From: Paenibacillus sp. MAEPY2
Lineage (GTDB): Bacteria; Bacillota; Bacilli; Paenibacillales; Paenibacillaceae
Direction of reading: 5' to 3'
Length of the DNA stretch: 64,000 nt
Assembly (NCBI RefSeq): GCF_000499205.1
Contig: NZ_AWUK01000030.1
Location: 124,001 to 188,000, forward strand
Shown in pieces: positions 1 through 64,000 of the stretch. The notes under the pieces were generated by a model. That model was not told the origin of the DNA, did no database searches, and saw only the letters and a list, made by a program, of their open reading frames with translations. The position numbers were made by a program, and so were the translations under genes. Within the stretch, counting starts at the first letter, position 1. The number at the start of each line of letters is the position of its first letter.

Positions 1-144
1 AATCAACCGCTTCGCATAATTCATGCAAGGGGCCAAAGGTTGATTCAACAACATAAGCATGTTGCATACATCCCGGGATTGATCTGCATCGAATGCTGCG
101 ACTTGCTCACATACTACGTGTGTATACGACGGGAGGAGATTCAA

Positions 145-1899
145 ATGCTGCTTGAAGCCATCTATCATCAACCTAAACGGAATTGGGCCTACGCCTACAA
201 TAAGGATACCATTCGTCTGCGTCTGCGTGCCAAAAAGAATGATCTCACCGAGGTACATGCCCTGACCGGGGACAAATACGCTTGGGAACGTACCAAAGAG
301 TTGATTCCTTTAACCAAATTCACCTCCGATTCCATGTTCGATTACTATGAGGGGGAAGTAAAGCCTCCGTATCATCGGCTGAAGTATTCTTTTTTGCTGA
401 AAAATGGTTCCGAACAGATTTGGATGACCGAAACGGATTTCCAGACACATGAACCCGACGATCCTGGTCACATGTTCCAGTTTCCGTACCTCCATCCCGG
501 AGCTGTATTCACACCGCCTGCATGGGTAAAGGATGCCATTTTCTATCAGATCTTCCCTGAACGCTTTGCCAATGGCAACCCGGATCTCGATCCTGAACAA
601 GTAGAGCCCTGGGGTGGTGAGCCAACTCCGTTTAACTTCTTCGGCGGTGATCTTCAGGGGGTCATCGACCATCTCGATTACCTTGAAGAGTTGGGCATTA
701 ACGCCATTTATTTCACACCCATCTTCGAGGCAACGACCAATCATAAGTACGATACCGAAGATTACCTGCGAGTAGATCGGCATTTTGGCGATGCAGATAC
801 GGTCAAAAGGCTGGTTGAACTATGCCATAAACGCGGAATCCGGGTGTTGCTGGACGCGGTGTTCAATCATTCCGGGAAGACGTTTGCGCCGTTTGTCGAT
901 GTGCAAAAGTACGGGGAGAAGTCCAAATATAAGGACTGGTTCCATGTGCATGAATTCCCGCTGGATGTGAAGGATGGCATTCCTACCTATGAAACATTTG
1001 GCTTCGAGGCTCATATGCCGAAGCTGAATACGGAAAATCCTGAAGTGAAGGCATATCTGCTGGAGGTCGCCGAGTACTGGATCAAGGAAGTAGGCACGGA
1101 CGGCTGGCGGCTGGATGTCGCGGATGAAGTAGATAATGCATTCTGGCAAGATTTCCGCAAGGTGGTCAAGGCTGCGAATCCGGATGCCTATATCTTGGGT
1201 GAGGTATGGAATGAGTCTTCCTCCTGGCTGCAAGGCGACCAGTTCGATGCCTCGATGAACTATCCGTTTACGGAAGCGGTAAATCGTTTTTTCGTAAAAG
1301 ATGCCATGCACGCTGACGAATTCGCGAACTCCATCGGTCGACAGCTGTCCCGCTATCCGCTGCAAGCCAGCGAAGTGGCTTTCAATCTGCTGGACAGTCA
1401 TGATACACCACGACTGCTCACCTTATGTGAGGGCGACCAGCGGAAGATGAAACTGGCTGCGCTGTTCCAATTCAGTTATATGGGTGCCCCGTGCATCTAT
1501 TATGGGGACGAGATTGGACTGGACGGCGATCATGATCCCGGTTGTCGGAAATGCATGGAGTGGGATGAGGCAAAGCAGGATCGCGAGCTGTTCACCTTTT
1601 ATCAGAAGCTGATTGCACTTCGCCATGCCCATCCTGCCCTGCGTGCGGAAGGCAGCATACGTTTCCTGCAAGCCCGTGAAGGCGGAAGTCAGCTTGTAAT
1701 GGAACGACAGGATGATAAGGAACGAATTCTGATCCTGTTCAATCGTTCGGAAGAAACAGCTATCGTCGAGCTGGAGGCGGGCACCGGGGATTGGACGGAG
1801 TTATTTGGGGAGAATTATCGTACAGCCAAGGAAAAGGGAATCCTGGCCGTTGAGCTGCCCGCATATGGATATGCTGTACTCAGCACAGATATCGTGTAG
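145..1899 (+). CDS. GH13 alpha-glycosidase (neopullulanase/cyclomaltodextrinase type)
   Basis: A 584-residue enzyme that hydrolyses maltodextrins, cyclodextrins or pullulan. An N-terminal beta domain of about 120 residues, CBM34-like, precedes the (beta/alpha)8 catalytic barrel. The four GH13 signature regions are visible: DAVFNH, GWRLDVADE with nucleophile Asp324, GEVWNE with acid/base Glu353, and LLDSHD with Asp420. No signal peptide is seen, so it should act in the cytoplasm on imported maltodextrins. I chose the ATG at 145 because GGGAGGAGATT lies just before it; the frame stays open upstream to 40 but those residues do not resemble the family. It stands alone on the plus strand, with no sugar transporter nearby. 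Exact substrate preference cannot be read from the sequence. Confidence 0.93.
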   Translation: MLLEAIYHQPKRNWAYAYNKDTIRLRLRAKKNDLTEVHALTGDKYAWERTKELIPLTKFTSDSMFDYYEGEVKPPYHRLKYSFLLKNGSEQIWMTETDFQTHEPDDPGHMFQFPYLHPGAVFTPPAWVKDAIFYQIFPERFANGNPDLDPEQVEPWGGEPTPFNFFGGDLQGVIDHLDYLEELGINAIYFTPIFEATTNHKYDTEDYLRVDRHFGDADTVKRLVELCHKRGIRVLLDAVFNHSGKTFAPFVDVQKYGEKSKYKDWFHVHEFPLDVKDGIPTYETFGFEAHMPKLNTENPEVKAYLLEVAEYWIKEVGTDGWRLDVADEVDNAFWQDFRKVVKAANPDAYILGEVWNESSSWLQGDQFDASMNYPFTEAVNRFFVKDAMHADEFANSIGRQLSRYPLQASEVAFNLLDSHDTPRLLTLCEGDQRKMKLAALFQFSYMGAPCIYYGDEIGLDGDHDPGCRKCMEWDEAKQDRELFTFYQKLIALRHAHPALRAEGSIRFLQAREGGSQLVMERQDDKERILILFNRSEETAIVELEAGTGDWTELFGENYRTAKEKGILAVELPAYGYAVLSTDIV

Positions 1900-1952
1900 C
1901 AGCTTGATGTTGTTATGACCTTGGAATTTGCTACATTGAAAGCAACGCAAAT

Positions 1953-1990
1953 AAGCGCTCGCAGACCTGTGATGGTTCTGTAGAGCGCTT
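1953..1990. terminator. Hairpin between convergent genes
   Basis: AAGCGCTC at 1953-1960 pairs with GAGCGCTT at 1983-1990, with partial pairing inside. It lies between the glycosidase and the convergent padR gene and could stop transcription from either side. The U-tract is poor on both strands. Confidence 0.5.
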
Positions 1991-2046
1991 GTTCTGGGTT
2001 ATGGATGGATGATCCGATCGATTCATTTCACGATTACGACTGAAAT

Positions 2047-2559
2047 TTACTGTGGCGTGGATAACTGCTGCTTGAGCAATTGAATCGTGGCCTCATATTG
2101 CACAAGCCCTACTTGCATACATAAACGCTGTGAAGGCGATATTTGTTCGCCAAGTTGCTTCATCTGGCGCTGCAGCTCGGCATACAACAATTCTTTACGA
2201 TTCAGCTCCGCCCGGACCCACCCTGTGACGGTATCTTCATCTGCCAGCTCTCCGAAATACAGACGCATCAGAAAATCAGAACGGAACACTTCGGCTTCCA
2301 GGGGACTCATCAAATAGGTACTGAACTCCGCAGAACCTTCCGGTGTTAATGTATACACATTTTTGTCAGGTTTTCCTTCTTGTCTAACGGATTCCTTGGT
2401 CAATAACCCTGACTTTTCCATCTTGGCGAGTGTGGGATAAATGGTGCCGAAGCTCGCATCGAAGAAAAACGAAAAATATTGTTCAAAGTACTGCTTGATC
2501 TCATATCCGGAACATGGCTGATTGTGCAGTATTCCGAGGATGACATGCTGTGTGTTCAT
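2047..2559 (-). CDS. PadR family transcriptional regulator
   Basis: A 170-residue regulator. Residues 1-75 form the PadR winged helix (GILHNQPCSGYEIKQ, then FGTIYPTLAKMEKSGLL), followed by a C-terminal helical dimerisation region. The ATG at 2559 is preferred over the TTG at 2580 because AAAGGAGC precedes it at normal spacing. It follows the permease gene on the same strand, 107 bases behind its stop, so the two probably form an operon. PadR proteins commonly repress a linked transporter gene until a drug-like ligand binds. Two similar palindromes in front of the permease gene are the likely binding sites. Confidence 0.9.
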   Translation of the reverse strand: MNTQHVILGILHNQPCSGYEIKQYFEQYFSFFFDASFGTIYPTLAKMEKSGLLTKESVRQEGKPDKNVYTLTPEGSAEFSTYLMSPLEAEVFRSDFLMRLYFGELADEDTVTGWVRAELNRKELLYAELQRQMKQLGEQISPSQRLCMQVGLVQYEATIQLLKQQLSTPQ

Positions 2560-2666
2560 CGGTGTACCGCTCCTTTCCAATTCCTCTTAACGTATCACAT
2601 CCTCCCTTATACGTTCAACATCAGCAGGCATCTGCGATTGAGTTCCCAAGGGATGAAAAATGTTTG

Positions 2667-3884
2667 TCATCCATGGTCAGGCGAAGTCAGGTTCCCAGCC
2701 AGAGCGGCAGGAGCAGCAGCAGCTTTGGATTCTAAAGGAATGCCGGATTGTGCAGGACTCGAGCGTTTGATCCACGTGCACACCACACCCAGAACCAACG
2801 TCGCCGCTCCAATCACCACCAGAAGCAGAACATCATGACTAATCCCGCTGCCGCCAAGCACCAGATTCATCATGCCCTCCACTGCATAGGTTGCCGGTAG
2901 ATAATGACCGATCTGTTGATAGAAATCAGACATGACATCACGCGGAATGGTTGCGCCCGATGACAACATCAGCAGAGGCAGCAAAGCACTGTTTAACCAA
3001 GCCCCGGCATTTCCAAGCAGCAACAAGCTCAATTGCGCGACGAATAGAAAAGATAAGGTAATCAACAACTGAAATAGCCATAACATCCACCATCCATCCG
3101 CTGCTGATACACCCATAACATGCATCATCCCGGCTCCAACGAGCGATACGATAAATGCAGCACCCAGGTTGATGATATTGCGTGCCCAGAAACGTTCCCA
3201 TTTCCCCGCCTTGCTACTTAGTTCTCCAGACACTTTTTGCAGATTCATGCCAAGCAGCATCGCACCTGTAAACGTAGCTGTCACAATCAGCATCGGCACC
3301 ATCGAAAAGGCAAAGTTTTGAACTGGGTTCAGCCGTTCCACCTCGGCCTCCACCCGGGAAGATAATCCCAGCGCCAGCGCATTCGCCTGATCGGCAGCCA
3401 TACCCGATTGATCCAGCACTCCACGAATGCCATTTTGCTGTACTTCACGGTTCAACGTCGCTGTAACTTGTGCGGATACGTTCTGCATCACACTTTTCAC
3501 GGTAGCTACGTTGGATTCATTCATCACATACTTCACCTTCACCGGTTGCGATAAATCTCCCGCCTGCTGCATGAAACCCGATGGAATCTCAATAATCATG
3601 TATACATCCCTGTCGGTTAACAGCTGTCTGGCTTCTTCCATCGATGCGGATGGTTTGATCACAAAGCCAAGTCCCGCTGCAAGAGACTTTGCTACAGGCT
3701 CAGCTTCAGCCCCATCTTCATTCACAATGGTCACCGCAAGCTGAGTCATCCGTGCATTAACCTGATCATACCCACTAAGCCAAATGGTATTAAAAAAAAC
3801 CTGGAATAATACGGCCGTAATCAACCCGACAATCGTAGCTCCATTTTTCATAAACAGAAGACTCGTTTGAAAAACACGTTTCAT
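2667..3884 (-). CDS. ABC-2 type membrane permease, YhgE/Pip-like
   Basis: A 405-residue membrane protein. One N-terminal transmembrane helix at about residues 12-33 is followed by a large extracytoplasmic region to about residue 200, then five or so C-terminal helices. This is the layout of YhgE/Pip or DUF3533-type ABC-2 permeases. No ATPase gene is adjacent. The ATG at 3884 is chosen over the one at 3893 because TAAGGAG at 3894-3900 would touch the latter. It shares the motif order and family with the 386-residue permease at 45847-47007, including the NEDG, NE(S/A)N and ATYAV(E/Q)G motifs. Transported substrate is unknown; toxic compound or peptide export is typical of regulated members, which is inference. 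Confidence 0.8.
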   Translation of the reverse strand: MKRVFQTSLLFMKNGATIVGLITAVLFQVFFNTIWLSGYDQVNARMTQLAVTIVNEDGAEAEPVAKSLAAGLGFVIKPSASMEEARQLLTDRDVYMIIEIPSGFMQQAGDLSQPVKVKYVMNESNVATVKSVMQNVSAQVTATLNREVQQNGIRGVLDQSGMAADQANALALGLSSRVEAEVERLNPVQNFAFSMVPMLIVTATFTGAMLLGMNLQKVSGELSSKAGKWERFWARNIINLGAAFIVSLVGAGMMHVMGVSAADGWWMLWLFQLLITLSFLFVAQLSLLLLGNAGAWLNSALLPLLMLSSGATIPRDVMSDFYQQIGHYLPATYAVEGMMNLVLGGSGISHDVLLLVVIGAATLVLGVVCTWIKRSSPAQSGIPLESKAAAAPAALAGNLTSPDHG

Positions 3885-3927
3885 CTTATTCATCTCCTTA
3901 GGTTGTATTACGTTATTTAGCTTTTCT

Positions 3928-3976
3928 ATATATCATATTGATATATGTCAGTTAATAATATATCTAATCGATATAT
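3928..3976. promoter_or_regulatory. Two 19-bp palindromes, candidate PadR operators
   Basis: The palindrome at 3928-3946 has arms ATATATCA and TGATATAT. The one at 3958-3976 has arms ATATATC and GATATAT. Their centres are 30 bp apart, about three helical turns, and both lie just upstream of the permease-padR operon. The same arms and equal length argue for a shared protein. PadR as the binder is inference from the linked gene. Confidence 0.65.
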
Positions 3977-4015
3977 AAACGTCAATACCCATTTATTTTT
4001 CTTTTTTGGAACAGC

Positions 4016-4062
4016 AAAAAAAAAGCCGATACGCCTCTTCATCAGGAAGAATTCGTATCGGC
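4016..4062 (-). terminator. Terminator of sdaAB-sdaAA
   Basis: GCCGATACG at 4025-4033 pairs with CGTATCGGC at 4054-4062. On the minus strand the stem is followed by nine U residues. Confidence 0.9.
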
Positions 4063-4141
4063 TTTCATATCAAGATGGGAGCAGCATCGACGTTTATGAT
4101 CCAGACTCCGAGTTAATTCAGTTCATGTTTGTTCATGGTTG

Positions 4142-5092
4142 TCATGCCTTGGGTTCAGGTTTGTTTTCAGCAGGGGACTCAGACTCCGCTTCAACCTCAG
4201 GCTCTGCACGCTTTGCCTTCGGTTTGGCGAGCTTCTCCATCATTTTCCGTCCCGTTGGTGTTTGAGCCAGCCCACCTTGGGCCGTTTCACGGTGCCTGCT
4301 TGGCATGGCACTGCCTACTTCCAGCATGACATCAATGACTTCGTCAGACGGAATGGCACTTCGTACCCCGGCCAGCGCCATGTCGGCCGCAGCCAACGCG
4401 GTTACGGCACCCAGTCCGTTACGGATGATGCACGGAATTTCCACGAGGCCTGCGACGGGATCGCAGATAAGGCCCAATGTGTTTTTTAACGCAAGACCTA
4501 CTGCATGAACCACTTGCTCCGGCGTCCCTCCACGCAGCTCCACCATAGCTCCAGCGGCCATGCCGATGGCAGAACCCACTTCAGCCTGACAGCCGCCCTC
4601 GGCACCGGAAATAAATGAATTGTTGGCAATGACATAACCGATTGCTCCCGCACAGAACAGACCGTTCACCAGATGCTCGTCACTCCAGCCAAAACGCTCC
4701 TGGGAGCTGATAAATACACCTGGAATGATACCGCAGGAACCAGCTGTCGGTGTCGCTACGATCCGGCCCATGGATGCATTCACTTCTGATACACATAGAG
4801 CATATGCCATGGCTAGTGCAGAAGCATCTCCAGAGCAAGTCTCGCCTTTACGAATGTACTCGGCCATTTTTTTGCCGTCTCCGCCAGTCAAGCCGCTGCG
4901 TGATGTCGTATCTTCTGTCAGCCCTTTGTGCACAGCTTCCTTCATCACCTGATAGTAATCCGACATCTGCCGCACAACATCCGCTTTCGGGATATTCGTC
5001 TCTTGAACCTGCTCTTCGATCATCAGCTCGGCAATGGTTTTGGACTCTGCTGTACAGATGGTATTCAGTTCATGTAGATGTTTAAACCGCAT
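4142..5092 (-). CDS. sdaAA: L-serine ammonia-lyase, iron-sulfur-dependent, alpha subunit
   Basis: A 316-residue catalytic subunit that deaminates L-serine to pyruvate and ammonia with a 4Fe-4S cluster. Family segments include RSGLTGGDGKKM, TAGSCGIIPG and GAEGGCQAEVGSA, with several conserved cysteines likely to hold the cluster. It overlaps the beta-subunit gene by 11 bases, so translation is probably coupled, and its own ribosome site is weak. The C-terminal tail of about 25 residues is rich in Glu, Lys and Pro and looks like an unstructured extension. Expression is set by the glycine riboswitch ahead of sdaAB. Confidence 0.95.
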   Translation of the reverse strand: MRFKHLHELNTICTAESKTIAELMIEEQVQETNIPKADVVRQMSDYYQVMKEAVHKGLTEDTTSRSGLTGGDGKKMAEYIRKGETCSGDASALAMAYALCVSEVNASMGRIVATPTAGSCGIIPGVFISSQERFGWSDEHLVNGLFCAGAIGYVIANNSFISGAEGGCQAEVGSAIGMAAGAMVELRGGTPEQVVHAVGLALKNTLGLICDPVAGLVEIPCIIRNGLGAVTALAAADMALAGVRSAIPSDEVIDVMLEVGSAMPSRHRETAQGGLAQTPTGRKMMEKLAKPKAKRAEPEVEAESESPAENKPEPKA

Positions 5093-5771
5093 CCGGCTCG
5101 ACCCCTCTCTTCAAATCAATCACGCGAATGTCCAGCATATGATCCAGCGACCGCAGACGGTTTAACATCTCAGGATTCGGCACACCATCCATCTCCATCG
5201 CTGTCAGCGCTTCACCGTCCCGGGCTTTCCGATCCACTTGCATGTACCCGATGTTCACACCTGACGAACTGATTGTGGAGGTTACGGAGGCGAGCACCCC
5301 TGCTTTGTCCGAATGGCGCAGCACAAGTGTCGGAAACTCTCCGCTGATCTGTACACGAAAATCATTCAATGCATGCACCGATACACTACCACCACCAATG
5401 GAAGCACCGATTAGTGAACATTCGCGGTCTCCGTGCCACAGCTCAATTTTAACCGTATTGGGATGAGGAGCAGGCAGACCACTTGTAAAAAACTCCACCT
5501 CCATACCCGCTTCCTCTGCATATTGCTCTGCATCCGGAATCCGTGGATCATCCGTCACATAATCAAGCAGGCCACCGATCAATGCGAGATCCGTACCATG
5601 CCCCTGATACGTATCGGCGAAGGAGCCATACAGCGTTAAACGGGCACGTTCAGGCGTGCACCCCAACCACTGACGGGCAATTCGACCCAATCTTGCTGCT
5701 CCAGCCGTATGTGAACTTGATGGACCTGTCATGGACGGACCAATAATTGAAAAAACGTCTTTAAAACGCAT
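5082..5771 (-). CDS. sdaAB: L-serine ammonia-lyase, iron-sulfur-dependent, beta subunit
   Basis: A 229-residue partner subunit. Its N-terminal half carries the SDH_beta signature (SIIGPSMTGPSSSHTAG). The C-terminal half, from about residue 145, is an ACT domain (FPTLVLRHSDKAGVLASV), a fold that usually binds an amino acid. The ATG at 5771 follows GGAGGG at ideal spacing, so the longer frame to 5804 is not used. It is the first gene behind the glycine riboswitch and is followed directly by sdaAA. Confidence 0.95.
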   Translation of the reverse strand: MRFKDVFSIIGPSMTGPSSSHTAGAARLGRIARQWLGCTPERARLTLYGSFADTYQGHGTDLALIGGLLDYVTDDPRIPDAEQYAEEAGMEVEFFTSGLPAPHPNTVKIELWHGDRECSLIGASIGGGSVSVHALNDFRVQISGEFPTLVLRHSDKAGVLASVTSTISSSGVNIGYMQVDRKARDGEALTAMEMDGVPNPEMLNRLRSLDHMLDIRVIDLKRGVEPDAV

Positions 5772-5856
5772 CGCAAACCCTCCATTTATAATCGTCATTT
5801 TCATCCAGACCTACACCCATAATGTTCCTTTATTACTGAATGATGACATAAGAAAA

Positions 5857-5891
5857 GGACAGAAGAAGGCCTTAAGGCCCTCTCTCTGTCC
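5857..5891 (-). terminator. Riboswitch expression-platform terminator
   Basis: GGACAGA at 5857-5863 pairs with TCTGTCC at 5885-5891, with an inner palindrome AAGGCCTTAAGGCC. On the minus strand a UUUUCUU run follows. It starts within a few bases of the end of aptamer 2, so glycine binding can decide whether it forms. Confidence 0.85.
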
Positions 5892-5892
5892 T

Positions 5893-6148
5893 CGATACCT
5901 GAGAGTTTCATGATAAGAAGCGCGGCGGATTGATGCATGCCCTGTATTCACAGGTAATGTCCCCTGCACACCGTGCTGCTTGACCATATACCCCTTGGGT
6001 GGCGCATATCGCGCACTCTCCAGAGTTGCGTCCAACGATGGTACATTTACCTGAGAGATTAACCACTGCGCCGGGTGCGTAGCAGCTTGCTCCTTCGGTG
6101 CCCGACAGCTGCCTTTTTACTCGGCATGCCCAGGACTCTCCCGCTCGC
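5893..6148 (-). promoter_or_regulatory. Tandem glycine riboswitch
   Basis: Read on the minus strand, two glycine aptamers follow one another. Aptamer 1 runs from the GCGGGAGAG segment (near 6144) to CTCTCAGGT (near 6049-6057). Aptamer 2 runs from CTCTGGAGAGTGCG (6012-6025) to CTCTCAGGT (5897-5905). Both have the conserved central purine-rich segment: CACCGAAGGAGC in aptamer 1, CACCCAAGGGG in aptamer 2. A terminator follows immediately. The known class usually controls gcvT operons or glycine/alanine transporters; here the downstream genes are sdaAB-sdaAA. Confidence 0.92.
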
Positions 6149-6222
6149 TATCATTCGCTTGTATGGAACCATTCTGATCGTGTACCAGAACGATAATTGA
6201 AGTTTTTATTACTTTCTCATTA

Positions 6223-6251
6223 AGATTAATCGACCGGAAGATCAGTGTCAA
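6223..6251 (-). promoter_or_regulatory. SigA-type promoter for the glycine riboswitch-sdaAB transcript
   Basis: On the minus strand TTGACA (6246-6251) and TAATCT (6223-6228) are separated by exactly 17 bases. This is about 75 bases upstream of aptamer 1. The stretch from here to the MFS stop at 6492 is AT-rich and shows nothing else. Confidence 0.8.
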
Positions 6252-6491
6252 CAAACTTAACGATTTCTTTGTGAATATTTACTTTTTTCCATTTTATAAA
6301 CAGAATGAACCAACGATTTGTAAACTTTTATCACATGAATGTGTTAATGCGTTTCATTTAGAAAGCGTATACATTCGTTTGTTTTCTATGAGCAATATCC
6401 GTGGTTAGTACTATCTATGTTAAGATCCACAGAACGGTTCGGGTATTCAGGCAACCATTATTCTGTACTAGAATTGCCTTATTTCTACCTG

Positions 6492-7769
6492 TCACCCCAC
6501 CATCGAGTTGGGCTTCGCCGGTTCATCATAAAACCTGCTTCGGGAAGGAAACATGCTCGTCACCCACAATCCCAACGCTGCAAGCACCATCACTCCAGAT
6601 ACAACCGTATATACCATACGAAGCGACAACTGCTCTGCCACCACGCCTGCAACCAAAATGGATACCACCTGCAGCACACTTAACCCCAGTCCAAGTATAC
6701 TGCTCACTCGCCCCATCAGATCGACAGGGATATTATTTTGATAAAAGGTAACCAGGCCCGTATTCGCCAGTGCCGAGCACAGACCGAGCAGAATAAAAGC
6801 AAACGCCGCCAGTTCAAACGAGAACGAACGGGCGAACAGGAAATAACCCAGTGCGACCATAAGCACACCGCCACCCATCATGTGACGGATCGGCAAATGT
6901 TTGGCGAACAGCCAAACCAGCATGGAGCCTGCCAAATAACCAATCCCGGTGATACTCATCAAAGCTCCGTACTGCGATTCAGGCAGGTTCATCACCTGAC
7001 GGATAAACACTACTTCCTGGGCATCGAGCGACATGCCGACCACCAGAATGATCTGAAACAGGGCATATATACCGACCACGTAGCTCGACTTCCGGCTAAA
7101 GCTCAGTACAGCCCTCCAATCCTGGGCAATCAACCGAGGTGTCAGCCTGTTTCCCGTCCCTTGATTCTGTTCTCCAATGCCCAATTTGGGAAGAAACAAT
7201 AGAATCACAGCAGAAGCAGCAAAGGAAACCGCATTGGCATAAATGGCTGCAGCCGGAGATAAATATATCAGCATCACTCCTGCGACTGCCGGGCCAGTAA
7301 TAAATGCACCTGAGCTGATTAGGGCTTGCAAGGAATTGAAGCGCTTGCGCCGTTCAGCAGGTACCAGCCGGGTGATGTACACCTGAGAGGAAGGGACAAA
7401 TATGGAGGAAGACATACTGATCAGAAACATCACTGTATACATCATCCATAGGCTGGACATCAGGGGGAGCATCGCTACCAACAATGCCCGCAGCATGTCG
7501 GCACCAATCATCAACTGTCGCTGATCATAGCGATCAATCAGACTGCCTGACCATAACTTCGTGCACACCGACGCAATCGGCGAGATAATCCACAATCCTG
7601 CGACTGCCGCGGGGGATTGTGTCATATTCAACACCATCAGGTTAATCGCCACAATATATATGAAATCACCCAGATTGGATATGCCCACGCCGCCAAGCAG
7701 CAATCCGGCATGCTTCCAGCCACCAGACGGAATCTTCGAAGCAACTCTTTTTTCATGAATGTTATTCAT
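6492..7769 (-). CDS. MFS transporter, MFS_3-type exporter
   Basis: A 425-residue protein with about 12 hydrophobic helices. It begins with a short polar leader, then GLLLGGVGISNLGDFIYIVA. The segments SGSLIDRYDQRQLMIGADML and VPAERRKRFNSLQALISSG resemble the A-like loops of MFS_3 efflux proteins (macrolide or siderophore exporters). The ATG at 7769 is preferred to the upstream GTG at 7781, which lacks a ribosome site. It lies 29 bases after the phosphotransferase gene on the same strand and may be co-transcribed with it. Substrate is unknown. The neighbouring APH-fold kinase makes an antibiotic-related role conceivable, but nothing in the sequence fixes this. Confidence 0.85.
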   Translation of the reverse strand: MNNIHEKRVASKIPSGGWKHAGLLLGGVGISNLGDFIYIVAINLMVLNMTQSPAAVAGLWIISPIASVCTKLWSGSLIDRYDQRQLMIGADMLRALLVAMLPLMSSLWMMYTVMFLISMSSSIFVPSSQVYITRLVPAERRKRFNSLQALISSGAFITGPAVAGVMLIYLSPAAAIYANAVSFAASAVILLFLPKLGIGEQNQGTGNRLTPRLIAQDWRAVLSFSRKSSYVVGIYALFQIILVVGMSLDAQEVVFIRQVMNLPESQYGALMSITGIGYLAGSMLVWLFAKHLPIRHMMGGGVLMVALGYFLFARSFSFELAAFAFILLGLCSALANTGLVTFYQNNIPVDLMGRVSSILGLGLSVLQVVSILVAGVVAEQLSLRMVYTVVSGVMVLAALGLWVTSMFPSRSRFYDEPAKPNSMVG

Positions 7770-7798
7770 AGCGCTTCCCACCCAACAGAAATCGCAAA

Positions 7799-8929
7799 TT
7801 ATAACTCATAGAAGATGCTCTCATTGTGTACATAGGGTCTGCAAAATTTGCTGCAAATAAGAGGCATTCGCTCTTTCATCCATTCGTACCTTGACTCATT
7901 CTCCATCTGAAATGCGAAATAGCCAAACGTAAAGATTAGCATGAATCCTTCCATTAACCGAATATCACGCTTCGTCAGTGGTTCTGCCTGCTCCGTATAA
8001 CCCGATAGGAAGATATCCCGTTCCTCCCGATTGAAAATCGTAGCTGCCCCTCCGGCATCAAAGAGATAGTAGCCATAACCGTATAAACAAAAATCAATCA
8101 TGGATATGCCCTGATCCGTCACCAGCAGATTGCCGCGGGTAATATCCGCGTGAATCACTCCCCAAGTCTCGGCAGTGTGAGGATACGTTTCGAGTTGCCG
8201 GTTAATGTTCTCAAACGTCTCACGGATCAGATCGAAATCTTCAGGAGTAAAGATGCCACGTCTAACGCCTTCCTCCAGCTGCTCCAACATGACCAGATTC
8301 TCTTTGATCGAGCCGTAGGCAGGTCGTACTCCCGTTTGATCCAAGGCGGGGCTATCGGTATATATCTCTGGGATGATCGCCTTATCAGCGTGCTGTTCAC
8401 GGTCATTCACCTGCTGCCTTCTTTCAGACTTCTGTGAACCCACCTGCGGCTTGGGAGTTTCCTTTGGTCTTCGTCCAGATTGATGTAGCGTCTGCAACTG
8501 TACGCCCAAATCATGAATCTGTGCTGTCGTCAGACGTTCTCCCTGTTTGATATCCCTGCCCTCAATCCATTCCAGAACAGTACTACAGATCTCTTCTCCC
8601 GCTTCGTCCAACCAGACGGTGACCCACTCTCCCGAGGTATTGCGTACAGGTGTCTGCACTCGCAATGGGCTGGTAGCCCGTAATTCATGAAGGAGATTCA
8701 TCTCCGCTTCAAGTGCAGGTCGTGTATGCTGGATGCCCGTCATGCTTGCAAAAGCGGCTTTATGTATACGCAATAAATACTTCTGTCCGGTTACATCATC
8801 CACCACCTGGTACGTTAGATTTTCATTATGTCGGATAAAGGAAACGGATGGCTTTTCTATAGAATAATGCGAAATAATTTCAATGGCCATAATGTCATGG
8901 GATATCTTATGGGTAGTTATGATCCACAT
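7799..8929 (-). CDS. Phosphotransferase of the APH / choline kinase fold
   Basis: A 376-residue kinase-fold protein. The Brenner motif VIHADITRGNLL near residue 260 supplies the catalytic Asp and the Asn, followed by the metal-binding SMIDF segment. An N-terminal lobe lies at residues 20-130. A hydrophilic insert of about 35 residues near 160-195 (PKETPKPQV and onward) is unusual for the family and looks disordered. The ATG at 8929 directly abuts GGAG, so the true start may be slightly downstream; MAIEII at 8890 is an alternative. Aminoglycoside, homoserine or sugar kinase activity cannot be told apart here. Confidence 0.8.
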   Translation of the reverse strand: MWIITTHKISHDIMAIEIISHYSIEKPSVSFIRHNENLTYQVVDDVTGQKYLLRIHKAAFASMTGIQHTRPALEAEMNLLHELRATSPLRVQTPVRNTSGEWVTVWLDEAGEEICSTVLEWIEGRDIKQGERLTTAQIHDLGVQLQTLHQSGRRPKETPKPQVGSQKSERRQQVNDREQHADKAIIPEIYTDSPALDQTGVRPAYGSIKENLVMLEQLEEGVRRGIFTPEDFDLIRETFENINRQLETYPHTAETWGVIHADITRGNLLVTDQGISMIDFCLYGYGYYLFDAGGAATIFNREERDIFLSGYTEQAEPLTKRDIRLMEGFMLIFTFGYFAFQMENESRYEWMKERMPLICSKFCRPYVHNESIFYEL

Positions 8930-9021
8930 CTCCTTCTCTTATCAAATTAAAGGTGGCGCTTACAAATATCGTAGCATGATTGTTTTTATTTTGGCAAACT
9001 ATTCCATATGTACAATTACAT

Positions 9022-9065
9022 AAAAAAAGCATAACCCCCGAACTGTCTCGCCCGGGTGTTATGCT
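9022..9065 (-). terminator. Terminator of the pst operon
   Basis: AGCATAAC at 9028-9035 pairs with GTTATGCT at 9058-9065, with CCCGGG-type pairing inside. A run of seven U follows on the minus strand, just behind the pstB stop. Confidence 0.88.
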
Positions 9066-9118
9066 TCCTTCTATCTCTATAGATCTATCTCTATCTCTTA
9101 CTCCATCCAATATAACAA

Positions 9119-9874
9119 TTAACCGAAACGTCCCATAATATATTCCTGCGTCAGACGGTTGTCCGGGTTGGTGAAAATATGCTCCGTATCTCCGTGCTCA
9201 ATCATGCTTCCCAGATAAAAATAAGCCGTATAATCCGAGATGCGTGCCGCCTGCTGCATGTTATGGGTAACGATCACGATCCGCAGCTCTTTCTTGAGCT
9301 CCGAGATCAATTCCTCCACCTTGCCCGTAGATACCGGGTCAAGTGCAGATGCCGGCTCATCAAGCAGCAAAATCTGCGGATCCACCGACAACGCTCGAGC
9401 GATACAAAGACGCTGCTGTTGTCCACCTGATAGGGCCAGAGCAGACTCGTTCAGTCTGTCCTTCACTTCGTCCCAGAGCGCAGCGCGACGCAGGCTTTTT
9501 TCCACAATTTCATCCAATGCCTTCTTACTCTTGATACCACGGTAGCGGGGGCCAAACGCGATATTGTTGTAGATAGACTTGTGGAACGGGTTGGGCTTCT
9601 GCCACACCATGCCAATCTTTTGGCGAAGCTTGATCACATCCGTGCCCGGCTCATTCAGATCATTGCCGTCCATCCAGATATGTCCCTCCGTACGGGAACC
9701 GGCAATCTCGTCGTTCATCCGGTTCAACGACCGCAGGAACGTGGATTTACCACAGCCGGATGGGCCAATGAGGGCTGTTACACTGGCTTCAGGGAAAGTC
9801 AGGCTGATCTGCTTCACAGCCTGAAAATGCCCATAATATATGCTTAACTGTTCCGTACCGAAAGGTATGGCCAT
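9119..9874 (-). CDS. pstB: Phosphate ABC transporter ATP-binding protein
   Basis: A 251-residue ATPase that powers phosphate uptake. Walker A is GPSGCGKST, the signature is LSGGQQQRL, Walker B is [12 protein letters not shown], and the H-loop is VTHNMQQA. PstB-specific residues include RSLNRMND after Walker A and [14 protein letters not shown]. It is the last gene of pstS-pstC-pstA-pstB, 12 bases after pstA. A strong terminator follows. No phoU gene is attached. Confidence 0.97.
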
Positions 9875-9886
9875 GTTGGTTCCTCC

Positions 9887-10780
9887 TTATTTCGAAGCTG
9901 TCATTCGGCGGTAGACTACCCGACCGATCCAGCGTGCACTCAGATTGAACGCCAGCACGAGAAGTACAAGCACGGCTGAAGCGCCAGCTGCTACTTCTTT
10001 GGAGTCTGGGCCAATGCCTTCACTGTTTACTTTCCAAATGTGCACCGCCAGCGTCTCTGCCGGACGCAATGGATTGATCGGCGATCTTGGACTCGTTGGA
10101 TTCCAGTCCGTGAAGTCCAGCGGCGGACTACTCATACCCGCTGTGAACATCAGAGCTGCTGCTTCACCGAAGATCCGGCCCGATGCCAGGATCGTACCCG
10201 TGATTAAGCTGGGCAATGCAACAGGCAGCAGAATGGAAGTGATAATCTTCCATTTGGACAATCCGAGTGCAAGACCCGCTTCCTTCTGCTCTTTCGGAAC
10301 GGCCCGGAACGCTTGCTCCGTTGTCCGTACCATAAGTGGAAGATTGAATATAGCCAAGGCCATGGCACCCGATAACAGGGAGAATCCGAGACCAAATGTA
10401 TTAACAATTAGTAAGAGTCCGAACAAACCAATGACGATAGACGGGAATGAGGATAACACTTCGACAACCAGTCGAATAAAGCTTGTAATCCGGCCCGGCT
10501 TGGCGTACTCGGCCATATAAATACCGCCGCCCCAGCCAAGGGGAATGGTAATAATCAAGGTCAGAACAAGCAGGAAGATCGAGTTGAATAATTGCGGTCC
10601 AATCCCGCCTCCACCTTTGAGCAGCTGTGGTGCGCTGGTCAGGAAGTGCCAGTTAATCTGGCCAATCCCACGTACCAGAATGAAGCCAAGCAAACCGAGC
10701 AAGAGAACAACAATGAACAGAGCCAGAACAACGATAATGGAAGTGGCAACTTTATCTACCGTTTTAGCCTTCATTTTCAT
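9887..10780 (-). CDS. pstA: Phosphate ABC transporter permease
   Basis: A 297-residue inner membrane subunit with about six helices. The EAA-type cytoplasmic loop is EAGLALGLSKWKIITSILLP. The segment GEAAALMFTAG is typical of PstA. Its ATG overlaps the pstC stop by four bases and a GGAGG site precedes it, indicating coupled translation. Confidence 0.95.
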   Translation of the reverse strand: MKMKAKTVDKVATSIIVVLALFIVVLLLGLLGFILVRGIGQINWHFLTSAPQLLKGGGGIGPQLFNSIFLLVLTLIITIPLGWGGGIYMAEYAKPGRITSFIRLVVEVLSSFPSIVIGLFGLLLIVNTFGLGFSLLSGAMALAIFNLPLMVRTTEQAFRAVPKEQKEAGLALGLSKWKIITSILLPVALPSLITGTILASGRIFGEAAALMFTAGMSSPPLDFTDWNPTSPRSPINPLRPAETLAVHIWKVNSEGIGPDSKEVAAGASAVLVLLVLAFNLSARWIGRVVYRRMTASK

Positions 10781-11712
10781 ACCCGGTTCCTCCTTTCAAG
10801 CAGGCGAACCAGAATGACGAAGACAAAGGTCATCACCAGCAGGACAAGCGCCATACTCCACAGTGCATTATTATGAACAGATCCCATTGTGGTGTTACCC
10901 ATACTCAGGGTGATTACACTCGTTAACGTTGAAGCCGATTCGAGCAGGGATGTCGGCACATGCGGTGCATTACCGATAACCATCTGTACGGCAAGAGCTT
11001 CACCAAATGCGCGAGCCATACCAAGTACAATACCTGTCAGCAAAGCTGGAAGAACCGTAGGGATAATGACACGATAGATCGTTTGCCAGCGAGTTGCACC
11101 CAGTGCGTAAGACGATTCACGCAGACCTTTTGGGAGTGAAGACAGTGCATCTGCCATAATACTTGTTACGGTAGGCAAAATCATAACGGACAGAACCAAA
11201 CATCCGGCTGCAATTCCGACGCCGGCTCCGCCAAACATGCTGCGCAACAAAGGAACGATAACACTGAGACCGATAAATCCGTATACAACGGAAGGAATAC
11301 CAGACAGCAGCTCAATCGCAGGTTGCAATATTTTTTTACCTTTACCCGGTACAATCTCGGTCATGAAGAGCGCTGCACACAAGCTAAGTGGACTTGCGAT
11401 CAGAGCAGCAAGAAATGTTGTTATGAATGACCCTGTAATGAACGGTAAAGCTCCATAGGCAGCGGGTTCCCCCGTTGGATTCCACGTTTTGCCGGATAAA
11501 AATTCGCGCAAACTTACGCCATCCTGGAAAAAGGTCGATAAGCCTTTGGACGCTACAAAATAAACGATGGAAAACATGACAACGATCAGGAAAACGACAC
11601 AAATCGACGTATAGATCCGTCCCGTCCACTCTTCCCAATAATGCTTTTCTCTCAAGGGCCGGCGCGGTTTCAACTTGTTGTTCATTACCGTTCCCCCTTC
11701 GGTCTGTTCCAT
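10777..11712 (-). CDS. pstC: Phosphate ABC transporter permease
   Basis: A subunit of about 311 residues with a cytoplasmic N-terminus and six helices. The PstC segments IELLSGIPSVVYGFIGL and ESSYALGATRWQTIYRVI (the EAA loop) are clear. Two starts are plausible: ATG 11712 behind GAAGGA, and ATG 11685 (MNNKLK) behind AAGGGGGA. I list the longer. It lies between pstS and pstA and partners PstA in the membrane channel. Confidence 0.93.
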   Translation of the reverse strand: MEQTEGGTVMNNKLKPRRPLREKHYWEEWTGRIYTSICVVFLIVVMFSIVYFVASKGLSTFFQDGVSLREFLSGKTWNPTGEPAAYGALPFITGSFITTFLAALIASPLSLCAALFMTEIVPGKGKKILQPAIELLSGIPSVVYGFIGLSVIVPLLRSMFGGAGVGIAAGCLVLSVMILPTVTSIMADALSSLPKGLRESSYALGATRWQTIYRVIIPTVLPALLTGIVLGMARAFGEALAVQMVIGNAPHVPTSLLESASTLTSVITLSMGNTTMGSVHNNALWSMALVLLVMTFVFVILVRLLERRNRV

Positions 11713-11827
11713 AACAACCATCCTTCTATAGTAGAATTCATGCAAAATATGGGATAATTTCAGAGCAAACCGCGCAAAGAGGCAGGACCTGGGTCCGCCT
11801 CTCTCGCTGTATGCGCAAGTTCAAAGA

Positions 11828-12754
11828 TTATTGAGTCACAGTACCTGCTGCGTCACGTTTTACTTTCATGCCGGATACTGGGATGTAACCAAGCTCTGTC
11901 ACGTCGTTTTGTTGAATTTCGTCACTCAGGATGTAGTCGAGGAATGCTTGAGTTGCTGCATCCGGATCACCTTTAGTGTACATGTGCTCGTAAGCCCATA
12001 CCGGATATTTCCCTGCTTCTACGTTCTCAACCGTCGCTTCTACACCTTCGTATTTCAAAACTTGCAGGCTGTCATCCAGGTAGGACAGAGCCAGATAACC
12101 AATTGCGCCTGGCGTTTCAGCTACGAGCTTTTTAACTGTACCGGAGGAATCTTCCTGAATAGAACCTTGGATATCTTCAACTTTTGTTCCCAGTGCAAAG
12201 TTCTCGAATGTTGCACGAGTACCGGAGCTGCTAGGACGGTTTACGATAACGATGGCTTGATCTTTACCGCCAACATCTTTCCAGTTTGTGATTTTACCAG
12301 AGAAAATGTCGATCAGTTGTTGCTTCGTCAAATCTTGTACACCTGCATCTTTGTTGCTTACTGGTGCAATTGCTACAACAGCTACTTGGTGATCTTTCAG
12401 TTCGCTTACTTTTGCTGCGTCATCGATTTTCTCTTCTGCAAATACGTCAGAGTTACCGATTGTAGCTTGTCCGTCGGATACTTGTGTCAAACCAGTACCA
12501 CTACCGCCGCCTTGCACTTGTACCGTTACTTTCTTATATTCATCAACTGCCATAAATTTTTGTCCAGCTTGCTCTACCAGAGGTTGCAGTGCTGTAGATC
12601 CAACAGCCAGAATGTTTCCGCTAAGTTCAGTAGCAGTTTCTCCTGATCCATTGTCTGTGGCACCCTCTGTACCAGCGTCATTTTTCGATCCGCATGCTGC
12701 GAGAACCAGTACGAACGTTAAGGTCATCAAAATGAACGGCAACTTTTTAAACAT
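11828..12754 (-). CDS. pstS: Phosphate-binding lipoprotein
   Basis: A 308-residue phosphate receptor tethered to the membrane. The leader ends in the lipobox LAAC. Mature segments VGSTALQPLVEQAG, VQGGGSGTGLTQVSDG and SSGTRATFENF carry the residues that hold phosphate in this family. It is the first gene of the pst operon and has an upstream Pho-box-like repeat array, so induction by phosphate starvation is expected. Confidence 0.96.
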   Translation of the reverse strand: MFKKLPFILMTLTFVLVLAACGSKNDAGTEGATDNGSGETATELSGNILAVGSTALQPLVEQAGQKFMAVDEYKKVTVQVQGGGSGTGLTQVSDGQATIGNSDVFAEEKIDDAAKVSELKDHQVAVVAIAPVSNKDAGVQDLTKQQLIDIFSGKITNWKDVGGKDQAIVIVNRPSSSGTRATFENFALGTKVEDIQGSIQEDSSGTVKKLVAETPGAIGYLALSYLDDSLQVLKYEGVEATVENVEAGKYPVWAYEHMYTKGDPDAATQAFLDYILSDEIQQNDVTELGYIPVSGMKVKRDAAGTVTQ

Positions 12755-12825
12755 GTTTTATTTTCCTCCCCCAATTTAGTGACGGTGATTTGCTTTTATT
12801 TTTGTTCACCATCAACTCTTTATTC

Positions 12826-12879
12826 ATTGTAGTTTCGTTATGTCATCTCAAAATCAATGTTTTGTAAACGCAGTGTTAA
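12826..12879 (-). promoter_or_regulatory. Pho box and -10 element of the pst promoter
   Basis: On the minus strand TTAACA (12874-12879), TTTACA (12863-12868), TTGATT (12852-12857) and ATGACA (12841-12846) repeat with exactly five bases between each. This is the 11-bp period of Bacillus PhoP boxes (consensus TT(A/T/C)A(C/T)A). A TACAAT -10 follows at 12826-12831, about 70 bases ahead of pstS. No phoPR genes are in this window. Confidence 0.8.
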
Positions 12880-13017
12880 AAATGTTGGACTGTGGATCGA
12901 AATACATCTGAGACAAATTGCTTGGCTGAAGTGGGTGCTTCGGGAACGGATGTTGCTTCAATCCGTATTGTGTCCAGATTTTTATCACTTAATGAATAAA
13001 TCGCTAATATTTTCGGG

Positions 13018-13092
13018 TGGCCGTTCCGGTTACGGATCGTTCTTCCGATCGCTGCCGCTTCTTCAGAATCGATTCCGTCCCTCCACTACTCC
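13018..13092. repeat. Short dispersed repeat, family 2, complete copy
   Basis: About 75 bp starting GGCCGTTCCGGTTACGGATC and ending in CTTCTTCAGAATCGATTCCG plus flank. Its left half matches 21668-21709 and its right half matches 21960-21998. It contains small inverted repeats (GATCG, GAATCGATTC). It lies upstream of pstS in a gap of about 650 bases that otherwise holds the Pho promoter and hairpins. Confidence 0.65.
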
Positions 13093-13219
13093 GTTTTTTT
13101 TCATTAAGAAACAATACAATCTATAATTCTTTCAAATAAGCTTTTACACAATCCATCCGTTCCCTGCGCCGTATCAGCGCTGGTTGTGTCCCAGGCATTT
13201 TAATCCTCATCCTGGGGGA

Positions 13220-13357
13220 TGGCAAAAAGAGAAGGCCAGCAATATTGATGCCTGCCTTTGTGTACATCCTTTAATGTAGAGAGAGAATTATTTCTTCTAT
13301 AGAAGAAATAAAAAAACTGCTTCATAGCCAGTGTGGAGCACCAGCGCATGAGAGCAG
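13220..13357 (-). terminator. Hairpin cluster behind arsB
   Basis: Three hairpins lie between pstS and arsB. The closest to arsB pairs CTGCTTCAT (13317-13325) with ATGAGAGCAG (13348-13357) and gives a U-tract on the minus strand, so it is the probable arsB terminator. A 20-bp perfect palindrome ATTTCTTCTATAGAAGAAAT lies at 13290-13309. A weaker AAGGC...GCCTT hairpin lies near 13230-13258. Confidence 0.6.
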
Positions 13358-13410
13358 CTTTTTACAATAAGTTGGATCATATGATGATTGCTAATGTAAA
13401 TACGATTGTA

Positions 13411-14703
13411 CTAACCCAAAATCCATAACCATAACGCCAATCCGGCCAAGGTAATTAATAGTGTGGGAATGGTTAAGATGATGCCTGCCTTGAAATAATA
13501 TCCCCATGTGATCTTCACACCTTTGCGGGATAACACATGGAGCCACAGTAATGTGGCGAGTGAGCCGATTGGTGTCATTTTGGGGCCTAGATCAGATCCA
13601 ATAACATTGGCATAGATCAGCGCCTCACGCACAATGCCTTCGGCATGTGCACCCTGAATCGCTAATAGGTTAATTAACACGGTGGGCAGATTGTTCATTA
13701 CGGATGACAACACCGCTGCAATCATGCCCATGCCAATTGAAACAGCCAGCAGACCATGGTCTGCTATCGCGTCAAGCCAGCGGCTCAGGTAATCGGTTAA
13801 TCCGGCATTGCGCAGTCCGTACACCACGATATACATGCCCACCGAGAACACCACAATGGACCATGGAGCCTCTTTGATTACGCGTTTCATGTTCACAGCT
13901 TCGCTCTTTCTGGCTAATATGGCGAACAAAAGAGCCACTGCACCGACGATAACCGATACCGGAATCGGCAAAAACTCACTGGATGCATAGGCAACTAGTA
14001 ACAGCACCAGCATGAACCAGGCGATGCGGAACATCCGCGGATCACGAATGGCTTCCTGTGGATCACGTGCTGATGTGATATCGTAGCGAAGCGGGATGCT
14101 TTTGCGATAAAACAAGAACAGCATCCCTGTACTCGCCACGATGGAAAATAGATTCGGCACAACCATCCGCACCGCATATTCCACAAATGTAATACCGAAA
14201 TAATCGGCAGAAACGATATTGACCAGATTGCTGACAACCAGCGGCAACGAAGTTGTATCCGCGATAAATCCACTAGCCATAACAAAGGCGAGCACCATAC
14301 GCTCATCGAACTTCAATGCCCGTACCATCGCCAGCACAATCGGGGTAAGAATTAGCGCTGCACCATCATTGGCGAATAGAGCGGACACCGCCGCCCCGAG
14401 CAAAATGGAATAGATGAACAACCTGCGGCCATTTCCTCCTGCCAGCCTTGCCATATGAAGAGCAGCCCATTCGAAGAAACCTGTCTCATCGAGTATTAAC
14501 GAGATCATGATGATACCAACAAAAGCCAGTGTTGCATTCCATACAATGGAAGCTACATCAGATGCATCGTTCAGACTGACAACACCACATATTAAGGCTA
14601 GCAAAGCCCCGCCCATGGCGGACCATCCGATGCCCAATCCACGAGGCTGCCAGATAACCAGCGTGATGGTCAGGACAAAAATCAGAATTGCAACATATGT
14701 CAT
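13411..14703 (-). CDS. ArsB/NhaD family ion transporter (arsenite pump type)
   Basis: A 430-residue membrane carrier with 10-12 helices. Segments [50 protein letters not shown] and [19 protein letters not shown] match ArsB-type arsenite exporters. The ATG at 14703 follows AGGAGG and gives the usual ArsB length of about 430; the frame is open to 14787 but that extension is not supported. There is no arsR, arsC or arsA beside it, so arsenite export is a family-based assignment. Confidence 0.87.
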
Positions 14704-14891
14704 AAAGCCTCCTGCGCCCGCTATATTCATCATGTTTGGAGCATGATATGTGACTGGTCTGCCAGATATGATTACACCGCAATTCATACGCGTAAACCAC
14801 GATATAGTTATACAGGGCTGCAGGAGAAAAGTCTATCTTTATTTCCTTCTAATCTCTGTAGAAAATGCGGTGAAATATTATCGTCTAATGG

Positions 14892-16988
14892 TTAGGACTT
14901 GTCCCCATCTTTCGCTGTGTCCTCCACCATTTTGAACATACCCAGCAGCCCTTGTAATTGCTCCGCCATACTGTTCAGATGTGCTGAAGACGAAGCGATC
15001 TCCTCTACAGATGCCAGCTGTTCCTGAGAAGATGCCGAGACCGATTCCGTATTTGCAGCAGATTCTTGGGTCACGATGGAGATATCGTTCATTGCTTTGG
15101 CAACGTTGGAAGCGCCGCTCTCCAGTTGCTTTGTCGTTTCGGACAAATCATCCAGCGTATGAGCAGCATCCTCCACAGCCTCCCGAATCTGAGCAAAGGA
15201 TTGTCCAGACGTGTTCACAGCCTGAAGTCCGTCTCCAACCCGAGTCTGAGCTGCTTCCATAGCGCTCAGAGCAGCATCCATATCCTGACGAATATTATGA
15301 ACCAATTCTCCAATTTGTGCTGCCGAGCTTCCCGATTCTTCCGCAAGCTTGCGTACCTCTCCCGCTACGACAGCGAAGCCACGACCCGCGTCACCCGCTC
15401 TAGCCGCTTCAATGGAAGCGTTCAGCGCTAGCAGGTTGGTCTGCTTCGAGATTGTGGCAATCACATCTACCATGCTGCCAATCTCAACGGACCGTGCATT
15501 CAGTGATTGGATCACCGTTGCCAGTTGTTCCACCGTTTCCTGAATGCTATTCATCTGCTCCACCGCCTCACCTGCAGCTTCATTACCTGAATAGGCAGCT
15601 CCGGATGTATGCCGCATGTTCGTTGTAACGGATTGCACACGCTCGGACATCATCCGAACATCTTCCGCCATTTGGCTCATTTGTCCTGATCCATCTGTTA
15701 CACTCTTCACTTGCTGCTCGGCACCCTCGGCAAGTTCCTGAATGGCCATCGTTGAGTGCTCAATAGCTTTGGTCGTTTGATCCGCACTAGCGGACAATTC
15801 CTGTGAGGAGGCAGAGACCTGCTCTGCCGTCTCCTGTACACCCAGAATCATCATGCGCAGATTGTCGACCATCCGTTCAAAATACTTCGCCAGCTCGCCA
15901 ACTTCATCTTTGCGTCTGGTCTCCAATTTCACCGTCAAGTCGCCTTTACTTACGGCTCTCGCGGATTCCTGCAGACGCTTGATCGGACGCAACATGGAAC
16001 GCGTTAGCCAAATAATGAAGACCAGCGTAAGTATTGTGGCAGACAGGATAACGATTATAGTAGACACCCGAATATCTTTACTTGCATTGGATACTTCACT
16101 TTGGAACATTGTGCCGCCAATCTTCCACCCGGTTTCTTCATTAGTAGAGAAAATCATGGTTTTGGCATCATCATTATAGATATAGCTGAACTCACCTTCC
16201 TTGCTCCCATACATTGGATCCAGAACGGTTGTCGGTTCTTGTGTACCGGCTTCCATGACTGGAGACACGATATAATTTTTGTCCGCATCCATGATGATGA
16301 TATACCCTTCTTTGCCAACCTTAATGGATGCCTGTTCTCGCAGCTCTGTCAGATCCATGGACAAACCAACGACACCCGATTGATCATCAAGCGTTTTGGA
16401 GACAAAAACAACAGCAATGCCGTCCGTATTTTTGGATACAGGTGAAACTACTGTAGTACCTGGCTTCTCCATTGCTAGCTTGTACCATTCGCGTTCCCGG
16501 GGATCATAAGCGGACCCTTGTGAGCTTCCCGCAGATTCCTTACCACGGACCATGATTCCCTCTTTGGTTCCCACAAAAATATTTAAAGCATCTGGATGTA
16601 AACCCAGATACTGTTTCAACTTCATTTCAAGCTCAGGACTTTCATTTTGTCCTTTAATCATGTCTTTCTCAATCAAACCGGCAAAATAGTTGATATCATG
16701 AGTCTTCGCATCCACATGTGTGCCAATGATTGAATTCGTTGTGTCTACACTTTGTTTGGCACTGTCCATCAATTGGTCTTCCACCGTATGGTCCGCGATA
16801 AGGAGCGTGACCATTCCAATGGTTAGACTCGGCAAGAGCAGCACCGCCAGAAAGGATACCAATAATTTGTTCCTTATGCTCCAGACGAAGCCTTTTTTCT
16901 TTTTGTTTTTCTTTTTCGGTTTATTATCTTTTGGCTTGGCTAACTTGCTTGTTGCCTTTTCTTGCTCATTCCCCCGAATGTTATTCAT
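14892..16988 (-). CDS. Methyl-accepting chemotaxis protein with dCache sensor
   Basis: A 698-residue chemoreceptor. A Lys-rich cytoplasmic leader (residues 1-36) precedes TM1 at about 42-64. The extracellular double Cache domain spans about 65-300 ([31 protein letters not shown]). TM2 lies near 305-330, then HAMP and a long signalling helix pair whose tip includes [10 protein letters not shown] near residue 543. It signals to CheA/CheW. Cache domains of this type often bind amino acids or other small organic ligands; the ligand here is unknown. A GGAGGGGGAGAAG site precedes the ATG. No che genes are adjacent. Confidence 0.95.
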
Positions 16989-17214
16989 CTTGCTTCTCCC
17001 CCTCCAAATCTAAATCTGCCCTTTTTCTTTTTATGTAGGACCTCTCCAACCTGATTAAATACGGTGTCCTATAGAGACCGCTGTAGTCTGAAGGCCTATC
17101 CTATATATCGGCTGAATGAGCATATTTATTTGATTGTAAAATGTACATGGCATGTCAAACAAGCCACTCCAATTATGCGAAGTGACTTTCTGGTACATCT
17201 ATAATTTATTTCAT

Positions 17215-18258
17215 TCAGGCAGAGGTTTTACCGTAGGGACCTTGTGGCGGGTATGCTGTTGGCTTACCAAAGTAATACCCTTGGGCCAAGTCGATACCCA
17301 CGGATCGACAAAATTCAAATTCCTCGAATCGTTCGATCCCTTCCGCGAGTACCCGCCCGCCAAAACGGCGTGACATTTCAACTATATCGATAATTTGCTG
17401 CTGTTTCGTCAAATCCTGATCACAACGATCAATGAGACTCCGATCTATTTTGACAAAATCCGGCTCCAGCCGATTCATTACTTCGATCGTCGAGAATCCG
17501 GCCCCCACGTCATCCAAGGCAACCGACATTCCATGAGCACGATATACCTCAAAAATACGCTGCAAGATGGACATATGCTGAATCTGTTCCGTTTCCACCA
17601 CTTCAAACACAAAATCCTTAGGGTCTAGCGAAAGGCGTTCAATCGTCTCAAACGTGTGCGTCAGGCAATATTCGGGGTTATAGATGGAGGAAGGCAAGAA
17701 ATTCACGAAACGTTTGACACCATGCGGTAAAAGAACGGCACTCGTCTCAATAGCAGCAATACGTGCTGTCCGATCTAGAAAAGAATGCAGTCCGGTATCC
17801 CGTGCAACTTCGAATAATTCATATACACTGAAGGACCTGCCCCGTTCAGCAGGACGAAGTAAAAATTCAAATCCGATAATCTGCTCCGATGCATCTACGA
17901 TCGGCTGCATATGACTGCTAAATTGATGTTCCAGGATAATGGAAACCAGATCAGCATGTCTGAGGCGAGCTTCCTGCATGGAAAGACTAATCCAGCTATC
18001 GTCATTTGCCTGGCCATACAGTGGAGTGACCTGAACCATTAACGTATCCGGCAGGGTCGCTTCAATCTTCAGGATATCCTCAATACAACGCTCTACAGAT
18101 TCAAGGTTCAAAAAATGCATCCAGATGAATTCTTCTGAACATTCAACATGTCTTTCCTGCATTTGCAGTGCTTCCAGCAAAGCGGGGGAAATGGGACGCA
18201 TATACAGGGTACCTTGATTCTCGATAGGATGAATTGGACTGCAGCCACTGCAATTCAT
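17215..18258 (-). CDS. EAL domain protein, probable c-di-GMP phosphodiesterase
   Basis: A 347-residue soluble protein. The first ~100 residues are unfamiliar and begin with a Cys pair (MNCSGCSPIHP). The EAL domain follows: EFLLR near residue 129 in place of the canonical EALLR, FVNFLPSS with the conserved Asn, FEVVETEQ, DDVGAG near 248, KIDRSLI and EGIE near 304, and a closing GYYFGKP. The metal and catalytic acids are all present, so it is probably active, although EAL is varied to EFL. There is no GGDEF or membrane helix. The ATG follows AGGGGG. Confidence 0.88.
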   Translation of the reverse strand: MNCSGCSPIHPIENQGTLYMRPISPALLEALQMQERHVECSEEFIWMHFLNLESVERCIEDILKIEATLPDTLMVQVTPLYGQANDDSWISLSMQEARLRHADLVSIILEHQFSSHMQPIVDASEQIIGFEFLLRPAERGRSFSVYELFEVARDTGLHSFLDRTARIAAIETSAVLLPHGVKRFVNFLPSSIYNPEYCLTHTFETIERLSLDPKDFVFEVVETEQIQHMSILQRIFEVYRAHGMSVALDDVGAGFSTIEVMNRLEPDFVKIDRSLIDRCDQDLTKQQQIIDIVEMSRRFGGRVLAEGIERFEEFEFCRSVGIDLAQGYYFGKPTAYPPQGPYGKTSA

Positions 18259-18415
18259 GTAGAACCCCCTTGCCAGTTTGTGAGTCTATCTCATTAATGA
18301 TTAATAGTATATACCCAAAGTTTGTAAATATTATAGCACGGGTCTACAAATTTATCTCTACTGTTTTGATGACTCCAACTATGATGGTTACTGATGCATC
18401 AACGGTTCCTAGCAT

Positions 18416-18452
18416 GAAGAAGACCGACAGTCTAAGACTGTCGGTCTTCTTT
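18416..18452 (-). terminator. Terminator of the 5'-nucleotidase gene
   Basis: AAGAAGACCGACAGTC pairs almost perfectly with GACTGTCGGTCTTCTT around a very short loop. It lies directly behind the minus-strand stop and could work in both directions. Confidence 0.85.
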
Positions 18453-18467
18453 TACCGCTAATTGATC

Positions 18468-20726
18468 TTAAGAAGCGGGAATTACGATTTTCTGTCCAAC
18501 TTTCAGGTTGTGCACATTTGTAATTTTGTTAGCAGAGACAAGCTTGCGCCAGTCCACGCCATATTTCAAACCGATGCGATAGAGATTATCTCCTTTTTTC
18601 ACTACATATACCACTTTGCCGCCTGCTGATTTCTCAGGTTGTGGCTTGGTTGTAGGTTTAGTTGGAGTTGGATCTGGCTTCGTAGGCGTTGGAGCAGGCT
18701 CCGTGCCTGTTTCTGGAGTCGTTGTTGCTTCTCCTGTCAATTTCAAGCCATATTCAGCAAAACCGTCTTTGTTCGTCCCGATGAAGGACATCGCCGGGTT
18801 CGCTTCCACCAATGCTTTGGCATCTGGGGAAGAAGCAAACACCACTTCAAGGTCGTTAAGAGCTGCTGCCGTTACACCTGCGGAAGGCTTAATTGGTGCA
18901 AGCGACCAGTTGCCGTCAGCCGTTGGGTTAATCGTTTTGTTCTCACGGATGTAATCAATGATAACCTGACGGTTCTCATCCGGTGCAGCCAAGACGATAC
19001 GTTTACCGTCCGGGTTAGCCAGTTTGGACGAAGAAGCACGATAGTTATTCGTCGCTACGATGAATTTTTGAGCTGGATCAACCGGTTTGCCATTGAAGCT
19101 CAGATCTTTAATACGGCTAGCCGATGCATTGACAATTGTTGCTTTGCCATCGTATTTGGCTGGTTGAGTCACATCAATTTGGTACGTGACACCATCGATA
19201 ACGTCGAAGTTATACGTCGGGAAGTCCATATTGACCAGCTGTTGCTGTCCGCCTTTAGCCGGATCGATCTGATTGAATTGACCAGCAGACCATTCCAACC
19301 ATTCTTTCAGCTCTGCACCATTAACCATAACGGCATGTACTGTATTCGGATACACGTACAGGTCAGCTACGTTTTTGATAGCAATTGTGCCTTTAGGGAT
19401 ATTCGTGTAATACGAAGCACCTGAACGTCCGCCTGCTTTGAACGGAGCTCCTGCAGACAATACAGGGATATCTTCATATTCTGTTCCTTGCAAATGTTTT
19501 TCGACATACCATTTCTGTGCATTCGTTACAATCTGAATGGATGGATCATCCTGAACCAGTGCAAAGAAGCTGTTGATTGGAGCTGTTGTTTCGCCAACTG
19601 GGCCACGAACATACTCAAGCGTACCTTCATGTTCGTCATGAACAGCATCGACGATCTCTTGATCCGCATCTACCAGAGCTTTTTTGTTAGCTGTGTCATA
19701 GATAGGGCGTGCTTCCACCGCGGAGTCTACCACTTTCCATTTGCCGTCTACCTGTTCGAGGTCCAGATCGATAATCCCGAGGTGGTCGCCCCAGAAGCCT
19801 GGTTCAACGGAAGGAACACCATTGATTGTACCTTTTTCAAGGTCCACACCTTTTTTACCAGCAAAATCAGCGCTTGGGAATACTTTATGGGCATGTCCGA
19901 ACAGAATGGCATTAATGCCTTCAACCTGGCTCAAATACAATACCGAGTTTTCCATCAGATCCGTTTGCGGAATATCTTCAAAACCGGAGTGAGGAATAGC
20001 CACAATAATGTCGGCACCTTCAGCCTTCATTTTAGGAATGAATTTTTTTGCAGTTGCGATAATGTCTTTGGCAATGACTTTGCCTTCCAGATTAGCGCTG
20101 TCCCACTGCATGACTTGTGGCGGTACAAATCCGATGACACCCACTTTGATGGTGTGCTCTTTGCCACTCTCGTCGGTCACTTTTTTGTCTAAAATTTTGT
20201 ACGGGGTAAAATAGTTCTTGTCGTTCGTCTCATCGTCGTCACCGTCATCTACATATACGTTGGCATTGATGTAAGGGAAGTTCGCACCTTCCAGCGTCAT
20301 GTCAAGGAAGTCCAAACCATAGTTAAATTCATGGTTACCGATGTTTCCTGCATCATAATCGAGCAGGTTCATCGCTTTATATACAGGGTGAGTCTCACCC
20401 TTTTTGAGTGGATCAATCTTCGCTACATAATCCCCAAGCGGGTTACCCTGAATCAGGTCACCGTTGTCGAACAGCAAGCTGTTCTTTGCTTCATCACGGG
20501 CTTTTTTGATCAGTGTAGCCGTCTTCGCCAGTCCATACTGGTCTGTCTCTTTGTCGGAATAGTAGTCATAGTTAACTAAGTTGTCGTGAATGTCTGTTGT
20601 TTCCATGATCCGCAATTTAACCTTAGTAGCGTCCGCAGCCGATACAGGTACCGGAAATACCGCAAGCACGTTTAATGCAACCAAAGCGGCAGTCAGGCTC
20701 GATAATACTTTTTTACTCTTTCTCAA
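18468..20726 (-). CDS. Secreted 5'-nucleotidase / 2',3'-cyclic phosphodiesterase with LysM
   Basis: A 752-residue exported enzyme. Signal peptide residues 1-30 end at VSAAD. The metallophosphatase domain (about 35-300) shows ETTDIHDN, DNGDLIQGNP, GNHEFNYG and GHAH. The 5'-nucleotidase C-terminal domain (about 375-560) carries the substrate pocket. A Pro/Thr-rich linker (TPTKPDPTPTKP) leads to a LysM motif at about 707-750 (KGDNLYRIGLKYG), which should hold it to peptidoglycan. The start is a TTG behind GGGAGGGG. It would release phosphate and nucleosides outside the cell, which fits with the pst and nucleoside importers in this window. Confidence 0.94.
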   Translation of the reverse strand: MRKSKKVLSSLTAALVALNVLAVFPVPVSAADATKVKLRIMETTDIHDNLVNYDYYSDKETDQYGLAKTATLIKKARDEAKNSLLFDNGDLIQGNPLGDYVAKIDPLKKGETHPVYKAMNLLDYDAGNIGNHEFNYGLDFLDMTLEGANFPYINANVYVDDGDDDETNDKNYFTPYKILDKKVTDESGKEHTIKVGVIGFVPPQVMQWDSANLEGKVIAKDIIATAKKFIPKMKAEGADIIVAIPHSGFEDIPQTDLMENSVLYLSQVEGINAILFGHAHKVFPSADFAGKKGVDLEKGTINGVPSVEPGFWGDHLGIIDLDLEQVDGKWKVVDSAVEARPIYDTANKKALVDADQEIVDAVHDEHEGTLEYVRGPVGETTAPINSFFALVQDDPSIQIVTNAQKWYVEKHLQGTEYEDIPVLSAGAPFKAGGRSGASYYTNIPKGTIAIKNVADLYVYPNTVHAVMVNGAELKEWLEWSAGQFNQIDPAKGGQQQLVNMDFPTYNFDVIDGVTYQIDVTQPAKYDGKATIVNASASRIKDLSFNGKPVDPAQKFIVATNNYRASSSKLANPDGKRIVLAAPDENRQVIIDYIRENKTINPTADGNWSLAPIKPSAGVTAAALNDLEVVFASSPDAKALVEANPAMSFIGTNKDGFAEYGLKLTGEATTTPETGTEPAPTPTKPDPTPTKPTTKPQPEKSAGGKVVYVVKKGDNLYRIGLKYGVDWRKLVSANKITNVHNLKVGQKIVIPAS

Positions 20727-21103
20727 AATAACCCCTCCCGGTTATGTACATTGAATCATGCATTAGTAAGCAAACGAATAAGCGCAGAAATGCGAAAGAT
20801 CTCATGGGTTGTGCGTACTGATTTTCTGAACGTATGCATCAGAATTTCAGGTTAGTTTATCTCACATGAACATCTATTCATATCTTTGCGTATCGTTTAC
20901 ATTCCAAATCATAACGCAATGTTTAGCCATTGAAAAGCATTATTTTTTACGTTATCCGCATATACCTGACCAAGTTTACATTATCATGCGTGATTTCGAC
21001 ATATTTTGCATATTTTTGGATGAAAACAGTTTACACACTCTGTTAAAAACGTATATTACATGCGGCTTACATCTATATCCATATTAGCTGAATCCGTTCA
21101 TAC
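20727..21103. other. AT-rich intergenic region ahead of the nucleotidase gene
   Basis: About 380 bases without a gene. A single good PhoP half-site (TTAACA on the minus strand near 21043) is followed by only poor repeats, so I do not call a Pho box. No clear SigA promoter stands out. Confidence 0.4.
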
Positions 21104-21137
21104 AAAAAACCGTGAAGCCTTCTGGCGTTCACGGTTG
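21104..21137 (-). terminator. Terminator of the PNPOx-like gene
   Basis: AACCGTGAA and TTCACGGTT form the stem around an 11-base loop, with a U-run on the minus strand. Confidence 0.88.
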
Positions 21138-21202
21138 GCTATTTCTTTTCCGAGTAGTTGGCACTGCCTCCCACTATGAAAAGGTGATTTTCAACATTGA
21201 AA

Positions 21203-21619
21203 TTACTTCTCCCACACCTGATGCTCATGATCTTTGCCAGTGTATTCAATCCGATTGGGGGTAATGTCCAGAATGACATAATTGGGATCGTTCGGGCCGT
21301 CAAACCATGCTTTTAATTCATCATTCCATACCTGTTCACGCAAACCTTCATTTTTCGTCACTTCACATGTTCCTTCGATCTCGACCACTTCCTTGGAGCC
21401 ACCCGCTTCATAACCTAACAAAAGGCTGACGTTCGGATTATTCTCCAGCTCCTCTACCTTGTGCGTACGACGGTTTGTTGCCAGATGAATGTTCATTCCA
21501 TCGTTAAAAAGCGCCATATAGCGGGATTTCGGTTTACCGTTCTCCACCGTGGAGAAACTGCAAAAAGGGTTATTTTCCAATGCTTTTACAATGTTTTGTT
21601 CCAATTCAGTCTGGTTCAT
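21203..21619 (-). CDS. Pyridoxamine 5'-phosphate oxidase family protein
   Basis: A 138-residue split-barrel flavin-binding protein of the general stress protein 26 type. Segments include NPFCSFSTVENGKPKSRYM, the HKVEELENNPNVSLLLGY stretch common in this family, and a C-terminal DITPNRIEY. It begins at an ATG behind AAAGGAG and is monocistronic. It may reduce or bind FMN, F420 or haem; true pyridoxamine phosphate oxidase activity is unlikely for this subgroup. Confidence 0.85.
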   Translation of the reverse strand: MNQTELEQNIVKALENNPFCSFSTVENGKPKSRYMALFNDGMNIHLATNRRTHKVEELENNPNVSLLLGYEAGGSKEVVEIEGTCEVTKNEGLREQVWNDELKAWFDGPNDPNYVILDITPNRIEYTGKDHEHQVWEK

Positions 21620-21667
21620 GGGGATTGCTCCTTTCGGTTAGAGGGGATATTTGAAGAACTCCTGTAG

Positions 21668-21709
21668 GCGGCCGTTACGGGTACGGATCGTTCTTTGGAT
21701 CGCTGTTGT
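21668..21709. repeat. Family 2 repeat, left half
   Basis: GCGGCCGTTACGGGTACGG and the following bases match the left half of the copy at 13018-13092. The right half is found 250 bases away, on the other side of the structured element. Confidence 0.55.
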
Positions 21710-21741
21710 CTCGCAATGATCCTGATCATTTCCTCGTATAA

Positions 21742-21919
21742 GTTGGACTAAAGACGATTTACACTGACACTACGAAGACAGAACAACCTTCCAATCGCTG
21801 TTATCCCCAGATTTTTTTAATTCCCTTTTCTCAAGGGAAAATCCGGTGATAAAGGCGAACGCTTCGCTTTTTCAGGTTTCTTCTGTCCTCTCCGTTATCG
21901 TGTAAATGTTTTATTCAAC
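21742..21919 (-). repeat. Structured dispersed element, copy 1
   Basis: About 178 bp with terminal inverted repeats: GTTGGACTAAA at the left, and at the right a sequence whose complement is GTTGAATAAAA. Copies 2 (41110-41300) and 3 (59718-59907) align over nearly the whole length. As minus-strand RNA it can pair GACAGAA with TTCTGTC, AATCTGGGGATA with TATCACCGGATT, and fold a GCGAAGCGTTCGC hairpin and a TTCCCTT/AAGGGAA hairpin. No reading frame of note is present. It lies downstream of the Nudix gene, in the same sense. Confidence 0.8.
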
Positions 21920-21959
21920 GGATATATAAGTGAAAATCTAGGATGCAGGCGAACACTTC

Positions 21960-21998
21960 GCTTCTTCAGAATCGATTCCGTCCCCTTCACTACTTCCA
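21960..21998. repeat. Family 2 repeat, right half
   Basis: CTTCTTCAGAATCGATTCCG and CCACTACT-like flank match the right half of the copy at 13018-13092. Together with 21668-21709 it brackets structured element copy 1. Confidence 0.55.
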
Positions 21999-22166
21999 CT
22001 GTTCTTCAACATTAGGGTAGATAAGCTAAAATCTCAAAGAGAAGCATACTTGATTGCCTATCTCTGATATCTTTGCTTATATCACGTTGGTGTAATAAGC
22101 CTGTACTTATAGTGTACCCACCTCACCTATGGTGAATCCATGAACCCGTTCATAAACGTGACAGTT

Positions 22167-22625
22167 TTAATTCAAATCTCCCAGGTAAATGCGTGACGAA
22201 TTCTTATTTTGCAACAACTCACCAATTGTTTTCGGATATAAGCGAACCTTGGACAGCTCTTCAAGGGGAATCCATTCTACAGCTACCTGATGGTCGTCTG
22301 GACTGGAGCCTTCAAAGATCGTAGCTTTCGGATCTATTAACTTGCATTCAAAATAAAATTCAACCTGGTGCACATCGGCATCCCACTCGGCAAATTCGTG
22401 GTTTTTCCCAATGTACTCCCGGATATGCAGCAGTTCTCTCACGGTCACCGCCTGTCCAATCTCCTCCAGACATTCACGGGCAACCGCATCCTTGAGCTCC
22501 TCGCCCTTCTCCTGTCCTCCGCCGGGGAAAACATAAGCTGCACCATATTGATCCTCCAACCGGATCACCAGCAGACGTCCATCCTGTACGATAACGGCCT
22601 TCGCCGAATTACGTATCGGTTTCAT
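22167..22625 (-). CDS. Nudix hydrolase
   Basis: A 152-residue pyrophosphohydrolase. The Nudix box GX5EX7REUXEEXGU is at residues 36-58 (GGQEKGEELKDAV, then RECLEEIGQ). The N-terminal SAKAVIVQDGRLLVIR and later YFECKLI strands complete the fold. Substrate cannot be predicted; oxidised nucleotides or nucleotide sugars are typical. It starts behind GTAAGGAG at slightly long spacing and is separated from the pxp operon by 65 bases. Confidence 0.9.
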   Translation of the reverse strand: MKPIRNSAKAVIVQDGRLLVIRLEDQYGAAYVFPGGGQEKGEELKDAVARECLEEIGQAVTVRELLHIREYIGKNHEFAEWDADVHQVEFYFECKLIDPKATIFEGSSPDDHQVAVEWIPLEELSKVRLYPKTIGELLQNKNSSRIYLGDLN

Positions 22626-22690
22626 GTTATAGTTTCACTCCTTACAAATTCGTATAGTTCGCCCCTACCAGCCCTCGGTTACTGTAGCAA

Positions 22691-23461
22691 TTATCTAGCA
22701 ACTCCAGGCGCAGACAACGTAACTCCCTCAGATTCAAGCAACGTACGAATCTCTTGAGCAAATGTAAGAGCATGCGCACCGTCACCGTGAATGCAAATCG
22801 TCTCGGCTTTAATGGGGACAAGTGTGCCCTCCGCTGACAGCACGATACCCTCTTTCACCATGCGCAGCACTTGAGCAAGGGCTTTTTCCGTCTGCTCGAT
22901 GATTGCCCCGGGCTGACTGCGCGGTGTTAGTGTCCCATCAGGTGCGTAGGTCCGATCCGCAAAAACTTCACTCACGCTGCGCAGTCCAATGCGATCCGCT
23001 GCCTGTATCATTGCACTTCCGGCTAAGCCATATAGATACAGATCCGGTTGTACTTTATAAATAGCCTCGGCGATTCCCTCAGCGAGCCGATCATCTTCAG
23101 CAGCCATGTTATACAAGGCCCCATGAGGTTTCACATGATGCATGCGTCCTCCGGATGAGCGTACAAAAGCATCCAGCGCGCCAATTTGGTATACAACCAT
23201 GTCATAGGCTTCCCGTGGCGTAATGTCCATACGTCTCCTACCGAAGCCTTGCAAATCCGGCAGACCGGGATGGGCACCGATCGCAACCTGATGCTCCAAT
23301 GCTTGCTGCACCGTTTGCCGCATCGTTTCCGGGTCACCCGCATGAAATCCACAAGCGATGTTGGCTGAAGTAGTTAGCCTCAGAATCGCCACATCCGACT
23401 CCATTCGGTACACCCCGAAACTTTCACCCAGGTCACAATTGATATCCACCACCATGTTCAT
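22691..23461 (-). CDS. pxpA: 5-oxoprolinase subunit A (LamB/YcsF family)
   Basis: A 256-residue subunit of the ATP-dependent enzyme that opens 5-oxoproline (pyroglutamate) to glutamate. The family start [12 protein letters not shown] and motifs [27 protein letters not shown] and [10 protein letters not shown] are present. The ATG at 23461 overlaps the pxpC stop by four bases, and GGGG precedes it. It is the last gene of pxpB-pxpC-pxpA. Confidence 0.95.
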
Positions 23462-24486
23462 TGAAGGCCCCCCATTTCTGCCAATCTCCTGCGAACCAGC
23501 TGATCGGTCAGCTTCCAATTCAGCTCCTGTTCCAGGAATAGTTGCTGCGCTTCTTCATATGTAATCTCCTTAAAAGCAACTTTTGCCCCGGGCCGTGCCT
23601 GTGCCAATATTGGCAAATCCACGCGGGTCACCTGTGCGATTACAGGATAGCCTCCAATGGTCTGATGATCGGCCATCAATATAATGGGCTGACCGTCTGC
23701 TGGCACCTGCACCGTGCCATAGGTGACTGCTTCAGACAACCGATCCATTGGCTGACCGATTTCCAGCTTTGCACCTTCCAATCGATAACCCATCCGATCC
23801 GATTGGGGAGAGATCACATATCGTTCTTGATGGAATCGTTCAAGGCTATTTTTATCAAACTCTGCACTGTCCTTGCCCGCCATGACACGAATGACAGGAT
23901 GAGCTTGGTAGGCGGGCCATTCCCTGCTAGACAAATACCAGACAGGTGCATGCATCCGTCGGTTGTTCTTTTCAGCGTAAAGGCTCAGACTATGCAACGT
24001 CGCTTGCGCTTCGCGAGAAGCTTCCCCCACAGGCAACCTGTCGCCCACCTGTAAGGCACGCCCTTTCAGCCCACCAATACCTGTTTTGAGATCCGTGCTT
24101 CGGCTGCCCATGACCTCAGGTACTGCGGTTCCACCAGCAACCGCCATATAGGCCCGCAAACCAGAGTGGCATCGACCAAATCTCAGCACACTTCCAGCAA
24201 GAATCACGGTCGGACGCCATAGGGGAACAGGCAGGCCATCCACCGTTGCCGTCAGATCCGCTCCACATAAAGAGATCAGCTGATTTTCATGGAAATGAAG
24301 CTCCGGTCCCGTCATCGTCATCTCCAGCACAGCTGCATCACGGGAATTTCCAACCAATACATTCGCTGCTCTGGCTGCAAAGGTATCCATAACCCCACCT
24401 GGATGTATCCCATACCGGCGAAATCCCGTTCTTCCTTCATCCTGCACGGTGGATAACAGACCTGGGCGAATGACCTCAATACTCAT
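23458..24486 (-). CDS. pxpC: 5-oxoprolinase subunit C (biotin-dependent carboxyltransferase family)
   Basis: A 342-residue subunit with the KipA/AHS2 fold: [17 protein letters not shown] at the start, [18 protein letters not shown], then [18 protein letters not shown]. It acts with PxpB on the phosphorylated oxoproline intermediate. It overlaps pxpB by four bases and pxpA by four bases, so all three are translated together. Confidence 0.94.
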
Positions 24487-25193
24487 CGTTCGCCCTCCTT
24501 CTGTTCCAAATATTCCTGAAGTGATATTGACACAAAACGAACCCGATCACCCGCTGCAAGCAGGCTCGGGGGATCTTCCGTCGGACGAAATAGTGCCAGC
24601 GGCGTTCGACCAATACATTGCCATCCGCCGGGAGTCGATACCGGATAAACTCCGGTTTGTTTGCCACCAATGCCCACCGTTCCTGCTTCAACCCGAAGTC
24701 GAGGTGTGGGTCGTCTAGGCGTAGCAATCTTCTCCGATAATCCGCCCAGATAAGGAAAACCCGGTGCAAATCCAATCATGTGAACCAGGTAATCGCCAGA
24801 TGTATGAATAGCTATGACCTCATCTGGCGTAAGCCCATGTTCAGTAGCGACGTATTCCAGGTCGGGACCGAGTTCACCACCATAACATACCGGAATAATA
24901 ACTGTTCTGGTGTGATCCTCCGCTGCTTCTTCCATTCTATTCAAATGATGAAGCAGTACCCTGCATACCTCGTGGTACGGATTGATCAACGGATCATAGA
25001 ACAGCGTGACCGAAGCAAACGAAGGTAACCATTCGAAGACACCCGGTATAAGGCTTTTTTCCAGTAAAGCACATACCGACATCACCCTCCGGTGCACCGC
25101 TTCAGATATGGCATCCCCACAACGGATGATAACCCCTGTTTCGCCCAGAGGAGACAGCAAATCCTCAGTCCATGAATACGGCATTTCGGCCAT
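24483..25193 (-). CDS. pxpB: 5-oxoprolinase subunit B (KipI/AHS1 family)
   Basis: A 236-residue subunit. Key segments are LGETGVIIRCGD, IPVCYGGELGPDLEYVA, HTSGDYLVHMIGFAPGFPYLGGL and VSTPGGWQCIGRTPL. The Bacillus homologue was first described as the sporulation kinase inhibitor KipI; the operon with PxpA and PxpC supports the 5-oxoprolinase role. The ATG at 25193 behind GGAGGGGG is used. Confidence 0.94.
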   Translation of the reverse strand: MAEMPYSWTEDLLSPLGETGVIIRCGDAISEAVHRRVMSVCALLEKSLIPGVFEWLPSFASVTLFYDPLINPYHEVCRVLLHHLNRMEEAAEDHTRTVIIPVCYGGELGPDLEYVATEHGLTPDEVIAIHTSGDYLVHMIGFAPGFPYLGGLSEKIATPRRPTPRLRVEAGTVGIGGKQTGVYPVSTPGGWQCIGRTPLALFRPTEDPPSLLAAGDRVRFVSISLQEYLEQKEGER

Positions 25194-25301
25194 GCCATCC
25201 CCCTCCTTGTGCACAAGTTTATAATCCTTTGATCATTGTTTCTCCAAAGCCTGCAAAATAAGTGAACGGACAGCAGGGAAAGGCTCTGCTTCTTCCGTCT
25301 A

Positions 25302-25892
25302 TCACAACTCCTTGGAGGAATCCAGATGCACGCTGCAATTGTATAGCCCACACTGCCAGGATTCCGCTTCCCAAGAAATCCGGGTGATCGACGTGTTGGA
25401 CAGCTTTGCGCTCACATCAAGCTCAGGCACCAGACCTCGCAGAGTATTACGAAGAATGGCGCCATGACTGACAACGATGACTTTACCATTGGGATGCTGA
25501 CGTACAATATCTTCTAACGCGGCACTACCTCGCGCCATGCCTGCATCCGCAAGCTCCCGGCCCAAATCGAGATTACTCCAATCCGCTCCCCACCGGGCTA
25601 GACGCTCAGCTTCGGTCGTACCTTCCACCTGTCCACCGCCCATCTCACGTAGTCTCGGGTCCAACTGAATCTCCTGAATTCCCAAGCGATCTCCGATGAT
25701 GCTTGCCGTCTCACTTGCACGCTCCAGGTCACTTGCATAGATGGCATCCCATTTTTCCTCACTCAGTCTTGCGGCAAGCAATACTGCCTGTTCTCTTCCT
25801 TCCTGATCCAGCGGATTATCCGTTTGTCCCTGCGAACGTTTCTCTTTATTCCACGCCGTGCTTCCATGGCGAATCAATGCGATCTGTGTCAT
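25302..25892 (-). CDS. Histidine phosphatase family protein
   Basis: A 196-residue phosphoglycerate-mutase-like phosphatase. The catalytic RHG is at residues 8-10 (LIRHGSTAWN), with a second Arg in YASDLERASET and the second catalytic His in VVSHGA. The substrate is unknown; small sugar phosphates or cobalamin intermediates occur in the family. Its ATG overlaps the stop of the DinB-like gene by four bases. It is the last gene of the small-enzyme run upstream of pxpB, 108 bases away. Confidence 0.9.
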   Translation of the reverse strand: MTQIALIRHGSTAWNKEKRSQGQTDNPLDQEGREQAVLLAARLSEEKWDAIYASDLERASETASIIGDRLGIQEIQLDPRLREMGGGQVEGTTEAERLARWGADWSNLDLGRELADAGMARGSAALEDIVRQHPNGKVIVVSHGAILRNTLRGLVPELDVSAKLSNTSITRISWEAESWQCGLYNCSVHLDSSKEL

Positions 25893-26473
25893 TGCTGTTC
25901 CTCACCTTTTTCTATACGTAATTCATCATCTGTAAAATGTTTTCGTGCCTTCGGTTTGGCAAATTTGCCACCATTATATTGACTAGAACCGTTTCTCGGA
26001 ATGGAAAGACTGTTCCATGAGGTTTCTTTGAGCATTTTGGCTGCATAGATAATCTGTCCCACATGATAAGGATAGTGCGCCAATTGCCGGATGATTGCCT
26101 CCATAACGGTATGTCCTTCATTGCGAATATATATGATATGCGACAGTTGCTCCGGTGTAAAAGAACGAATGGCTCCAAGCAGACAGTTCCAGCCTTCCTC
26201 CCATTTGGCAAGCAGCTCTTCTCGGGTCGAGATATCATTCACGAATTCGGCATCTCGCTCACGCCACGGCTTCTCTCCATCAGTTGTCAGTACATCCGTC
26301 CAACGGGACAGCATATTGCCCCAGAGATGCTTCACAATAACCGCAATGCTGTTGGCATCTTCATTCCAGGATTGAAACAGCTGCTCAGACTCCAGTTGCT
26401 CCATAGCCTTCTCCCCAAGCTGCTTATAATACAGAAATTGCTTCTCGGCTGTATCCAGAAATACTTGATTCAT
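25889..26473 (-). CDS. DUF1572 / DinB-like protein
   Basis: A 194-residue predicted four-helix bundle. Conserved His positions in IAVIVKHLWGNM and IIRQLAHYPYHVGQIIYAAK are spaced as in metal-binding DinB/YfiT proteins. DUF1572 members are thought to be metal-dependent, thiol-linked enzymes, but function is not established. I take the ATG at 26473; a GTG two codons upstream is possible. Overlaps the phosphatase gene by four bases. Confidence 0.85.
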   Translation of the reverse strand: MNQVFLDTAEKQFLYYKQLGEKAMEQLESEQLFQSWNEDANSIAVIVKHLWGNMLSRWTDVLTTDGEKPWRERDAEFVNDISTREELLAKWEEGWNCLLGAIRSFTPEQLSHIIYIRNEGHTVMEAIIRQLAHYPYHVGQIIYAAKMLKETSWNSLSIPRNGSSQYNGGKFAKPKARKHFTDDELRIEKGEEQQ

Positions 26474-26506
26474 GTCCACGCGTTCACAACCCTTCGCAAA
26501 AAGTCT

Positions 26507-26836
26507 TTATTCAGGAAAGGAAAACGTCCCGTCCTCATTCGGTTCAAAGGAAATAACTTTTCGTACAGCGTCTAAATTAAGTTCACCATAAATATGTGGA
26601 AAAAGTTCATTCAACTCATACAGGTCCTCATACACCAGTTCCGGCTTCAAGTCCCTCTCATCAATACCAAGCAATAACAAATCCGTACGCCCTTGATAAA
26701 ATTGAGCCGCTACCCATGGAATTTGTTCTTTGGTGGAACAATGAATGAAACCATCCGTCTCCAGGCTATCCGGTGCATATACGCTCTGCTTGGATACCTG
26801 CTCCCATACCGCTCGGGAAATAATACTGTAGATCAT
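26507..26836 (-). CDS. DUF952 domain protein
   Basis: A 109-residue protein matching DUF952 along its full length: the start IYSIISRAVWEQ, then ETDGFIHCSTKEQIPWVA and PHIYGELNLDAV. Proteins of this family resemble ADP-ribosyltransferase-like folds in the glutathione S-transferase-associated group, but no activity is established. It is preceded by GGAGG and lies between the GNAT and DinB-like genes. Confidence 0.85.
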   Translation of the reverse strand: MIYSIISRAVWEQVSKQSVYAPDSLETDGFIHCSTKEQIPWVAAQFYQGRTDLLLLGIDERDLKPELVYEDLYELNELFPHIYGELNLDAVRKVISFEPNEDGTFSFPE

Positions 26837-26887
26837 TGTTCCGCCTCCTTCAATTTCTTCTATGTATCCTGCACGTCATTGGAAGTA

Positions 26888-27463
26888 TTATAGATCATCC
26901 CGGATACGTGAGTACAATTTTTGATCTGTAAACACACCTTTGATCTTCAATTGTTTGCGCAGTAAACCTTCAACTGACATGCCCAGCTTCTCCATCACTC
27001 GTGCAGATCCGATATTGCCTGCATTACATTTCCCCTCCAGCCGATTGCAGTCCAATTCCTGAAAACAGTATTCAACAATTGGCTGCATCGCTTCTGCCGC
27101 GAGGCCTTTGCCCCAATAACTGCTGGCTATCGCGTATCCCAGTTCGGCACTCTGCATGGGTTCATTAAGATGGAAAATACCACCTCGACCGATCAGCTTC
27201 CCCGTTTCCTTCAGAATAAAGGCCCATATATAGACAGTTTTCTTCTCATAATTGTCCAACACTCTTTGAATATATTGAACGGAGTCGTCCAACGTCTCAT
27301 GGCAGTTCCACAAACTTTGCTGACTCACCCTCGGATCGGAGGCAAACATAAAATAATCATCGAGGTCGTTAAGCGTAAGACGTCTCAGTACCAACCGCTC
27401 TGTCTCAAACTCGGGTGATTCTGCAAAAAGCTTCTCAATATTCACGTAAGCCCCACTCCCCAT
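26888..27463 (-). CDS. GNAT N-acetyltransferase (RimJ/RimL type)
   Basis: A 191-residue acetyltransferase. It shows the RimJ/L layout: ETERLVLRRLTLNDLDDYF, GYAIASSYWGKGLAAEAM (acetyl-CoA loop) and NIGSARVMEKLGMSVEG. The ATG at 27463 sits two bases after the DUF2809 stop, with AGAAGG inside that gene as ribosome site. It may acetylate a ribosomal protein N-terminus or a small amine; the target is unknown. Confidence 0.88.
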   Translation of the reverse strand: MGSGAYVNIEKLFAESPEFETERLVLRRLTLNDLDDYFMFASDPRVSQQSLWNCHETLDDSVQYIQRVLDNYEKKTVYIWAFILKETGKLIGRGGIFHLNEPMQSAELGYAIASSYWGKGLAAEAMQPIVEYCFQELDCNRLEGKCNAGNIGSARVMEKLGMSVEGLLRKQLKIKGVFTDQKLYSRIRDDL

Positions 27464-27465
27464 TA

Positions 27466-27864
27466 TCAAGCCTTCTCATTTCTCAGGAAATAACGGTCAA
27501 TCCCATACACAAACAGAATGCCGACAGCATACCTCAGCAGATCCATCGCCAGAAATCCATGTCCCAAAATAAGCGCACCCAGCACTGTTGAACGCACTTC
27601 GTTCAGCCAAGGGGTCTGAATTATTTGTGAACATTCGATAGCCCAGCTGAAAATCAGGCTAACTATCATCGCCCACTCTCTGCTGCGATTAATCCATAAC
27701 ATGCGTATCCCAAAATAGATCATCCCTGCCCACAAGGCGTCACCGAAATGCTCACGCACAAAAATCGGTAAAAGTGCACCAAAGTGCCTGGACGCCAACC
27801 CTGCCGCCATGGTTATGATCACTGCGGTGAAATAAATCAGCCTGTCTTTGCTAAATACGGTCAT
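27466..27864 (-). CDS. DUF2809 membrane protein
   Basis: A 132-residue protein with four hydrophobic helices. LASRHFGALLPIFVREHFGDALWAGMIYF and SWAIECSQIIQTPWLNEVR (shown here in parts) are typical of DUF2809. The family has no assigned function. It is tightly spaced with GrpB upstream and GNAT downstream. Confidence 0.85.
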   Translation of the reverse strand: MTVFSKDRLIYFTAVIITMAAGLASRHFGALLPIFVREHFGDALWAGMIYFGIRMLWINRSREWAMIVSLIFSWAIECSQIIQTPWLNEVRSTVLGALILGHGFLAMDLLRYAVGILFVYGIDRYFLRNEKA

Positions 27865-27870
27865 CACGAA

Positions 27871-28422
27871 TTAAATGCCCTCATCAAGCACTTTTAGAAT
27901 GAATTCCGTTTTGGCAGTGGTATAAGCTTCCCTATCATCCTTATTCTCATCAGCAAGCTTAACCTTTAGGGCTGCGTATACCTCAACCAGATCCGGGCGT
28001 TGTCTCAGCACGTCCCGAAACTGGATTTGGCGATCCCAACGTAACTCTTCTGGGCGCATCAGATGAAGATGTACAGCTCTCTTGCCATCTTTCACCCTGA
28101 CCCAGAATCGTCTGTATTCCCGACCATCCAGTTCAGGTGGAACGTAGTTCCATCCTACCGGATTCAACTGATCAGCAATCGAGTCCATGTCCTCCCATGA
28201 CTGCACCTCTGCCATCAAATCAATAATGGGCTTGGCGGGCAATCCCGGAATGGACGTGCTTCCGATATGTTCGAATTTATGAATATCGAACTGCTGCAAC
28301 AGGTTTCTCAACACCCTGATTTCTTCCTGAGCCAATAGCTCCCACATGGGATTGGCCTCAACAATCTCTACCGACTCTGTCGCCCACGCAGGCCAATTTT
28401 CCGGTTGCAAGTGATTTGTCAT
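27871..28422 (-). CDS. GrpB family protein (nucleotidyltransferase fold)
   Basis: A 183-residue protein. The segment FEHIGSTSIPGLPAKPIIDL, followed by VHLHLM, defines the GrpB/UPF0157 family, which has a nucleotidyltransferase-like fold. The Asp in PIIDL and the GSTS loop are intact. Substrate is unknown. Its start overlaps the stop of the small membrane protein by four bases. Confidence 0.88.
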   Translation of the reverse strand: MTNHLQPENWPAWATESVEIVEANPMWELLAQEEIRVLRNLLQQFDIHKFEHIGSTSIPGLPAKPIIDLMAEVQSWEDMDSIADQLNPVGWNYVPPELDGREYRRFWVRVKDGKRAVHLHLMRPEELRWDRQIQFRDVLRQRPDLVEVYAALKVKLADENKDDREAYTTAKTEFILKVLDEGI

Positions 28423-28622
28423 TCAGATGCTCCTTCCTTTGCAGGACTGAATTTCAATCGGTATTCTTCCAGATACTTCGAATAGGCTCGTTTCTTATTG
28501 TCCTCAATTGTGGCAATCATCCCGAGTGTTAGTATCGAAAGTAGGATGAGAAGAAGATACTTCACGTAAGCCAAACCATAGATATTGTTATCTGAGCTTA
28601 TAATTGAAGAATTCAGTTTCAT
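28419..28622 (-). CDS. Small single-helix membrane protein
   Basis: A 67-residue protein with one hydrophobic helix at about residues 20-40 (VKYLLLILLSILTLGMIAT) and a basic tail. I do not recognise a family. Support comes from the ATGA overlap with GrpB and its place at the head of the run of small genes. The ribosome site is weak. Confidence 0.5.
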   Translation of the reverse strand: MKLNSSIISSDNNIYGLAYVKYLLLILLSILTLGMIATIEDNKKRAYSKYLEEYRLKFSPAKEGASE

Positions 28623-28694
28623 CACGTCCAATGCCGTTTTTTGTTGGGTTTAAAACATAGGGCTTGTAAAAACTAATTTTTTTTATACCTAAAA

Positions 28695-28714
28695 GGGGCG
28701 TATGTCTACGCCCC
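28695..28714 (-). terminator. Terminator of the Ig-like repeat protein gene
   Basis: GGGGCGTA and TACGCCCC form a perfect 8-bp stem with a 4-base loop, and UUUU follows on the minus strand. Confidence 0.88.
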
Positions 28715-28774
28715 ATCTGTTTCTGTTCATGATGATGAAATGACCTCAATTGATTTACTTGATTCGATGAAACT

Positions 28775-29893
28775 TTATTTTACCGTTACCGGTATGGTCA
28801 CTTTTTTATTGCCCCATTTGGCAGTGATGGATGTTTTGCCTTTACCTACGGCCACAATCTTGCCGCCCGTTACTGTGGCTACACTTGGTTTGGTGCTGCT
28901 CCACACGGCACTGCTCGTTACAATCGTGGTTTTGCCTGTATCATACTGTGCCATCACACTCAGTGTTGCACTTGCCTGTGGCGATAAGACGAGTGTTTTC
29001 TGGCCTGTGATCAGCTTTTTGAGCAAAGGAACAACGGTAACCTCTGCCTTTATTGTCTGATTTTGATAAGTTCCTGTCAAGGTGGCTTGTCCTTCCGTCA
29101 GTGTTTTGACTGTACCATTTTTGACGATGGCTACATTATTGTTGGAAGAGGTCCACGTTACCTGTTTCGAAAGATTAATCGTTTTCCCATTGGCATATGT
29201 ACCGATGACCTTCAACGCTTTCGATTTCTTAATATTCAGCTGCATGACAGCAGGAGTCACTTCGACTTTGGTAATCTCGTCCGTGATCGCTACGGGAACT
29301 TTAACCGTCTCTGAACCATATTTGCCTTGTAACAGCACTCTACCAGGCGTAATACCTTTAATTTTCCCACTTTCCAGCACAGCCGAAGCACTGGATACCG
29401 TCCATACGATCTCGGACGTGACGTCTTCTTCCTTGCCATTTGCACGCACAATGCTTACTTTGGGAAGCGTACTTTCACTCCCTTTGACAAAGTTATAGGA
29501 ACTAGGGGAAGCTTTGATGCTTTTAATTTTATCCTGAACCTTAACCAGCAATTGTGCTTTGGCACCATTTACCTGTGCGTATACCGTTGCTTCTCCTGCT
29601 GCTACAGCCTTTACCTTGCCTTTTGTTATGGTGACAACCGCATCGTTACTCGTGGACCATGTGACTCCGCCGGTAACATCCTGTTTGTTATCAAAACCTT
29701 CAATAACCGCCATGACTTGAAGCGTAGTTGTCTGGGACACACTCATCTGCTGCGGACTGCTGTTGGTAATTTCAATGGACGTCACATCACCCGTGGCTGC
29801 CAGGGCAAGCGATGGGGCCAGTACTGCCAATACTAAAATAAGGGCCAAGGTGCCTCGTATTGCTTTTTTGATTCCATTCATTATATTCTTCAT
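28775..29893 (-). CDS. Secreted protein with four bacterial Ig-like (BIG2) repeats
   Basis: A 372-residue exported protein. The signal peptide (1-32) ends at SLALAA. Four repeats of about 80 residues follow, each with the BIG2 pattern of a V-T-W-(S/T)-S strand, a V-A/V-I segment and a closing G-x-A/T-x(L/V). Examples are VTWSTSNDAVVTI, VTWTSSNNNVAIV and AVWSSTKPSVATV; repeat 2 is the most divergent. It has no enzymatic domain, no LPXTG and no SLH motif, so it is probably a free or loosely held surface protein. It starts behind GGAGATG and stands alone. Confidence 0.88.
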   Translation of the reverse strand: MKNIMNGIKKAIRGTLALILVLAVLAPSLALAATGDVTSIEITNSSPQQMSVSQTTTLQVMAVIEGFDNKQDVTGGVTWSTSNDAVVTITKGKVKAVAAGEATVYAQVNGAKAQLLVKVQDKIKSIKASPSSYNFVKGSESTLPKVSIVRANGKEEDVTSEIVWTVSSASAVLESGKIKGITPGRVLLQGKYGSETVKVPVAITDEITKVEVTPAVMQLNIKKSKALKVIGTYANGKTINLSKQVTWTSSNNNVAIVKNGTVKTLTEGQATLTGTYQNQTIKAEVTVVPLLKKLITGQKTLVLSPQASATLSVMAQYDTGKTTIVTSSAVWSSTKPSVATVTGGKIVAVGKGKTSITAKWGNKKVTIPVTVK

Positions 29894-30040
29894 CTCCTGT
29901 AATCCAATATTTTACTTCTATTATATTATATCGGAAACACATTACATAAAAGTGAATAATATTGGAGCAAAATCTCGGATATGAGGAACATTCGACATCT
30001 GTCCTCCGATGCAGCCCTCCCTATATTCCATAAATAAGCA

Positions 30041-30083
30041 GAGGCATTCTGCAAGTCATATGGAAGTGACTGAAGAATGCCTC
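30041..30083. terminator. Long nested hairpin behind the MurG-like gene
   Basis: GAGGCATTCT at 30041-30050 pairs with AGAATGCCTC at 30074-30083, and AGTCA/TGACT pairs inside. It lies about 120 bases behind the MurG-like stop. There is no proper U-tract, so it may be an RNA stability element rather than a terminator. Confidence 0.5.
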
Positions 30084-30130
30084 ACGGAGAGGATAGAAAA
30101 AACCTGGAAAAGCGAAGCGTTCGCCTTTAT
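30084..30130 (+). repeat. Fragment of the structured dispersed element
   Basis: ACGGAGAGGATAGAAAAAAC and the following GGAAAAGCGAAGCGTTCGCC match the 5' third of the element (as RNA) in copies 1-3. The remainder is missing. Unlike the full copies, it is antisense to its flanking genes. Confidence 0.7.
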
Positions 30131-30202
30131 AAACGTTTTGAGATAATCAGGATAGATACGATGAGCAAAAAGAACATCACCAGCAACAGTTCGGGAAATA
30201 TT

Positions 30203-31309
30203 TTATTCATGTTCCGCTTTTTTCACCGAGGAAACCGTTGTATGAATAAGCTCCAGCACCTTTTCAACGGCGTTCTCCGCGCCACTCGCCTTCATATGGT
30301 CTATCATACGCTCCCTCTCCATATATACGAGGTCAATATCTTGCAGGAATGTCTGAGCATTCAGCTCCTCCTCATGGAGAACCCTTGCATAACCTCGCTC
30401 CTGGAAATACTTCGCGTTCAGCGTCTGTCCAACACGAGATCCGCCATGGGCATGGGGAATCAGGAGCATCGGCTTGCGGAGTAATAGCCACTCATGGATC
30501 GCATTGGAGCCTGCACGTGACACAACCATATCTGCCATAGCCATTAAATCCGCAAGTTCTTCATGCACGTATTCGAATGACTTGTAGCCTGCAACCTTTG
30601 GGAAGGATGAGTTTAATTTACCTGTACCACATATATGAATGATTTGATAACGCTTGAGCAGTTCCGGCAATGTTTCAAGTACCATACGATTGAGCCTTTC
30701 CGATCCCTGGCTACCACCCATAATCAACAGAATGGGTCGATCGGAGACAAATCTGCAAAAATGAATCCCCCGCGCGCGGCTGCCAAGCTTCAACTCCTCC
30801 CTGATTACGGGGCCTACGTGCACCGTCTTTCCCGAAGCTTCCGTGGAGGCAAACGTTGTTGTATCCATAAACGTGGTACACATGATTTGTGCGTATCGCC
30901 GTGACAGCCTGTTGGCCAGACCTGGATGAAGATCCGGTTCCAGAATCAGAACAGGAACCCGGTTTAAGCTGGCACCCATTACAGCAGGAACAGCCACGAA
31001 GCCTCCTAACGAAAAACAAACATGAGGTTTAATTCGTAAAATGAGCAGATAAGCCTGCAGCACCCCAAGCATAATCTTGAACACATCGGAAACATTCGCC
31101 CATGCCCAATACCTTCTCAACTTGCCTGTTGCAACCGTATGATAGTGAACAGCCGGAATTTTTCCGATTAATTGGCGCTCTATTCCATGCTTCGAGCCAA
31201 TATAATGAATCTCCCATTCCTCCTGAAGCAGTCTGGAGATCAAAATGAGATTGGCTGTCACATGACCGGCGGAGCCCCCTCCTGTAAATATGATCCTCCG
31301 CTTGAACAC
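30203..31309 (-). CDS. MurG-like UDP-GlcNAc glycosyltransferase
   Basis: A 368-residue GT28 protein. The N-terminal domain shows FTGGGSAGHVTANL, GIERQLIG and SLGGFVAVPAV. The C-terminal donor domain shows LLIMGGSQGSERLNRM, ADMVVSRAGSNAIHEWLL and IPHAHGGSRVGQTLNA. MurG normally adds GlcNAc to lipid I. This gene is outside a division/wall cluster and joined to a sugar-nucleotide dehydratase, so a paralog is more likely than the main murG. The GTG at 31309 is chosen because GAGGGGG precedes it; it overlaps the dehydratase gene by 52 bases. The frame is open further upstream, but that part is the dehydratase's tail in another frame. Confidence 0.85.
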   Translation of the reverse strand: MFKRRIIFTGGGSAGHVTANLILISRLLQEEWEIHYIGSKHGIERQLIGKIPAVHYHTVATGKLRRYWAWANVSDVFKIMLGVLQAYLLILRIKPHVCFSLGGFVAVPAVMGASLNRVPVLILEPDLHPGLANRLSRRYAQIMCTTFMDTTTFASTEASGKTVHVGPVIREELKLGSRARGIHFCRFVSDRPILLIMGGSQGSERLNRMVLETLPELLKRYQIIHICGTGKLNSSFPKVAGYKSFEYVHEELADLMAMADMVVSRAGSNAIHEWLLLRKPMLLIPHAHGGSRVGQTLNAKYFQERGYARVLHEEELNAQTFLQDIDLVYMERERMIDHMKASGAENAVEKVLELIHTTVSSVKKAEHE

Positions 31310-32283
31310 AGAAATCCCCCTCTCCACAGCATATCGCGTACCTCTGCCTTGGTCAGGATGACATCCTCCGAATGATACCCTCTGCCAGCAGAAGCAGATG
31401 CCCAACATCCCTCTTTTTCCACTATTTTGGATGAAGGGGAGGCAGTGACAACAAAGTAGGACTTCTCCTCGTCCACTTCACAAACGTTTTCCCAATCTGA
31501 AATCAATGTCTCATACAGCCGTTCTCCTGGCCGGGCTCCGATGAAATTGATCGGAGCATCCTTGTGCCCAGCATCCTCTGCCAAAACCTGCGCGATATCC
31601 GTTATTTTGCAGGATGGCATTCGAGGCACAATAATCTCGCCGCCCTCACATTGCTCCATGGCCGACAGGAGAATCTGCACACCCTCTCCAAGGGGAAGAA
31701 AAAAACGAGTCATTCTGGAATCAGTAACGCTGAGAGGCTGCTCCAACTCAAGCTGGCGTTTGAATAACGGTACTACGCTGCCCGTAGATCCAAGAACATT
31801 CCCGCTTCGTACACAAGCAAAGCTTGTAGCGGAACGGCTGTCAGCCAATAAAATCAATTTTTCCCCGATGGCTTTGGTCATGCCGTACATGCTGGAAGGA
31901 TTCGCAGCCTTGTCCGTAGATACATATACAACCTTCCGCACGTTATTCTCGATTGCAGCATCAATGACGTTCTGCGTTCCGATAATATTGGTTTTGACTG
32001 CACAATCCGGTTGGTCCTCGCAGACCGGAACATGTTTAAGTGCCGCCAGATGAAAGACATAATCTATATCCTTGCAGGCACCCGCCAGCTCCCATCGGTC
32101 CCTGATATCCCCCAGTACAAACTTTACTCTCGGGTCAGAGACGGCTTGCCTCATTTGAGCCTGAAGCGATTCATTTCGTGAAAAAATACGTATCTCTTTG
32201 GGCTCCTTAACGAGCAATTGTTTGACCAACTCTTCCCCCCATGAGCCTGTGCCTCCCGTTATTAAAAAGGTTTTATTGAACAT
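31258..32283 (-). CDS. UDP-N-acetylglucosamine 4,6-dehydratase-like SDR
   Basis: A 341-residue extended short-chain dehydrogenase. It has the NAD motif GGTGSWG, VFHLAALKHVPVCE, the STDKA segment with the Asp-Lys pair of 4,6-dehydratases, the YGMTK active site, and RSGNVLGSTGSVVPLF. It resembles PseB/FlaA1/CapE enzymes, which start synthesis of modified amino sugars. The last 25 residues overlap the MurG-like gene and are poorly conserved in appearance. The ATG at 32283 follows GGAGGG. The pair may make and attach a wall or surface sugar, which is inference. Confidence 0.87.
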   Translation of the reverse strand: MFNKTFLITGGTGSWGEELVKQLLVKEPKEIRIFSRNESLQAQMRQAVSDPRVKFVLGDIRDRWELAGACKDIDYVFHLAALKHVPVCEDQPDCAVKTNIIGTQNVIDAAIENNVRKVVYVSTDKAANPSSMYGMTKAIGEKLILLADSRSATSFACVRSGNVLGSTGSVVPLFKRQLELEQPLSVTDSRMTRFFLPLGEGVQILLSAMEQCEGGEIIVPRMPSCKITDIAQVLAEDAGHKDAPINFIGARPGERLYETLISDWENVCEVDEEKSYFVVTASPSSKIVEKEGCWASASAGRGYHSEDVILTKAEVRDMLWRGGFLCSSGGSYLQEGAPPVM

Positions 32284-32422
32284 TGGATATCCCTCCATGA
32301 ATTAAGTTCTGCTTTAGTGATAAGCCTATCCTAAGGCCATTGTGTTACATCAGTATGACGACAGGAAAACCATTGACTTCCCCCAAGTTATCTGTGCACA
32401 TTCAGGCCGGCCGGATCACACG

Positions 32423-32447
32423 AAAAAAAACCACCATCTGCATGGCG
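32423..32447 (-). terminator. Terminator of the two-component operon
   Basis: CCGCCAT and ATGGTGG pair with one G-U on the minus strand, followed by eight U. It separates the kinase gene from the dehydratase-glycosyltransferase pair. Confidence 0.85.
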
Positions 32448-32457
32448 GCATCCACAG

Positions 32458-33843
32458 TTAACGCTGTATTAAAGGTAAAGAAAAATAAAACATAACCTTC
32501 CCATCGGCTACTCCAAGGCCATAGTCAGCATGGTGGTTCTCCAGAATCGTTTTGGCAATAGACAAGCCCAGTCCCGTCCCACTAAACTTTTTGCTGCGCG
32601 AGCTATCCATTACATAGAAGGGCTCCCAAACCTGATCCCACTGCTCGTGTTCTTCTTTATCCGTTTCATTGGCTATGCCAAAATATGCCGCTTCCCCTTT
32701 TAGCTCAAGTGTAATGGTTATTCGGTCGCCACTTGTATATTTCACCGCGTTGGTCATCCAATTATGCAGAACAGACTCCAGCTTCCGTCGATCAGCCAGC
32801 ACCCAGGTCTCGTCAGCCCAACCCTCCTTCACTTCCACATGCAAACCATGCTGCTGAAATACGGTTTCATAGGTATGAAGGGTCTCTGTGAGCAATTGAC
32901 GAAGATCAACGGGTTCAAAATCGTATACTTCGGCCTGCAGACGGGATAACTCCAACAGTCGATCAATTAATCCAGCCAGCTCCTCGCTTTGTTGCTGAAT
33001 TACCCCAGCATAGGTTCCGTCATCCAGGCCATCCTGAATACCAGAGGCATAGACTCGAATCAGGGAGAGCGGTGTTTTCAATTCATGTGAGATATCCGAG
33101 ATGAACGTTCGCAGATTGGCATTTTTCATTTCCAACGAATGTTGCGCCTGCTGCAATTTGTCGCTCATCACATTGATGCTGCGCCCTAAAGACTCAATCT
33201 CATCACCTGTCTTTATATCAACCTTTGTAAACGATAAGTTGGAAATGGCCTCGGCCGTTTCACTTAGCTTCGCGAGCGGTTTAACGATCCGGGCGGTATA
33301 CAGCACGGACAGCAGGATGAGCAGCAGCAGCATACCGAGCCATATATACGCATTGAACTGATTAATAATTCGAATCGTCTCCGCTGAATGAGAGATGGAT
33401 TCGCCGACTGCGAACACGGAATCCCCCACCTTCACAAAGTTGACGAGGAAGCTTGATTTTAACTTGGTCTGATCATAGAATTTATTAACCCGTGCACCCT
33501 CACGCAGCGCAGTGATACTCTCCTCTGTCAGCCAAAATTTACTAAGGGCAATCCCCTTGCGGTTATATTGTAATAACAATTGATCGTTAATATCATTTAC
33601 ATTATCCTTCAACGAAGCGTAAGCGATAGCGACTTCGTATTGCGTTTCAAGGCTCTCAATCCGTTGTATTGGAACGCCATGTTCTGAAGCAGAGATTTCA
33701 GTCGTTAACTCGGCCAACTTCTGCTTTTTTTGATACAAAAAATAGGTTGGCAGAAAAAATGTATTGACGATAAAGGATAGGAAGAAGACCACACACAATG
33801 CACTGATAATACGCACGAGCAGCTTACGGGTCAGTTTACTCAT
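32458..33843 (-). CDS. Sensor histidine kinase
   Basis: A 461-residue membrane kinase. TM1 is at about residues 11-34 and TM2 at about 165-184, enclosing an extracytoplasmic sensor of about 130 residues with no recognised domain. HAMP follows (185-238), then HisKA with phospho-acceptor His253 (ISHELKTPLSL), then the ATPase with N box NWMTNAVKYTS and G box GTGLGLSIAK. It overlaps the regulator gene by eight bases. The signal is unknown; nearby wall-sugar genes suggest envelope stress. Confidence 0.94.
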   Translation of the reverse strand: MSKLTRKLLVRIISALCVVFFLSFIVNTFFLPTYFLYQKKQKLAELTTEISASEHGVPIQRIESLETQYEVAIAYASLKDNVNDINDQLLLQYNRKGIALSKFWLTEESITALREGARVNKFYDQTKLKSSFLVNFVKVGDSVFAVGESISHSAETIRIINQFNAYIWLGMLLLLILLSVLYTARIVKPLAKLSETAEAISNLSFTKVDIKTGDEIESLGRSINVMSDKLQQAQHSLEMKNANLRTFISDISHELKTPLSLIRVYASGIQDGLDDGTYAGVIQQQSEELAGLIDRLLELSRLQAEVYDFEPVDLRQLLTETLHTYETVFQQHGLHVEVKEGWADETWVLADRRKLESVLHNWMTNAVKYTSGDRITITLELKGEAAYFGIANETDKEEHEQWDQVWEPFYVMDSSRSKKFSGTGLGLSIAKTILENHHADYGLGVADGKVMFYFSLPLIQR

Positions 33844-34483
33844 CTTGATCCTCTAGGCAATAACCCATTCCCCGGTACGTTTTGATCGAATCTTCTCCAA
33901 TTTTCTCACGTAGCCTGCGGATATGTGTGTCTACAGTGCGCTCCTCGCCGAAGTAATCAAAACCCCACACCTGATCCAGCAAAATTTTACGAGTTACGAT
34001 CTGACCCTTATTCATTCCCAGAACCTTCATTAATTCGAATTCCTTATGGGTGGCCCCTACATCCACTCCACGACGGTAGATCTTCTGGCCATCCAGATCG
34101 ACGGTCAGTTCTCCCACAATGATCTTGGAGGAAAGTTGCAGTAGCTTCTTAACACGCAGAAGCAGGATACGCGAATCAAAAGGCTTGCGCAGATAATCAT
34201 CCGCCCCGGCCTTCAAGGCAAGAAATTCATCATCCGATTCCCCTTTGGCTGTCAGCAGCAGTACTTTCGCCCGGCTCGTACGCTTGATTTCCCGACACAC
34301 CTCGACACCGCTGCAACCTGGCATCATCCAATCCAAAACCGCCAAATCGATCTGGTTATTATAAAAGAGCTCCAAGGCTGTTTCCCCATCCTCGGCCAAA
34401 AGCACCTGAAAGCCCTCTTTAACGAAATAGGCTTTCAAGATTTGCAGCATCAGCGGCTCATCATCTGCAAGTAGCAGGTTCAC
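33836..34483 (-). CDS. OmpR-family response regulator
   Basis: A 215-residue regulator. The receiver has acidic residues ADDEP, phospho-acceptor Asp51 (VLDWMMPG), Thr78 and Lys100. The C-terminal winged helix includes THKEFELMKVL, VWGFDYFGEERTVDTHIRRL and TYRGMGYCLE. It is the first gene of the pair, behind GGAGG, and should control envelope or resistance genes. Targets are not visible here. Confidence 0.95.
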   Translation of the reverse strand: MNLLLADDEPLMLQILKAYFVKEGFQVLLAEDGETALELFYNNQIDLAVLDWMMPGCSGVEVCREIKRTSRAKVLLLTAKGESDDEFLALKAGADDYLRKPFDSRILLLRVKKLLQLSSKIIVGELTVDLDGQKIYRRGVDVGATHKEFELMKVLGMNKGQIVTRKILLDQVWGFDYFGEERTVDTHIRRLREKIGEDSIKTYRGMGYCLEDQDE

Positions 34484-34640
34484 ATCTGCGCCTCCTTTCC
34501 AAACTGGATTCTACTATACAATCTGTACGTTACAGCTGTGTGACATACCCGGCTTGTTTGCCATTTCCAACGATTCTGTACTGCAGCACCTATAACATAA
34601 AAGTGCGGCCCACTCTTCACTAGTCCGAAAATCATAGGCA

Positions 34641-34679
34641 AAACAAAAAGGAACCCCGGAATAGAGTTCCTTTTTGTTT
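34641..34679 (-). terminator. Terminator of serS
   Basis: A perfect 14-bp stem AAACAAAAAGGAAC / GTTCCTTTTTGTTT encloses an 11-base loop. The stem itself supplies the U-run on either strand. Confidence 0.88.
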
Positions 34680-34701
34680 CTCAACACAGCTTGTAATCCG
34701 C

Positions 34702-36000
34702 TTAATTCTCTTCCTCCTGGTGTGGCAAAATCAAATATTCGGCACCGCCCATATAGGGCTGAAGAGCGGCTGGGATGCGAATGCTTCCATCCGCCTGCTG
34801 ATGATTCTCCAGCAATGGAATCAGAATGCGTGGCGAAGCGACAGCCGTATTGTTCAACGTATGGCAGTATGCAAGCTTGCCTTCGGCATCGCGACAGCGA
34901 ATATTCGAGCGCCGAGCCTGGAAGTCATGCAGATTCGACGACGAATGTGTCTCTCCGTATGCATTGCGGCTTGGCATCCAGGTTTCAATATCGTACTGTT
35001 TGTACGTTTTCTGCGACATATCGCCTGTACACACAGCCACCACACGATACGGCAGTTCCAGCAATTGCAGTAATTCCTCAGCGTGTCCCGTAATTTCCTG
35101 CAGCATTCGCTCCGATTCTTCTGCATCCGGTGCACAGAGAATGACCTGTTCCACTTTGGCAAATTGATGCACCCGGTACAATCCGCGCACATCCCGCCCG
35201 CCTGAGCCAACCTCACTGCGGAAACATGTCGATACGGCAGCCAGCTTGATCGGCTCCTGCACATCCACAATCTCATCCGCATAATACGAGACCAGCGGCA
35301 CTTCCGATGTTCCCACCAGCCACTTGTTCTCGCCTTGCAATTCATATACCTGATCCCGTCCTGTGGGGAAGAATCCGGTGTTCAAGAGCGTGTTCTCCCT
35401 CACCATCAACGGGACCTCCATTGGCGTAAATCCATGCTTCAGCAGCAGATCAAGCGCAAGTTGCTGTACAGCCCGGTGGAGGAGCAATCCTGCGCCTTTC
35501 AGTACATAGCTTCGTGTTCCACCGATTTTCACTCCACGTGGGATGTCGATTAGATCATGCCGTTCACCAAGTTCCACATGATCTTTAGCCTCATAATCGA
35601 ACACCGGCAGCTCACCCACACGTCTTAGCTCCACATTATCCTCGTCCGATGCGCCCATTGGTGTATCTGGCGATACGACGTTGGGAACCAACCACTGAAG
35701 CCTTGTCACTTCCTCCTGCACAACGGTAAGCTTGGCCTCAACCTGCTCCAACTGATCATTCAGCTGTCGCACCCGAGCCCTTAAATCCTCGGCCTGTTCA
35801 CGCTCCCCGGCTTGCATCAGCTTGCCGATATCCGCAGATAACGAATTACGTAATCTACGGCTCTCTTCCGTTACCTGTAAAAGAGCTCTGCGCTCTTCGT
35901 CCCGTTCCAACAATTCACGAATACTGATATTGATTCTCTTCCCGTCTGCCGCAGCTTGCACCTCTTCTGCATGCTCTCGAATCCACTTCATTTCCAACAT
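34702..36000 (-). CDS. serS: Serine--tRNA ligase
   Basis: A 432-residue class II aminoacyl-tRNA synthetase. The N-terminal coiled-coil arm (residues 30-100) binds the tRNASer long arm. Motif 2 (FRSEVGSGGRDVRGLYRVHQF) is shown in parts, with the TSEVPL loop before it and motif 3 near NNTAVASPRILIPLLE. The ATG at 36000 follows AAAGGAG; the frame continues upstream into the T-box leader but is not translated. Transcription depends on uncharged tRNA through the T-box ahead. Confidence 0.96.
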   Translation of the reverse strand: MLEMKWIREHAEEVQAAADGKRINISIRELLERDEERRALLQVTEESRRLRNSLSADIGKLMQAGEREQAEDLRARVRQLNDQLEQVEAKLTVVQEEVTRLQWLVPNVVSPDTPMGASDEDNVELRRVGELPVFDYEAKDHVELGERHDLIDIPRGVKIGGTRSYVLKGAGLLLHRAVQQLALDLLLKHGFTPMEVPLMVRENTLLNTGFFPTGRDQVYELQGENKWLVGTSEVPLVSYYADEIVDVQEPIKLAAVSTCFRSEVGSGGRDVRGLYRVHQFAKVEQVILCAPDAEESERMLQEITGHAEELLQLLELPYRVVAVCTGDMSQKTYKQYDIETWMPSRNAYGETHSSSNLHDFQARRSNIRCRDAEGKLAYCHTLNNTAVASPRILIPLLENHQQADGSIRIPAALQPYMGGAEYLILPHQEEEN

Positions 36001-36009
36001 GGTCACCGT

Positions 36010-36230
36010 CTCCTTTGGCTGTAAAAATACAAAGAGCGCCCTCATCCCTTGGGACGAGGAGCGCTCTGCTCGCGGTGCCACCCAACTTGCCAAACCAGAA
36101 TATTCTGGTTCAGCCTCTTGGTCCGCGATAACGGGCGGTTCCGGTTAACTTGGGGATTGGTTCCCTCCCCTGGCGAAAACGCCTCCGAGTTGGATGCTCT
36201 TCAACGGCATGGTCCGATCTGTAATTGTTG
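36010..36230 (-). promoter_or_regulatory. T-box leader of serS
   Basis: On the minus strand the T-box sequence GGGTGGCACCGCG lies near 36071-36086. It is followed by the terminator pair AGAGCGCTCCTCGTCCC / GGGATGAGGGCGCTCT and a UUGUAUUUUU tract. Upstream segments fold into stems including CAGAATATTCTG and GGGGA...UCCCC. I could not place the specifier codon with confidence; serine is inferred from the downstream gene. Confidence 0.9.
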
Positions 36231-36236
36231 TTTTTC

Positions 36237-36266
36237 AGTATATACGAACTTTAGCCTCCATTGCAA
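36237..36266 (-). promoter_or_regulatory. Promoter of the serS leader
   Basis: On the minus strand TTGCAA (36261-36266) and TATACT (36237-36242) are 18 bases apart. Transcription would begin near 36230, giving a leader of about 230 nt. Confidence 0.65.
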
Positions 36267-36381
36267 GTTATCCGTGCACGCCCTTACATGTCCTGTTATG
36301 ATAAAGATTGTTTGTTTTTAGGAAATGCTCCTGAATGGCAGACTTACTACATAAACATCATATTAGAAGGAGTTTTCCCTC

Positions 36382-37617
36382 ATGAAAAAATTGCTTTGGA
36401 TTGGATGCTTGTCCTATTTCCTCATCGGGCTTGCCCATGTGGTTCTCGGCTCCATCCTGCCCGTTGCCCTCGAACATTATGGCAAGGATTACAGTCAGGG
36501 AGGCACTCTGATATTTGCCCAATTTGCCGGGTTCCTGGGTGGTGTTCTGTTATCTCCGTGGTTGAATAATCGCTTTGGCAAACGAGGTGGTCTATTAATT
36601 GCCGCGGCGCTGCTCTGCATTGCAGAGTTATCCTATATGTTGCTGCCTCCTTGGGGCTGGATGTTCGTCATTGCCCCAGCAGCGGGATTCGGATTCGGCA
36701 TGATCGAGGCTGTTATCGGTACAATCATCATTGCTGCAATTAAAGACAATACCGCGGTTGCCATGAGCCGACTCGAAGTGTTATTTGGTATCGGGGCCAT
36801 GGTCATGCCGCTCATTGCCAGCGGACTAATTTCTGCCGGATACTGGCGTATGTCATTTCTGGTGGTTGCAGTCTGTGCAGCGATGACCTTTATCTTCTGG
36901 GCCAAAAGTTCATTCGGCGAGCTGGACAGCGAGTTGAGCCGACGTAGCTCGGGCCAGACTTCTGGACACGCTCCAGCAGCTGAATCGCCAGATGGAACGA
37001 ACTCCCCAGACATTAAGCCAACCCGTCCAACCTACCAAGGCCGTAATTTGGCTCTTCTGTCTTTATTTGTTCTATTTTTCTTTCTTTATGTCGGCACCGA
37101 GATGAGCCTGGCCAACTTCATGCCAGCCATTCTGATTGAGAAAATGAACATGAAGGAAGCAGGTGCCGCGCTTAGTGTTACCTGCTTCTGGATTGCCATG
37201 TCTGTTGGACGACTGTTTGCCGGATATATTGCGGAGAGATTCCAATATCGCGTCTACGTGCTGTACAGTTGTCTGGCAGCAGTTGTACTGCTGATGATCT
37301 TTCCGTTCACCAACCAGATCTGGTCTGCATTTCTGATCATTCTGTTACTCGGCCTTGCACTGTCGGGCGTGTTCTCCATTGCCCTCGTCTTCGCGAGCAA
37401 GATGCTGCCTGGAACAGAGGAATCGACGCCCAGTATACTGATTGCATCAGGTGGAGTCGGCGGTGCCATTCTGCCTTTGGTTACAGGCTGGAGTCTGGAT
37501 CATCTGGAGGTGAACCAGTCCGCATGGATGCTTGCCATTTTTGCAGTCGGCCTGCTCATGATCAGCGTAATCGCCTATCAATGGCAGCGCAGGCATATTG
37601 TAAGTTCAGCATCGTAA
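36382..37617 (+). CDS. MFS transporter
   Basis: A 411-residue 12-helix transporter. The first half has YFLIGLAHVVLGSILPVALE and GGVLLSPWLNNRFGKRGGLL; the second half begins after a hydrophilic loop at about residues 185-215 rich in Ser, Pro and Thr. The overall pattern resembles FucP/YfkF-type sugar or drug transporters. An AGAAGGAG site precedes the ATG. Substrate is unknown. Confidence 0.88.
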   Translation: MKKLLWIGCLSYFLIGLAHVVLGSILPVALEHYGKDYSQGGTLIFAQFAGFLGGVLLSPWLNNRFGKRGGLLIAAALLCIAELSYMLLPPWGWMFVIAPAAGFGFGMIEAVIGTIIIAAIKDNTAVAMSRLEVLFGIGAMVMPLIASGLISAGYWRMSFLVVAVCAAMTFIFWAKSSFGELDSELSRRSSGQTSGHAPAAESPDGTNSPDIKPTRPTYQGRNLALLSLFVLFFFLYVGTEMSLANFMPAILIEKMNMKEAGAALSVTCFWIAMSVGRLFAGYIAERFQYRVYVLYSCLAAVVLLMIFPFTNQIWSAFLIILLLGLALSGVFSIALVFASKMLPGTEESTPSILIASGGVGGAILPLVTGWSLDHLEVNQSAWMLAIFAVGLLMISVIAYQWQRRHIVSSAS

Positions 37618-37672
37618 CATCTGTTGAAGGATGATAAATAAGATTCCAATTACACAGAACTGTAAAAAGATA

Positions 37673-37707
37673 GGTTTCGTAGCCGTGAATGCTATGGAGC
37701 CTTTTTT
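37673..37707 (+). terminator. Terminator of the MFS gene
   Basis: GGTTTCGTAGC pairs with GCTATGGAGCC through two or three G-U pairs, and six T follow. Confidence 0.8.
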
Positions 37708-37794
37708 AATTTAAAATGAATGCCTCATGATTTTCGTGAAAATGTTCTTCGCTCTAAACTGATTATCGACTCTGTATCTTAGACCAATGGACGA

Positions 37795-38310
37795 TTACCC
37801 AGGAAATACTTCATTAGATATTGGGGTTGCCACCCCTTTTCCCTTTATGAATTTACCAAATAGAAAGCGAACGAGTGGGCCTATGATAAGAATCTGTAGA
37901 GGCAGGGCCAGACTAAAGTTACGAAGAATGGTATGAAGATACGTCTCAAGCAGTGATTTCCCCTCTAATTGATTGGCAAAATAGGCTGTAACCATGCCAT
38001 ACAGAGACATGATCAGCACCATGCCTACGACCATGCAACATGAAATGGCCAAAATGCCATGTACCTTATTGGACTTGTCGAACGGTAACGAGAAAGCCAC
38101 TTTCTGCGCTACAGGTCCGACAATGAAGGATTCCACCAGAAAAGCGATGATAAAACACAATATAAATTGAAACAGTATTTCTAACGGAGACATCGAGCCA
38201 ATCAAGCCATTTTTAAATAAATTGAAGGTCATCATGACGACAACCATCCCTGTACACATCATCAACCCAAAATAAACATGTTCCTTTTTCGTTGTTGGCA
38301 ATTCCCTCAT
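37795..38310 (-). CDS. DUF2798 membrane protein
   Basis: A 171-residue membrane protein with four helices arranged as two similar halves, each ending in a (V/I)(I/V)GP(V/L) segment (SFIVGPVAQKVAF and LIIGPLVRFLFG). This is the DUF2798 repeat. No function is assigned. The ATG touches AAAGG, so the exact start is uncertain. Confidence 0.83.
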   Translation of the reverse strand: MRELPTTKKEHVYFGLMMCTGMVVVMMTFNLFKNGLIGSMSPLEILFQFILCFIIAFLVESFIVGPVAQKVAFSLPFDKSNKVHGILAISCCMVVGMVLIMSLYGMVTAYFANQLEGKSLLETYLHTILRNFSLALPLQILIIGPLVRFLFGKFIKGKGVATPISNEVFPG

Positions 38311-38407
38311 CCTTTCTGTTTACCTTCGTAATTATAGAGATCACACCCCCCTCTTCATAAGTGAACATTCTGTGAACAATTCTAACTTTTCCAAATATAA
38401 ATCGGAT

Positions 38408-38436
38408 TTGACAACCCCGTAGTCCAGCCCTATGAT
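38408..38436 (+). promoter_or_regulatory. SigA promoter of the VOC-SDR pair
   Basis: TTGACA (38408-38413) and TATGAT (38431-38436) are exactly 17 bases apart, about 50 bases before the ATG. Confidence 0.85.
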
Positions 38437-38486
38437 ATTCCTTAAAATGGAAGAATGATTCATCTACTTTAAGGAGGATTTTGGAT

Positions 38487-38873
38487 ATGAGTTTTCAAAA
38501 GCGCATTGACCACGTCGGCATCGCCGTTCGTGATCTGGAGACCACACTCCGCTTCTATACGGAAATTGTTGGTCTTGAATTGAAAGACCGGGTAACCCAT
38601 ACCAACGGCGTCATTCAGCTCGCCTTTCTCGGCTTCAACGGAAGCAACGAGACCGAGATTGAGTTGATTCAGGGATACAGTGACAAGCTGCCTGCCGAAG
38701 GAACGGTGCACCATTTTGCCATCCATGTCGATGATCTTGATTCTGAATACGAGCGCATTAAGGCAACGGAGGCCGAATTTATTGATGGAGAGATCATTAC
38801 ACTGCCCAACGGTTACCGTTATTTCTTCATCTATGGACCTGAAAAGGAATGGATTGAGTTCTTCCAGCGCTAA
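38487..38873 (+). CDS. VOC family (glyoxalase-like) protein
   Basis: A 128-residue single-domain VOC protein. It has IDHVGIAVRDLETTLRFY with a metal His, then ELIQGY, HHFAIHVDDLD with a second His, and a final EKEWIEFFQR Glu. These match glyoxalase I or methylmalonyl-CoA epimerase-like metal sites. Exact reaction cannot be told. ATG 38487 behind AAGGAGG is preferred to the TTG two codons earlier. The next gene starts 17 bases on. Confidence 0.88.
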   Translation: MSFQKRIDHVGIAVRDLETTLRFYTEIVGLELKDRVTHTNGVIQLAFLGFNGSNETEIELIQGYSDKLPAEGTVHHFAIHVDDLDSEYERIKATEAEFIDGEIITLPNGYRYFFIYGPEKEWIEFFQR

Positions 38874-38890
38874 GAATTGGAGCTGATTTG

Positions 38891-39667
38891 ATGAACATTT
38901 TAATTACCGGAGCAGCCGGAAAAATTGGACGCGACTTATCTCAACATTTATCAGAGGCATTTCACCTGCGACTTACGGATCTGAATATCGACAGATTGCA
39001 TACGTATTCTGGGACAGGCCATGAGATCATGGCACTGGATGTGACGGATCCCGAAGCTTGTCAGCAAGCTTGTGAAGGTATGGATGTAGTTGTCCATTTG
39101 GCGGGAGATCCTTCCCCGCATGCCGGCTTCTATGAGTCCTTATTAGACATCAATATCAAAGGTACATTTAATGTATTCCGTGCGGCCAAGGATCAAGGCG
39201 TACGAAGAGTCATTTTGGCAAGCAGTGTACAGACGATCGAAGGGTATTCCATTGATGCCCAGATCTACCCGGACATGCCGACACGCCCACGGAATTTGTA
39301 CGGGGTTAGCAAATGTTTTGGTGAATCGCTCGCCTCCTATTTTGCTTATACCGAGGGGTTACAAAGTGTTGCAATACGTATTGGGGCATATGATGATTTT
39401 CAACCGGATGGGCCGCCGCTGGAGGCTCGTGATATGAGCGCGTATATTAGTCCGGTTGACTTGTGTGATCTGGTGTTCAAATCGATTATAGCTACAGATC
39501 TGGAGCCCTTCACCATACTGCATGGGATCTCGAATAATCGGTTTAAACGATTGAATCTGGAAGCCACACAGAAACAGGTGGGATATGACCCGAAATCCGA
39601 TGCTTTTGCACTCAGTCAGATTTCCCTCTACGATACGCCACGATTCGTCCCTCCATCCAGTTCCTGA
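38891..39667 (+). CDS. NAD-dependent epimerase/dehydratase family protein
   Basis: A 258-residue extended SDR. The nucleotide motif is GAAGKIG at residues 8-14, then VVHLAGDPSPHAGF, the ASSVQTIEG segment and the YGVSK active site. The sequence is closest in look to uronate dehydrogenase and related sugar-acid enzymes, but this is only inference. It starts behind GGAG and is probably co-transcribed with the VOC gene. Confidence 0.85.
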   Translation: MNILITGAAGKIGRDLSQHLSEAFHLRLTDLNIDRLHTYSGTGHEIMALDVTDPEACQQACEGMDVVVHLAGDPSPHAGFYESLLDINIKGTFNVFRAAKDQGVRRVILASSVQTIEGYSIDAQIYPDMPTRPRNLYGVSKCFGESLASYFAYTEGLQSVAIRIGAYDDFQPDGPPLEARDMSAYISPVDLCDLVFKSIIATDLEPFTILHGISNNRFKRLNLEATQKQVGYDPKSDAFALSQISLYDTPRFVPPSSS

Positions 39668-39668
39668 C

Positions 39669-39697
39669 TGGACATGCATCGGCCTCTGGCCTATAAT
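39669..39697 (+). promoter_or_regulatory. Promoter of the thi operon
   Basis: TGGACA (39669-39674) and TATAAT (39692-39697) are separated by 17 bases, about 35 bases ahead of the THI aptamer. Confidence 0.75.
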
Positions 39698-39727
39698 TAC
39701 ACCTAGTAATGCCCGTAACTTCATAGT

Positions 39728-39826
39728 TTCCCAGGGGAGTCGGAATTGGCCGGCTGAGAGTGTATCCCACCAAGATACTGACCCTTAGACCTGATCTGGA
39801 TCATGCCAGCGTAGGAATCGGAGTAT
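39728..39826 (+). promoter_or_regulatory. TPP riboswitch (THI element)
   Basis: The conserved segments GGGGAGTC, GGCTGAGAG, ACCCTTAGACCTGATCTGGA and CATGCCAGCGTAGGAA occur in order. It precedes an intrinsic terminator and the thiY gene, so thiamine pyrophosphate should shut off the operon. Confidence 0.96.
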
Positions 39827-39882
39827 ATCGAATTGGCCCAGCCTAGCCTCTTTGCTGAGTGCCACATCTCTAACGCCTGCAC

Positions 39883-39910
39883 GCGTCCCGGATTAACGGG
39901 GCGCTTTTTT
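39883..39910 (+). terminator. Attenuator of the TPP riboswitch
   Basis: GCGTCCCG and CGGGGCGC form the stem around GATTAA, followed by six T, between the aptamer and thiY. Confidence 0.88.
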
Positions 39911-40055
39911 AATGTTCTTTTATATAGCCAGAGAGCTAAAAAAAGTGACGTCATCCGGATCATAGCTGGTATAAATCTGTCGATTTATGCAAGAAGCTTG
40001 GATATGAAGCCAAGGAGTACCCCGCGCCACTGGCCGGACAATATGAAGGAGAGAA

Positions 40056-41102
40056 ATGAAGATGAAATGGCGTAAAATGATGGGACTGCTGCTCTTGTGC
40101 GTGATACTGGTAACTGTGGCCGCTTGCGGCAGCAAAGAAGCTGCACCTTCAGGAGCGAACGGCAGCAGCAACACCGAAAACAGTAGCGAAGGTGACAATG
40201 CAGCCCTCAAGGACATTAAAGTGGTGCTGGACTGGACACCAAATACGAATCATACCGGCCTGTATGCGGCCGTAGATCAAGGTTTTTATAAAGCCGAAGG
40301 TTTAAATGTGGAGATTGTTCAGCCAGGTACCGGAGGCGCGGATACCATGGTTGCTTCGAACGAAGTGCCTTTTGGCGTAAGTTATCAGGAGAGTGTTACC
40401 CAGGCCCGCACACAAGGTGTACCGCTCGTATCCATCGCTGCTGTTATTCAGCATAATACATCCGGATTTGCTGCTCCGGTGGATCGAAACATCAAGTCTC
40501 CCAAAAATTTCGAAGGCAAAACCTATGGTGGCTGGGGCTCGCCAGTAGAAGAAGCCGTGATGCAGTCAATTATGGAGGGCGAAGGCGCGGATGTATCCAA
40601 AGTGAAAAATATTAACATGGGCGATGCAGACTTTTTCACCGCTGTGAAACGTGATATCGACTTTGCCTGGATTTTCTACGCATGGACGGGCATAGAAGCC
40701 GAACTGCGCGGCGAACCGATCGACATGCTGTATGTGAAGGATTATTCCGAAGCACTGGACTACTACACACCTGTGCTTGTGACGAATGAACAGACGATTC
40801 AGAATGATCCCGAGCTGGTTAAAGCGTTCTTGAAAGCGACCTCTGAAGGATATCAATATGCGATTGAACATCCCGAAGAAGCTGCCAACATTCTGATCAA
40901 GGCCGTACCGGATTTGGACAAGGATCTTGTACTCGCAAGCCAGAAATGGCTGAGTCCGAAATATCAGGATGACGCACCACGCTGGGGTGAGCAGAAGCAG
41001 GAAGTATGGCAGAACTACACGGATTGGATGTTTAGCAAAAAACTGCTCGACGAGCAGGTAGATGTGTCCAAAGCGTATACAAACGAATTTTTACCCCAAT
41101 AA
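40056..41102 (+). CDS. thiY: Thiamine-precursor (HMP-type) substrate-binding lipoprotein
   Basis: A 348-residue lipoprotein with lipobox Cys24 (TVAAC). The mature protein begins with the NMT1/THI5-like signature VVLDWTPNTNHTGLYAAVDQ and GFYKAEGLNVEIVQPG, typical of ThiY, which binds formylaminopyrimidine. A Ser/Asn-rich linker (30-48) precedes it. It is first in the THI-controlled operon with a permease and ATPase downstream. The ATG at 40056 lies behind AAGGAG at short spacing; 40062 is an alternative. Confidence 0.92.
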   Translation: MKMKWRKMMGLLLLCVILVTVAACGSKEAAPSGANGSSNTENSSEGDNAALKDIKVVLDWTPNTNHTGLYAAVDQGFYKAEGLNVEIVQPGTGGADTMVASNEVPFGVSYQESVTQARTQGVPLVSIAAVIQHNTSGFAAPVDRNIKSPKNFEGKTYGGWGSPVEEAVMQSIMEGEGADVSKVKNINMGDADFFTAVKRDIDFAWIFYAWTGIEAELRGEPIDMLYVKDYSEALDYYTPVLVTNEQTIQNDPELVKAFLKATSEGYQYAIEHPEEAANILIKAVPDLDKDLVLASQKWLSPKYQDDAPRWGEQKQEVWQNYTDWMFSKKLLDEQVDVSKAYTNEFLPQ

Positions 41103-41109
41103 AATTATC

Positions 41110-41300
41110 CATATAAAACGAACTTAGTATTTACACGAGGACGAAGAGGACAGAAATAACGTGGAAAAGCGAAGCGTTCGCCTTTATCACCGGATTTTCC
41201 ATTTGGAGAAGGGAATCAAAAAATCTGGGGATAACAGCGATTGGAAGGTTATTCTGTCATCGAAGTGGCAAGTGTAACAGTCATTAGTTCATTTTATATA
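41110..41300 (+). repeat. Structured dispersed element, copy 2
   Basis: About 190 bp lying between thiY and the next gene of the same operon. Ends are inverted: ATATAAAACGAACTTAG at the left, and at the right the complement of ATATAAAATGAACTAA. As plus-strand RNA, GACAGAAATAAC pairs with GTTATTCTGTC, TATCACCGGATTT with AAATCTGGGGATA, and GCGAAGCGTTCGC folds on itself. It matches copies 1 and 3. No reading frame of note is present. Confidence 0.82.
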
Positions 41301-41324
41301 TTTCGAAAGGAAAAGTGATCTTTC

Positions 41325-41615
41325 ATGGCAAGCACACTACTTAGCATTCAAGTCATTCCCAAAACGCCCAATGGCGAAAATTCCTATCCTTACGTTGATC
41401 GTGCGATTGAAGTTATTCAGCAGTCAGGCTTGAAATATCAGGTTAACCCACTCGATACCACGATGGAGGGAGAACTGGAGGAGCTGCTGGAGGTTGTCCG
41501 CAAAATGCATGAAGTTCTTGTGGAAGCCGGCAGCCCAAGCATCATCTCACAGATCAAGATCGCCCATAGCCCGAGCGGCTTCAGCATGGACACCCTGACG
41601 GAGAAATATCGCTAA
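41325..41615 (+). CDS. MTH1187/YkoF-like thiamine-binding protein
   Basis: A 96-residue alpha/beta protein starting STLLSIQVIPKTP and containing NPLDTTMEGELEELLEVV, the pattern of the MTH1187 (DUF77) family. Members sit with thiamine-precursor ABC genes and bind thiamine-like ligands in the cytoplasm. It is behind AAAGGAA and its stop adjoins the thiX start by one base. Confidence 0.88.
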   Translation: MASTLLSIQVIPKTPNGENSYPYVDRAIEVIQQSGLKYQVNPLDTTMEGELEELLEVVRKMHEVLVEAGSPSIISQIKIAHSPSGFSMDTLTEKYR

Positions 41616-42373
41616 TGCCTGCCTATTGGAAAAGCGTATGGCCGCCCTTTGTGGCGGTTATTCTCTTTATAGCAGTATGGCAAGGAGCTGTCTCCCTGTT
41701 TCATATCGAGAAATGGATGCTGCCTGCGCCTTCTGACATCGCCCATGAAGCGGCCTCTCAGGCCGAGCGACTTGGCATGCACGCATGGGCAACCATCCAA
41801 CTGACATTGATCGGGTTCGCAGCAGGTACACTTACGGGATTACTGATTGCGATGGTGCTGCATCTGATTCCATTTTTGAAATCTGCACTCTATCCGTTAC
41901 TTATTCTTAGTCAAAATATACCGACCATTGCGCTGGCCCCGCTCTTGCTGATCTGGTTCGGATTTGGACTGCTACCCAAACTGATTACCATCATTCTGGT
42001 CTGCTTCTTCCCGGTGGCTGTAGCTGCCATGGACGGGTTGACCCGCACCGATGCGGCGATGATGAACTATATGCGCATGGCTGGCGCCAAACGCGGCTCA
42101 ATTTTTTGGAAGCTTGAGCTTCCACATGCGCTGCCTTCGGTGTTCTCAGGGATCAAAATTGCCGCTACGTACAGCGTCATGGGTGCGATCATTGCGGAAT
42201 GGATTGGAGCAGATAAGGGCATCGGGTATTATATGATGCTGCAAAAATCGGCCTATCGGACGGACCGTCTGTTCGTAGCAATCATGATTATTGTGGCACT
42301 GAGTCTGCTGCTCTTCCTGCTCATTGCACTACTGGAGAAGCTGCTCGTTCGCTGGCGACCGCAGAAGCGATAA
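41615..42373 (+). CDS. thiX: Thiamine-precursor ABC transporter permease
   Basis: A 252-residue permease with six helices. The EAA loop is MRMAGAKRGSIFWKLELPHALP. SQNIPTIALAPLLLIWFGFGLLPK is the segment (shown in part) shared with SsuC/TauC/ThiX permeases. The operon position between ThiY and the ATPase, and the THI control, support precursor uptake rather than sulfonate uptake. Its start overlaps the preceding stop by one base. Confidence 0.9.
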   Translation: MPAYWKSVWPPFVAVILFIAVWQGAVSLFHIEKWMLPAPSDIAHEAASQAERLGMHAWATIQLTLIGFAAGTLTGLLIAMVLHLIPFLKSALYPLLILSQNIPTIALAPLLLIWFGFGLLPKLITIILVCFFPVAVAAMDGLTRTDAAMMNYMRMAGAKRGSIFWKLELPHALPSVFSGIKIAATYSVMGAIIAEWIGADKGIGYYMMLQKSAYRTDRLFVAIMIIVALSLLLFLLIALLEKLLVRWRPQKR

Positions 42374-42416
42374 TTTTGAAATATGCTCTATATAAAGGTT
42401 AGGAAGTGATGACGAG

Positions 42417-43316
42417 ATGACACCCGAACACAACGAGCGGGCAGCTGCTGCGCCGGATGCGAGTACAACCACTCCAACGGGTAGTGGAGATCCTGAACAT
42501 GAAGCCGTGACCTTAACTGCTAATCATTCATCGCCAGCGTTGGAAGTTCAGAATGTACATGCCTCGTTCCGCGAGCGGCGTAGCACATTACCCGTTCTGG
42601 ATGGCTTGACCCTTAACGTGGAACAAGGAGAATTCGTAGCCATCGTCGGTCCTTCCGGCTGCGGCAAAAGCACCCTTTTCCACATCATCGGCGGCTTGCT
42701 GAAACCACAGGAGGGCCAAATTCTGATGAATGGTCAGGATGTTACCGGACAGCGCGGCAAGATCAGTTATATGCCGCAGCAGCCTGCCCTCTTCCCATGG
42801 CGTACCATTGAAGACAATGTCCTGCTTGCAGGCGAGGTGTCTGCGGACACACCGTCACGGTCCGAAGCGCTTGCCAATGCCCGGAAGTGGTTGGGCAGTG
42901 TCGGACTGGCTGGATTTGAACGAGCCTATCCGCATATGTTATCGGGCGGCATGCAGCAGCGGGTTGCATTTCTGCGCGCCCTGCTCAGTCCACAGGAGCT
43001 GATGCTGCTGGACGAACCATTCAGCGCGCTGGATGCACTGACCCGCAGCGACATGCAGCGCTGGCTGCTCGATATCTGGGAACAGAATCGCCGCTCGGTG
43101 CTGTTCATTACGCATAATATCGAGGAAGCCTTGCTGCTTGCTGATCGCATCTATGTTTTATCGAACCGGCCTGCAGCCGTACTGCACGAGGTCGATGTTC
43201 CCTTTGAACGTCCACGGCGCGAAGCGATCACGGAGGAACCTGCTTTTCTTGAGCGTAAGCGGCAAATTTCCCAGTGGATGAGAGAAGAACAGCAGAAAAC
43301 CCGCCTATCCAAATAG
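42417..43316 (+). CDS. thiZ: Thiamine-precursor ABC transporter ATPase
   Basis: A 299-residue ATPase. An unusual N-terminal 40-residue low-complexity leader (Ala, Thr, Pro) precedes the domain. Walker A is GPSGCGKST at 77-85, then the Q-loop MPQQPALFPW, the signature LSGGMQQRV, Walker B LMLLDEPFSALD and the H-loop ITHNIEEA. It ends with the operon terminator overlapping its last codons. Confidence 0.9.
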   Translation: MTPEHNERAAAAPDASTTTPTGSGDPEHEAVTLTANHSSPALEVQNVHASFRERRSTLPVLDGLTLNVEQGEFVAIVGPSGCGKSTLFHIIGGLLKPQEGQILMNGQDVTGQRGKISYMPQQPALFPWRTIEDNVLLAGEVSADTPSRSEALANARKWLGSVGLAGFERAYPHMLSGGMQQRVAFLRALLSPQELMLLDEPFSALDALTRSDMQRWLLDIWEQNRRSVLFITHNIEEALLLADRIYVLSNRPAAVLHEVDVPFERPRREAITEEPAFLERKRQISQWMREEQQKTRLSK

Positions 43317-43327
43317 TGCGGGTTTTT
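43296..43327 (+). terminator. Terminator of the thi operon
   Basis: AAAACCCGC pairs with GCGGGTTTT; a T-run follows. The left arm lies inside the end of thiZ. Confidence 0.85.
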
Positions 43328-43411
43328 GAGTTATTATTTTCCTGAAATGGGTGATCCAAGAGAGACTACGCTGCGTAACATTGGTAAAAGACAAAAAGGA
43401 GGGGTTTATCC

Positions 43412-44218
43412 ATGCACTCAACCGCTTTTGCACCCTTGATCGATGCACATCTTCACTTGGACAAATATACACCTGAAGAACAACGCGAGATGCTGCATTC
43501 CTTCTCATCCCAGCAAGTTGAAGCCGTCATCGCCGTTTCCATGAATCTGGCATCTGCCCAAACCAATCTGGAACTAGCTTCACAATACCCTCGTACCGTA
43601 TATCCGGCCTTTGGTTTCCACCCTGAACAGGCCCTGCCGTCCCTGGCAGAGCTGGATCTGTTCTTCCACTGGATCGAAAAGTATATCGGACAAGCTATAG
43701 CGATTGGGGAAGTTGGATTGCCTTATTACAACCGACAGGAAGTCGAAAAATCCGGACAACCCTTTGATCAGAGCGGCTATATCGATCTGTTGGAGCGATT
43801 TATCCAGCTGGCGAAGCGGCACAATAAACCGATTGTACTGCACGCTGTATACGAGGATGCCGATATCGCCTGTGACCTGCTGGAGCAATATCATCATCGC
43901 CGCGCTCATTTTCACTGGTTCAAAGGTTCCAAGCGGACCGTCCAGCGAATGGCTGACAACGGACACTTCATTTCATTCACACCCGATATCATCTATGAAG
44001 AGGAAATTCGCGAACTGGCCCGCCAGTATCCTTCAGAGCAAGTTATGGCAGAGACCGATGGACCTTGGCCTTTCGAGGGGCCTTTTCAGGGAAGAATGAC
44101 ACACCCTGCTATGACCAGACAAGTGATTCAGGCCTGGAGCGAAGTGAACGGTATGGGCACAGAGCGGGCTGCGCGCCTCTTTTATCAGAATACGAAACGC
44201 TTCTACGGTCTTCCTTAG
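43412..44218 (+). CDS. TatD family hydrolase
   Basis: A 268-residue metal-dependent hydrolase. The HxH motif is in LIDAHLHLDKY, a Glu ligand in AIGEVGLPYY, and later His and Asp ligands in VLHAVYED, HFHWFKGS and AETDGPWPF. TatD enzymes act on DNA ends or other phosphodiesters; this one is somewhat divergent and its substrate is unknown. It follows AAAGGAGG. Confidence 0.9.
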   Translation: MHSTAFAPLIDAHLHLDKYTPEEQREMLHSFSSQQVEAVIAVSMNLASAQTNLELASQYPRTVYPAFGFHPEQALPSLAELDLFFHWIEKYIGQAIAIGEVGLPYYNRQEVEKSGQPFDQSGYIDLLERFIQLAKRHNKPIVLHAVYEDADIACDLLEQYHHRRAHFHWFKGSKRTVQRMADNGHFISFTPDIIYEEEIRELARQYPSEQVMAETDGPWPFEGPFQGRMTHPAMTRQVIQAWSEVNGMGTERAARLFYQNTKRFYGLP

Positions 44219-44240
44219 ACGCTATTCATAAGCACCAAAA

Positions 44241-44276
44241 AAAGAAGTCAGCCGGCATCCGCCGACTGACTTCTTT
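44241..44276. terminator. Bidirectional terminator between tatD-like and nitroreductase genes
   Basis: A 16-bp stem with one mismatch (AAAGAAGTCAGCCGGC / GCCGACTGACTTCTTT) lies between convergent genes, with an A-run to the left. Confidence 0.9.
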
Positions 44277-44288
44277 GGAATTCACTCT

Positions 44289-45032
44289 TTAACGCTTCAA
44301 GAACCCTTTACCTTCGAGAAAAGGCTTCATCTGTAGACGTACCGGCTCTGTGAGACGTTTCGCCATCATTTCGGACCATGGTGTCGAACGTTCCCCTTGG
44401 GTACGCTCCTTCATGTATGCAGCGGTCGTTTCGTCATAGCTCTCTACGCCCTTGAGCGTCTGTTCAGCATTATAGCGACCATGGTGAAGCACCGCATCAA
44501 GCGGCAGACGCGGACGAATGCCCGTCTCCTGATCCGCAACGCCAATGCACATGCCATAGACCGGATAGACACCTTCAGGCAAGCCTAACACTTCGTTGAC
44601 TTCTTCAATGCGGTTACGCAACCCGCCAATATAGACAATACCGAAACCTAACGACTCTGCCGCAAGCGCCGCATTTTGTGAAGCAAGCGCAACATCAATT
44701 GTCGCTACCATAAAGTTCTCAGTGGAGTCCTCATAGGATTCCTTCTCCGGCAAGTGACGTTTAGCAGCATCACTCAGACGATAAAGATCAGCACACCACA
44801 CAAGAAACACAGGACATTCGTTGACGTAAGACTGATTGCCCGCCAATTCAGACAATTTGGCCTTCTGCTCCTGTTCGGTAACAGCAATTACAGTATAGGC
44901 CTGTACACTACTTGAAGAGGAAGCCATCTGCCCGGCTGCCACGATTGCTGCCAGCTGTTCCTCGCTTACCGGGTCTGGCTTGAATTTCCGTACAGAGCGG
45001 TGTTTCATCATCAATTCAATGGTTTCGTTCAT
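44289..45032 (-). CDS. NAD(P)H-dependent flavin oxidoreductase (NfsA/Frp type)
   Basis: A 247-residue nitroreductase. It has MMKHRSVRKFKPDP at the N-terminus, AGQMASSSSSVQAYTVI, AAESLGFGIVYIGGLRN and VYGMCIGVAD, all typical of FMN-binding NfsA/NfrA enzymes. It reduces nitro compounds, quinones or flavin with NADPH. The ATG at 45032 overlaps the TetR gene by 17 bases, so it is probably expressed with it. Confidence 0.9.
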   Translation of the reverse strand: MNETIELMMKHRSVRKFKPDPVSEEQLAAIVAAGQMASSSSSVQAYTVIAVTEQEQKAKLSELAGNQSYVNECPVFLVWCADLYRLSDAAKRHLPEKESYEDSTENFMVATIDVALASQNAALAAESLGFGIVYIGGLRNRIEEVNEVLGLPEGVYPVYGMCIGVADQETGIRPRLPLDAVLHHGRYNAEQTLKGVESYDETTAAYMKERTQGERSTPWSEMMAKRLTEPVRLQMKPFLEGKGFLKR

Positions 45033-45624
45033 TGCCATTCACTCCCAATCCTCGTAGTACGAATTCAATGGTTTGCTCAGCCAGCTCATCTGTATTCATG
45101 TGCTGATAGTCAAAGCTAAACCGTGAATTCTTGGCCCGTTTGTGCGCCAAAGCTACACCCATGACCTGAAGCATCGCATAAGACACGGACTCTATTTGGA
45201 AAACGCCCTGCTCCTTGCCTTCACGCAGCAGTTCCCTCACTCGGGTCCAGACGGGGTCCAGAAAGCGAAACACGGTATCTGTGCGATGAGTACGAAGCGT
45301 AATTTCCAGCTGTACAATATCGCTCATCTCCCGGTCCGTCATCGTGAACTTTACGACTTCACCTATGATTCGTCGGATACCTTCCACGGGGGAGGACATG
45401 GACTCTTCAGCCAACTCGTTCATCATATGATCAGGAAAAAAGTGCTCAAATAATGCTTCGAACACCTTTTCTTTGCCGCCAAAATGATACGAGACCAGCG
45501 ACACATTCGCACCCGCCTCATCACAGATTTGACGAACACTTGTCCCATCATACCCCTGCTGTGCAAAAAGTTTCTTGGCTGCAAGCAGAATCCTCGTCTT
45601 GATATCCAATTCCGGTTCCGTCAT
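45016..45624 (-). CDS. TetR/AcrR family regulator
   Basis: A 202-residue regulator. The DNA-binding helices are in residues 10-55 (TRILLAAKKLFAQQGYDG, VRQICDEAGANVSLVSYHFG). The C-terminal ligand domain resembles the CecR/YbiH group, whose members control ABC exporters. It could govern the nitroreductase that overlaps its end, or the permease gene upstream, which has a palindrome in its promoter. A terminator separates it from that permease. Confidence 0.92.
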   Translation of the reverse strand: MTEPELDIKTRILLAAKKLFAQQGYDGTSVRQICDEAGANVSLVSYHFGGKEKVFEALFEHFFPDHMMNELAEESMSSPVEGIRRIIGEVVKFTMTDREMSDIVQLEITLRTHRTDTVFRFLDPVWTRVRELLREGKEQGVFQIESVSYAMLQVMGVALAHKRAKNSRFSFDYQHMNTDELAEQTIEFVLRGLGVNGNERNH

Positions 45625-45780
45625 TCGTTCCGCTCCTCTTGTCCGTTCTATTCATATGCTCCAGCTCACCGGGCTGCAGCAAGACTGCTCTATCGTTTCA
45701 TTATGAAAGTTTGTGCATCAAAGCGCAAGGTTTGCCGTCTGCAATCCTGCAAGCTAACTATCTCAACCTACTATTAAACC

Positions 45781-45811
45781 AAGCACCCCGGTGAAAATCA
45801 CCGGGGTGCTT
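45781..45811 (-). terminator. Terminator of the second permease gene
   Basis: AAGCACCCCGGTGA and TCACCGGGGTGCTT form a perfect 14-bp stem with a 3-base loop. Confidence 0.88.
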
Positions 45812-45846
45812 GATCATATTCTATGAAGACCATTACGTCTGGAATA

Positions 45847-47007
45847 TTAGCTGTTCATTGGAGCCGGGCTTGGTACCCCGGCTGGCATGCGTTGTTTTTT
45901 CAACAATGTCACTACCAGGGAGAGGGCTACTGCAATGACCAGCACAACAGCAACCGATCCAGCTGCCGCTTGGACACCAGGTCCTCCGAGCTGAACGCTC
46001 AGAATACCTTGTACTGCATACGTTGCAGGCAGATATTGTCCAATGCCGCTGTAGAAGCTGTTCAGCAATTCACGTGGCACCATTGCACCGGAAGATACCA
46101 GTTGCAGAGACAATGAAATGATATTGAACAGGCTTCCCGCCGGTCCGAAGCAGATCAGGAAGAACTGGGAGAAGAACATGAACGTGCACAGGAACAACGC
46201 CTGGAACAACCAGAATGAGATAAAACCTTGCTCGATCTGTCCGCCCAGCGAAACGATCAACGAAGAACCGAGCAAAGATACGACCAAGGCAGACCCAATG
46301 TTAATAACCATTCTTGCACCGAACAAAGTCAGACGGGAGTAAGTAGTGGACAGCATACCCATCACTATCTGCAGGTTCATACCCATGATCATGGCTCCTA
46401 CATAAGAAGCCAGCACCATCATCATCGGAACCATCTGGTTATTCATGCCGTTAACTGGATTGATTGAAGTGGTTGTACCTTCCACACGGGTAGTCAGGTT
46501 GGTAGCAGCTTCAGCAGCCTGATCGGCAGGCGCTCCTGAAGCCGTCAGCACGGTCTGTACACCCTGAGCTGTTGCTTGCTTGTTAATCGTGTTCGTCACG
46601 CTTTGCGACACGCCTTGCATCATGCTTTTAATCGTAACCGGGTTCGCCTCGTTAATGGTGTACTTAATTTCGGCGGTGGAACCGGCTGTCTGAATCAGCT
46701 CATTAAACCCTGCCGGAATATTCAGCACCATATGAATCTTGCGATGGTTTAACTCATCCAGCGCTTCAGCGGCACTCAGATTAGATACGGTATGAAAAGG
46801 AAGCGTCTCGGCCATGCGATCTGCGATCCCCTTGGACTGCTCTCCGTCCTCATTGACAACGGCAACCGTCAATTCATTCATCCGGTCATTCACTCCGGAA
46901 TATGCTGTCATCCAGATCACGCTAAAGATCACTTGGAACATAAGTGCCGTCACGATCCCTACAATTACTGGTGGTTTTTTCAATAACACGCGTAAAGCCT
47001 GTAACAT
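45847..47007 (-). CDS. ABC-2 type membrane permease, YhgE/Pip-like (second copy)
   Basis: A 386-residue paralog of the permease at 2667-3884. Both share the N-terminal helix, the NEDG segment, the NEAN/NESN segment, a six-helix end, VSSGAM(V/I)PRE-like and QYLPATYAV motifs. As before there is no ATPase beside it. A TetR gene lies behind it in place of PadR. Export of a toxic or signalling compound is likely from the family, the actual cargo unknown. It starts at ATG 47007 behind GGAGGA. Confidence 0.82.
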   Translation of the reverse strand: MLQALRVLLKKPPVIVGIVTALMFQVIFSVIWMTAYSGVNDRMNELTVAVVNEDGEQSKGIADRMAETLPFHTVSNLSAAEALDELNHRKIHMVLNIPAGFNELIQTAGSTAEIKYTINEANPVTIKSMMQGVSQSVTNTINKQATAQGVQTVLTASGAPADQAAEAATNLTTRVEGTTTSINPVNGMNNQMVPMMMVLASYVGAMIMGMNLQIVMGMLSTTYSRLTLFGARMVINIGSALVVSLLGSSLIVSLGGQIEQGFISFWLFQALFLCTFMFFSQFFLICFGPAGSLFNIISLSLQLVSSGAMVPRELLNSFYSGIGQYLPATYAVQGILSVQLGGPGVQAAAGSVAVVLVIAVALSLVVTLLKKQRMPAGVPSPAPMNS

Positions 47008-47050
47008 AAATAATATCCTCCATTACTAGATAGTTCTAATTTGATTTAAA

Positions 47051-47069
47051 CGTTTGTTTGAATCAAACG
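47051..47069. promoter_or_regulatory. Candidate TetR operator
   Basis: CGTTTGTTTGAATCAAACG has arms CGTTTG/CAAACG and a core palindrome GTTTGA-A-TCAAAC. It lies about 45 bases before the second permease's ATG. The linked TetR gene is the likely binder, which is inference. Confidence 0.5.
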
Positions 47070-47255
47070 ATTGTTTTAAATTTTAAATCCATATGTCTAT
47101 ATTGTCAATTAATTTCTGAAAGGTTCAGAAAAGATAAAGATGTGTTTCGCAAACCATAGTCATTCTTTTCATAAAAGGACATCCCTTCATAAGCCCGCCT
47201 TCTACTAACAAGGAACGGACTTTTGCTTTAACCTGTTCAGGCCATTTTTTTCAAC

Positions 47256-47286
47256 AAAAAAACACGATCCGTCGCAACGGACCGCG
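47256..47286 (-). terminator. Terminator of copA
   Basis: CGCGGUCCGU and ACGGAUCGUG pair with two G-U pairs on the minus strand, followed by seven or more U. The rest of the 47070-47255 gap shows nothing clear. Confidence 0.8.
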
Positions 47287-47339
47287 CTTTTATTTATTGG
47301 TTTGAAAGAAAGAAACGTGGAGCCCTTCCGTACAGGGAA

Positions 47340-49865
47340 TTAATCATTCCGTTTCAGTTTCATTCGCTGCAAACGCAGCGAATTCAGTACAACCGACACA
47401 GAGCTGAACGCCATGGCCGCACCTGCCAACCAAGGAGCCAGGAAGCCTACTGCTGCAATTGGAATACCAATTACGTTATAACCAAGTGCCCAGAACAGAT
47501 TCTGCTTAATATTGCCCATGGTGCGTCGGCTCATCTCGATCGCATCTGCAATACTGTTCAGATCGCCACGCATTAGTGTAATATCCGCTGCTTCCATCGC
47601 TACATCGGTCCCGGTTCCAATCGCCATACCGATATTGGCTGTAGCCAGAGCTGGAGCATCGTTGATTCCATCCCCAACCATGGCTACCTTGAGACCGCTC
47701 TCCTGAAGTTTCTTCACTTCCGCCGCTTTGCCCTCAGGCAATACCTCAGCCAGCACTTTACCGATTCCAGCCTGTTCTGCCACGGCGCGAGCTGTTCGCT
47801 CATTGTCTCCCGTAATCATGATGACATCAATTCCCATGGCTTGGAGCCGCTTAATGGCTTCTCGTGAAGTTTCCTTGATGGTGTCAGCCACAGCAACGAT
47901 CCCTGCCCATTGACCGTCCACCGCGATCAGCATCGCAGTGCGCCCTTGTTCTTCAAGGTTGTTCATCTGCTGCATGGTTTCCTCAGAGACACTCACCTTC
48001 GCATCCGTAAGCAGTCGGCGTGTCCCGACCAGGATCTCTTGTCCTTGAACCCGGGCCCGCACACCATACCCCGGTATGTTCTCGAATTGCTCTGGCTGGG
48101 TCAGCAGTTCCAGCCCCTTACCTCGGATTCCTTCCACAATCGCTTCAGCCAAAGGATGCTCCGAACTCTGTTCTGCTGCTCCCACCCGCTGAAGCAGATC
48201 TGCTTCCGTCCAATGTGGAGCTGTCACTACATCTGTAAGCACGGGCTTCCCTTGGGTAACTGTACCTGTTTTGTCCAATACAACCGTCTGGATCTGCTGG
48301 GCCGATTCCAGATGTTCGCCGCCTTTGAACAACACACCGTATTCTGCCGCACGTCCTGATCCAGCCATAATGGACGTTGGCGTTGCAAGGCCAAGCGCAC
48401 AAGGACAAGCGATCACCAGTACAGCAATCGCCTTCTCCAGCGAACCGGCAAAGTCGCCGGGACTCGCAAACAGATACCAGATCAGGAACGTCACTGCTGC
48501 AATGCCTACAACAATCGGAACAAAGATGCCGGAGATCACATCTGCAATCCGCTGAATGGGTGCTTTGGAGCCCTGCGCTTGCTCAACCACTTTAATAATC
48601 TGCGATAACGCCGTGTCTGAGCCTACTCTAGTCGCACGCAGTCTTAATACTCCATTTTTGTTCAGCGTAGCACCTGTAACGGTATCTCCCGGTTTTTTAT
48701 CAACCGGCAGGCTCTCTCCGCTTAACATGGATTCATCGACAGAAGACTGTCCTTCCTCCACGACGCCGTCCACCGGAATACTATCTCCGGGTTTCACGAG
48801 AACCAGATCACCTACCGCGACATACGCCGACGGTACAACAACCTCCTGACCATCACGAATCACTCTGGCTTCACGTGGAGCCAGTTCGATGAGGCTTTTG
48901 ATCGCCTGAGAGGAGCGCCCCTTGGCTACGGCCTCGAACCATTTTCCTAATAGAATCAGCGTAATCAGAATCGCACTCGTCTCATAATAAAGCTCTACTG
49001 TTGGCATGGTTGCTGTAGTCATTCCCGCCCCGCCATGATCCATCATGGTCGAAGCTGTACTGCCACTGGTCAGGGTCAGATACAGACTGTAAAAGAAAGC
49101 TGCACTTGTACCCAAAGCAACCAGTACATCCATGTTGGCACTGCCATTACGCAGCGCTTTATAGGCGCCCACATAGAACTGCCAGCCAATTACAAACTGT
49201 ACCGGAGTTGCTAGTACCAGCTGGAACCATGGATTCATGAACAAGTCGGGTACCCATATCCAGGATGTGAACGAGAAATGGCCTACCATCGCCCACAACA
49301 GGGGCAAAGATAACAAGGCAGAGATCATCCACTTCCATTTTTTGCGCTGCAACTCACGTTCACGCACCGATTTCGTCTCTTCTTGCGTCTGTTGCAGCTC
49401 GGCTCCATAACCAAGTTGCTTGATCTTCGCCGTAATATCGGATGCCTTCAATGCTCCAGCAACGTATTCCACATGCCCTTTCTCAAGCGCCAGATTCACG
49501 TTCGTACGGGTTACACCCGGTAAACGTGAGAGGCCCTTTTCGATTCGAGCAGAACAAGCAGCACAGGTCATACCTGTAATATCCAGATCCACCGATTCCG
49601 TTACTGTACCGTAGCCAAGCGCCTCCACCTTATTCCGTAATGCATTGATGTTCGTTGTCTTCGGATCATAGGAAACCGTTGCTTGCTCTATGGCGAGGTT
49701 AACATTCGCCTGATTGACCCCTTCCATTCGGGACAACCCCTTCTCAATTCGAGTAGAGCAGGCAGCACAGGTCATCCCTGTAATTTGCAGTGTTGTCTGT
49801 GATCCCGCTGCTTCCGGTGATGGTTCTGAGGCTGATGTGTTTTCCATTGCCGATGACTTATCCAT
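47340..49865 (-). CDS. copA: Copper-exporting P-type ATPase
   Basis: An 841-residue P1B ATPase. Two N-terminal HMA domains have CxxC motifs at Cys33/Cys36 and Cys101/Cys104 (GMTCAAC). The membrane CPC motif ([14 protein letters not shown]), phosphorylation site [14 protein letters not shown] and [13 protein letters not shown] are all present. It expels Cu(I). The ATG at 49865 follows AAAGGAG. It is the third gene after csoR and copZ, with its own CsoR-like operator ahead. Confidence 0.97.
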
Positions 49866-49906
49866 GTTGTTAGCTCCTTTCATTATGAAATATCACCACG
49901 TTCCCA

Positions 49907-49923
49907 ATACCCCCAAGGGGTAT
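49907..49923. promoter_or_regulatory. CsoR-like operator ahead of copA
   Basis: ATACCCCCAAGGGGTAT is a palindrome of the type bound by CsoR and closely matches the one ahead of csoR. It lies about 40 bases before the copA start. Confidence 0.8.
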
Positions 49924-49942
49924 ATAAAAGACAGAAAATCAG

Positions 49943-50022
49943 GCTTAAACCATGAACTCATTCATTGGAAAAGATCTGTTGAAGTCCTTTCCATGCAAAG
50001 GGAAGTTCAGTTTAAGCCTGCA
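49943..50022 (-). terminator. Long imperfect inverted repeat between copZ and copA
   Basis: CAGGCTTAAAC...ATGAACT at the left is nearly complementary to AGTTCA.GTTTAAGCCTG at the right, about 80 bases apart overall. On the minus strand the end is followed by GATTTTCTG. It may attenuate read-through from csoR-copZ so that copA depends on its own operator. Confidence 0.55.
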
Positions 50023-50026
50023 ATGA

Positions 50027-50227
50027 TTAGACTACGTCATATCCTTGATCTTCAATGGCTGCCTTGATCTGATCCACATTGACTTTTTGCTCGTCATATT
50101 CAACTGCGACAGTTCCTGCTGCCAGATCAACCTTACCATTCGCTCCCGCATTCTTCACGGCTTCTTCAACCGAATTCACACAGTGATTGCAAGACATTCC
50201 TGTAACGTTCAACGTAATATTAGACAT
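50027..50227 (-). CDS. copZ: Copper chaperone
   Basis: A 66-residue HMA-domain chaperone with metal motif GMSCNHC (Cys13, Cys16) and the usual beta-alpha-beta pattern ending in a DQGYDV segment. It passes Cu(I) to CopA. The ATG follows AAGGAGG. It lies 48 bases after csoR. Confidence 0.96.
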   Translation of the reverse strand: MSNITLNVTGMSCNHCVNSVEEAVKNAGANGKVDLAAGTVAVEYDEQKVNVDQIKAAIEDQGYDVV

Positions 50228-50275
50228 GGATAGTTCCTCCTTGGATATATAAATGATGAGTTCATTCAAAAATAA

Positions 50276-50677
50276 TTACTTCATTAACTTCCTTACCGTT
50301 ACCAACAATTCATCCACGACCTCATGTTCTCCGGCTTGAATACGCTCAACAATACAGCTCTTCATGTGACCTTCCAGCAACAGCTTGCCAACCGAATTGA
50401 GAGCTGACTGAGCCGCAGCGATCTGCGTCAGCACATCATCACAATAGGTGTCCTTCTCAATCAATCCCTTAATCCCGCGAATCTGTCCTTCAACGCGGTT
50501 CAAACGGGAAATCAGGTTGCCCTTCATCTCCTGGGAGTGATGGCTCTTGCGCACATGCTTCCCGTCACTTCCTGCCGTATGACATGAATTGGCTTGCTGA
50601 TCATCTGTCTGTGAAACTTCGTTCACCTCTGTTACGGATGACTCCAAAGGTTCCTTGGGATGGCTCTGATGTCCCAT
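50276..50677 (-). CDS. csoR: Copper-sensing repressor
   Basis: A 133-residue CsoR. The Cu(I) ligands are Cys79, His104 and Cys108, with the same spacing as Cys36-His61-Cys65 in Bacillus CsoR. It also has LISRLNRVEGQIRGI. The N-terminus carries an extra segment of about 50 residues with several His and a Cys (GHQSHP, NSCH, KSHH) that ordinary CsoR lacks. It should release the cop promoters when Cu(I) binds. ATG 50677 follows AAGGGG. Confidence 0.94.
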   Translation of the reverse strand: MGHQSHPKEPLESSVTEVNEVSQTDDQQANSCHTAGSDGKHVRKSHHSQEMKGNLISRLNRVEGQIRGIKGLIEKDTYCDDVLTQIAAAQSALNSVGKLLLEGHMKSCIVERIQAGEHEVVDELLVTVRKLMK

Positions 50678-50716
50678 CACGAACACCCCTTTTCTTTCGT
50701 TCTGTTATAAGAGTAA

Positions 50717-50735
50717 CATACCCCATGGGGGTATG
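50717..50735. promoter_or_regulatory. CsoR operator ahead of csoR
   Basis: CATACCCCATGGGGGTATG lies inside a likely minus-strand promoter: TTGCAT (-35) overlaps one end and TACTCT (-10) follows 17 bases on. Binding would block RNA polymerase. Confidence 0.85.
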
Positions 50736-50835
50736 CAAGATTATTTCATTATTTTATTCAAAATGGATGCTTACCATGCTTCCTACGATTGCAGTATTGC
50801 ACCCAGACATCCCCATTAGTCTTCGTACAGGCGGA

Positions 50836-51318
50836 TTATAATATGTATTCCATTCTGCTGCTGCGCACAGCCAGACCCAATTGCTCATAGAAAGCCTGAG
50901 CTCCGGTATTAAATGTAGACACCGTCAGTTCAACGCTGTCGACCTGAATTTCTTTGCCAAGTTCAATTAACTCCTGCATCAACCGTTTGCCTGTCCCATG
51001 TCCGCGATGCTTGCTGCCAACGATGATTTCATTGATGTACAGCATTTTTCGATCCTTTAACAAATCCACATTTTGAATAACATTCAGCTGTGCACTCGCA
51101 TATCCAACAATCTCACCTTGATCCGACAATTCCGCAACATAGAGATAACGATGATCCGTCTCCATGAGTTGTTCATATTCCTTTTCGCTCATTCTCGTCT
51201 GCAGCTCTCTGTAAACGTCTGGCCTAGCTTCTACATGCAACTGATGAAGCTCATCCATTAATGCAGATACTCCTGTGTAATCTCCGATGACAGCCCGTCT
51301 AATGTTAATCTCACTCAT
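50836..51318 (-). CDS. GNAT N-acetyltransferase
   Basis: A 160-residue acetyltransferase. It shows INIRRAVIGDYTGVSALMDE, IIVGSKHRGHGTGKRLMQEL (acetyl-CoA loop), and VSTFNTGAQAFYEQLG. The substrate is unknown. ATG 51318 behind GAGAGGAG is preferred to the GTG two codons earlier. Confidence 0.9.
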   Translation of the reverse strand: MSEINIRRAVIGDYTGVSALMDELHQLHVEARPDVYRELQTRMSEKEYEQLMETDHRYLYVAELSDQGEIVGYASAQLNVIQNVDLLKDRKMLYINEIIVGSKHRGHGTGKRLMQELIELGKEIQVDSVELTVSTFNTGAQAFYEQLGLAVRSSRMEYIL

Positions 51319-51414
51319 CTTCACATTCTCCTCTCACAAACGTTTCCATGATTATACAATAAAAAGCAGATACCTTAACGGTACCCGCTTTATTTCAAGC
51401 TATATTTGGTTCTA

Positions 51415-51600
51415 CTATTCTTCAGATGATTTACCTTCATCAAATGCTACAGGTGACGGTTTGGCAGACCATTCGTCCGCTTGCGGCTCAATATCTACAC
51501 CATTCAAAATTTTCTTTTTCTCCATCAAGGAATCCCCGTCTTCATCCAGCTTGTTACGAATTGCCGCCTCATCCTGAGGTTGATTGTTCTGTTGTGTCAT
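51415..51600 (-). CDS. Small acidic hypothetical protein
   Basis: A 61-residue hydrophilic, acidic protein rich in Gln, Asp, Glu and Lys with no membrane segment. I do not recognise a family. A very strong AGAAGGAGG site at good spacing supports translation. It stands alone between the acetyltransferase and the 203-residue protein. Confidence 0.7.
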   Translation of the reverse strand: MTQQNNQPQDEAAIRNKLDEDGDSLMEKKKILNGVDIEPQADEWSAKPSPVAFDEGKSSEE

Positions 51601-51800
51601 GTTGGAGTCCTCCTTCTATTATTTCATCGTTATTAAGATGTTCCTATATATAACTTACCCAATTTTTTCATTGTCATTCTGACAAGCAAGTATATCCTCT
51701 GATTTTTGTATTTTACTTTGATGAAAAGTGAAATTCGCGATGCAAATTGAATATTTGATTGAGCAGCATATTGAAGCCTATGAAAAGGAGAAAGGCGTTA

Positions 51801-52412
51801 TTAATCGAAGTCCACCTGTTTATCCAAAGTGACTTCCTCCACTTTGTGTTCCAACTCTGGTATAGAAGGAATTAAAAAGAATTGAACGTTTTCCAGAGAA
51901 AAAGGCAGGGCAGGAACTACTCGGAAACTCAATTGTGTCTCCCCACCTCCTCCACGACTTCCGTGTCTCATAGTCATATGTCTCTGTCCGCTCAACACCT
52001 CAAGAGCCAAGTGTGGCACCAACTGTATACGTTCAGACTCATTTCCCTTATATTGAATTTCCACATACACGAGACTTTCGCCTTCATACTGCATCGAATG
52101 TGTAATGATGTACTCACACGAATCTTTAATCGTTTTCTTCATGATCGGCACAACACCCGTTAATTGAAGGGGCTCACGTGGAAAGTAATGCCGTTGTGGC
52201 ATCGGCTGCACACTACGGAGAACATATCGAATATCTTCCTCCTTCATATCCAATAATTTTACCCATTGATCGATGGTATCTTGAGGGGGCTGATATTGGA
52301 CAGCTCCGGTTATATTCTTTCTTGCCGCAACCAACTTCAGTAGTTGCCCATCAATCTGCTGTACTTCTTCATTATATTCATTAGGGATTTCACGAAATTC
52401 ACTCCAGCCCAT
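51801..52412 (-). CDS. Hypothetical protein with a chorismate-mutase-like N-terminal helix
   Basis: A 203-residue protein. Residues 15-35 (VQQIDGQLLKLVAARKNITG) recall the first helix of AroQ chorismate mutases, but the rest of that fold is not seen. The middle and end are beta-rich (SCEYIITHSM, YVEIQYKGNESERIQLVPH, LSFRVVPALPFSLENVQFFLI), with a Gly-rich turn (GSRGGGGE). No signal peptide. It starts behind AGGAGG. Function unknown. Confidence 0.75.
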   Translation of the reverse strand: MGWSEFREIPNEYNEEVQQIDGQLLKLVAARKNITGAVQYQPPQDTIDQWVKLLDMKEEDIRYVLRSVQPMPQRHYFPREPLQLTGVVPIMKKTIKDSCEYIITHSMQYEGESLVYVEIQYKGNESERIQLVPHLALEVLSGQRHMTMRHGSRGGGGETQLSFRVVPALPFSLENVQFFLIPSIPELEHKVEEVTLDKQVDFD

Positions 52413-52502
52413 ATTCAATCACCCTCCTAATTTAATGAAATACCACATGCAAATACAATTCGCTATGGCATCTGCATCCCCTCTTCTTTTCTAGGTTTAA
52501 CC

Positions 52503-52561
52503 AAAAAAAAACGGTGAACCTTCCCTTTCAGCTGCAACAGCCGATTCGAGAAAGTTCACCG
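52503..52561 (-). terminator. Terminator of the EamA gene
   Basis: CGGTGAAC (52512-52519) pairs with GTTCACCG (52554-52561), with further pairing inside, and eight or nine U follow on the minus strand. Confidence 0.88.
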
Positions 52562-52568
52562 CATAGCT

Positions 52569-53459
52569 TTAGATTTTCGCCACCTTGCTGCCCTTTACTT
52601 TAACATTCACAAGCAGGATGCTGGCTATGATCATAACGAGACCTGCGATCAGATTGACCGTCACTGACTCTCCCAGGAACAGTACACTGCAAAACAGGGC
52701 AATCAGCGGAATCAGGAACGTGAACGATCCTACCTTGCTGGCTTCGCCGGAGCTGACCAGTTTGAAGAACGCGAGCCAGCCCAACGCAATGACAAACACC
52801 GAGATAAACAGCATATCCAGTATAAAAGGAAGCACCCACTGTACATCAGCCCAGCTCTCTGTGACCGTACCCGTTAAGGTCAGTACAACTCCACCGATTA
52901 GAATCGGAATGGCTGTCATCCAGATTCCATCGACCTTCATAGAAGTTCGTTTCATATATACGGTTCCGATCGCCCAGCTAATTGCACTAAACAGCCCAAG
53001 CATAACCCCTTCAGGTGAAACTTTGCCTGTCATGCCACCTATACTGATCGTAGCCACCCCTGCAAAACCGAGCACCAATCCGGCAATTTTCATTCCATAC
53101 ATGGACTCGCCCAGCCACAACCAGGCCCCGATCCCAAGCAGCACAGGCTGTAGGAACACAATGGATGAAAATAATCCTGCCGGCACTTCAGTCAGCCCCA
53201 CGGTCTGAAAGCCGTAGAAGAAGATGATATTAAGCACCGCAGATATGGCATAGATATGCCAAGTTTGTTTCAGTCTCAGCGTTTTGTAGCGGGGAAAAGC
53301 ATACAATCCCAGCACCAAGCCCCCAATTAACAGGCGCATGCCTGCGAATATAAGCGGCGGTGTAAAATTTAATGCGTATTTGGTCAGGGGCCAGTTTACT
53401 CCCCACATGAGTACCAGAAAAGCCAGGACCCAGCCTGCTTTTGCACGTGATAAAGCCAT
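52569..53459 (-). CDS. EamA/DMT family transporter
   Basis: A 296-residue membrane protein with ten helices in two EamA repeats: VLMWGVNWPLTKYALNFTPP and ISWAIGTVYMKRTSMK. Members export amino acids or metabolites. It is divergent from a LysR gene 209 bases away, which probably controls it. Cargo is unknown. Confidence 0.88.
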   Translation of the reverse strand: MALSRAKAGWVLAFLVLMWGVNWPLTKYALNFTPPLIFAGMRLLIGGLVLGLYAFPRYKTLRLKQTWHIYAISAVLNIIFFYGFQTVGLTEVPAGLFSSIVFLQPVLLGIGAWLWLGESMYGMKIAGLVLGFAGVATISIGGMTGKVSPEGVMLGLFSAISWAIGTVYMKRTSMKVDGIWMTAIPILIGGVVLTLTGTVTESWADVQWVLPFILDMLFISVFVIALGWLAFFKLVSSGEASKVGSFTFLIPLIALFCSVLFLGESVTVNLIAGLVMIIASILLVNVKVKGSKVAKI

Positions 53460-53668
53460 ATGTCTATTCTCCTATCCGGCACACTTCTACAGGCGCAGTT
53501 TAATCAATCGTCACTTTATCCTGCGCTCTCTCGGTGCCTGCAAATCATTTGGAATCCGAACCAGACCCGTTATACATCTGTTCTTTGATCGTTCCGTTTC
53601 TCCATGATACAATAATGATTATAATAATTGAAATGCATGTTAATCATAAGGAGCATACCAAATCTGAT

Positions 53669-54556
53669 ATGAACAATTCACAGTTGCAGTTATTCGTGAA
53701 AATTGCAGAAACGGGAAGTTTCACCCGTGCGGGCCAAGAACTAAATATGACGCAGCCCGCAGTCAGTCGGGCCATTTCTTCGCTGGAGAATGAACTAGAT
53801 GTCACTCTAATCATACGGGATCGCAGGAATGGCATCGTGCTTACGGATGTGGGACAGCGGATTTTGGTCATTTTCCGCCGGATTTTACAGCAATTTGATA
53901 AGGTGCAGCAGGTCGTTGCCGCTGAGAAAGGATTAGAGATTGGTACGATTCGCATTGGCTCTTTCCCCATGTCATCCGCCCATTTGCTGCCGAAAATTAT
54001 CCGCTCCATTCGGGACCGCTATCCTCAGATTCAATTTGAGCTGCACGAGGGGAACATCCTTGAAATTCAGGAATGGCTAAGCTCACGGGCTATTGATGTG
54101 GCTCTCATTATTGCAACCGACAAAGAGCCCATAGATACCGCTTATGAGACACTCCCGCTGTATAGCGAAGAGATGCTGGCTGTGTTTCGGGACGATGAGC
54201 CCTTTGCAAATCAGGAAACCCTGCCCGTACAAATGCTGGACAAGCATCCCATGATCATCTGCAAAGGCGGTTACGAAGTGCCGATTGTGGATCTGTTCCA
54301 TCGAGCAGATGCCGAATTACATTTCGGATTTGTGGTGTATAACGTAAACACTTGTCTGAGCATGATTGAGCAGGGTCTCGGAGCCGCCATGCTGCCTGCC
54401 ATTTCTCTATCCTGGCTGCCTCCGGGTGTCAAAGCACTCCCGACGGAGCCGAAAGCTTACCGTAATATTGAAATTGCCGTTCCTTCACTTGTTGATGCTT
54501 CCCCTGCATCCCGGTTATTTATTGAGACGGCGCAGCAATTGTTTGGACAAGGTTAA
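53669..54556 (+). CDS. LysR family transcriptional regulator
   Basis: A 295-residue regulator. The N-terminal winged helix (LQLFVKIAETGSFTRAGQE, MTQPAVSRAISSLENEL) is followed by a substrate-binding domain with IRIGSFPMSSAHLLPKI. I chose ATG 53669 because it gives the standard LysR length; the nearest AAGGAG lies 16 bases before, farther than usual. It is probably the regulator of the divergent EamA gene. Confidence 0.9.
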   Translation: MNNSQLQLFVKIAETGSFTRAGQELNMTQPAVSRAISSLENELDVTLIIRDRRNGIVLTDVGQRILVIFRRILQQFDKVQQVVAAEKGLEIGTIRIGSFPMSSAHLLPKIIRSIRDRYPQIQFELHEGNILEIQEWLSSRAIDVALIIATDKEPIDTAYETLPLYSEEMLAVFRDDEPFANQETLPVQMLDKHPMIICKGGYEVPIVDLFHRADAELHFGFVVYNVNTCLSMIEQGLGAAMLPAISLSWLPPGVKALPTEPKAYRNIEIAVPSLVDASPASRLFIETAQQLFGQG

Positions 54557-54606
54557 CGGATCGATTGGCCTTCCAATGTTGCGCCAGTCGCTCCTTGTTC
54601 CCAATC

Positions 54607-54657
54607 AAAAAGGGCGCCCCATCGGTCATGAACATGACCTTATGGGACGCCCTTTTT
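54607..54657 (+). terminator. Terminator of the LysR gene
   Basis: AAAAAGGGCG pairs with CGCCCTTTTT, with CCCAT/ATGGG and GGTCATG/CATGACC pairing inside. Confidence 0.88.
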
Positions 54658-54745
54658 ATATTGTCCACCTCAGATGGACATCATTGAAGTGTTTTGCTTT
54701 TTACCAGCAGCAGCAGCAGCACAAAATGTCCTGATGATCTTAGCT

Positions 54746-55504
54746 TTACGCCTGATCCTGGCGAGCAAGTGCAGCCAGCGCGCGCAGCGCCGCTTCGATC
54801 TCACGCTCAACCGCATCGGCTACCGCATTTGTATGCGGATCATACTCTGCCGCCAAGTCGCTATCTGCAAAACCGTCGATAGCGACAATCGCCCCGGCAC
54901 GAGCACCGCGCAGTGTGCTTACGATGTAGAGCGCTGCAATCTCCATCTCAGCGGCAAGCGCACCCGCCTGCTTGTACTTGCGGTGAGGAATCTCTTCCAC
55001 CCCAGTGAAGAATGCATCCAGCGTAACGGTAATGCCCACGCCAACTTTACCTGCACTCGAAGCATCCACTCCAATTGCATGCTCACGAGTCGCCTCAATT
55101 AACGCTTGTGTAACACCAAGGTCTGCTACCGCAGGAAAACCATCGGGTACGAGCTGACGTGTCAGCCCGTCCGTACGCACAGCGGCCGTGCTGACGATAA
55201 CACTGCCCGCTGGATAATCAGCGGTATACGAGCCCGCTGTACCTACACGAATCAGGGTCGTTACCCCTGCACGGATTAGTTCCTCGAAGCAAACAGCCGC
55301 TCCGGGTGAACCTACGCCATGACTGACCACGGCCATGGGTACACCTTCGTACAATCCAACAAATGTGCGATACTCCCGGCTGAACGCCAGTTCTTTCGCC
55401 TGCTCCAGCTTACGGGAAATCTTCTCCGCACGTGCCGGATCCCCACAGACAATGGCGTATGCAGGCATATCTTCGGAATGAATTTGCAAAATAGGCATCA
55501 ACAT
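54746..55504 (-). CDS. Nucleoside phosphorylase (uridine/purine phosphorylase family)
   Basis: A 252-residue phosphorylase. Family segments are YAIVCGDPARAEKIS, SREYRTFVGLYEG, VSHGVGSPGAAVCFEEL, LIRVGTAGS and AAEMEIAALY. It splits nucleosides with phosphate to a base and ribose 1-phosphate. It starts two bases after the molybdopterin-enzyme gene and ends the nucleoside uptake cluster. Uridine against purine preference cannot be fixed from the sequence alone. Confidence 0.92.
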   Translation of the reverse strand: MLMPILQIHSEDMPAYAIVCGDPARAEKISRKLEQAKELAFSREYRTFVGLYEGVPMAVVSHGVGSPGAAVCFEELIRAGVTTLIRVGTAGSYTADYPAGSVIVSTAAVRTDGLTRQLVPDGFPAVADLGVTQALIEATREHAIGVDASSAGKVGVGITVTLDAFFTGVEEIPHRKYKQAGALAAEMEIAALYIVSTLRGARAGAIVAIDGFADSDLAAEYDPHTNAVADAVEREIEAALRALAALARQDQA

Positions 55505-55505
55505 C

Positions 55506-56177
55506 TTAATCAAACTCCTTCTTCGTCCATTCGTCTTCCGGAATCGGAATATCTTCACCCGAGAAGCGCTGCTCCTTGAACGGATCGGCAAAATGGTGGA
55601 AACCATTAACTTCCCAGAAGCCATTGCGGTCTTCTTTCATGAATTCCAGACCCCGTATCCACTTCGCGCTCTTCCAGAAGTAGAGTTGAGGAACCACCAA
55701 GCGCAATGGATAACCATGCTTTGGTGTGAGCGGCTCACCGTTAAATTTAAAGGCAAGCAATACATCGTCATGCATCAGTTCTTCGAGCGGAACGTTCGTC
55801 TCGTAATCATGATCCGCATGGATCATGACGTATTTCGCTTCGGGTTTGACGCCAAGAAGCTTGATGAAATCCGAGAATCGGATGCCTTCCCACGGTGTAT
55901 CAAACTTCGACCAGCGAGTTACACAATGAATGTCGCTCACCGTGTTCACTTGAGGCATCGCCTGAAGCTCGGCGAAGGAGAATACCTTCTCTTCTTCAAC
56001 CTCGCCGAATACTTTCAAGTCCCAGGTCGTGAGGTCGTATTCCGGCACTTCACCTTCATGCAGAATCGGGAATTTCTCGGTCAGTACCTGCCCCGGCGGC
56101 AGCCGGTCTCCGTGCTCGGCACCCGCTTTGGGTGCCGGGCTTTTCGTTTTTTTCAGACGTTCAGCCTTATTATGCAT
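55506..56177 (-). CDS. Sulfite oxidase-like molybdopterin oxidoreductase
   Basis: A 223-residue cytoplasmic-looking protein. The molybdopterin fold is marked by Cys85 (DIHCVTRWS), which would hold Mo, and by MHADHDYETNVPLEEL, LTPKHGYPLRLVVP and KSAKWIRGLEFM. No Tat signal is present; the N-terminal 35 residues are Lys/Pro-rich. It resembles YuiH of Bacillus. Its natural substrate is unknown. It is placed between the nucleoside permeases and the phosphorylase, all on one strand. ATG 56177 behind GGAGGA. Confidence 0.88.
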   Translation of the reverse strand: MHNKAERLKKTKSPAPKAGAEHGDRLPPGQVLTEKFPILHEGEVPEYDLTTWDLKVFGEVEEEKVFSFAELQAMPQVNTVSDIHCVTRWSKFDTPWEGIRFSDFIKLLGVKPEAKYVMIHADHDYETNVPLEELMHDDVLLAFKFNGEPLTPKHGYPLRLVVPQLYFWKSAKWIRGLEFMKEDRNGFWEVNGFHHFADPFKEQRFSGEDIPIPEDEWTKKEFD

Positions 56178-56222
56178 GTGTGATCCTCCTTCTTTATATG
56201 CTTTCAGCATAACATTCAGGAA

Positions 56223-57146
56223 TTAACGCGAGCTTCCGCCCGCTTTCAGTGCATCCTGTGCGTAGGTACGATCTTTGAAAAAGAACATCGCCACCAGTGT
56301 CACAATATACGGCAGCATCATGGTAAAGTGAGTTGGCAGCGCGAAGCCCTGCAGTCGGATACTGAGTGCTTCCATGAACCCGAACAGCACACTAGACCCC
56401 ATAACGCCAAGCGGATTCGCTTGCCCCAGCATGGTCGCTACCAATGCGATGAAACCGCGACCTGCGGTCATACCTTCGGTAAACATCGTAACCTGACCAA
56501 GTGATAGCTGTGCACCCGCCAAGGCGCACAGTACACCGCACATCAGGACTGCACCATATTGAATGCCGCGCACCTTGATGCCGATGCTCTGTGCTGCTAC
56601 CGGATTCTCGCCAACCGAGCGGAGACGGAACCCGGAGACACTTTTGAACAGATAAAATTGCAAGGCAATTACGATAATAATTCCAAGATACACGAGTGGG
56701 CTATGCCCTGAGATGACATCACCTACCCATGGAATGTCCTTAATAAGAGGGATATCCCATTTGGGGAGTCCCACCATATCTTTGTCGTAGTACGCACCCT
56801 TCACGTCAAAAATCGCCCGCAATGCAAAAGTCGTCAGTCCCGTCGCCAGAAAATTAAGCGAGATCCCGACTACTATCGCGTTTGCCTTCAGATTAATACT
56901 GATAAAGGCAAATAGCGCAGAGAACAACATAACGATCACAATCGAGAATATAACGGCCAGCAATACATTACCGAACAGATAGTTACCAACAATAGCGGAG
57001 AAAGCGCCGATCAGTACGAGTCCTTCCAGACCCACGTTGAACAGACCGACACGGGAGCACAAAGCCCCACCGAGCGCTGCAAGCAGAATCGGCGTCATAA
57101 TCCGCAGAGTAGAGCCAAACATGGCTGCATCAAACAGTTGTTGCAT
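56223..57146 (-). CDS. nupQ: Nucleoside ABC transporter permease (NupQ type)
   Basis: A 307-residue permease of the BPD_transp_2 type, with NVGLEGLVLIGAF, GFRLRSVGENPVAAQSIGI and MTAGRGFIALVATMLGQ. It corresponds to YufQ/NupQ in the Bacillus guanosine uptake system. It overlaps the upstream permease gene by 17 bases. Confidence 0.9.
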   Translation of the reverse strand: MQQLFDAAMFGSTLRIMTPILLAALGGALCSRVGLFNVGLEGLVLIGAFSAIVGNYLFGNVLLAVIFSIVIVMLFSALFAFISINLKANAIVVGISLNFLATGLTTFALRAIFDVKGAYYDKDMVGLPKWDIPLIKDIPWVGDVISGHSPLVYLGIIIVIALQFYLFKSVSGFRLRSVGENPVAAQSIGIKVRGIQYGAVLMCGVLCALAGAQLSLGQVTMFTEGMTAGRGFIALVATMLGQANPLGVMGSSVLFGFMEALSIRLQGFALPTHFTMMLPYIVTLVAMFFFKDRTYAQDALKAGGSSR

Positions 57147-58197
57147 TGGACTTTTTCTCCTTTCTCCGCTTCAGGAATGAATAACCGATCTGAGCCGATA
57201 CAAATAACGTCAACACCGCTTGGATGACACTGCCGACTTCCAGCGGCACATCCGTATTCCGTTCCATCCCCATGGCTCCTGTCTGCAACGCTGCAAGCAG
57301 AATTGCCGCCACAGCTGTTCCTAGCGGATGCGAGCGGGCAAGCAAGGTTGCCATGATGCCGCTCCATGCATAACTTGCGGAGGACAACGAGCCATCAAGG
57401 AAACGGTACTGGGTACCCAACACTTCCCCTGCACCCGCAAGACCTGCAAGTCCGCCACTAATGATCATGGACAGCATCATCATGCGAATGCGGCGCACGC
57501 CGCCATAGGTTGCAAAGGAAGGGTTACTACCCAGCATGCGGATCTCATAACCCGTTACCGTCTTGTGTGTGAACCAGTAGATGAGAATAGCCGCTACGAT
57601 AGCAATGATGAATCCGGCATGCAGTCCCATGCCCTGGAACAGCTTCGGCAGCCAGACACTCTGATCAATCATCGGCGTCTGTGCCATCGCCGCCGATCCG
57701 GTGCGGTCTTTGAACGGATAGGATACCATGTATCCTCCAAAATAAATCGCAATATAGTTGAGCAGCAGCGTTGTGATCAATAGATTCATGCCGAAACGAG
57801 CATCCAGCCAACCGGCAAACAGCGACCAAACTCCACCGGCAATGATTCCTGCCACAATGGCTGCAATACAGACAAACCAGCCTGGACCCGGCAGGTAGAG
57901 CGCCGTCAGCGCTGCACTAAGTCCACCGAGAACCATCTGTCCTTCGGCACCCATGTTGAAAAATCCGGCGCGGAACGCCAGTGCTACGCCCAGTCCCGCA
58001 AGAATAATTGGCGTCGAACGCGCTAATGTGTTGGTGAAGAAGTAGAAGTTGCCGAAGGCCCCTTTCCACATCTCCGCATACGTATCCACCACGGACCCGC
58101 CAACGACCAGAATGGCTACAGCACCTGCCAGCAAACCGATGAATACGGCAAGCAGCGGCTGTACGAGTCCGCGCAGTGTTTCTTTTACCCGATTCAT
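57130..58197 (-). CDS. nupP: Nucleoside ABC transporter permease (NupP type)
   Basis: A 355-residue permease with nine or ten helices, marked by FNMGAEGQMVLGGLSAAL, YEIRMLGSNPSFATYGGV and SYAWSGIMATLLARSHPLG. It corresponds to YufP/NupP. Its ATG overlaps the ATPase stop by four bases. Confidence 0.9.
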   Translation of the reverse strand: MNRVKETLRGLVQPLLAVFIGLLAGAVAILVVGGSVVDTYAEMWKGAFGNFYFFTNTLARSTPIILAGLGVALAFRAGFFNMGAEGQMVLGGLSAALTALYLPGPGWFVCIAAIVAGIIAGGVWSLFAGWLDARFGMNLLITTLLLNYIAIYFGGYMVSYPFKDRTGSAAMAQTPMIDQSVWLPKLFQGMGLHAGFIIAIVAAILIYWFTHKTVTGYEIRMLGSNPSFATYGGVRRIRMMMLSMIISGGLAGLAGAGEVLGTQYRFLDGSLSSASYAWSGIMATLLARSHPLGTAVAAILLAALQTGAMGMERNTDVPLEVGSVIQAVLTLFVSAQIGYSFLKRRKEKKSNATTV

Positions 58198-59693
58198 ATC
58201 CGCTCTTTCCCTCCTGCCATCAACAAGCTGATCTGTTCTTCTGTTGCTTCATCTGCCTTCAGTTCCCCAGCGATTCCGCCTTCATACATGACAATAATTC
58301 GATCGGATAATTGCAAAATCTCGGACAATTCGGATGAAACGAGCAGAATTCCTGCACCCTCATTCCGTTTGCGCAGCAATTCGGCATGAATGGTTTCCAT
58401 TGCTCCAATATCTACACCCCGTGTAGGTTCAGCCGCAATGAGAAACGGTGTATCCTGGGCAAATTCACGAGCGGCAATCAGCTTCTGCAAGTTACCACCG
58501 GAAAGGAACTGTGCCTTCGTTTCCGCAGAACCCGTCTTGATGCTGAACTGCTTGATCCAGTTCTCCACCATGGTCCGTGCTGCCTTCGCTTTAATGATAC
58601 CTCGTGATTGAAGCCGGTGATGATGGCCCATCAAGCCATTCTCACGAACGCTTGCATCCTTCGCCGCTCCCCACATATAACGGTCTTCCGGGATATGGGC
58701 AAGTCCAAGTTCCCGAATGCGACGCACCGGCCAGTTCGTCGTATCCTGCCCTGACAACAGGACGCGGCCGCTATCCGACTTACGCAGTCCGGCAATGATC
58801 TGAATTAATTCAGACTGACCGTTCCCGGAAATACCCGCGATCCCAACGACCTCACCTTTCCGAACTTCCAAATGAATATCCTTGAGTGCGGAACGGTCCT
58901 CTGCCCCTGACAAACTCACTGCTTCCACCTGAAGCACCGCTTCTCCCGGAACGGATGGCTGCTTGTCCATACGTACCAACTCACGTCCAACCATTAAGCG
59001 GGATAACTCCTCCACGTTCGTATCTTTCGCTTCCAGCGTACCTGTCACCTGACCATCACGAAGAACCGTGATCCGGTCTGCCACATCCATGACTTCCTGC
59101 AGCTTGTGCGTGATCAATACAAAGGTTTTGCCCAGCTTGGCTAGAGATTTCATATTCGCAAGCAATTCTTTCACTTCCAGCGGTGTCAGTACCGCTGAAG
59201 GTTCATCCAATATAATGATATCTGCACCCTGATGCAGCACCTTGAGAATTTCAACTCGCTGCTGCATGCCCAGAGGGCATTCAAATACTTTTTTCCACGG
59301 ATCAACTGGCATGCCATACGTTCTGCCCAGCTCATTCACCTGGGCCGCTGCCTGTTTGCGGTCAAATACACCTGCAGCAGACGGTTCACGGCCGATCACG
59401 ATGTTCTCAGCAACCGTAAAGGAAGGAAACAGCATGAAATGCTGGTGCACCATGCCGATACCGCTTGCCATGGCCTGAGACGGGGTAGCGAAGCTTACCT
59501 CACGTCCACGAACTTTGATTGTGCCTGATGTCGGTTGCTCCATTCCATACAACATGCGCATCAGGGTTGTTTTACCGGCTCCGTTCTCACCCACGAGGGC
59601 ATGAATCTCTCCTTCTCGCAAATTAAAACGGATGTCCCGATTAGCGGTGAAGCCGCCGTATTTCTTCGTAATCTGCTCCATCTCCAACAGCAT
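58194..59693 (-). CDS. nupO: Nucleoside ABC transporter ATPase (NupO type)
   Basis: A 499-residue protein with two ABC domains. The first has Walker A GENGAGKTT at 35-43, LGMQQRVEI and IIILDEPSAVLT. The second has the degenerate Walker A GISGNGQSE and the signature LSGGNLQK, as is usual for sugar and nucleoside ABC ATPases. It corresponds to YufO/NupO. A copy of the structured element lies just ahead of it. Confidence 0.93.
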   Translation of the reverse strand: MLLEMEQITKKYGGFTANRDIRFNLREGEIHALVGENGAGKTTLMRMLYGMEQPTSGTIKVRGREVSFATPSQAMASGIGMVHQHFMLFPSFTVAENIVIGREPSAAGVFDRKQAAAQVNELGRTYGMPVDPWKKVFECPLGMQQRVEILKVLHQGADIIILDEPSAVLTPLEVKELLANMKSLAKLGKTFVLITHKLQEVMDVADRITVLRDGQVTGTLEAKDTNVEELSRLMVGRELVRMDKQPSVPGEAVLQVEAVSLSGAEDRSALKDIHLEVRKGEVVGIAGISGNGQSELIQIIAGLRKSDSGRVLLSGQDTTNWPVRRIRELGLAHIPEDRYMWGAAKDASVRENGLMGHHHRLQSRGIIKAKAARTMVENWIKQFSIKTGSAETKAQFLSGGNLQKLIAAREFAQDTPFLIAAEPTRGVDIGAMETIHAELLRKRNEGAGILLVSSELSEILQLSDRIIVMYEGGIAGELKADEATEEQISLLMAGGKERI

Positions 59694-59717
59694 ATCTCGC
59701 GTTCTCTCCTCTCGGTC

Positions 59718-59907
59718 TATATACGTTCAACTAAAGCATATTTACACTAGCCACTACGATGACAGAACAACCTTCCGATCGCTTATCCCCAGATTTTTTT
59801 ATTTTTTTTCCAAAGGGGAAAATCCGGGGATAAAGGCGAACGCTTCGCTTCTCCAGGTTTTTTCTGTCCTCTCCGTTATCGGGTAAATGTTTAGTAGAAC
59901 ATATATA
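59718..59907 (-). repeat. Structured dispersed element, copy 3
   Basis: About 190 bp between the nucleoside-binding lipoprotein gene and nupO. Ends are inverted: TATATACGTTCAACTAAA at the left and the complement of TATATATGTTCTACTAAA at the right. As minus-strand RNA it folds GACAGAA/TTCTGTC, a 13-bp TATCCCCGGATTT/AAATCTGGGGATA stem, and a GCGAAGCGTTCGC hairpin. It matches copies 1 and 2. Confidence 0.82.
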
Positions 59908-59925
59908 GTTCATTGTAATAGCAGC

Positions 59926-59953
59926 AAAACCGGCTGCCTGATCGGGCAGCCGG
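59926..59953 (-). terminator. Hairpin behind the nucleoside-binding protein gene
   Basis: CCGGCTGCC and GGCAGCCGG form a 9-bp GC stem, followed by UUUU on the minus strand. The weak U-tract would allow partial read-through into nupO. Confidence 0.8.
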
Positions 59954-59992
59954 CTGATCAACTCAATTAATCCATCCTATGGAACAAGATTA

Positions 59993-61024
59993 CTACTGTT
60001 GCAATGGATCTTTTACAACGATTTTGCCGGATACGATATCATCCTTGATCGCTTTAACCTTGTCGATTACTTCTTGTCCAACAAAAGCATTCAATGGAGA
60101 TTCGCTATCACGTGTTACATAAGTCAGCCCTACGCCATCTTCTTTCAAGCCATAATTTACAGCACCCGCTTTGAAGTTTCCTTCTACGAAATCCTTCACG
60201 GTCTGATAAGCAACCGTATCGGTCGACTTCAATTGAGACAATACGATATGTTCTGGATCTTCAACAGTACGGTCCGTATCCTGACCGGAAGTATAGAAGC
60301 CTTTTTCCTTCGCGGCTTCGAACACACCCAGATCGCCTACAGCAGATGCTCCAGCAATGAAGTCAGCGCCTTTGCCGAATTGTACTAACGCCAGCTCTTT
60401 TGCTTTGGCCGGGTCATTGAATCCACCAACATAGTTCACGAGGAATTCCGCATCCGGGTTAACCGATTCCAGACCGGCTCTGAAACCTTCTGTATATTTC
60501 TTGATTAATGGAACGTCCATCGCAGCAATCATGCCGACTTTGTCTGTTTTCGTAGACAGTCCAGCAGCTGCACCAAGCAGGTACGCTCCTTCATATTCAT
60601 GGAAACCAACGCTACGAACGTTAGGCAGGTCAACGGTTGTGTCTACAATGGCAAAGGACTTGTCCGGATTCTCGGCAGCAACCTTTTTCAATGCATCTTC
60701 TGCCTGGAAAGTTGCTGTAATAATCAGATCGTAGTTCTCAGCAACTGCAGCACGCAGATTTTGCTCAAATGCAGCCGGGTCAGTCGATTCGATCGTTTTG
60801 GTATCTACCTTGAATTCCTCGCCTGCTTTTTTGAAACCTTCATCCATCTGTACGAAGAACGGGTTGACCCCGATTTTTTCAGGAAGGACAAGTGCCATGC
60901 GCAGTGATTTTTCACTGTCGCCACCTTGAGCCGATTGTTCGTCTTTGGAACCGGAATTTCCACAAGCCGCCAGCAAAATAGCCACCATCATGATCGATAA
61001 GACGAACGATAAACCTCTTTTCAT
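59993..61024 (-). CDS. nupN: BMP family nucleoside-binding lipoprotein (NupN type)
   Basis: A 343-residue lipoprotein with lipobox Cys21 (LLAAC). The mature part shows FFVQMDEGFKKAGEEF, YDLIITATFQAEDALKK, VGFHEYEGAYLLGAAAGL and FYTSGQDTDRTV, typical of BmpA/YufN nucleoside receptors. It is the first gene of the uptake cluster. ATG 61024 behind AAAGGGG is preferred to the GTG seven codons earlier. Confidence 0.93.
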   Translation of the reverse strand: MKRGLSFVLSIMMVAILLAACGNSGSKDEQSAQGGDSEKSLRMALVLPEKIGVNPFFVQMDEGFKKAGEEFKVDTKTIESTDPAAFEQNLRAAVAENYDLIITATFQAEDALKKVAAENPDKSFAIVDTTVDLPNVRSVGFHEYEGAYLLGAAAGLSTKTDKVGMIAAMDVPLIKKYTEGFRAGLESVNPDAEFLVNYVGGFNDPAKAKELALVQFGKGADFIAGASAVGDLGVFEAAKEKGFYTSGQDTDRTVEDPEHIVLSQLKSTDTVAYQTVKDFVEGNFKAGAVNYGLKEDGVGLTYVTRDSESPLNAFVGQEVIDKVKAIKDDIVSGKIVVKDPLQQ

Positions 61025-61059
61025 TTTGAACTTTCCCCTTTTCACAATTCTTTTTTATA

Positions 61060-61089
61060 ATCCTAGCGGATACTGTCGATCCTTGTCAA
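61060..61089 (-). promoter_or_regulatory. Promoter of the nucleoside uptake cluster
   Basis: On the minus strand TTGACA (61084-61089) and TAGGAT (61060-61065) are 18 bases apart, about 35 bases ahead of the ATG. Confidence 0.7.
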
Positions 61090-61300
61090 TAAATCTTTGA
61101 GCGTATACACTAAATGGAATAAAATAGCTGATTTACATTCTACCAAGCGTCGGAAGGCGCTCTAAACCAAGGTTTTTTCCGTTGACATCCGAAGCTGCTC
61201 CATGCTAAAGTCAATCCAATCATTATATTCAGATAGGTTTTGTCAGAATTATAACGCAAGCTTGTTTATTTTCCAATCCTATTTTGAGGAGGCTATTCAT

Positions 61301-62743
61301 TTGAAAAAAATCACCCAGATTACATTGGCCGCTCTGCTCGCCGCTCCGGTTACACTCGGCAGTCTCAGCTTGCCCGCTTCGGTATCCGCAGCATCGGCTA
61401 CTCCCGCCGGACAAACTACCTCACAGGCGGTTAAAGGACCGGTAACACAAGCTCCTTCAGTCTATACCGAGAGTGCAGCCGATTACGGCCAATTCCTGCA
61501 AGCCAAATACAATATCCAATTGCCGAAGAAGTTAACCAAGGGTGACTTCATCAAGGCGATTGCTGCCATCCTTGAAGTCGATCAAGCTGCACCTGCTACA
61601 GATGAAGCAAGTGACAGTGAAGTCAAGGCTCCGGCCTTCACTGATCTGAACTCAAATGATTCCGCGTATAAAGCTGCCGTTTCCTTATATAACAACGGTA
61701 TCCTGTCCGGTACGGAAGTACGTGCCAATGACAAGCTGAGCACTTATGCTGCTGTCTTCATCGCAGTCAAAGCAGCCGGATTCAAAGAGTTAGCCTATAC
61801 ATACCCTGAAGACAAAACAGCGAAGGCACTTGCGAAACTGGGCATTAGCTCAAGCCGCGTTCAGGGACAAGCCGCGCAGGAGCTGGCCGCTGCCATTGAT
61901 ACCGGTTTGATCCCGGAAAGCCTGTACCCCGCTCTCCGTAAGGGCGGCGAAGCAAGTTCTGATTTTGCCAACATCTTGCTTGGACGGGTATTGACCAGTC
62001 AGGGCAAATACAAAAATGAAATTGGTCGTTCTGGCGATACTGACATTTACTCCAAATTGTACGCTGCCTATCGCACCGCTGATCTAATCGAAGCACCGGA
62101 ACTTCGGACCATTGTGGATCAAGCACTGCGCGATGATCTTGTCACAGGTTACAACCTTAAGGACAGTCGCTTCGATTCCAACTTCATCGATGAACTGACC
62201 TTAACTTACGGACATGATGATATTAAACATGCAATACAGTTAATTGGATTGTTGCGCAGTGAAGGCATCGATGCGGACGTACAATTCCAGCCGAAGACTT
62301 CTGCCTTCATTTATTTGAAGGAATGGGGAGAGCCCAAAGAAACACCGGATTACAAGGTTACCCAGATCGAGAATGGCAACTACATTGCCTATGCCAAAGA
62401 ATATGACATTCAGTTTGAATTCAATAACACAGCGGACAAAGCCCGCTTCAACGACATTATATTGAAGTATGCCAAAAAGAACAGCGATGACGCCTCTGCC
62501 TTAATTCACGCTTCTTGGTGGCAGCCACTGTATTACTCACCAACCGCTCTGGCGGAATATCCAGTCATCGCCAACAATAAAATTTCGCTTGGCAACTATT
62601 ATGCACAATCTTTCTCCCTTAAGGAGAATTCCAAAGCAATTCAAGAAGGATTCACTAAGCTGGCCGCTGATTCGGACATTTCCAGTTACACCTTCTGGGT
62701 GGACCAGCCGTTCTTCAATTATCTGAACGGGGAATCGGAATAA
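61301..62743 (+). CDS. Secreted protein with SLH-like region
   Basis: A 480-residue exported protein. The signal peptide (1-30) ends at SVSAAS. Residues about 65-170 resemble an SLH repeat (APAFTDLNSNDSAYKAAVSL, then NNGILSGTEVRANDKLS), suggesting attachment to wall polymers. The rest (about 200-480) is unfamiliar, with a mixed helix/strand pattern (DDIKHAIQLIGLLRSEGID, YIAYAKEYDIQFEF). The start is TTG behind a strong GAGGAGG; the frame is open upstream but the signal peptide fixes this start. Confidence 0.8.
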   Translation: MKKITQITLAALLAAPVTLGSLSLPASVSAASATPAGQTTSQAVKGPVTQAPSVYTESAADYGQFLQAKYNIQLPKKLTKGDFIKAIAAILEVDQAAPATDEASDSEVKAPAFTDLNSNDSAYKAAVSLYNNGILSGTEVRANDKLSTYAAVFIAVKAAGFKELAYTYPEDKTAKALAKLGISSSRVQGQAAQELAAAIDTGLIPESLYPALRKGGEASSDFANILLGRVLTSQGKYKNEIGRSGDTDIYSKLYAAYRTADLIEAPELRTIVDQALRDDLVTGYNLKDSRFDSNFIDELTLTYGHDDIKHAIQLIGLLRSEGIDADVQFQPKTSAFIYLKEWGEPKETPDYKVTQIENGNYIAYAKEYDIQFEFNNTADKARFNDIILKYAKKNSDDASALIHASWWQPLYYSPTALAEYPVIANNKISLGNYYAQSFSLKENSKAIQEGFTKLAADSDISSYTFWVDQPFFNYLNGESE

Positions 62744-62981
62744 ACTGAACGTATACCAAGTGAATTAAAACTCGCAATTTGACATAATATAAAGCCGTCT
62801 TTACCGAACTTCCCCATGGATTCGACCCATTGGTTCGTAAAGGCGGTTTTTGTTTTATTTTTTTGCAAAATTCTTCTCAAAAAAATAATTTCATTGCAGG
62901 ATTTACCAGTAAAAGGTCGAATAACATAGGTACATAAACACGCAATTACATTTACACATATCTGTAAGACAGGAGTTAATC

Positions 62982-63614
62982 ATGGTATACGATGGCATTC
63001 TGCTCGGCTTGATCGTTGGACTGTTCCGGGGAGGTTTTCGGTATGGTCTCCACCAGTTTGCAGCTCTCAAGCTGCGAGGCGGCTGGATATTCCCGGTGCT
63101 GCTGCTGGCTCAGTTCTTCATCTTTTACTTGCAGGAAAGGCTTGATTGGGTTGCATCCATCAACGGATACCTGTTTGCTGCCGTTTATGTCACAGGCTTA
63201 GCATTTTTGTGGCTTAATCGACATTACAAGGGTTTTACGCTGATCTGGATTGGTGTTTTCCTCAATTTCATCGTCATGGCGGTAAATGGGGGGCGTATGC
63301 CGGTTTCCGTGGATGCTTCTGCTGTTCTTGGGCCCTATTATGTGGACATGCTGCGCGAAGGCGGAGCGGTATCCAAGCACTATATGATGGATGCTTCCAC
63401 ACATCTTTCGTTTCTAGGTGATATCATCCCGCTGTCCAGTCCTTATCCGAGGACACAGGTGATCAGCATCGGCGATGTGGTCATGAACATTGGCATATTC
63501 CTGTTTATCCAGTACATGATGGTGAATCGAACCGGAGAAGCTTTGAAGCCGGTGAATTCCATCAGGCCTGAAGAGATTCGGACAGACTCCAAGGAAGGGA
63601 GGTCTTTTCCATGA
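62982..63614 (+). CDS. DUF5317 membrane protein
   Basis: A 210-residue membrane protein with about five helices. The segments LGLIVGLFRGG, NFIVMAVNGGRMPVS and FLGDIIPLSSPYPRTQVISIGDVV (shown in part) are typical of DUF5317. No function is established. Its stop overlaps the start of a 34-residue peptide gene by four bases. Confidence 0.88.
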   Translation: MVYDGILLGLIVGLFRGGFRYGLHQFAALKLRGGWIFPVLLLAQFFIFYLQERLDWVASINGYLFAAVYVTGLAFLWLNRHYKGFTLIWIGVFLNFIVMAVNGGRMPVSVDASAVLGPYYVDMLREGGAVSKHYMMDASTHLSFLGDIIPLSSPYPRTQVISIGDVVMNIGIFLFIQYMMVNRTGEALKPVNSIRPEEIRTDSKEGRSFP

Positions 63615-63715
63615 AAAAATTCGAAGGCATTAAATATTCTCGTCTCGTTATCAACGCAATCATCGTAGCTTCTGTCGTTGTTGCATTGACTTCGGGATAC
63701 AAGCTGGGCGGCTAG
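63611..63715 (+). CDS. 34-residue membrane peptide coupled to the DUF5317 gene
   Basis: A peptide starting MKKFEGIKYSRLVIN followed by a hydrophobic run (AIIVASVVVALTSGY) and a short KLGG tail, so one membrane helix. GGGAGG lies at good spacing before its ATG. The ATGA overlap with the preceding gene suggests coupled translation. I do not recognise a family. A terminator follows. Confidence 0.75.
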   Translation: MKKFEGIKYSRLVINAIIVASVVVALTSGYKLGG

Positions 63716-63738
63716 TACATATACTCGCCAACCATGAC

Positions 63739-63766
63739 AAACAGGCTGCCAGCGGCCTGTTTTTTC
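63739..63766 (+). terminator. Terminator after the membrane peptide gene
   Basis: AAACAGGC and GCCTGTTT form the stem, followed by a T-run. Confidence 0.85.
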
Positions 63767-63867
63767 TTTCTGGATTTTTGGGAGGTAACTTGTTATGTTA
63801 TACATCAATATAGTACAAGCCGATATATTCACATCAAGAGCAGACTAAACCAAGCAGGAGAATTTTT

Positions 63868-64000
63868 ATGAACTTTATTCGTAACCTTATCCATAAAGCA
63901 GATCGGAGCAGCATGTATGTTGTGTTGCTTAGCTGCACGGGCATCGGTATTTTTCTGTATATGAACAAGTTGTCTTATCTCCATCTATCCTCTGACGAAT
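63868..64000 (+). CDS. N-terminal part of a membrane protein (cut by the window end)
   Basis: Forty-four residues are visible, starting MNFIRNLIHKADRSSMYVV, with one hydrophobic helix (VVLLSCTGIGIFLYM). GCAGGAG precedes the ATG. The gene continues outside the window. It could be a membrane sensor, but too little is visible to assign a family. Confidence 0.7.
   Translation, partial: MNFIRNLIHKADRSSMYVVLLSCTGIGIFLYMNKLSYLHLSSDE

Follow-up and report, generated by a model that had tools for sequence, protein, structure and literature searches.

A probably mobile intergenic cassette with a conserved folded core in Paenibacillus, a putative cis-acting module of mRNA

The genome of Paenibacillus sp. 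MAEPY2 carries at about 100 places a short intergenic element that is probably a non-autonomous mobile cassette, the sense RNA of which is kept as a putative cis-acting module of mRNA. The window, a stretch of 64,000 nucleotides of this genome, contains three full copies, and the family is far larger than these three. Although cassettes are gained, lost and exchanged, their folded core is conserved better than the surrounding DNA, which indicates that the cassettes probably do something to the messages carrying them. A preliminary description of the window had left it open whether the repeat is a mobile unit, a regulatory RNA or both. The mobile part of this proposal is supported by empty and occupied sites and by nesting and the RNA part by covariation and by a core that diverges little, while the regulatory role is putative.

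The three copies placed in the window by that description are repeats of one another, and all three were found by covariance model R2 as the only high-scoring full copies of the window. Related and truncated elements accompany them:

41111-41302, plus strand: copy 2, A-type, from the sequence; R2 core at 41128-41279, 135.2 bits
59717-59908, minus strand: copy 3, A-type, from the sequence; R2 core at 59740-59889, 144.1 bits
21737-21928, minus strand: copy 1, A-type, lying within a C-type element; R2 core at 21757-21908, 148.0 bits
21932-22002, minus strand: 5' half of the C-type element split by copy 1, from blastn with four C-type copies (for example, positions 1-72 of L112a at 22001-21930 and 6-72 of L115 at 21997-21932)
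21668-21731, minus strand: 3' half of the same C-type element, from blastn (for example, positions 83-146 of L119 at 21731-21668 and 106-143 of L112a at 21707-21670)
13010-13098, minus strand: C-type element without the apical arm (P3), from R2 (43.8 bits), sequence and blastn
30084-30135, plus strand: only the 5' half of an A-type copy, truncated, sharing 88% identity with copy 2 across 52 nt and scoring only 13.2 bits with R2 (E 0.31)

According to gene calls and Pfam, copy 2 lies in the sense orientation between an NMT1/THI5-like gene (40056-41102) and the gene of a thiamine-binding protein (from 41325). Copy 3 is in sense to an ABC-transporter gene (58194-59693, minus strand; Pfam) and ends about 24 nt upstream of its start codon.

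The element is about 190 bp long and consists of a core of about 154 positions and of outer arms. In well-kept A-type copies the ends are close to CTATATAAATTGAACTAAA and TTTAGTTCAATTTATATAG, which are terminal inverted repeats. The longest closed reading frame of a copy ranges from 0 to 60 amino acids per strand and varies among 40 copies; no reading frame is conserved, in agreement with the earlier statement that the repeat lacks coding capacity. In being short, bounded by inverted repeats and devoid of coding capacity, the element has the make-up of a MITE.

The RNA of one strand forms a long rod in which two internal loops are largely conserved, one of them roughly ARCGGAG opposite CGNAGNG and the other roughly GAGAAGCGNAGCGTTCGCCTTT opposite AACAGCGATCGGAAG. 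The RNA of copy 2 folds better than all 200 shuffled sequences (z -4.0), and a good fold is obtained for its reverse strand too (z -5.3). In an R-scape-like covariation test of our own implementation, with the 95th percentile of the simulated maximum as the cut-off, 15 column pairs exceeded the cut-off and all 15 are within the proposed helices. A structure-blind MAFFT alignment concurs, its 23 best covarying pairs all being structural. The listed strand is favoured by the wobble count, 108 G-U cells vs 46 A-C cells. Pair 30-124 is doubtful because it holds 15 of the 26 A-C cells of the inner helices. Together with the sense bias in the MAEPY2 genome described below, the covariation amounts to a covarying structure on the coding-sense strand, as expected of a riboswitch or leader RNA.

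One pairing of the preliminary description had to be replaced. The local hairpin GCGAAGCGTTCGC is displaced as a conserved stem by a long-range pairing of its TCGC with the downstream GCGA of CAGCGATCGG. Both sides of the long-range pairing are changed in L011, L019, L022 and L023. Among 77 distinct sequences, 304 of its 307 cells are standard pairs and compensations occur; the five-pair hairpin has standard pairs in 321 of 384 cells and no change on both sides. A 2-bp GC-GNA-GC stem inside the loop covaries slightly (GC in 72 and AT in 4 of 77). The replacement of AACC/GGTT by TAAC/GTTA in copy 2 does keep pairing, as had been noted, but R2 flags one pair of this stem as non-standard in the same copy. 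Pairing is also retained in the additional copies, with the exception of two chimeric ones.

A genome-wide search, which the preliminary description had suggested, yielded 107 R1 matches at E<=0.01 in MAEPY2 (genome G000), seven of which are antisense echoes of other copies. The family was found in all 75 genomes of the genus, in 242 of 295 genomes sampled from the taxonomic family and, across the order, in 247 of 296 sampled genomes, the latter representing 34 of 48 genera. When R2 was run on 299 genomes sampled from the class, 27 matched, all of them from the window's own taxonomic family. At gathering score Rfam left the element unmatched in a scan of the whole window, the three matches being riboswitches elsewhere, and one copy with its flanks gave seven hits at E<=5, all below the gathering score and only to microRNA and snoRNA families. 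Copy 2 has no blastn match in 50,697 phage records and two partial matches in plasmid records, both from Paenibacillus; 24 IMG/VR contigs contain the pattern of the element. No description of the family was recognised in the open-licence literature as judged by titles and the starts of abstracts, which is not proof that none exists.

Several MAEPY2 contigs end in or near a copy, which bears on the assembly. An excerpt of PMC3012674 reports uncharacterised short repeats at scaffold ends of P. vortex, and these may belong to the same family.

The mobility of the element is supported by comparison of sites among relatives, where occupied and empty states were looked for at the suggestion of the preliminary description. 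The L002 site is filled in MAEPY2 and empty in all ten close relatives; it is 192 bp longer in MAEPY2 than in G057, the clean insertion expected of a MITE. Four further sites are polymorphic. Among the relatives, L016 is filled in three and empty in seven, and L003 is filled in four, empty in five and occupied by a 5'-truncated copy in one (G020). The copy-2 site has empty and B-type alleles in relatives, and the copy-3 site is empty in some of them. On one gene tree, presence and absence changed at least 5 times at the copy-2 site and at least 12 times at the copy-3 site, and the copy-2 site shows 15 changes once the types are distinguished; the states were assigned by motif rules, with chimeras G041 and G033 scored as B and the stacked sites of G004 and G069 as A, and those of the copy-3 site were entered by hand. 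Even near-identical genomes differ in type at the copy-2 site (B in G058 and A in G059; A in G015 and B in G016). The two chimeras combine an A-type left half with a B-type right half and have a broken P2 stem. Copy 1, as blastn shows, lies inside a related element. A 7-bp repeat, TATCTAT, is present at one insertion site in an ambiguous register. A search for target duplication gave no signal in 13 copies (best z 1.9) and at best a weak one in 44 copies (z 3.3 among 294 settings). Since sites are empty in many relatives, single copies are dispensable.

Part of the evidence for a role of the RNA comes from conservation of the core. At orthologous places the core has 31 differences in 1074 positions, the outer arms 28 in 361 and the flanks 968 in 9254. 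At the copy-2 site the A-type core diverges by 0.023, compared with 0.430 for fourfold sites in the gene upstream, and the core value is the lower one in 55 of 55 pairs; this very low divergence could partly be due to recent transfer of the cassette between species. These findings bear on the proposal that the element is a purely selfish MITE, which needs its fold as DNA, as the hairpin substrate of a transposase, has no function for the host and loses its antisense insertions because they disturb transcription. Such a MITE would account for the terminal inverted repeats, the lack of a conserved reading frame, the filled, empty and nested sites with the empty ones tolerated, and the absence of a common theme among neighbouring genes. 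The core, however, is more conserved than its flanks in all seven orthologous pairs chosen, with outer arms that drift faster, and selection at the level of transposition would not be expected to conserve individual fixed copies. Homogenisation of copies does not explain this conservation either, because the cores of MAEPY2 paralogs differ by 0.166 on average. A purely selfish MITE is considered unlikely.

The orientation of the copies was determined from gene contexts, all counts of which rest on our own gene finder, checked by eye only. Between tandem genes of MAEPY2 the sense to antisense ratio is 52:6 (p 3e-10); L005 and L013, which look like one copy at two contig ends, are both in edge classes and leave this ratio unaffected. 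The genus sample gave 21:3, or 12:2 without recognised orthologs, and other genera gave 32:18, the bias outside the genus not being significant (14:9, p 0.40; 18:9, p 0.12). Of 60 downstream starts in sense, 37 are at most 65 nt from the core. Replication-strand bias was rejected as the cause of the orientation, since a check by eye of 20 of the 63 places in G155, with the contig start taken as the origin, found 5 plus and 5 minus copies in each half. The gaps occupied include those of housekeeping operons (adenylosuccinate lyase/SAICAR synthetase, YycH/YycI and aldolase/arabinose isomerase), and Pfam scans of 20 downstream proteins, of 34 selected, and of 10 upstream proteins revealed no functional theme.

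The sense bias in MAEPY2 and the spacing to the start codon, as well as the conserved internal loops and low divergence, would suit a dedicated cis-regulatory RNA, a leader, riboswitch-like or protein-binding, by which a regulon is defined and which has spread mainly via recombination and not transposition. This has only a small chance of being correct, as the scanned neighbours are without a common theme and the clean filled and empty sites and the nested copies require a means of moving. Very improbable is a recombination cassette, in which a recombinase would act on a folded single strand of DNA, as on integron attC, and exchange A, B and C types in place: the differing types in near-identical genomes and the strand-specific wobble, which also fits one folded DNA strand, agree with it, but ordinary homologous recombination among alleles that different species have in common explains the swaps, and the two chimeras resemble such crossovers.

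If the element is a mobile cassette kept for its RNA, it would insert downstream of a stop codon, ahead of the ribosome-binding site that follows, and would be co-transcribed with the operon. Selection at the level of the host would then keep it because its RNA acts in cis on the mRNA. As the neighbouring genes have no theme, this action is most likely general, that of a binding or processing site that would set either the stability of the downstream cistron or its relative output, for example as a 5' barrier against RNases or a site at which they cut. It is possible, and suggested only tentatively, that the element is a mobile cis-acting RNA that inserts in operon gaps, has its two conserved internal loops recognised by a dedicated order-specific factor (or itself acts as a ribozyme) and is kept in sense as an interchangeable expression-setting part.

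ERIC, RUP, BOX and Correia elements are likewise short, non-autonomous and intergenic with inverted ends, as far as a comparison by description goes; conserved internal loops and spread across an order are, to our knowledge, not known for them. Structured RNA upstream of start codons is also found in riboswitches and other cis-regulatory RNAs of Rfam, from which the element differs in lacking a match at gathering score and a common gene function. Repeats of the bcr1 type occur in Bacillus of the B. cereus group. An excerpt of PMC3446304 describes bcr1-3 as MITE-like short intergenic repeats, often in UTRs or operon gaps, attributes a conserved RNA structure to bcr10 and bcr18, and reports that bcr3 correlates with longer mRNA half-life. 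Set beside bcr1-bcr18 as this excerpt describes them, the element shares the short intergenic form and the MITE-like or RNA-structured character of members. The earlier view of it as a Paenibacillus analogue of bcr is fair as an analogy only: the family spans an order, not a single genus, combines mobility with covarying structure in the same element, and varies in type at a single site among near-identical genomes. REP and REPIN units with RAYT transposases are, in excerpts of PMC3116915 and PMC3733652, palindromic and also dispersed in intergenic DNA, but REPs measure 20-40 bp (PMC3733652, excerpt), vs about 190 bp here.

Should the RNA act on mRNA, the expression of operons in these bacteria would be unreadable without accounting for the cassette, and close relatives in which one site holds type A, type B or nothing would serve as natural experiments on whether a mobile repeat has been co-opted. 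If the mobile cis-acting RNA tentatively suggested above were true, a whole bacterial order would tune its operons via swappable RNA cassettes.

The three copies of the element in the window, which the preliminary description had reported, were all recovered by R2, a covariance model of the element core, as the high-scoring full copies of this DNA. They belong to the A-type, one of three types (A, B and C). These copies and further structured features of the window are as follows.

21737..21928, minus strand: copy 1, A-type
41111..41302, plus strand: copy 2, A-type, between an NMT1/THI5-like gene and a thiamine-binding-protein gene
59717..59908, minus strand: copy 3, A-type, before an ABC-transporter gene
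13010-13098, minus strand: C-type element without the apical arm, so that one side of the conserved loop is joined to the other
39723-39835, plus strand: TPP riboswitch, lying upstream of the thiamine genes between which copy 2 is found
5884-6153, minus strand: tandem pair of glycine riboswitch aptamers

A second model, R1, was built from 28 element cores of the same genome (G000). With the best 150 of 2812 candidates scored, it gave 107 matches in G000 at E<=0.01. Because seven of these echo other copies on the antisense strand and several others are contig-end fragments, the genome has about 100 element places. Breaks of the draft assembly (129 contigs) fall in or near element copies; contigs such as C14, C25, C28, C34, C35, C37 and C38 end in a copy or within about 70 bp of one.

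The fold of the element is conserved. RNAalifold placed 42 base pairs in the 28 cores, 11 of them with changes on both sides. Covariation was examined in 77 distinct sequences from G000 and eight other genera by a home-made test. Its null was simulated 60 times on a tree, and the threshold was set at the 95th percentile of the maxima so obtained. Every one of the 15 column pairs over the threshold lies within the proposed helices, and the outermost arm, in which all four Watson-Crick pair types are present, is among the significant helices. The alignment had been fitted to R1, which is why a control by structure-blind MAFFT re-alignment matters; it agrees, its best 23 pairs all being structural. 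The 3418 pair cells comprise 3091 Watson-Crick, 108 G-U, 46 A-C and 173 other combinations, and the surplus of G-U favours, as the RNA strand, the one that is plus at copy 2. In a long-range TCGC/GCGA pairing 304 of 307 cells are standard pairs, and compensatory changes occur. The local hairpin previously described as a conserved stem was not borne out, having standard pairs in 321 of 384 cells and no both-side changes. The single-strand motifs of two internal loops are largely common to the sampled genera.

In some elements the main loop holds, at one of two spots, a further insert some 39 nt long, made of a AAAAGCTTTCTGAAAGAAAGCT hairpin and a piece resembling the GNA-loop motif.

L036, 1926-2118: element with the insert, which is missing from the orthologous copies L074 and L075 of other genomes
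L026, 715-907: element with the insert, which is missing from the orthologous copy L089 of another genome
L030, L037-L040, L118 and L134: further elements with the insert

At another locus (L020, 1974-2170), between the adenylosuccinate lyase and SAICAR synthetase genes, the core is kept and the outer arm is unlike the consensus ends.

Comparison of filled and empty sites supports mobility of the element. At the L002 site it is present in G000 and absent in all ten close relatives, with flanks 89-96% identical; G000 exceeds the relative G057 by 192 bp around TTTTCTATATCTATTCACAG, and the extra DNA is flanked by a 7-bp repeat, TATCTAT, of ambiguous register. Among the same relatives three are filled and seven empty at the L016 site, and at the L003 site four are filled, one (G020) has a 5'-truncated copy and five are empty. 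The copy-2 site was obtained from 43 of 75 genomes (G000, 28 genomes from among the best remaining matches, and 14 fetched by position). Motif rules assigned 14 to A-type, 18 to B-type, 7 to empty, 2 to decayed and 2 to other, the empty share not being a random sample because the 14 fetched genomes were picked partly for an alignment gap. Mapped on the upstream gene's tree, the states at this site imply no fewer than 15 switches between A, B and empty, and no fewer than 5 for presence alone; the type differs even within near-identical genome pairs. The copy-3 site, empty in ten relatives (94-97% identity in one flank and 90-94% in the opposite one), implies 12 or more changes on that tree. Since the tree is that of one gene, with 17 of 40 inner branches open and recombination likely, these counts show turnover, not mechanism. 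Copy 1 interrupts a C-type element in its apical part and has one half of it on each side. More than one element is stacked or nested in the single gap of the copy-2 site in L208 (genome G004) and L210 (G069).

Once in place, the core diverges less than its surroundings. In seven between-genome pairs chosen from ortholog groups, differences amount to 31/1074 in the core, 28/361 in the outer 26 nt per side and 968/9254 in the flanks (up to 700 nt each side, mostly genes), the core being below the flanks in every pair. Among the A-type cores of the copy-2 site (11 of 14 genomes) the mean difference is 0.023, against 0.430 for fourfold sites in the gene upstream, and the core is lower in 55/55 pairs. 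The B-type core (16 of 18 genomes) has 0.108 versus 0.428, lower in 120/120 pairs, and falls below the all-site gene distance in 81/120. The mean difference between copies inside G000 is 0.166. The A-type figure could be lowered by cassettes passing from one species to another, an effect to which the seven-pair result is less open. Two copy-2-site chimeras, L186 (G041) and L188 (G033), join an A-type left half to a B-type right half with the inner stem, P2, broken, and count against the structure being kept.

Gene context was taken from a home-made gene finder. Of 83 places in G000, the element lies between two genes of its own strand (sense) in 52 and between two genes of the opposite strand in 6; the neighbouring genes diverge in 8 and converge in 7, 9 places are at the edge of a contig or locus, and 1 falls within a called gene. 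Tandem sense and antisense places number 21:3 in other genomes of the genus (29 places; 12:2 without recognised orthologs), and 14:9 (32 places) and 18:9 (40 further places) in other genera. The sense bias is thus strong in G000 and only suggestive outside the genus. The element pattern is also carried by 24 IMG/VR contigs (L244-L267). In the 18 examined, which represent a few recurring gaps in what we take to be phage-tail-like operons and not 18 independent cases, the preceding gene is sense in 18/18 and the following gene in 17/17 where called. Neighbours in G000 are housekeeping genes, including adenylosuccinate lyase and SAICAR synthetase, YycH and YycI, class II aldolase and arabinose isomerase, a histidine kinase and a response regulator, SecA and a thiamine transporter; no common theme was found among the proteins scanned, which were 20 from a selection of 34 downstream and 10 from a selection of 23 upstream.

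The element occurs in 75/75 genomes of the genus (E<=1e-3), in 242/295 genomes and 13/19 genera of a family sample (E<=1e-6), and, with R2, in 247/296 genomes and 34/48 genera of an order sample (E<=1e-4). In a class sample it was matched in 27/299 genomes, all 27 from the family of the window; the list leaves out 252 of the match-free genomes and with them their taxonomic groups. The E-values of these broad searches are rough because calibration was short, and the copy numbers are lower bounds, few candidates having been scored per genome under stricter filters. Scanning named genomes with a pattern yielded 107 stretches, and all 80 among the matches listed are from Paenibacillus.

The element has no match in Rfam, and no paper on the family was recognised in the open-licence literature by titles and abstract starts. 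MITE-like repeats and RNA-structured repeats are both known. One study correlates the B. cereus group repeat bcr3 with longer mRNA half-life (PMC3446304), a precedent for the kind of effect but not evidence on the Paenibacillus element.

Mobility, the conserved fold and the low divergence of fixed copies fit a mobile cassette with a cis-acting RNA role, the role itself being what we infer. Such an RNA may have a general effect on the processing, stability or translation of the mRNA of the next cistron, which would fit because the neighbours share no theme, the element is placed just before start codons and empty sites are tolerated.
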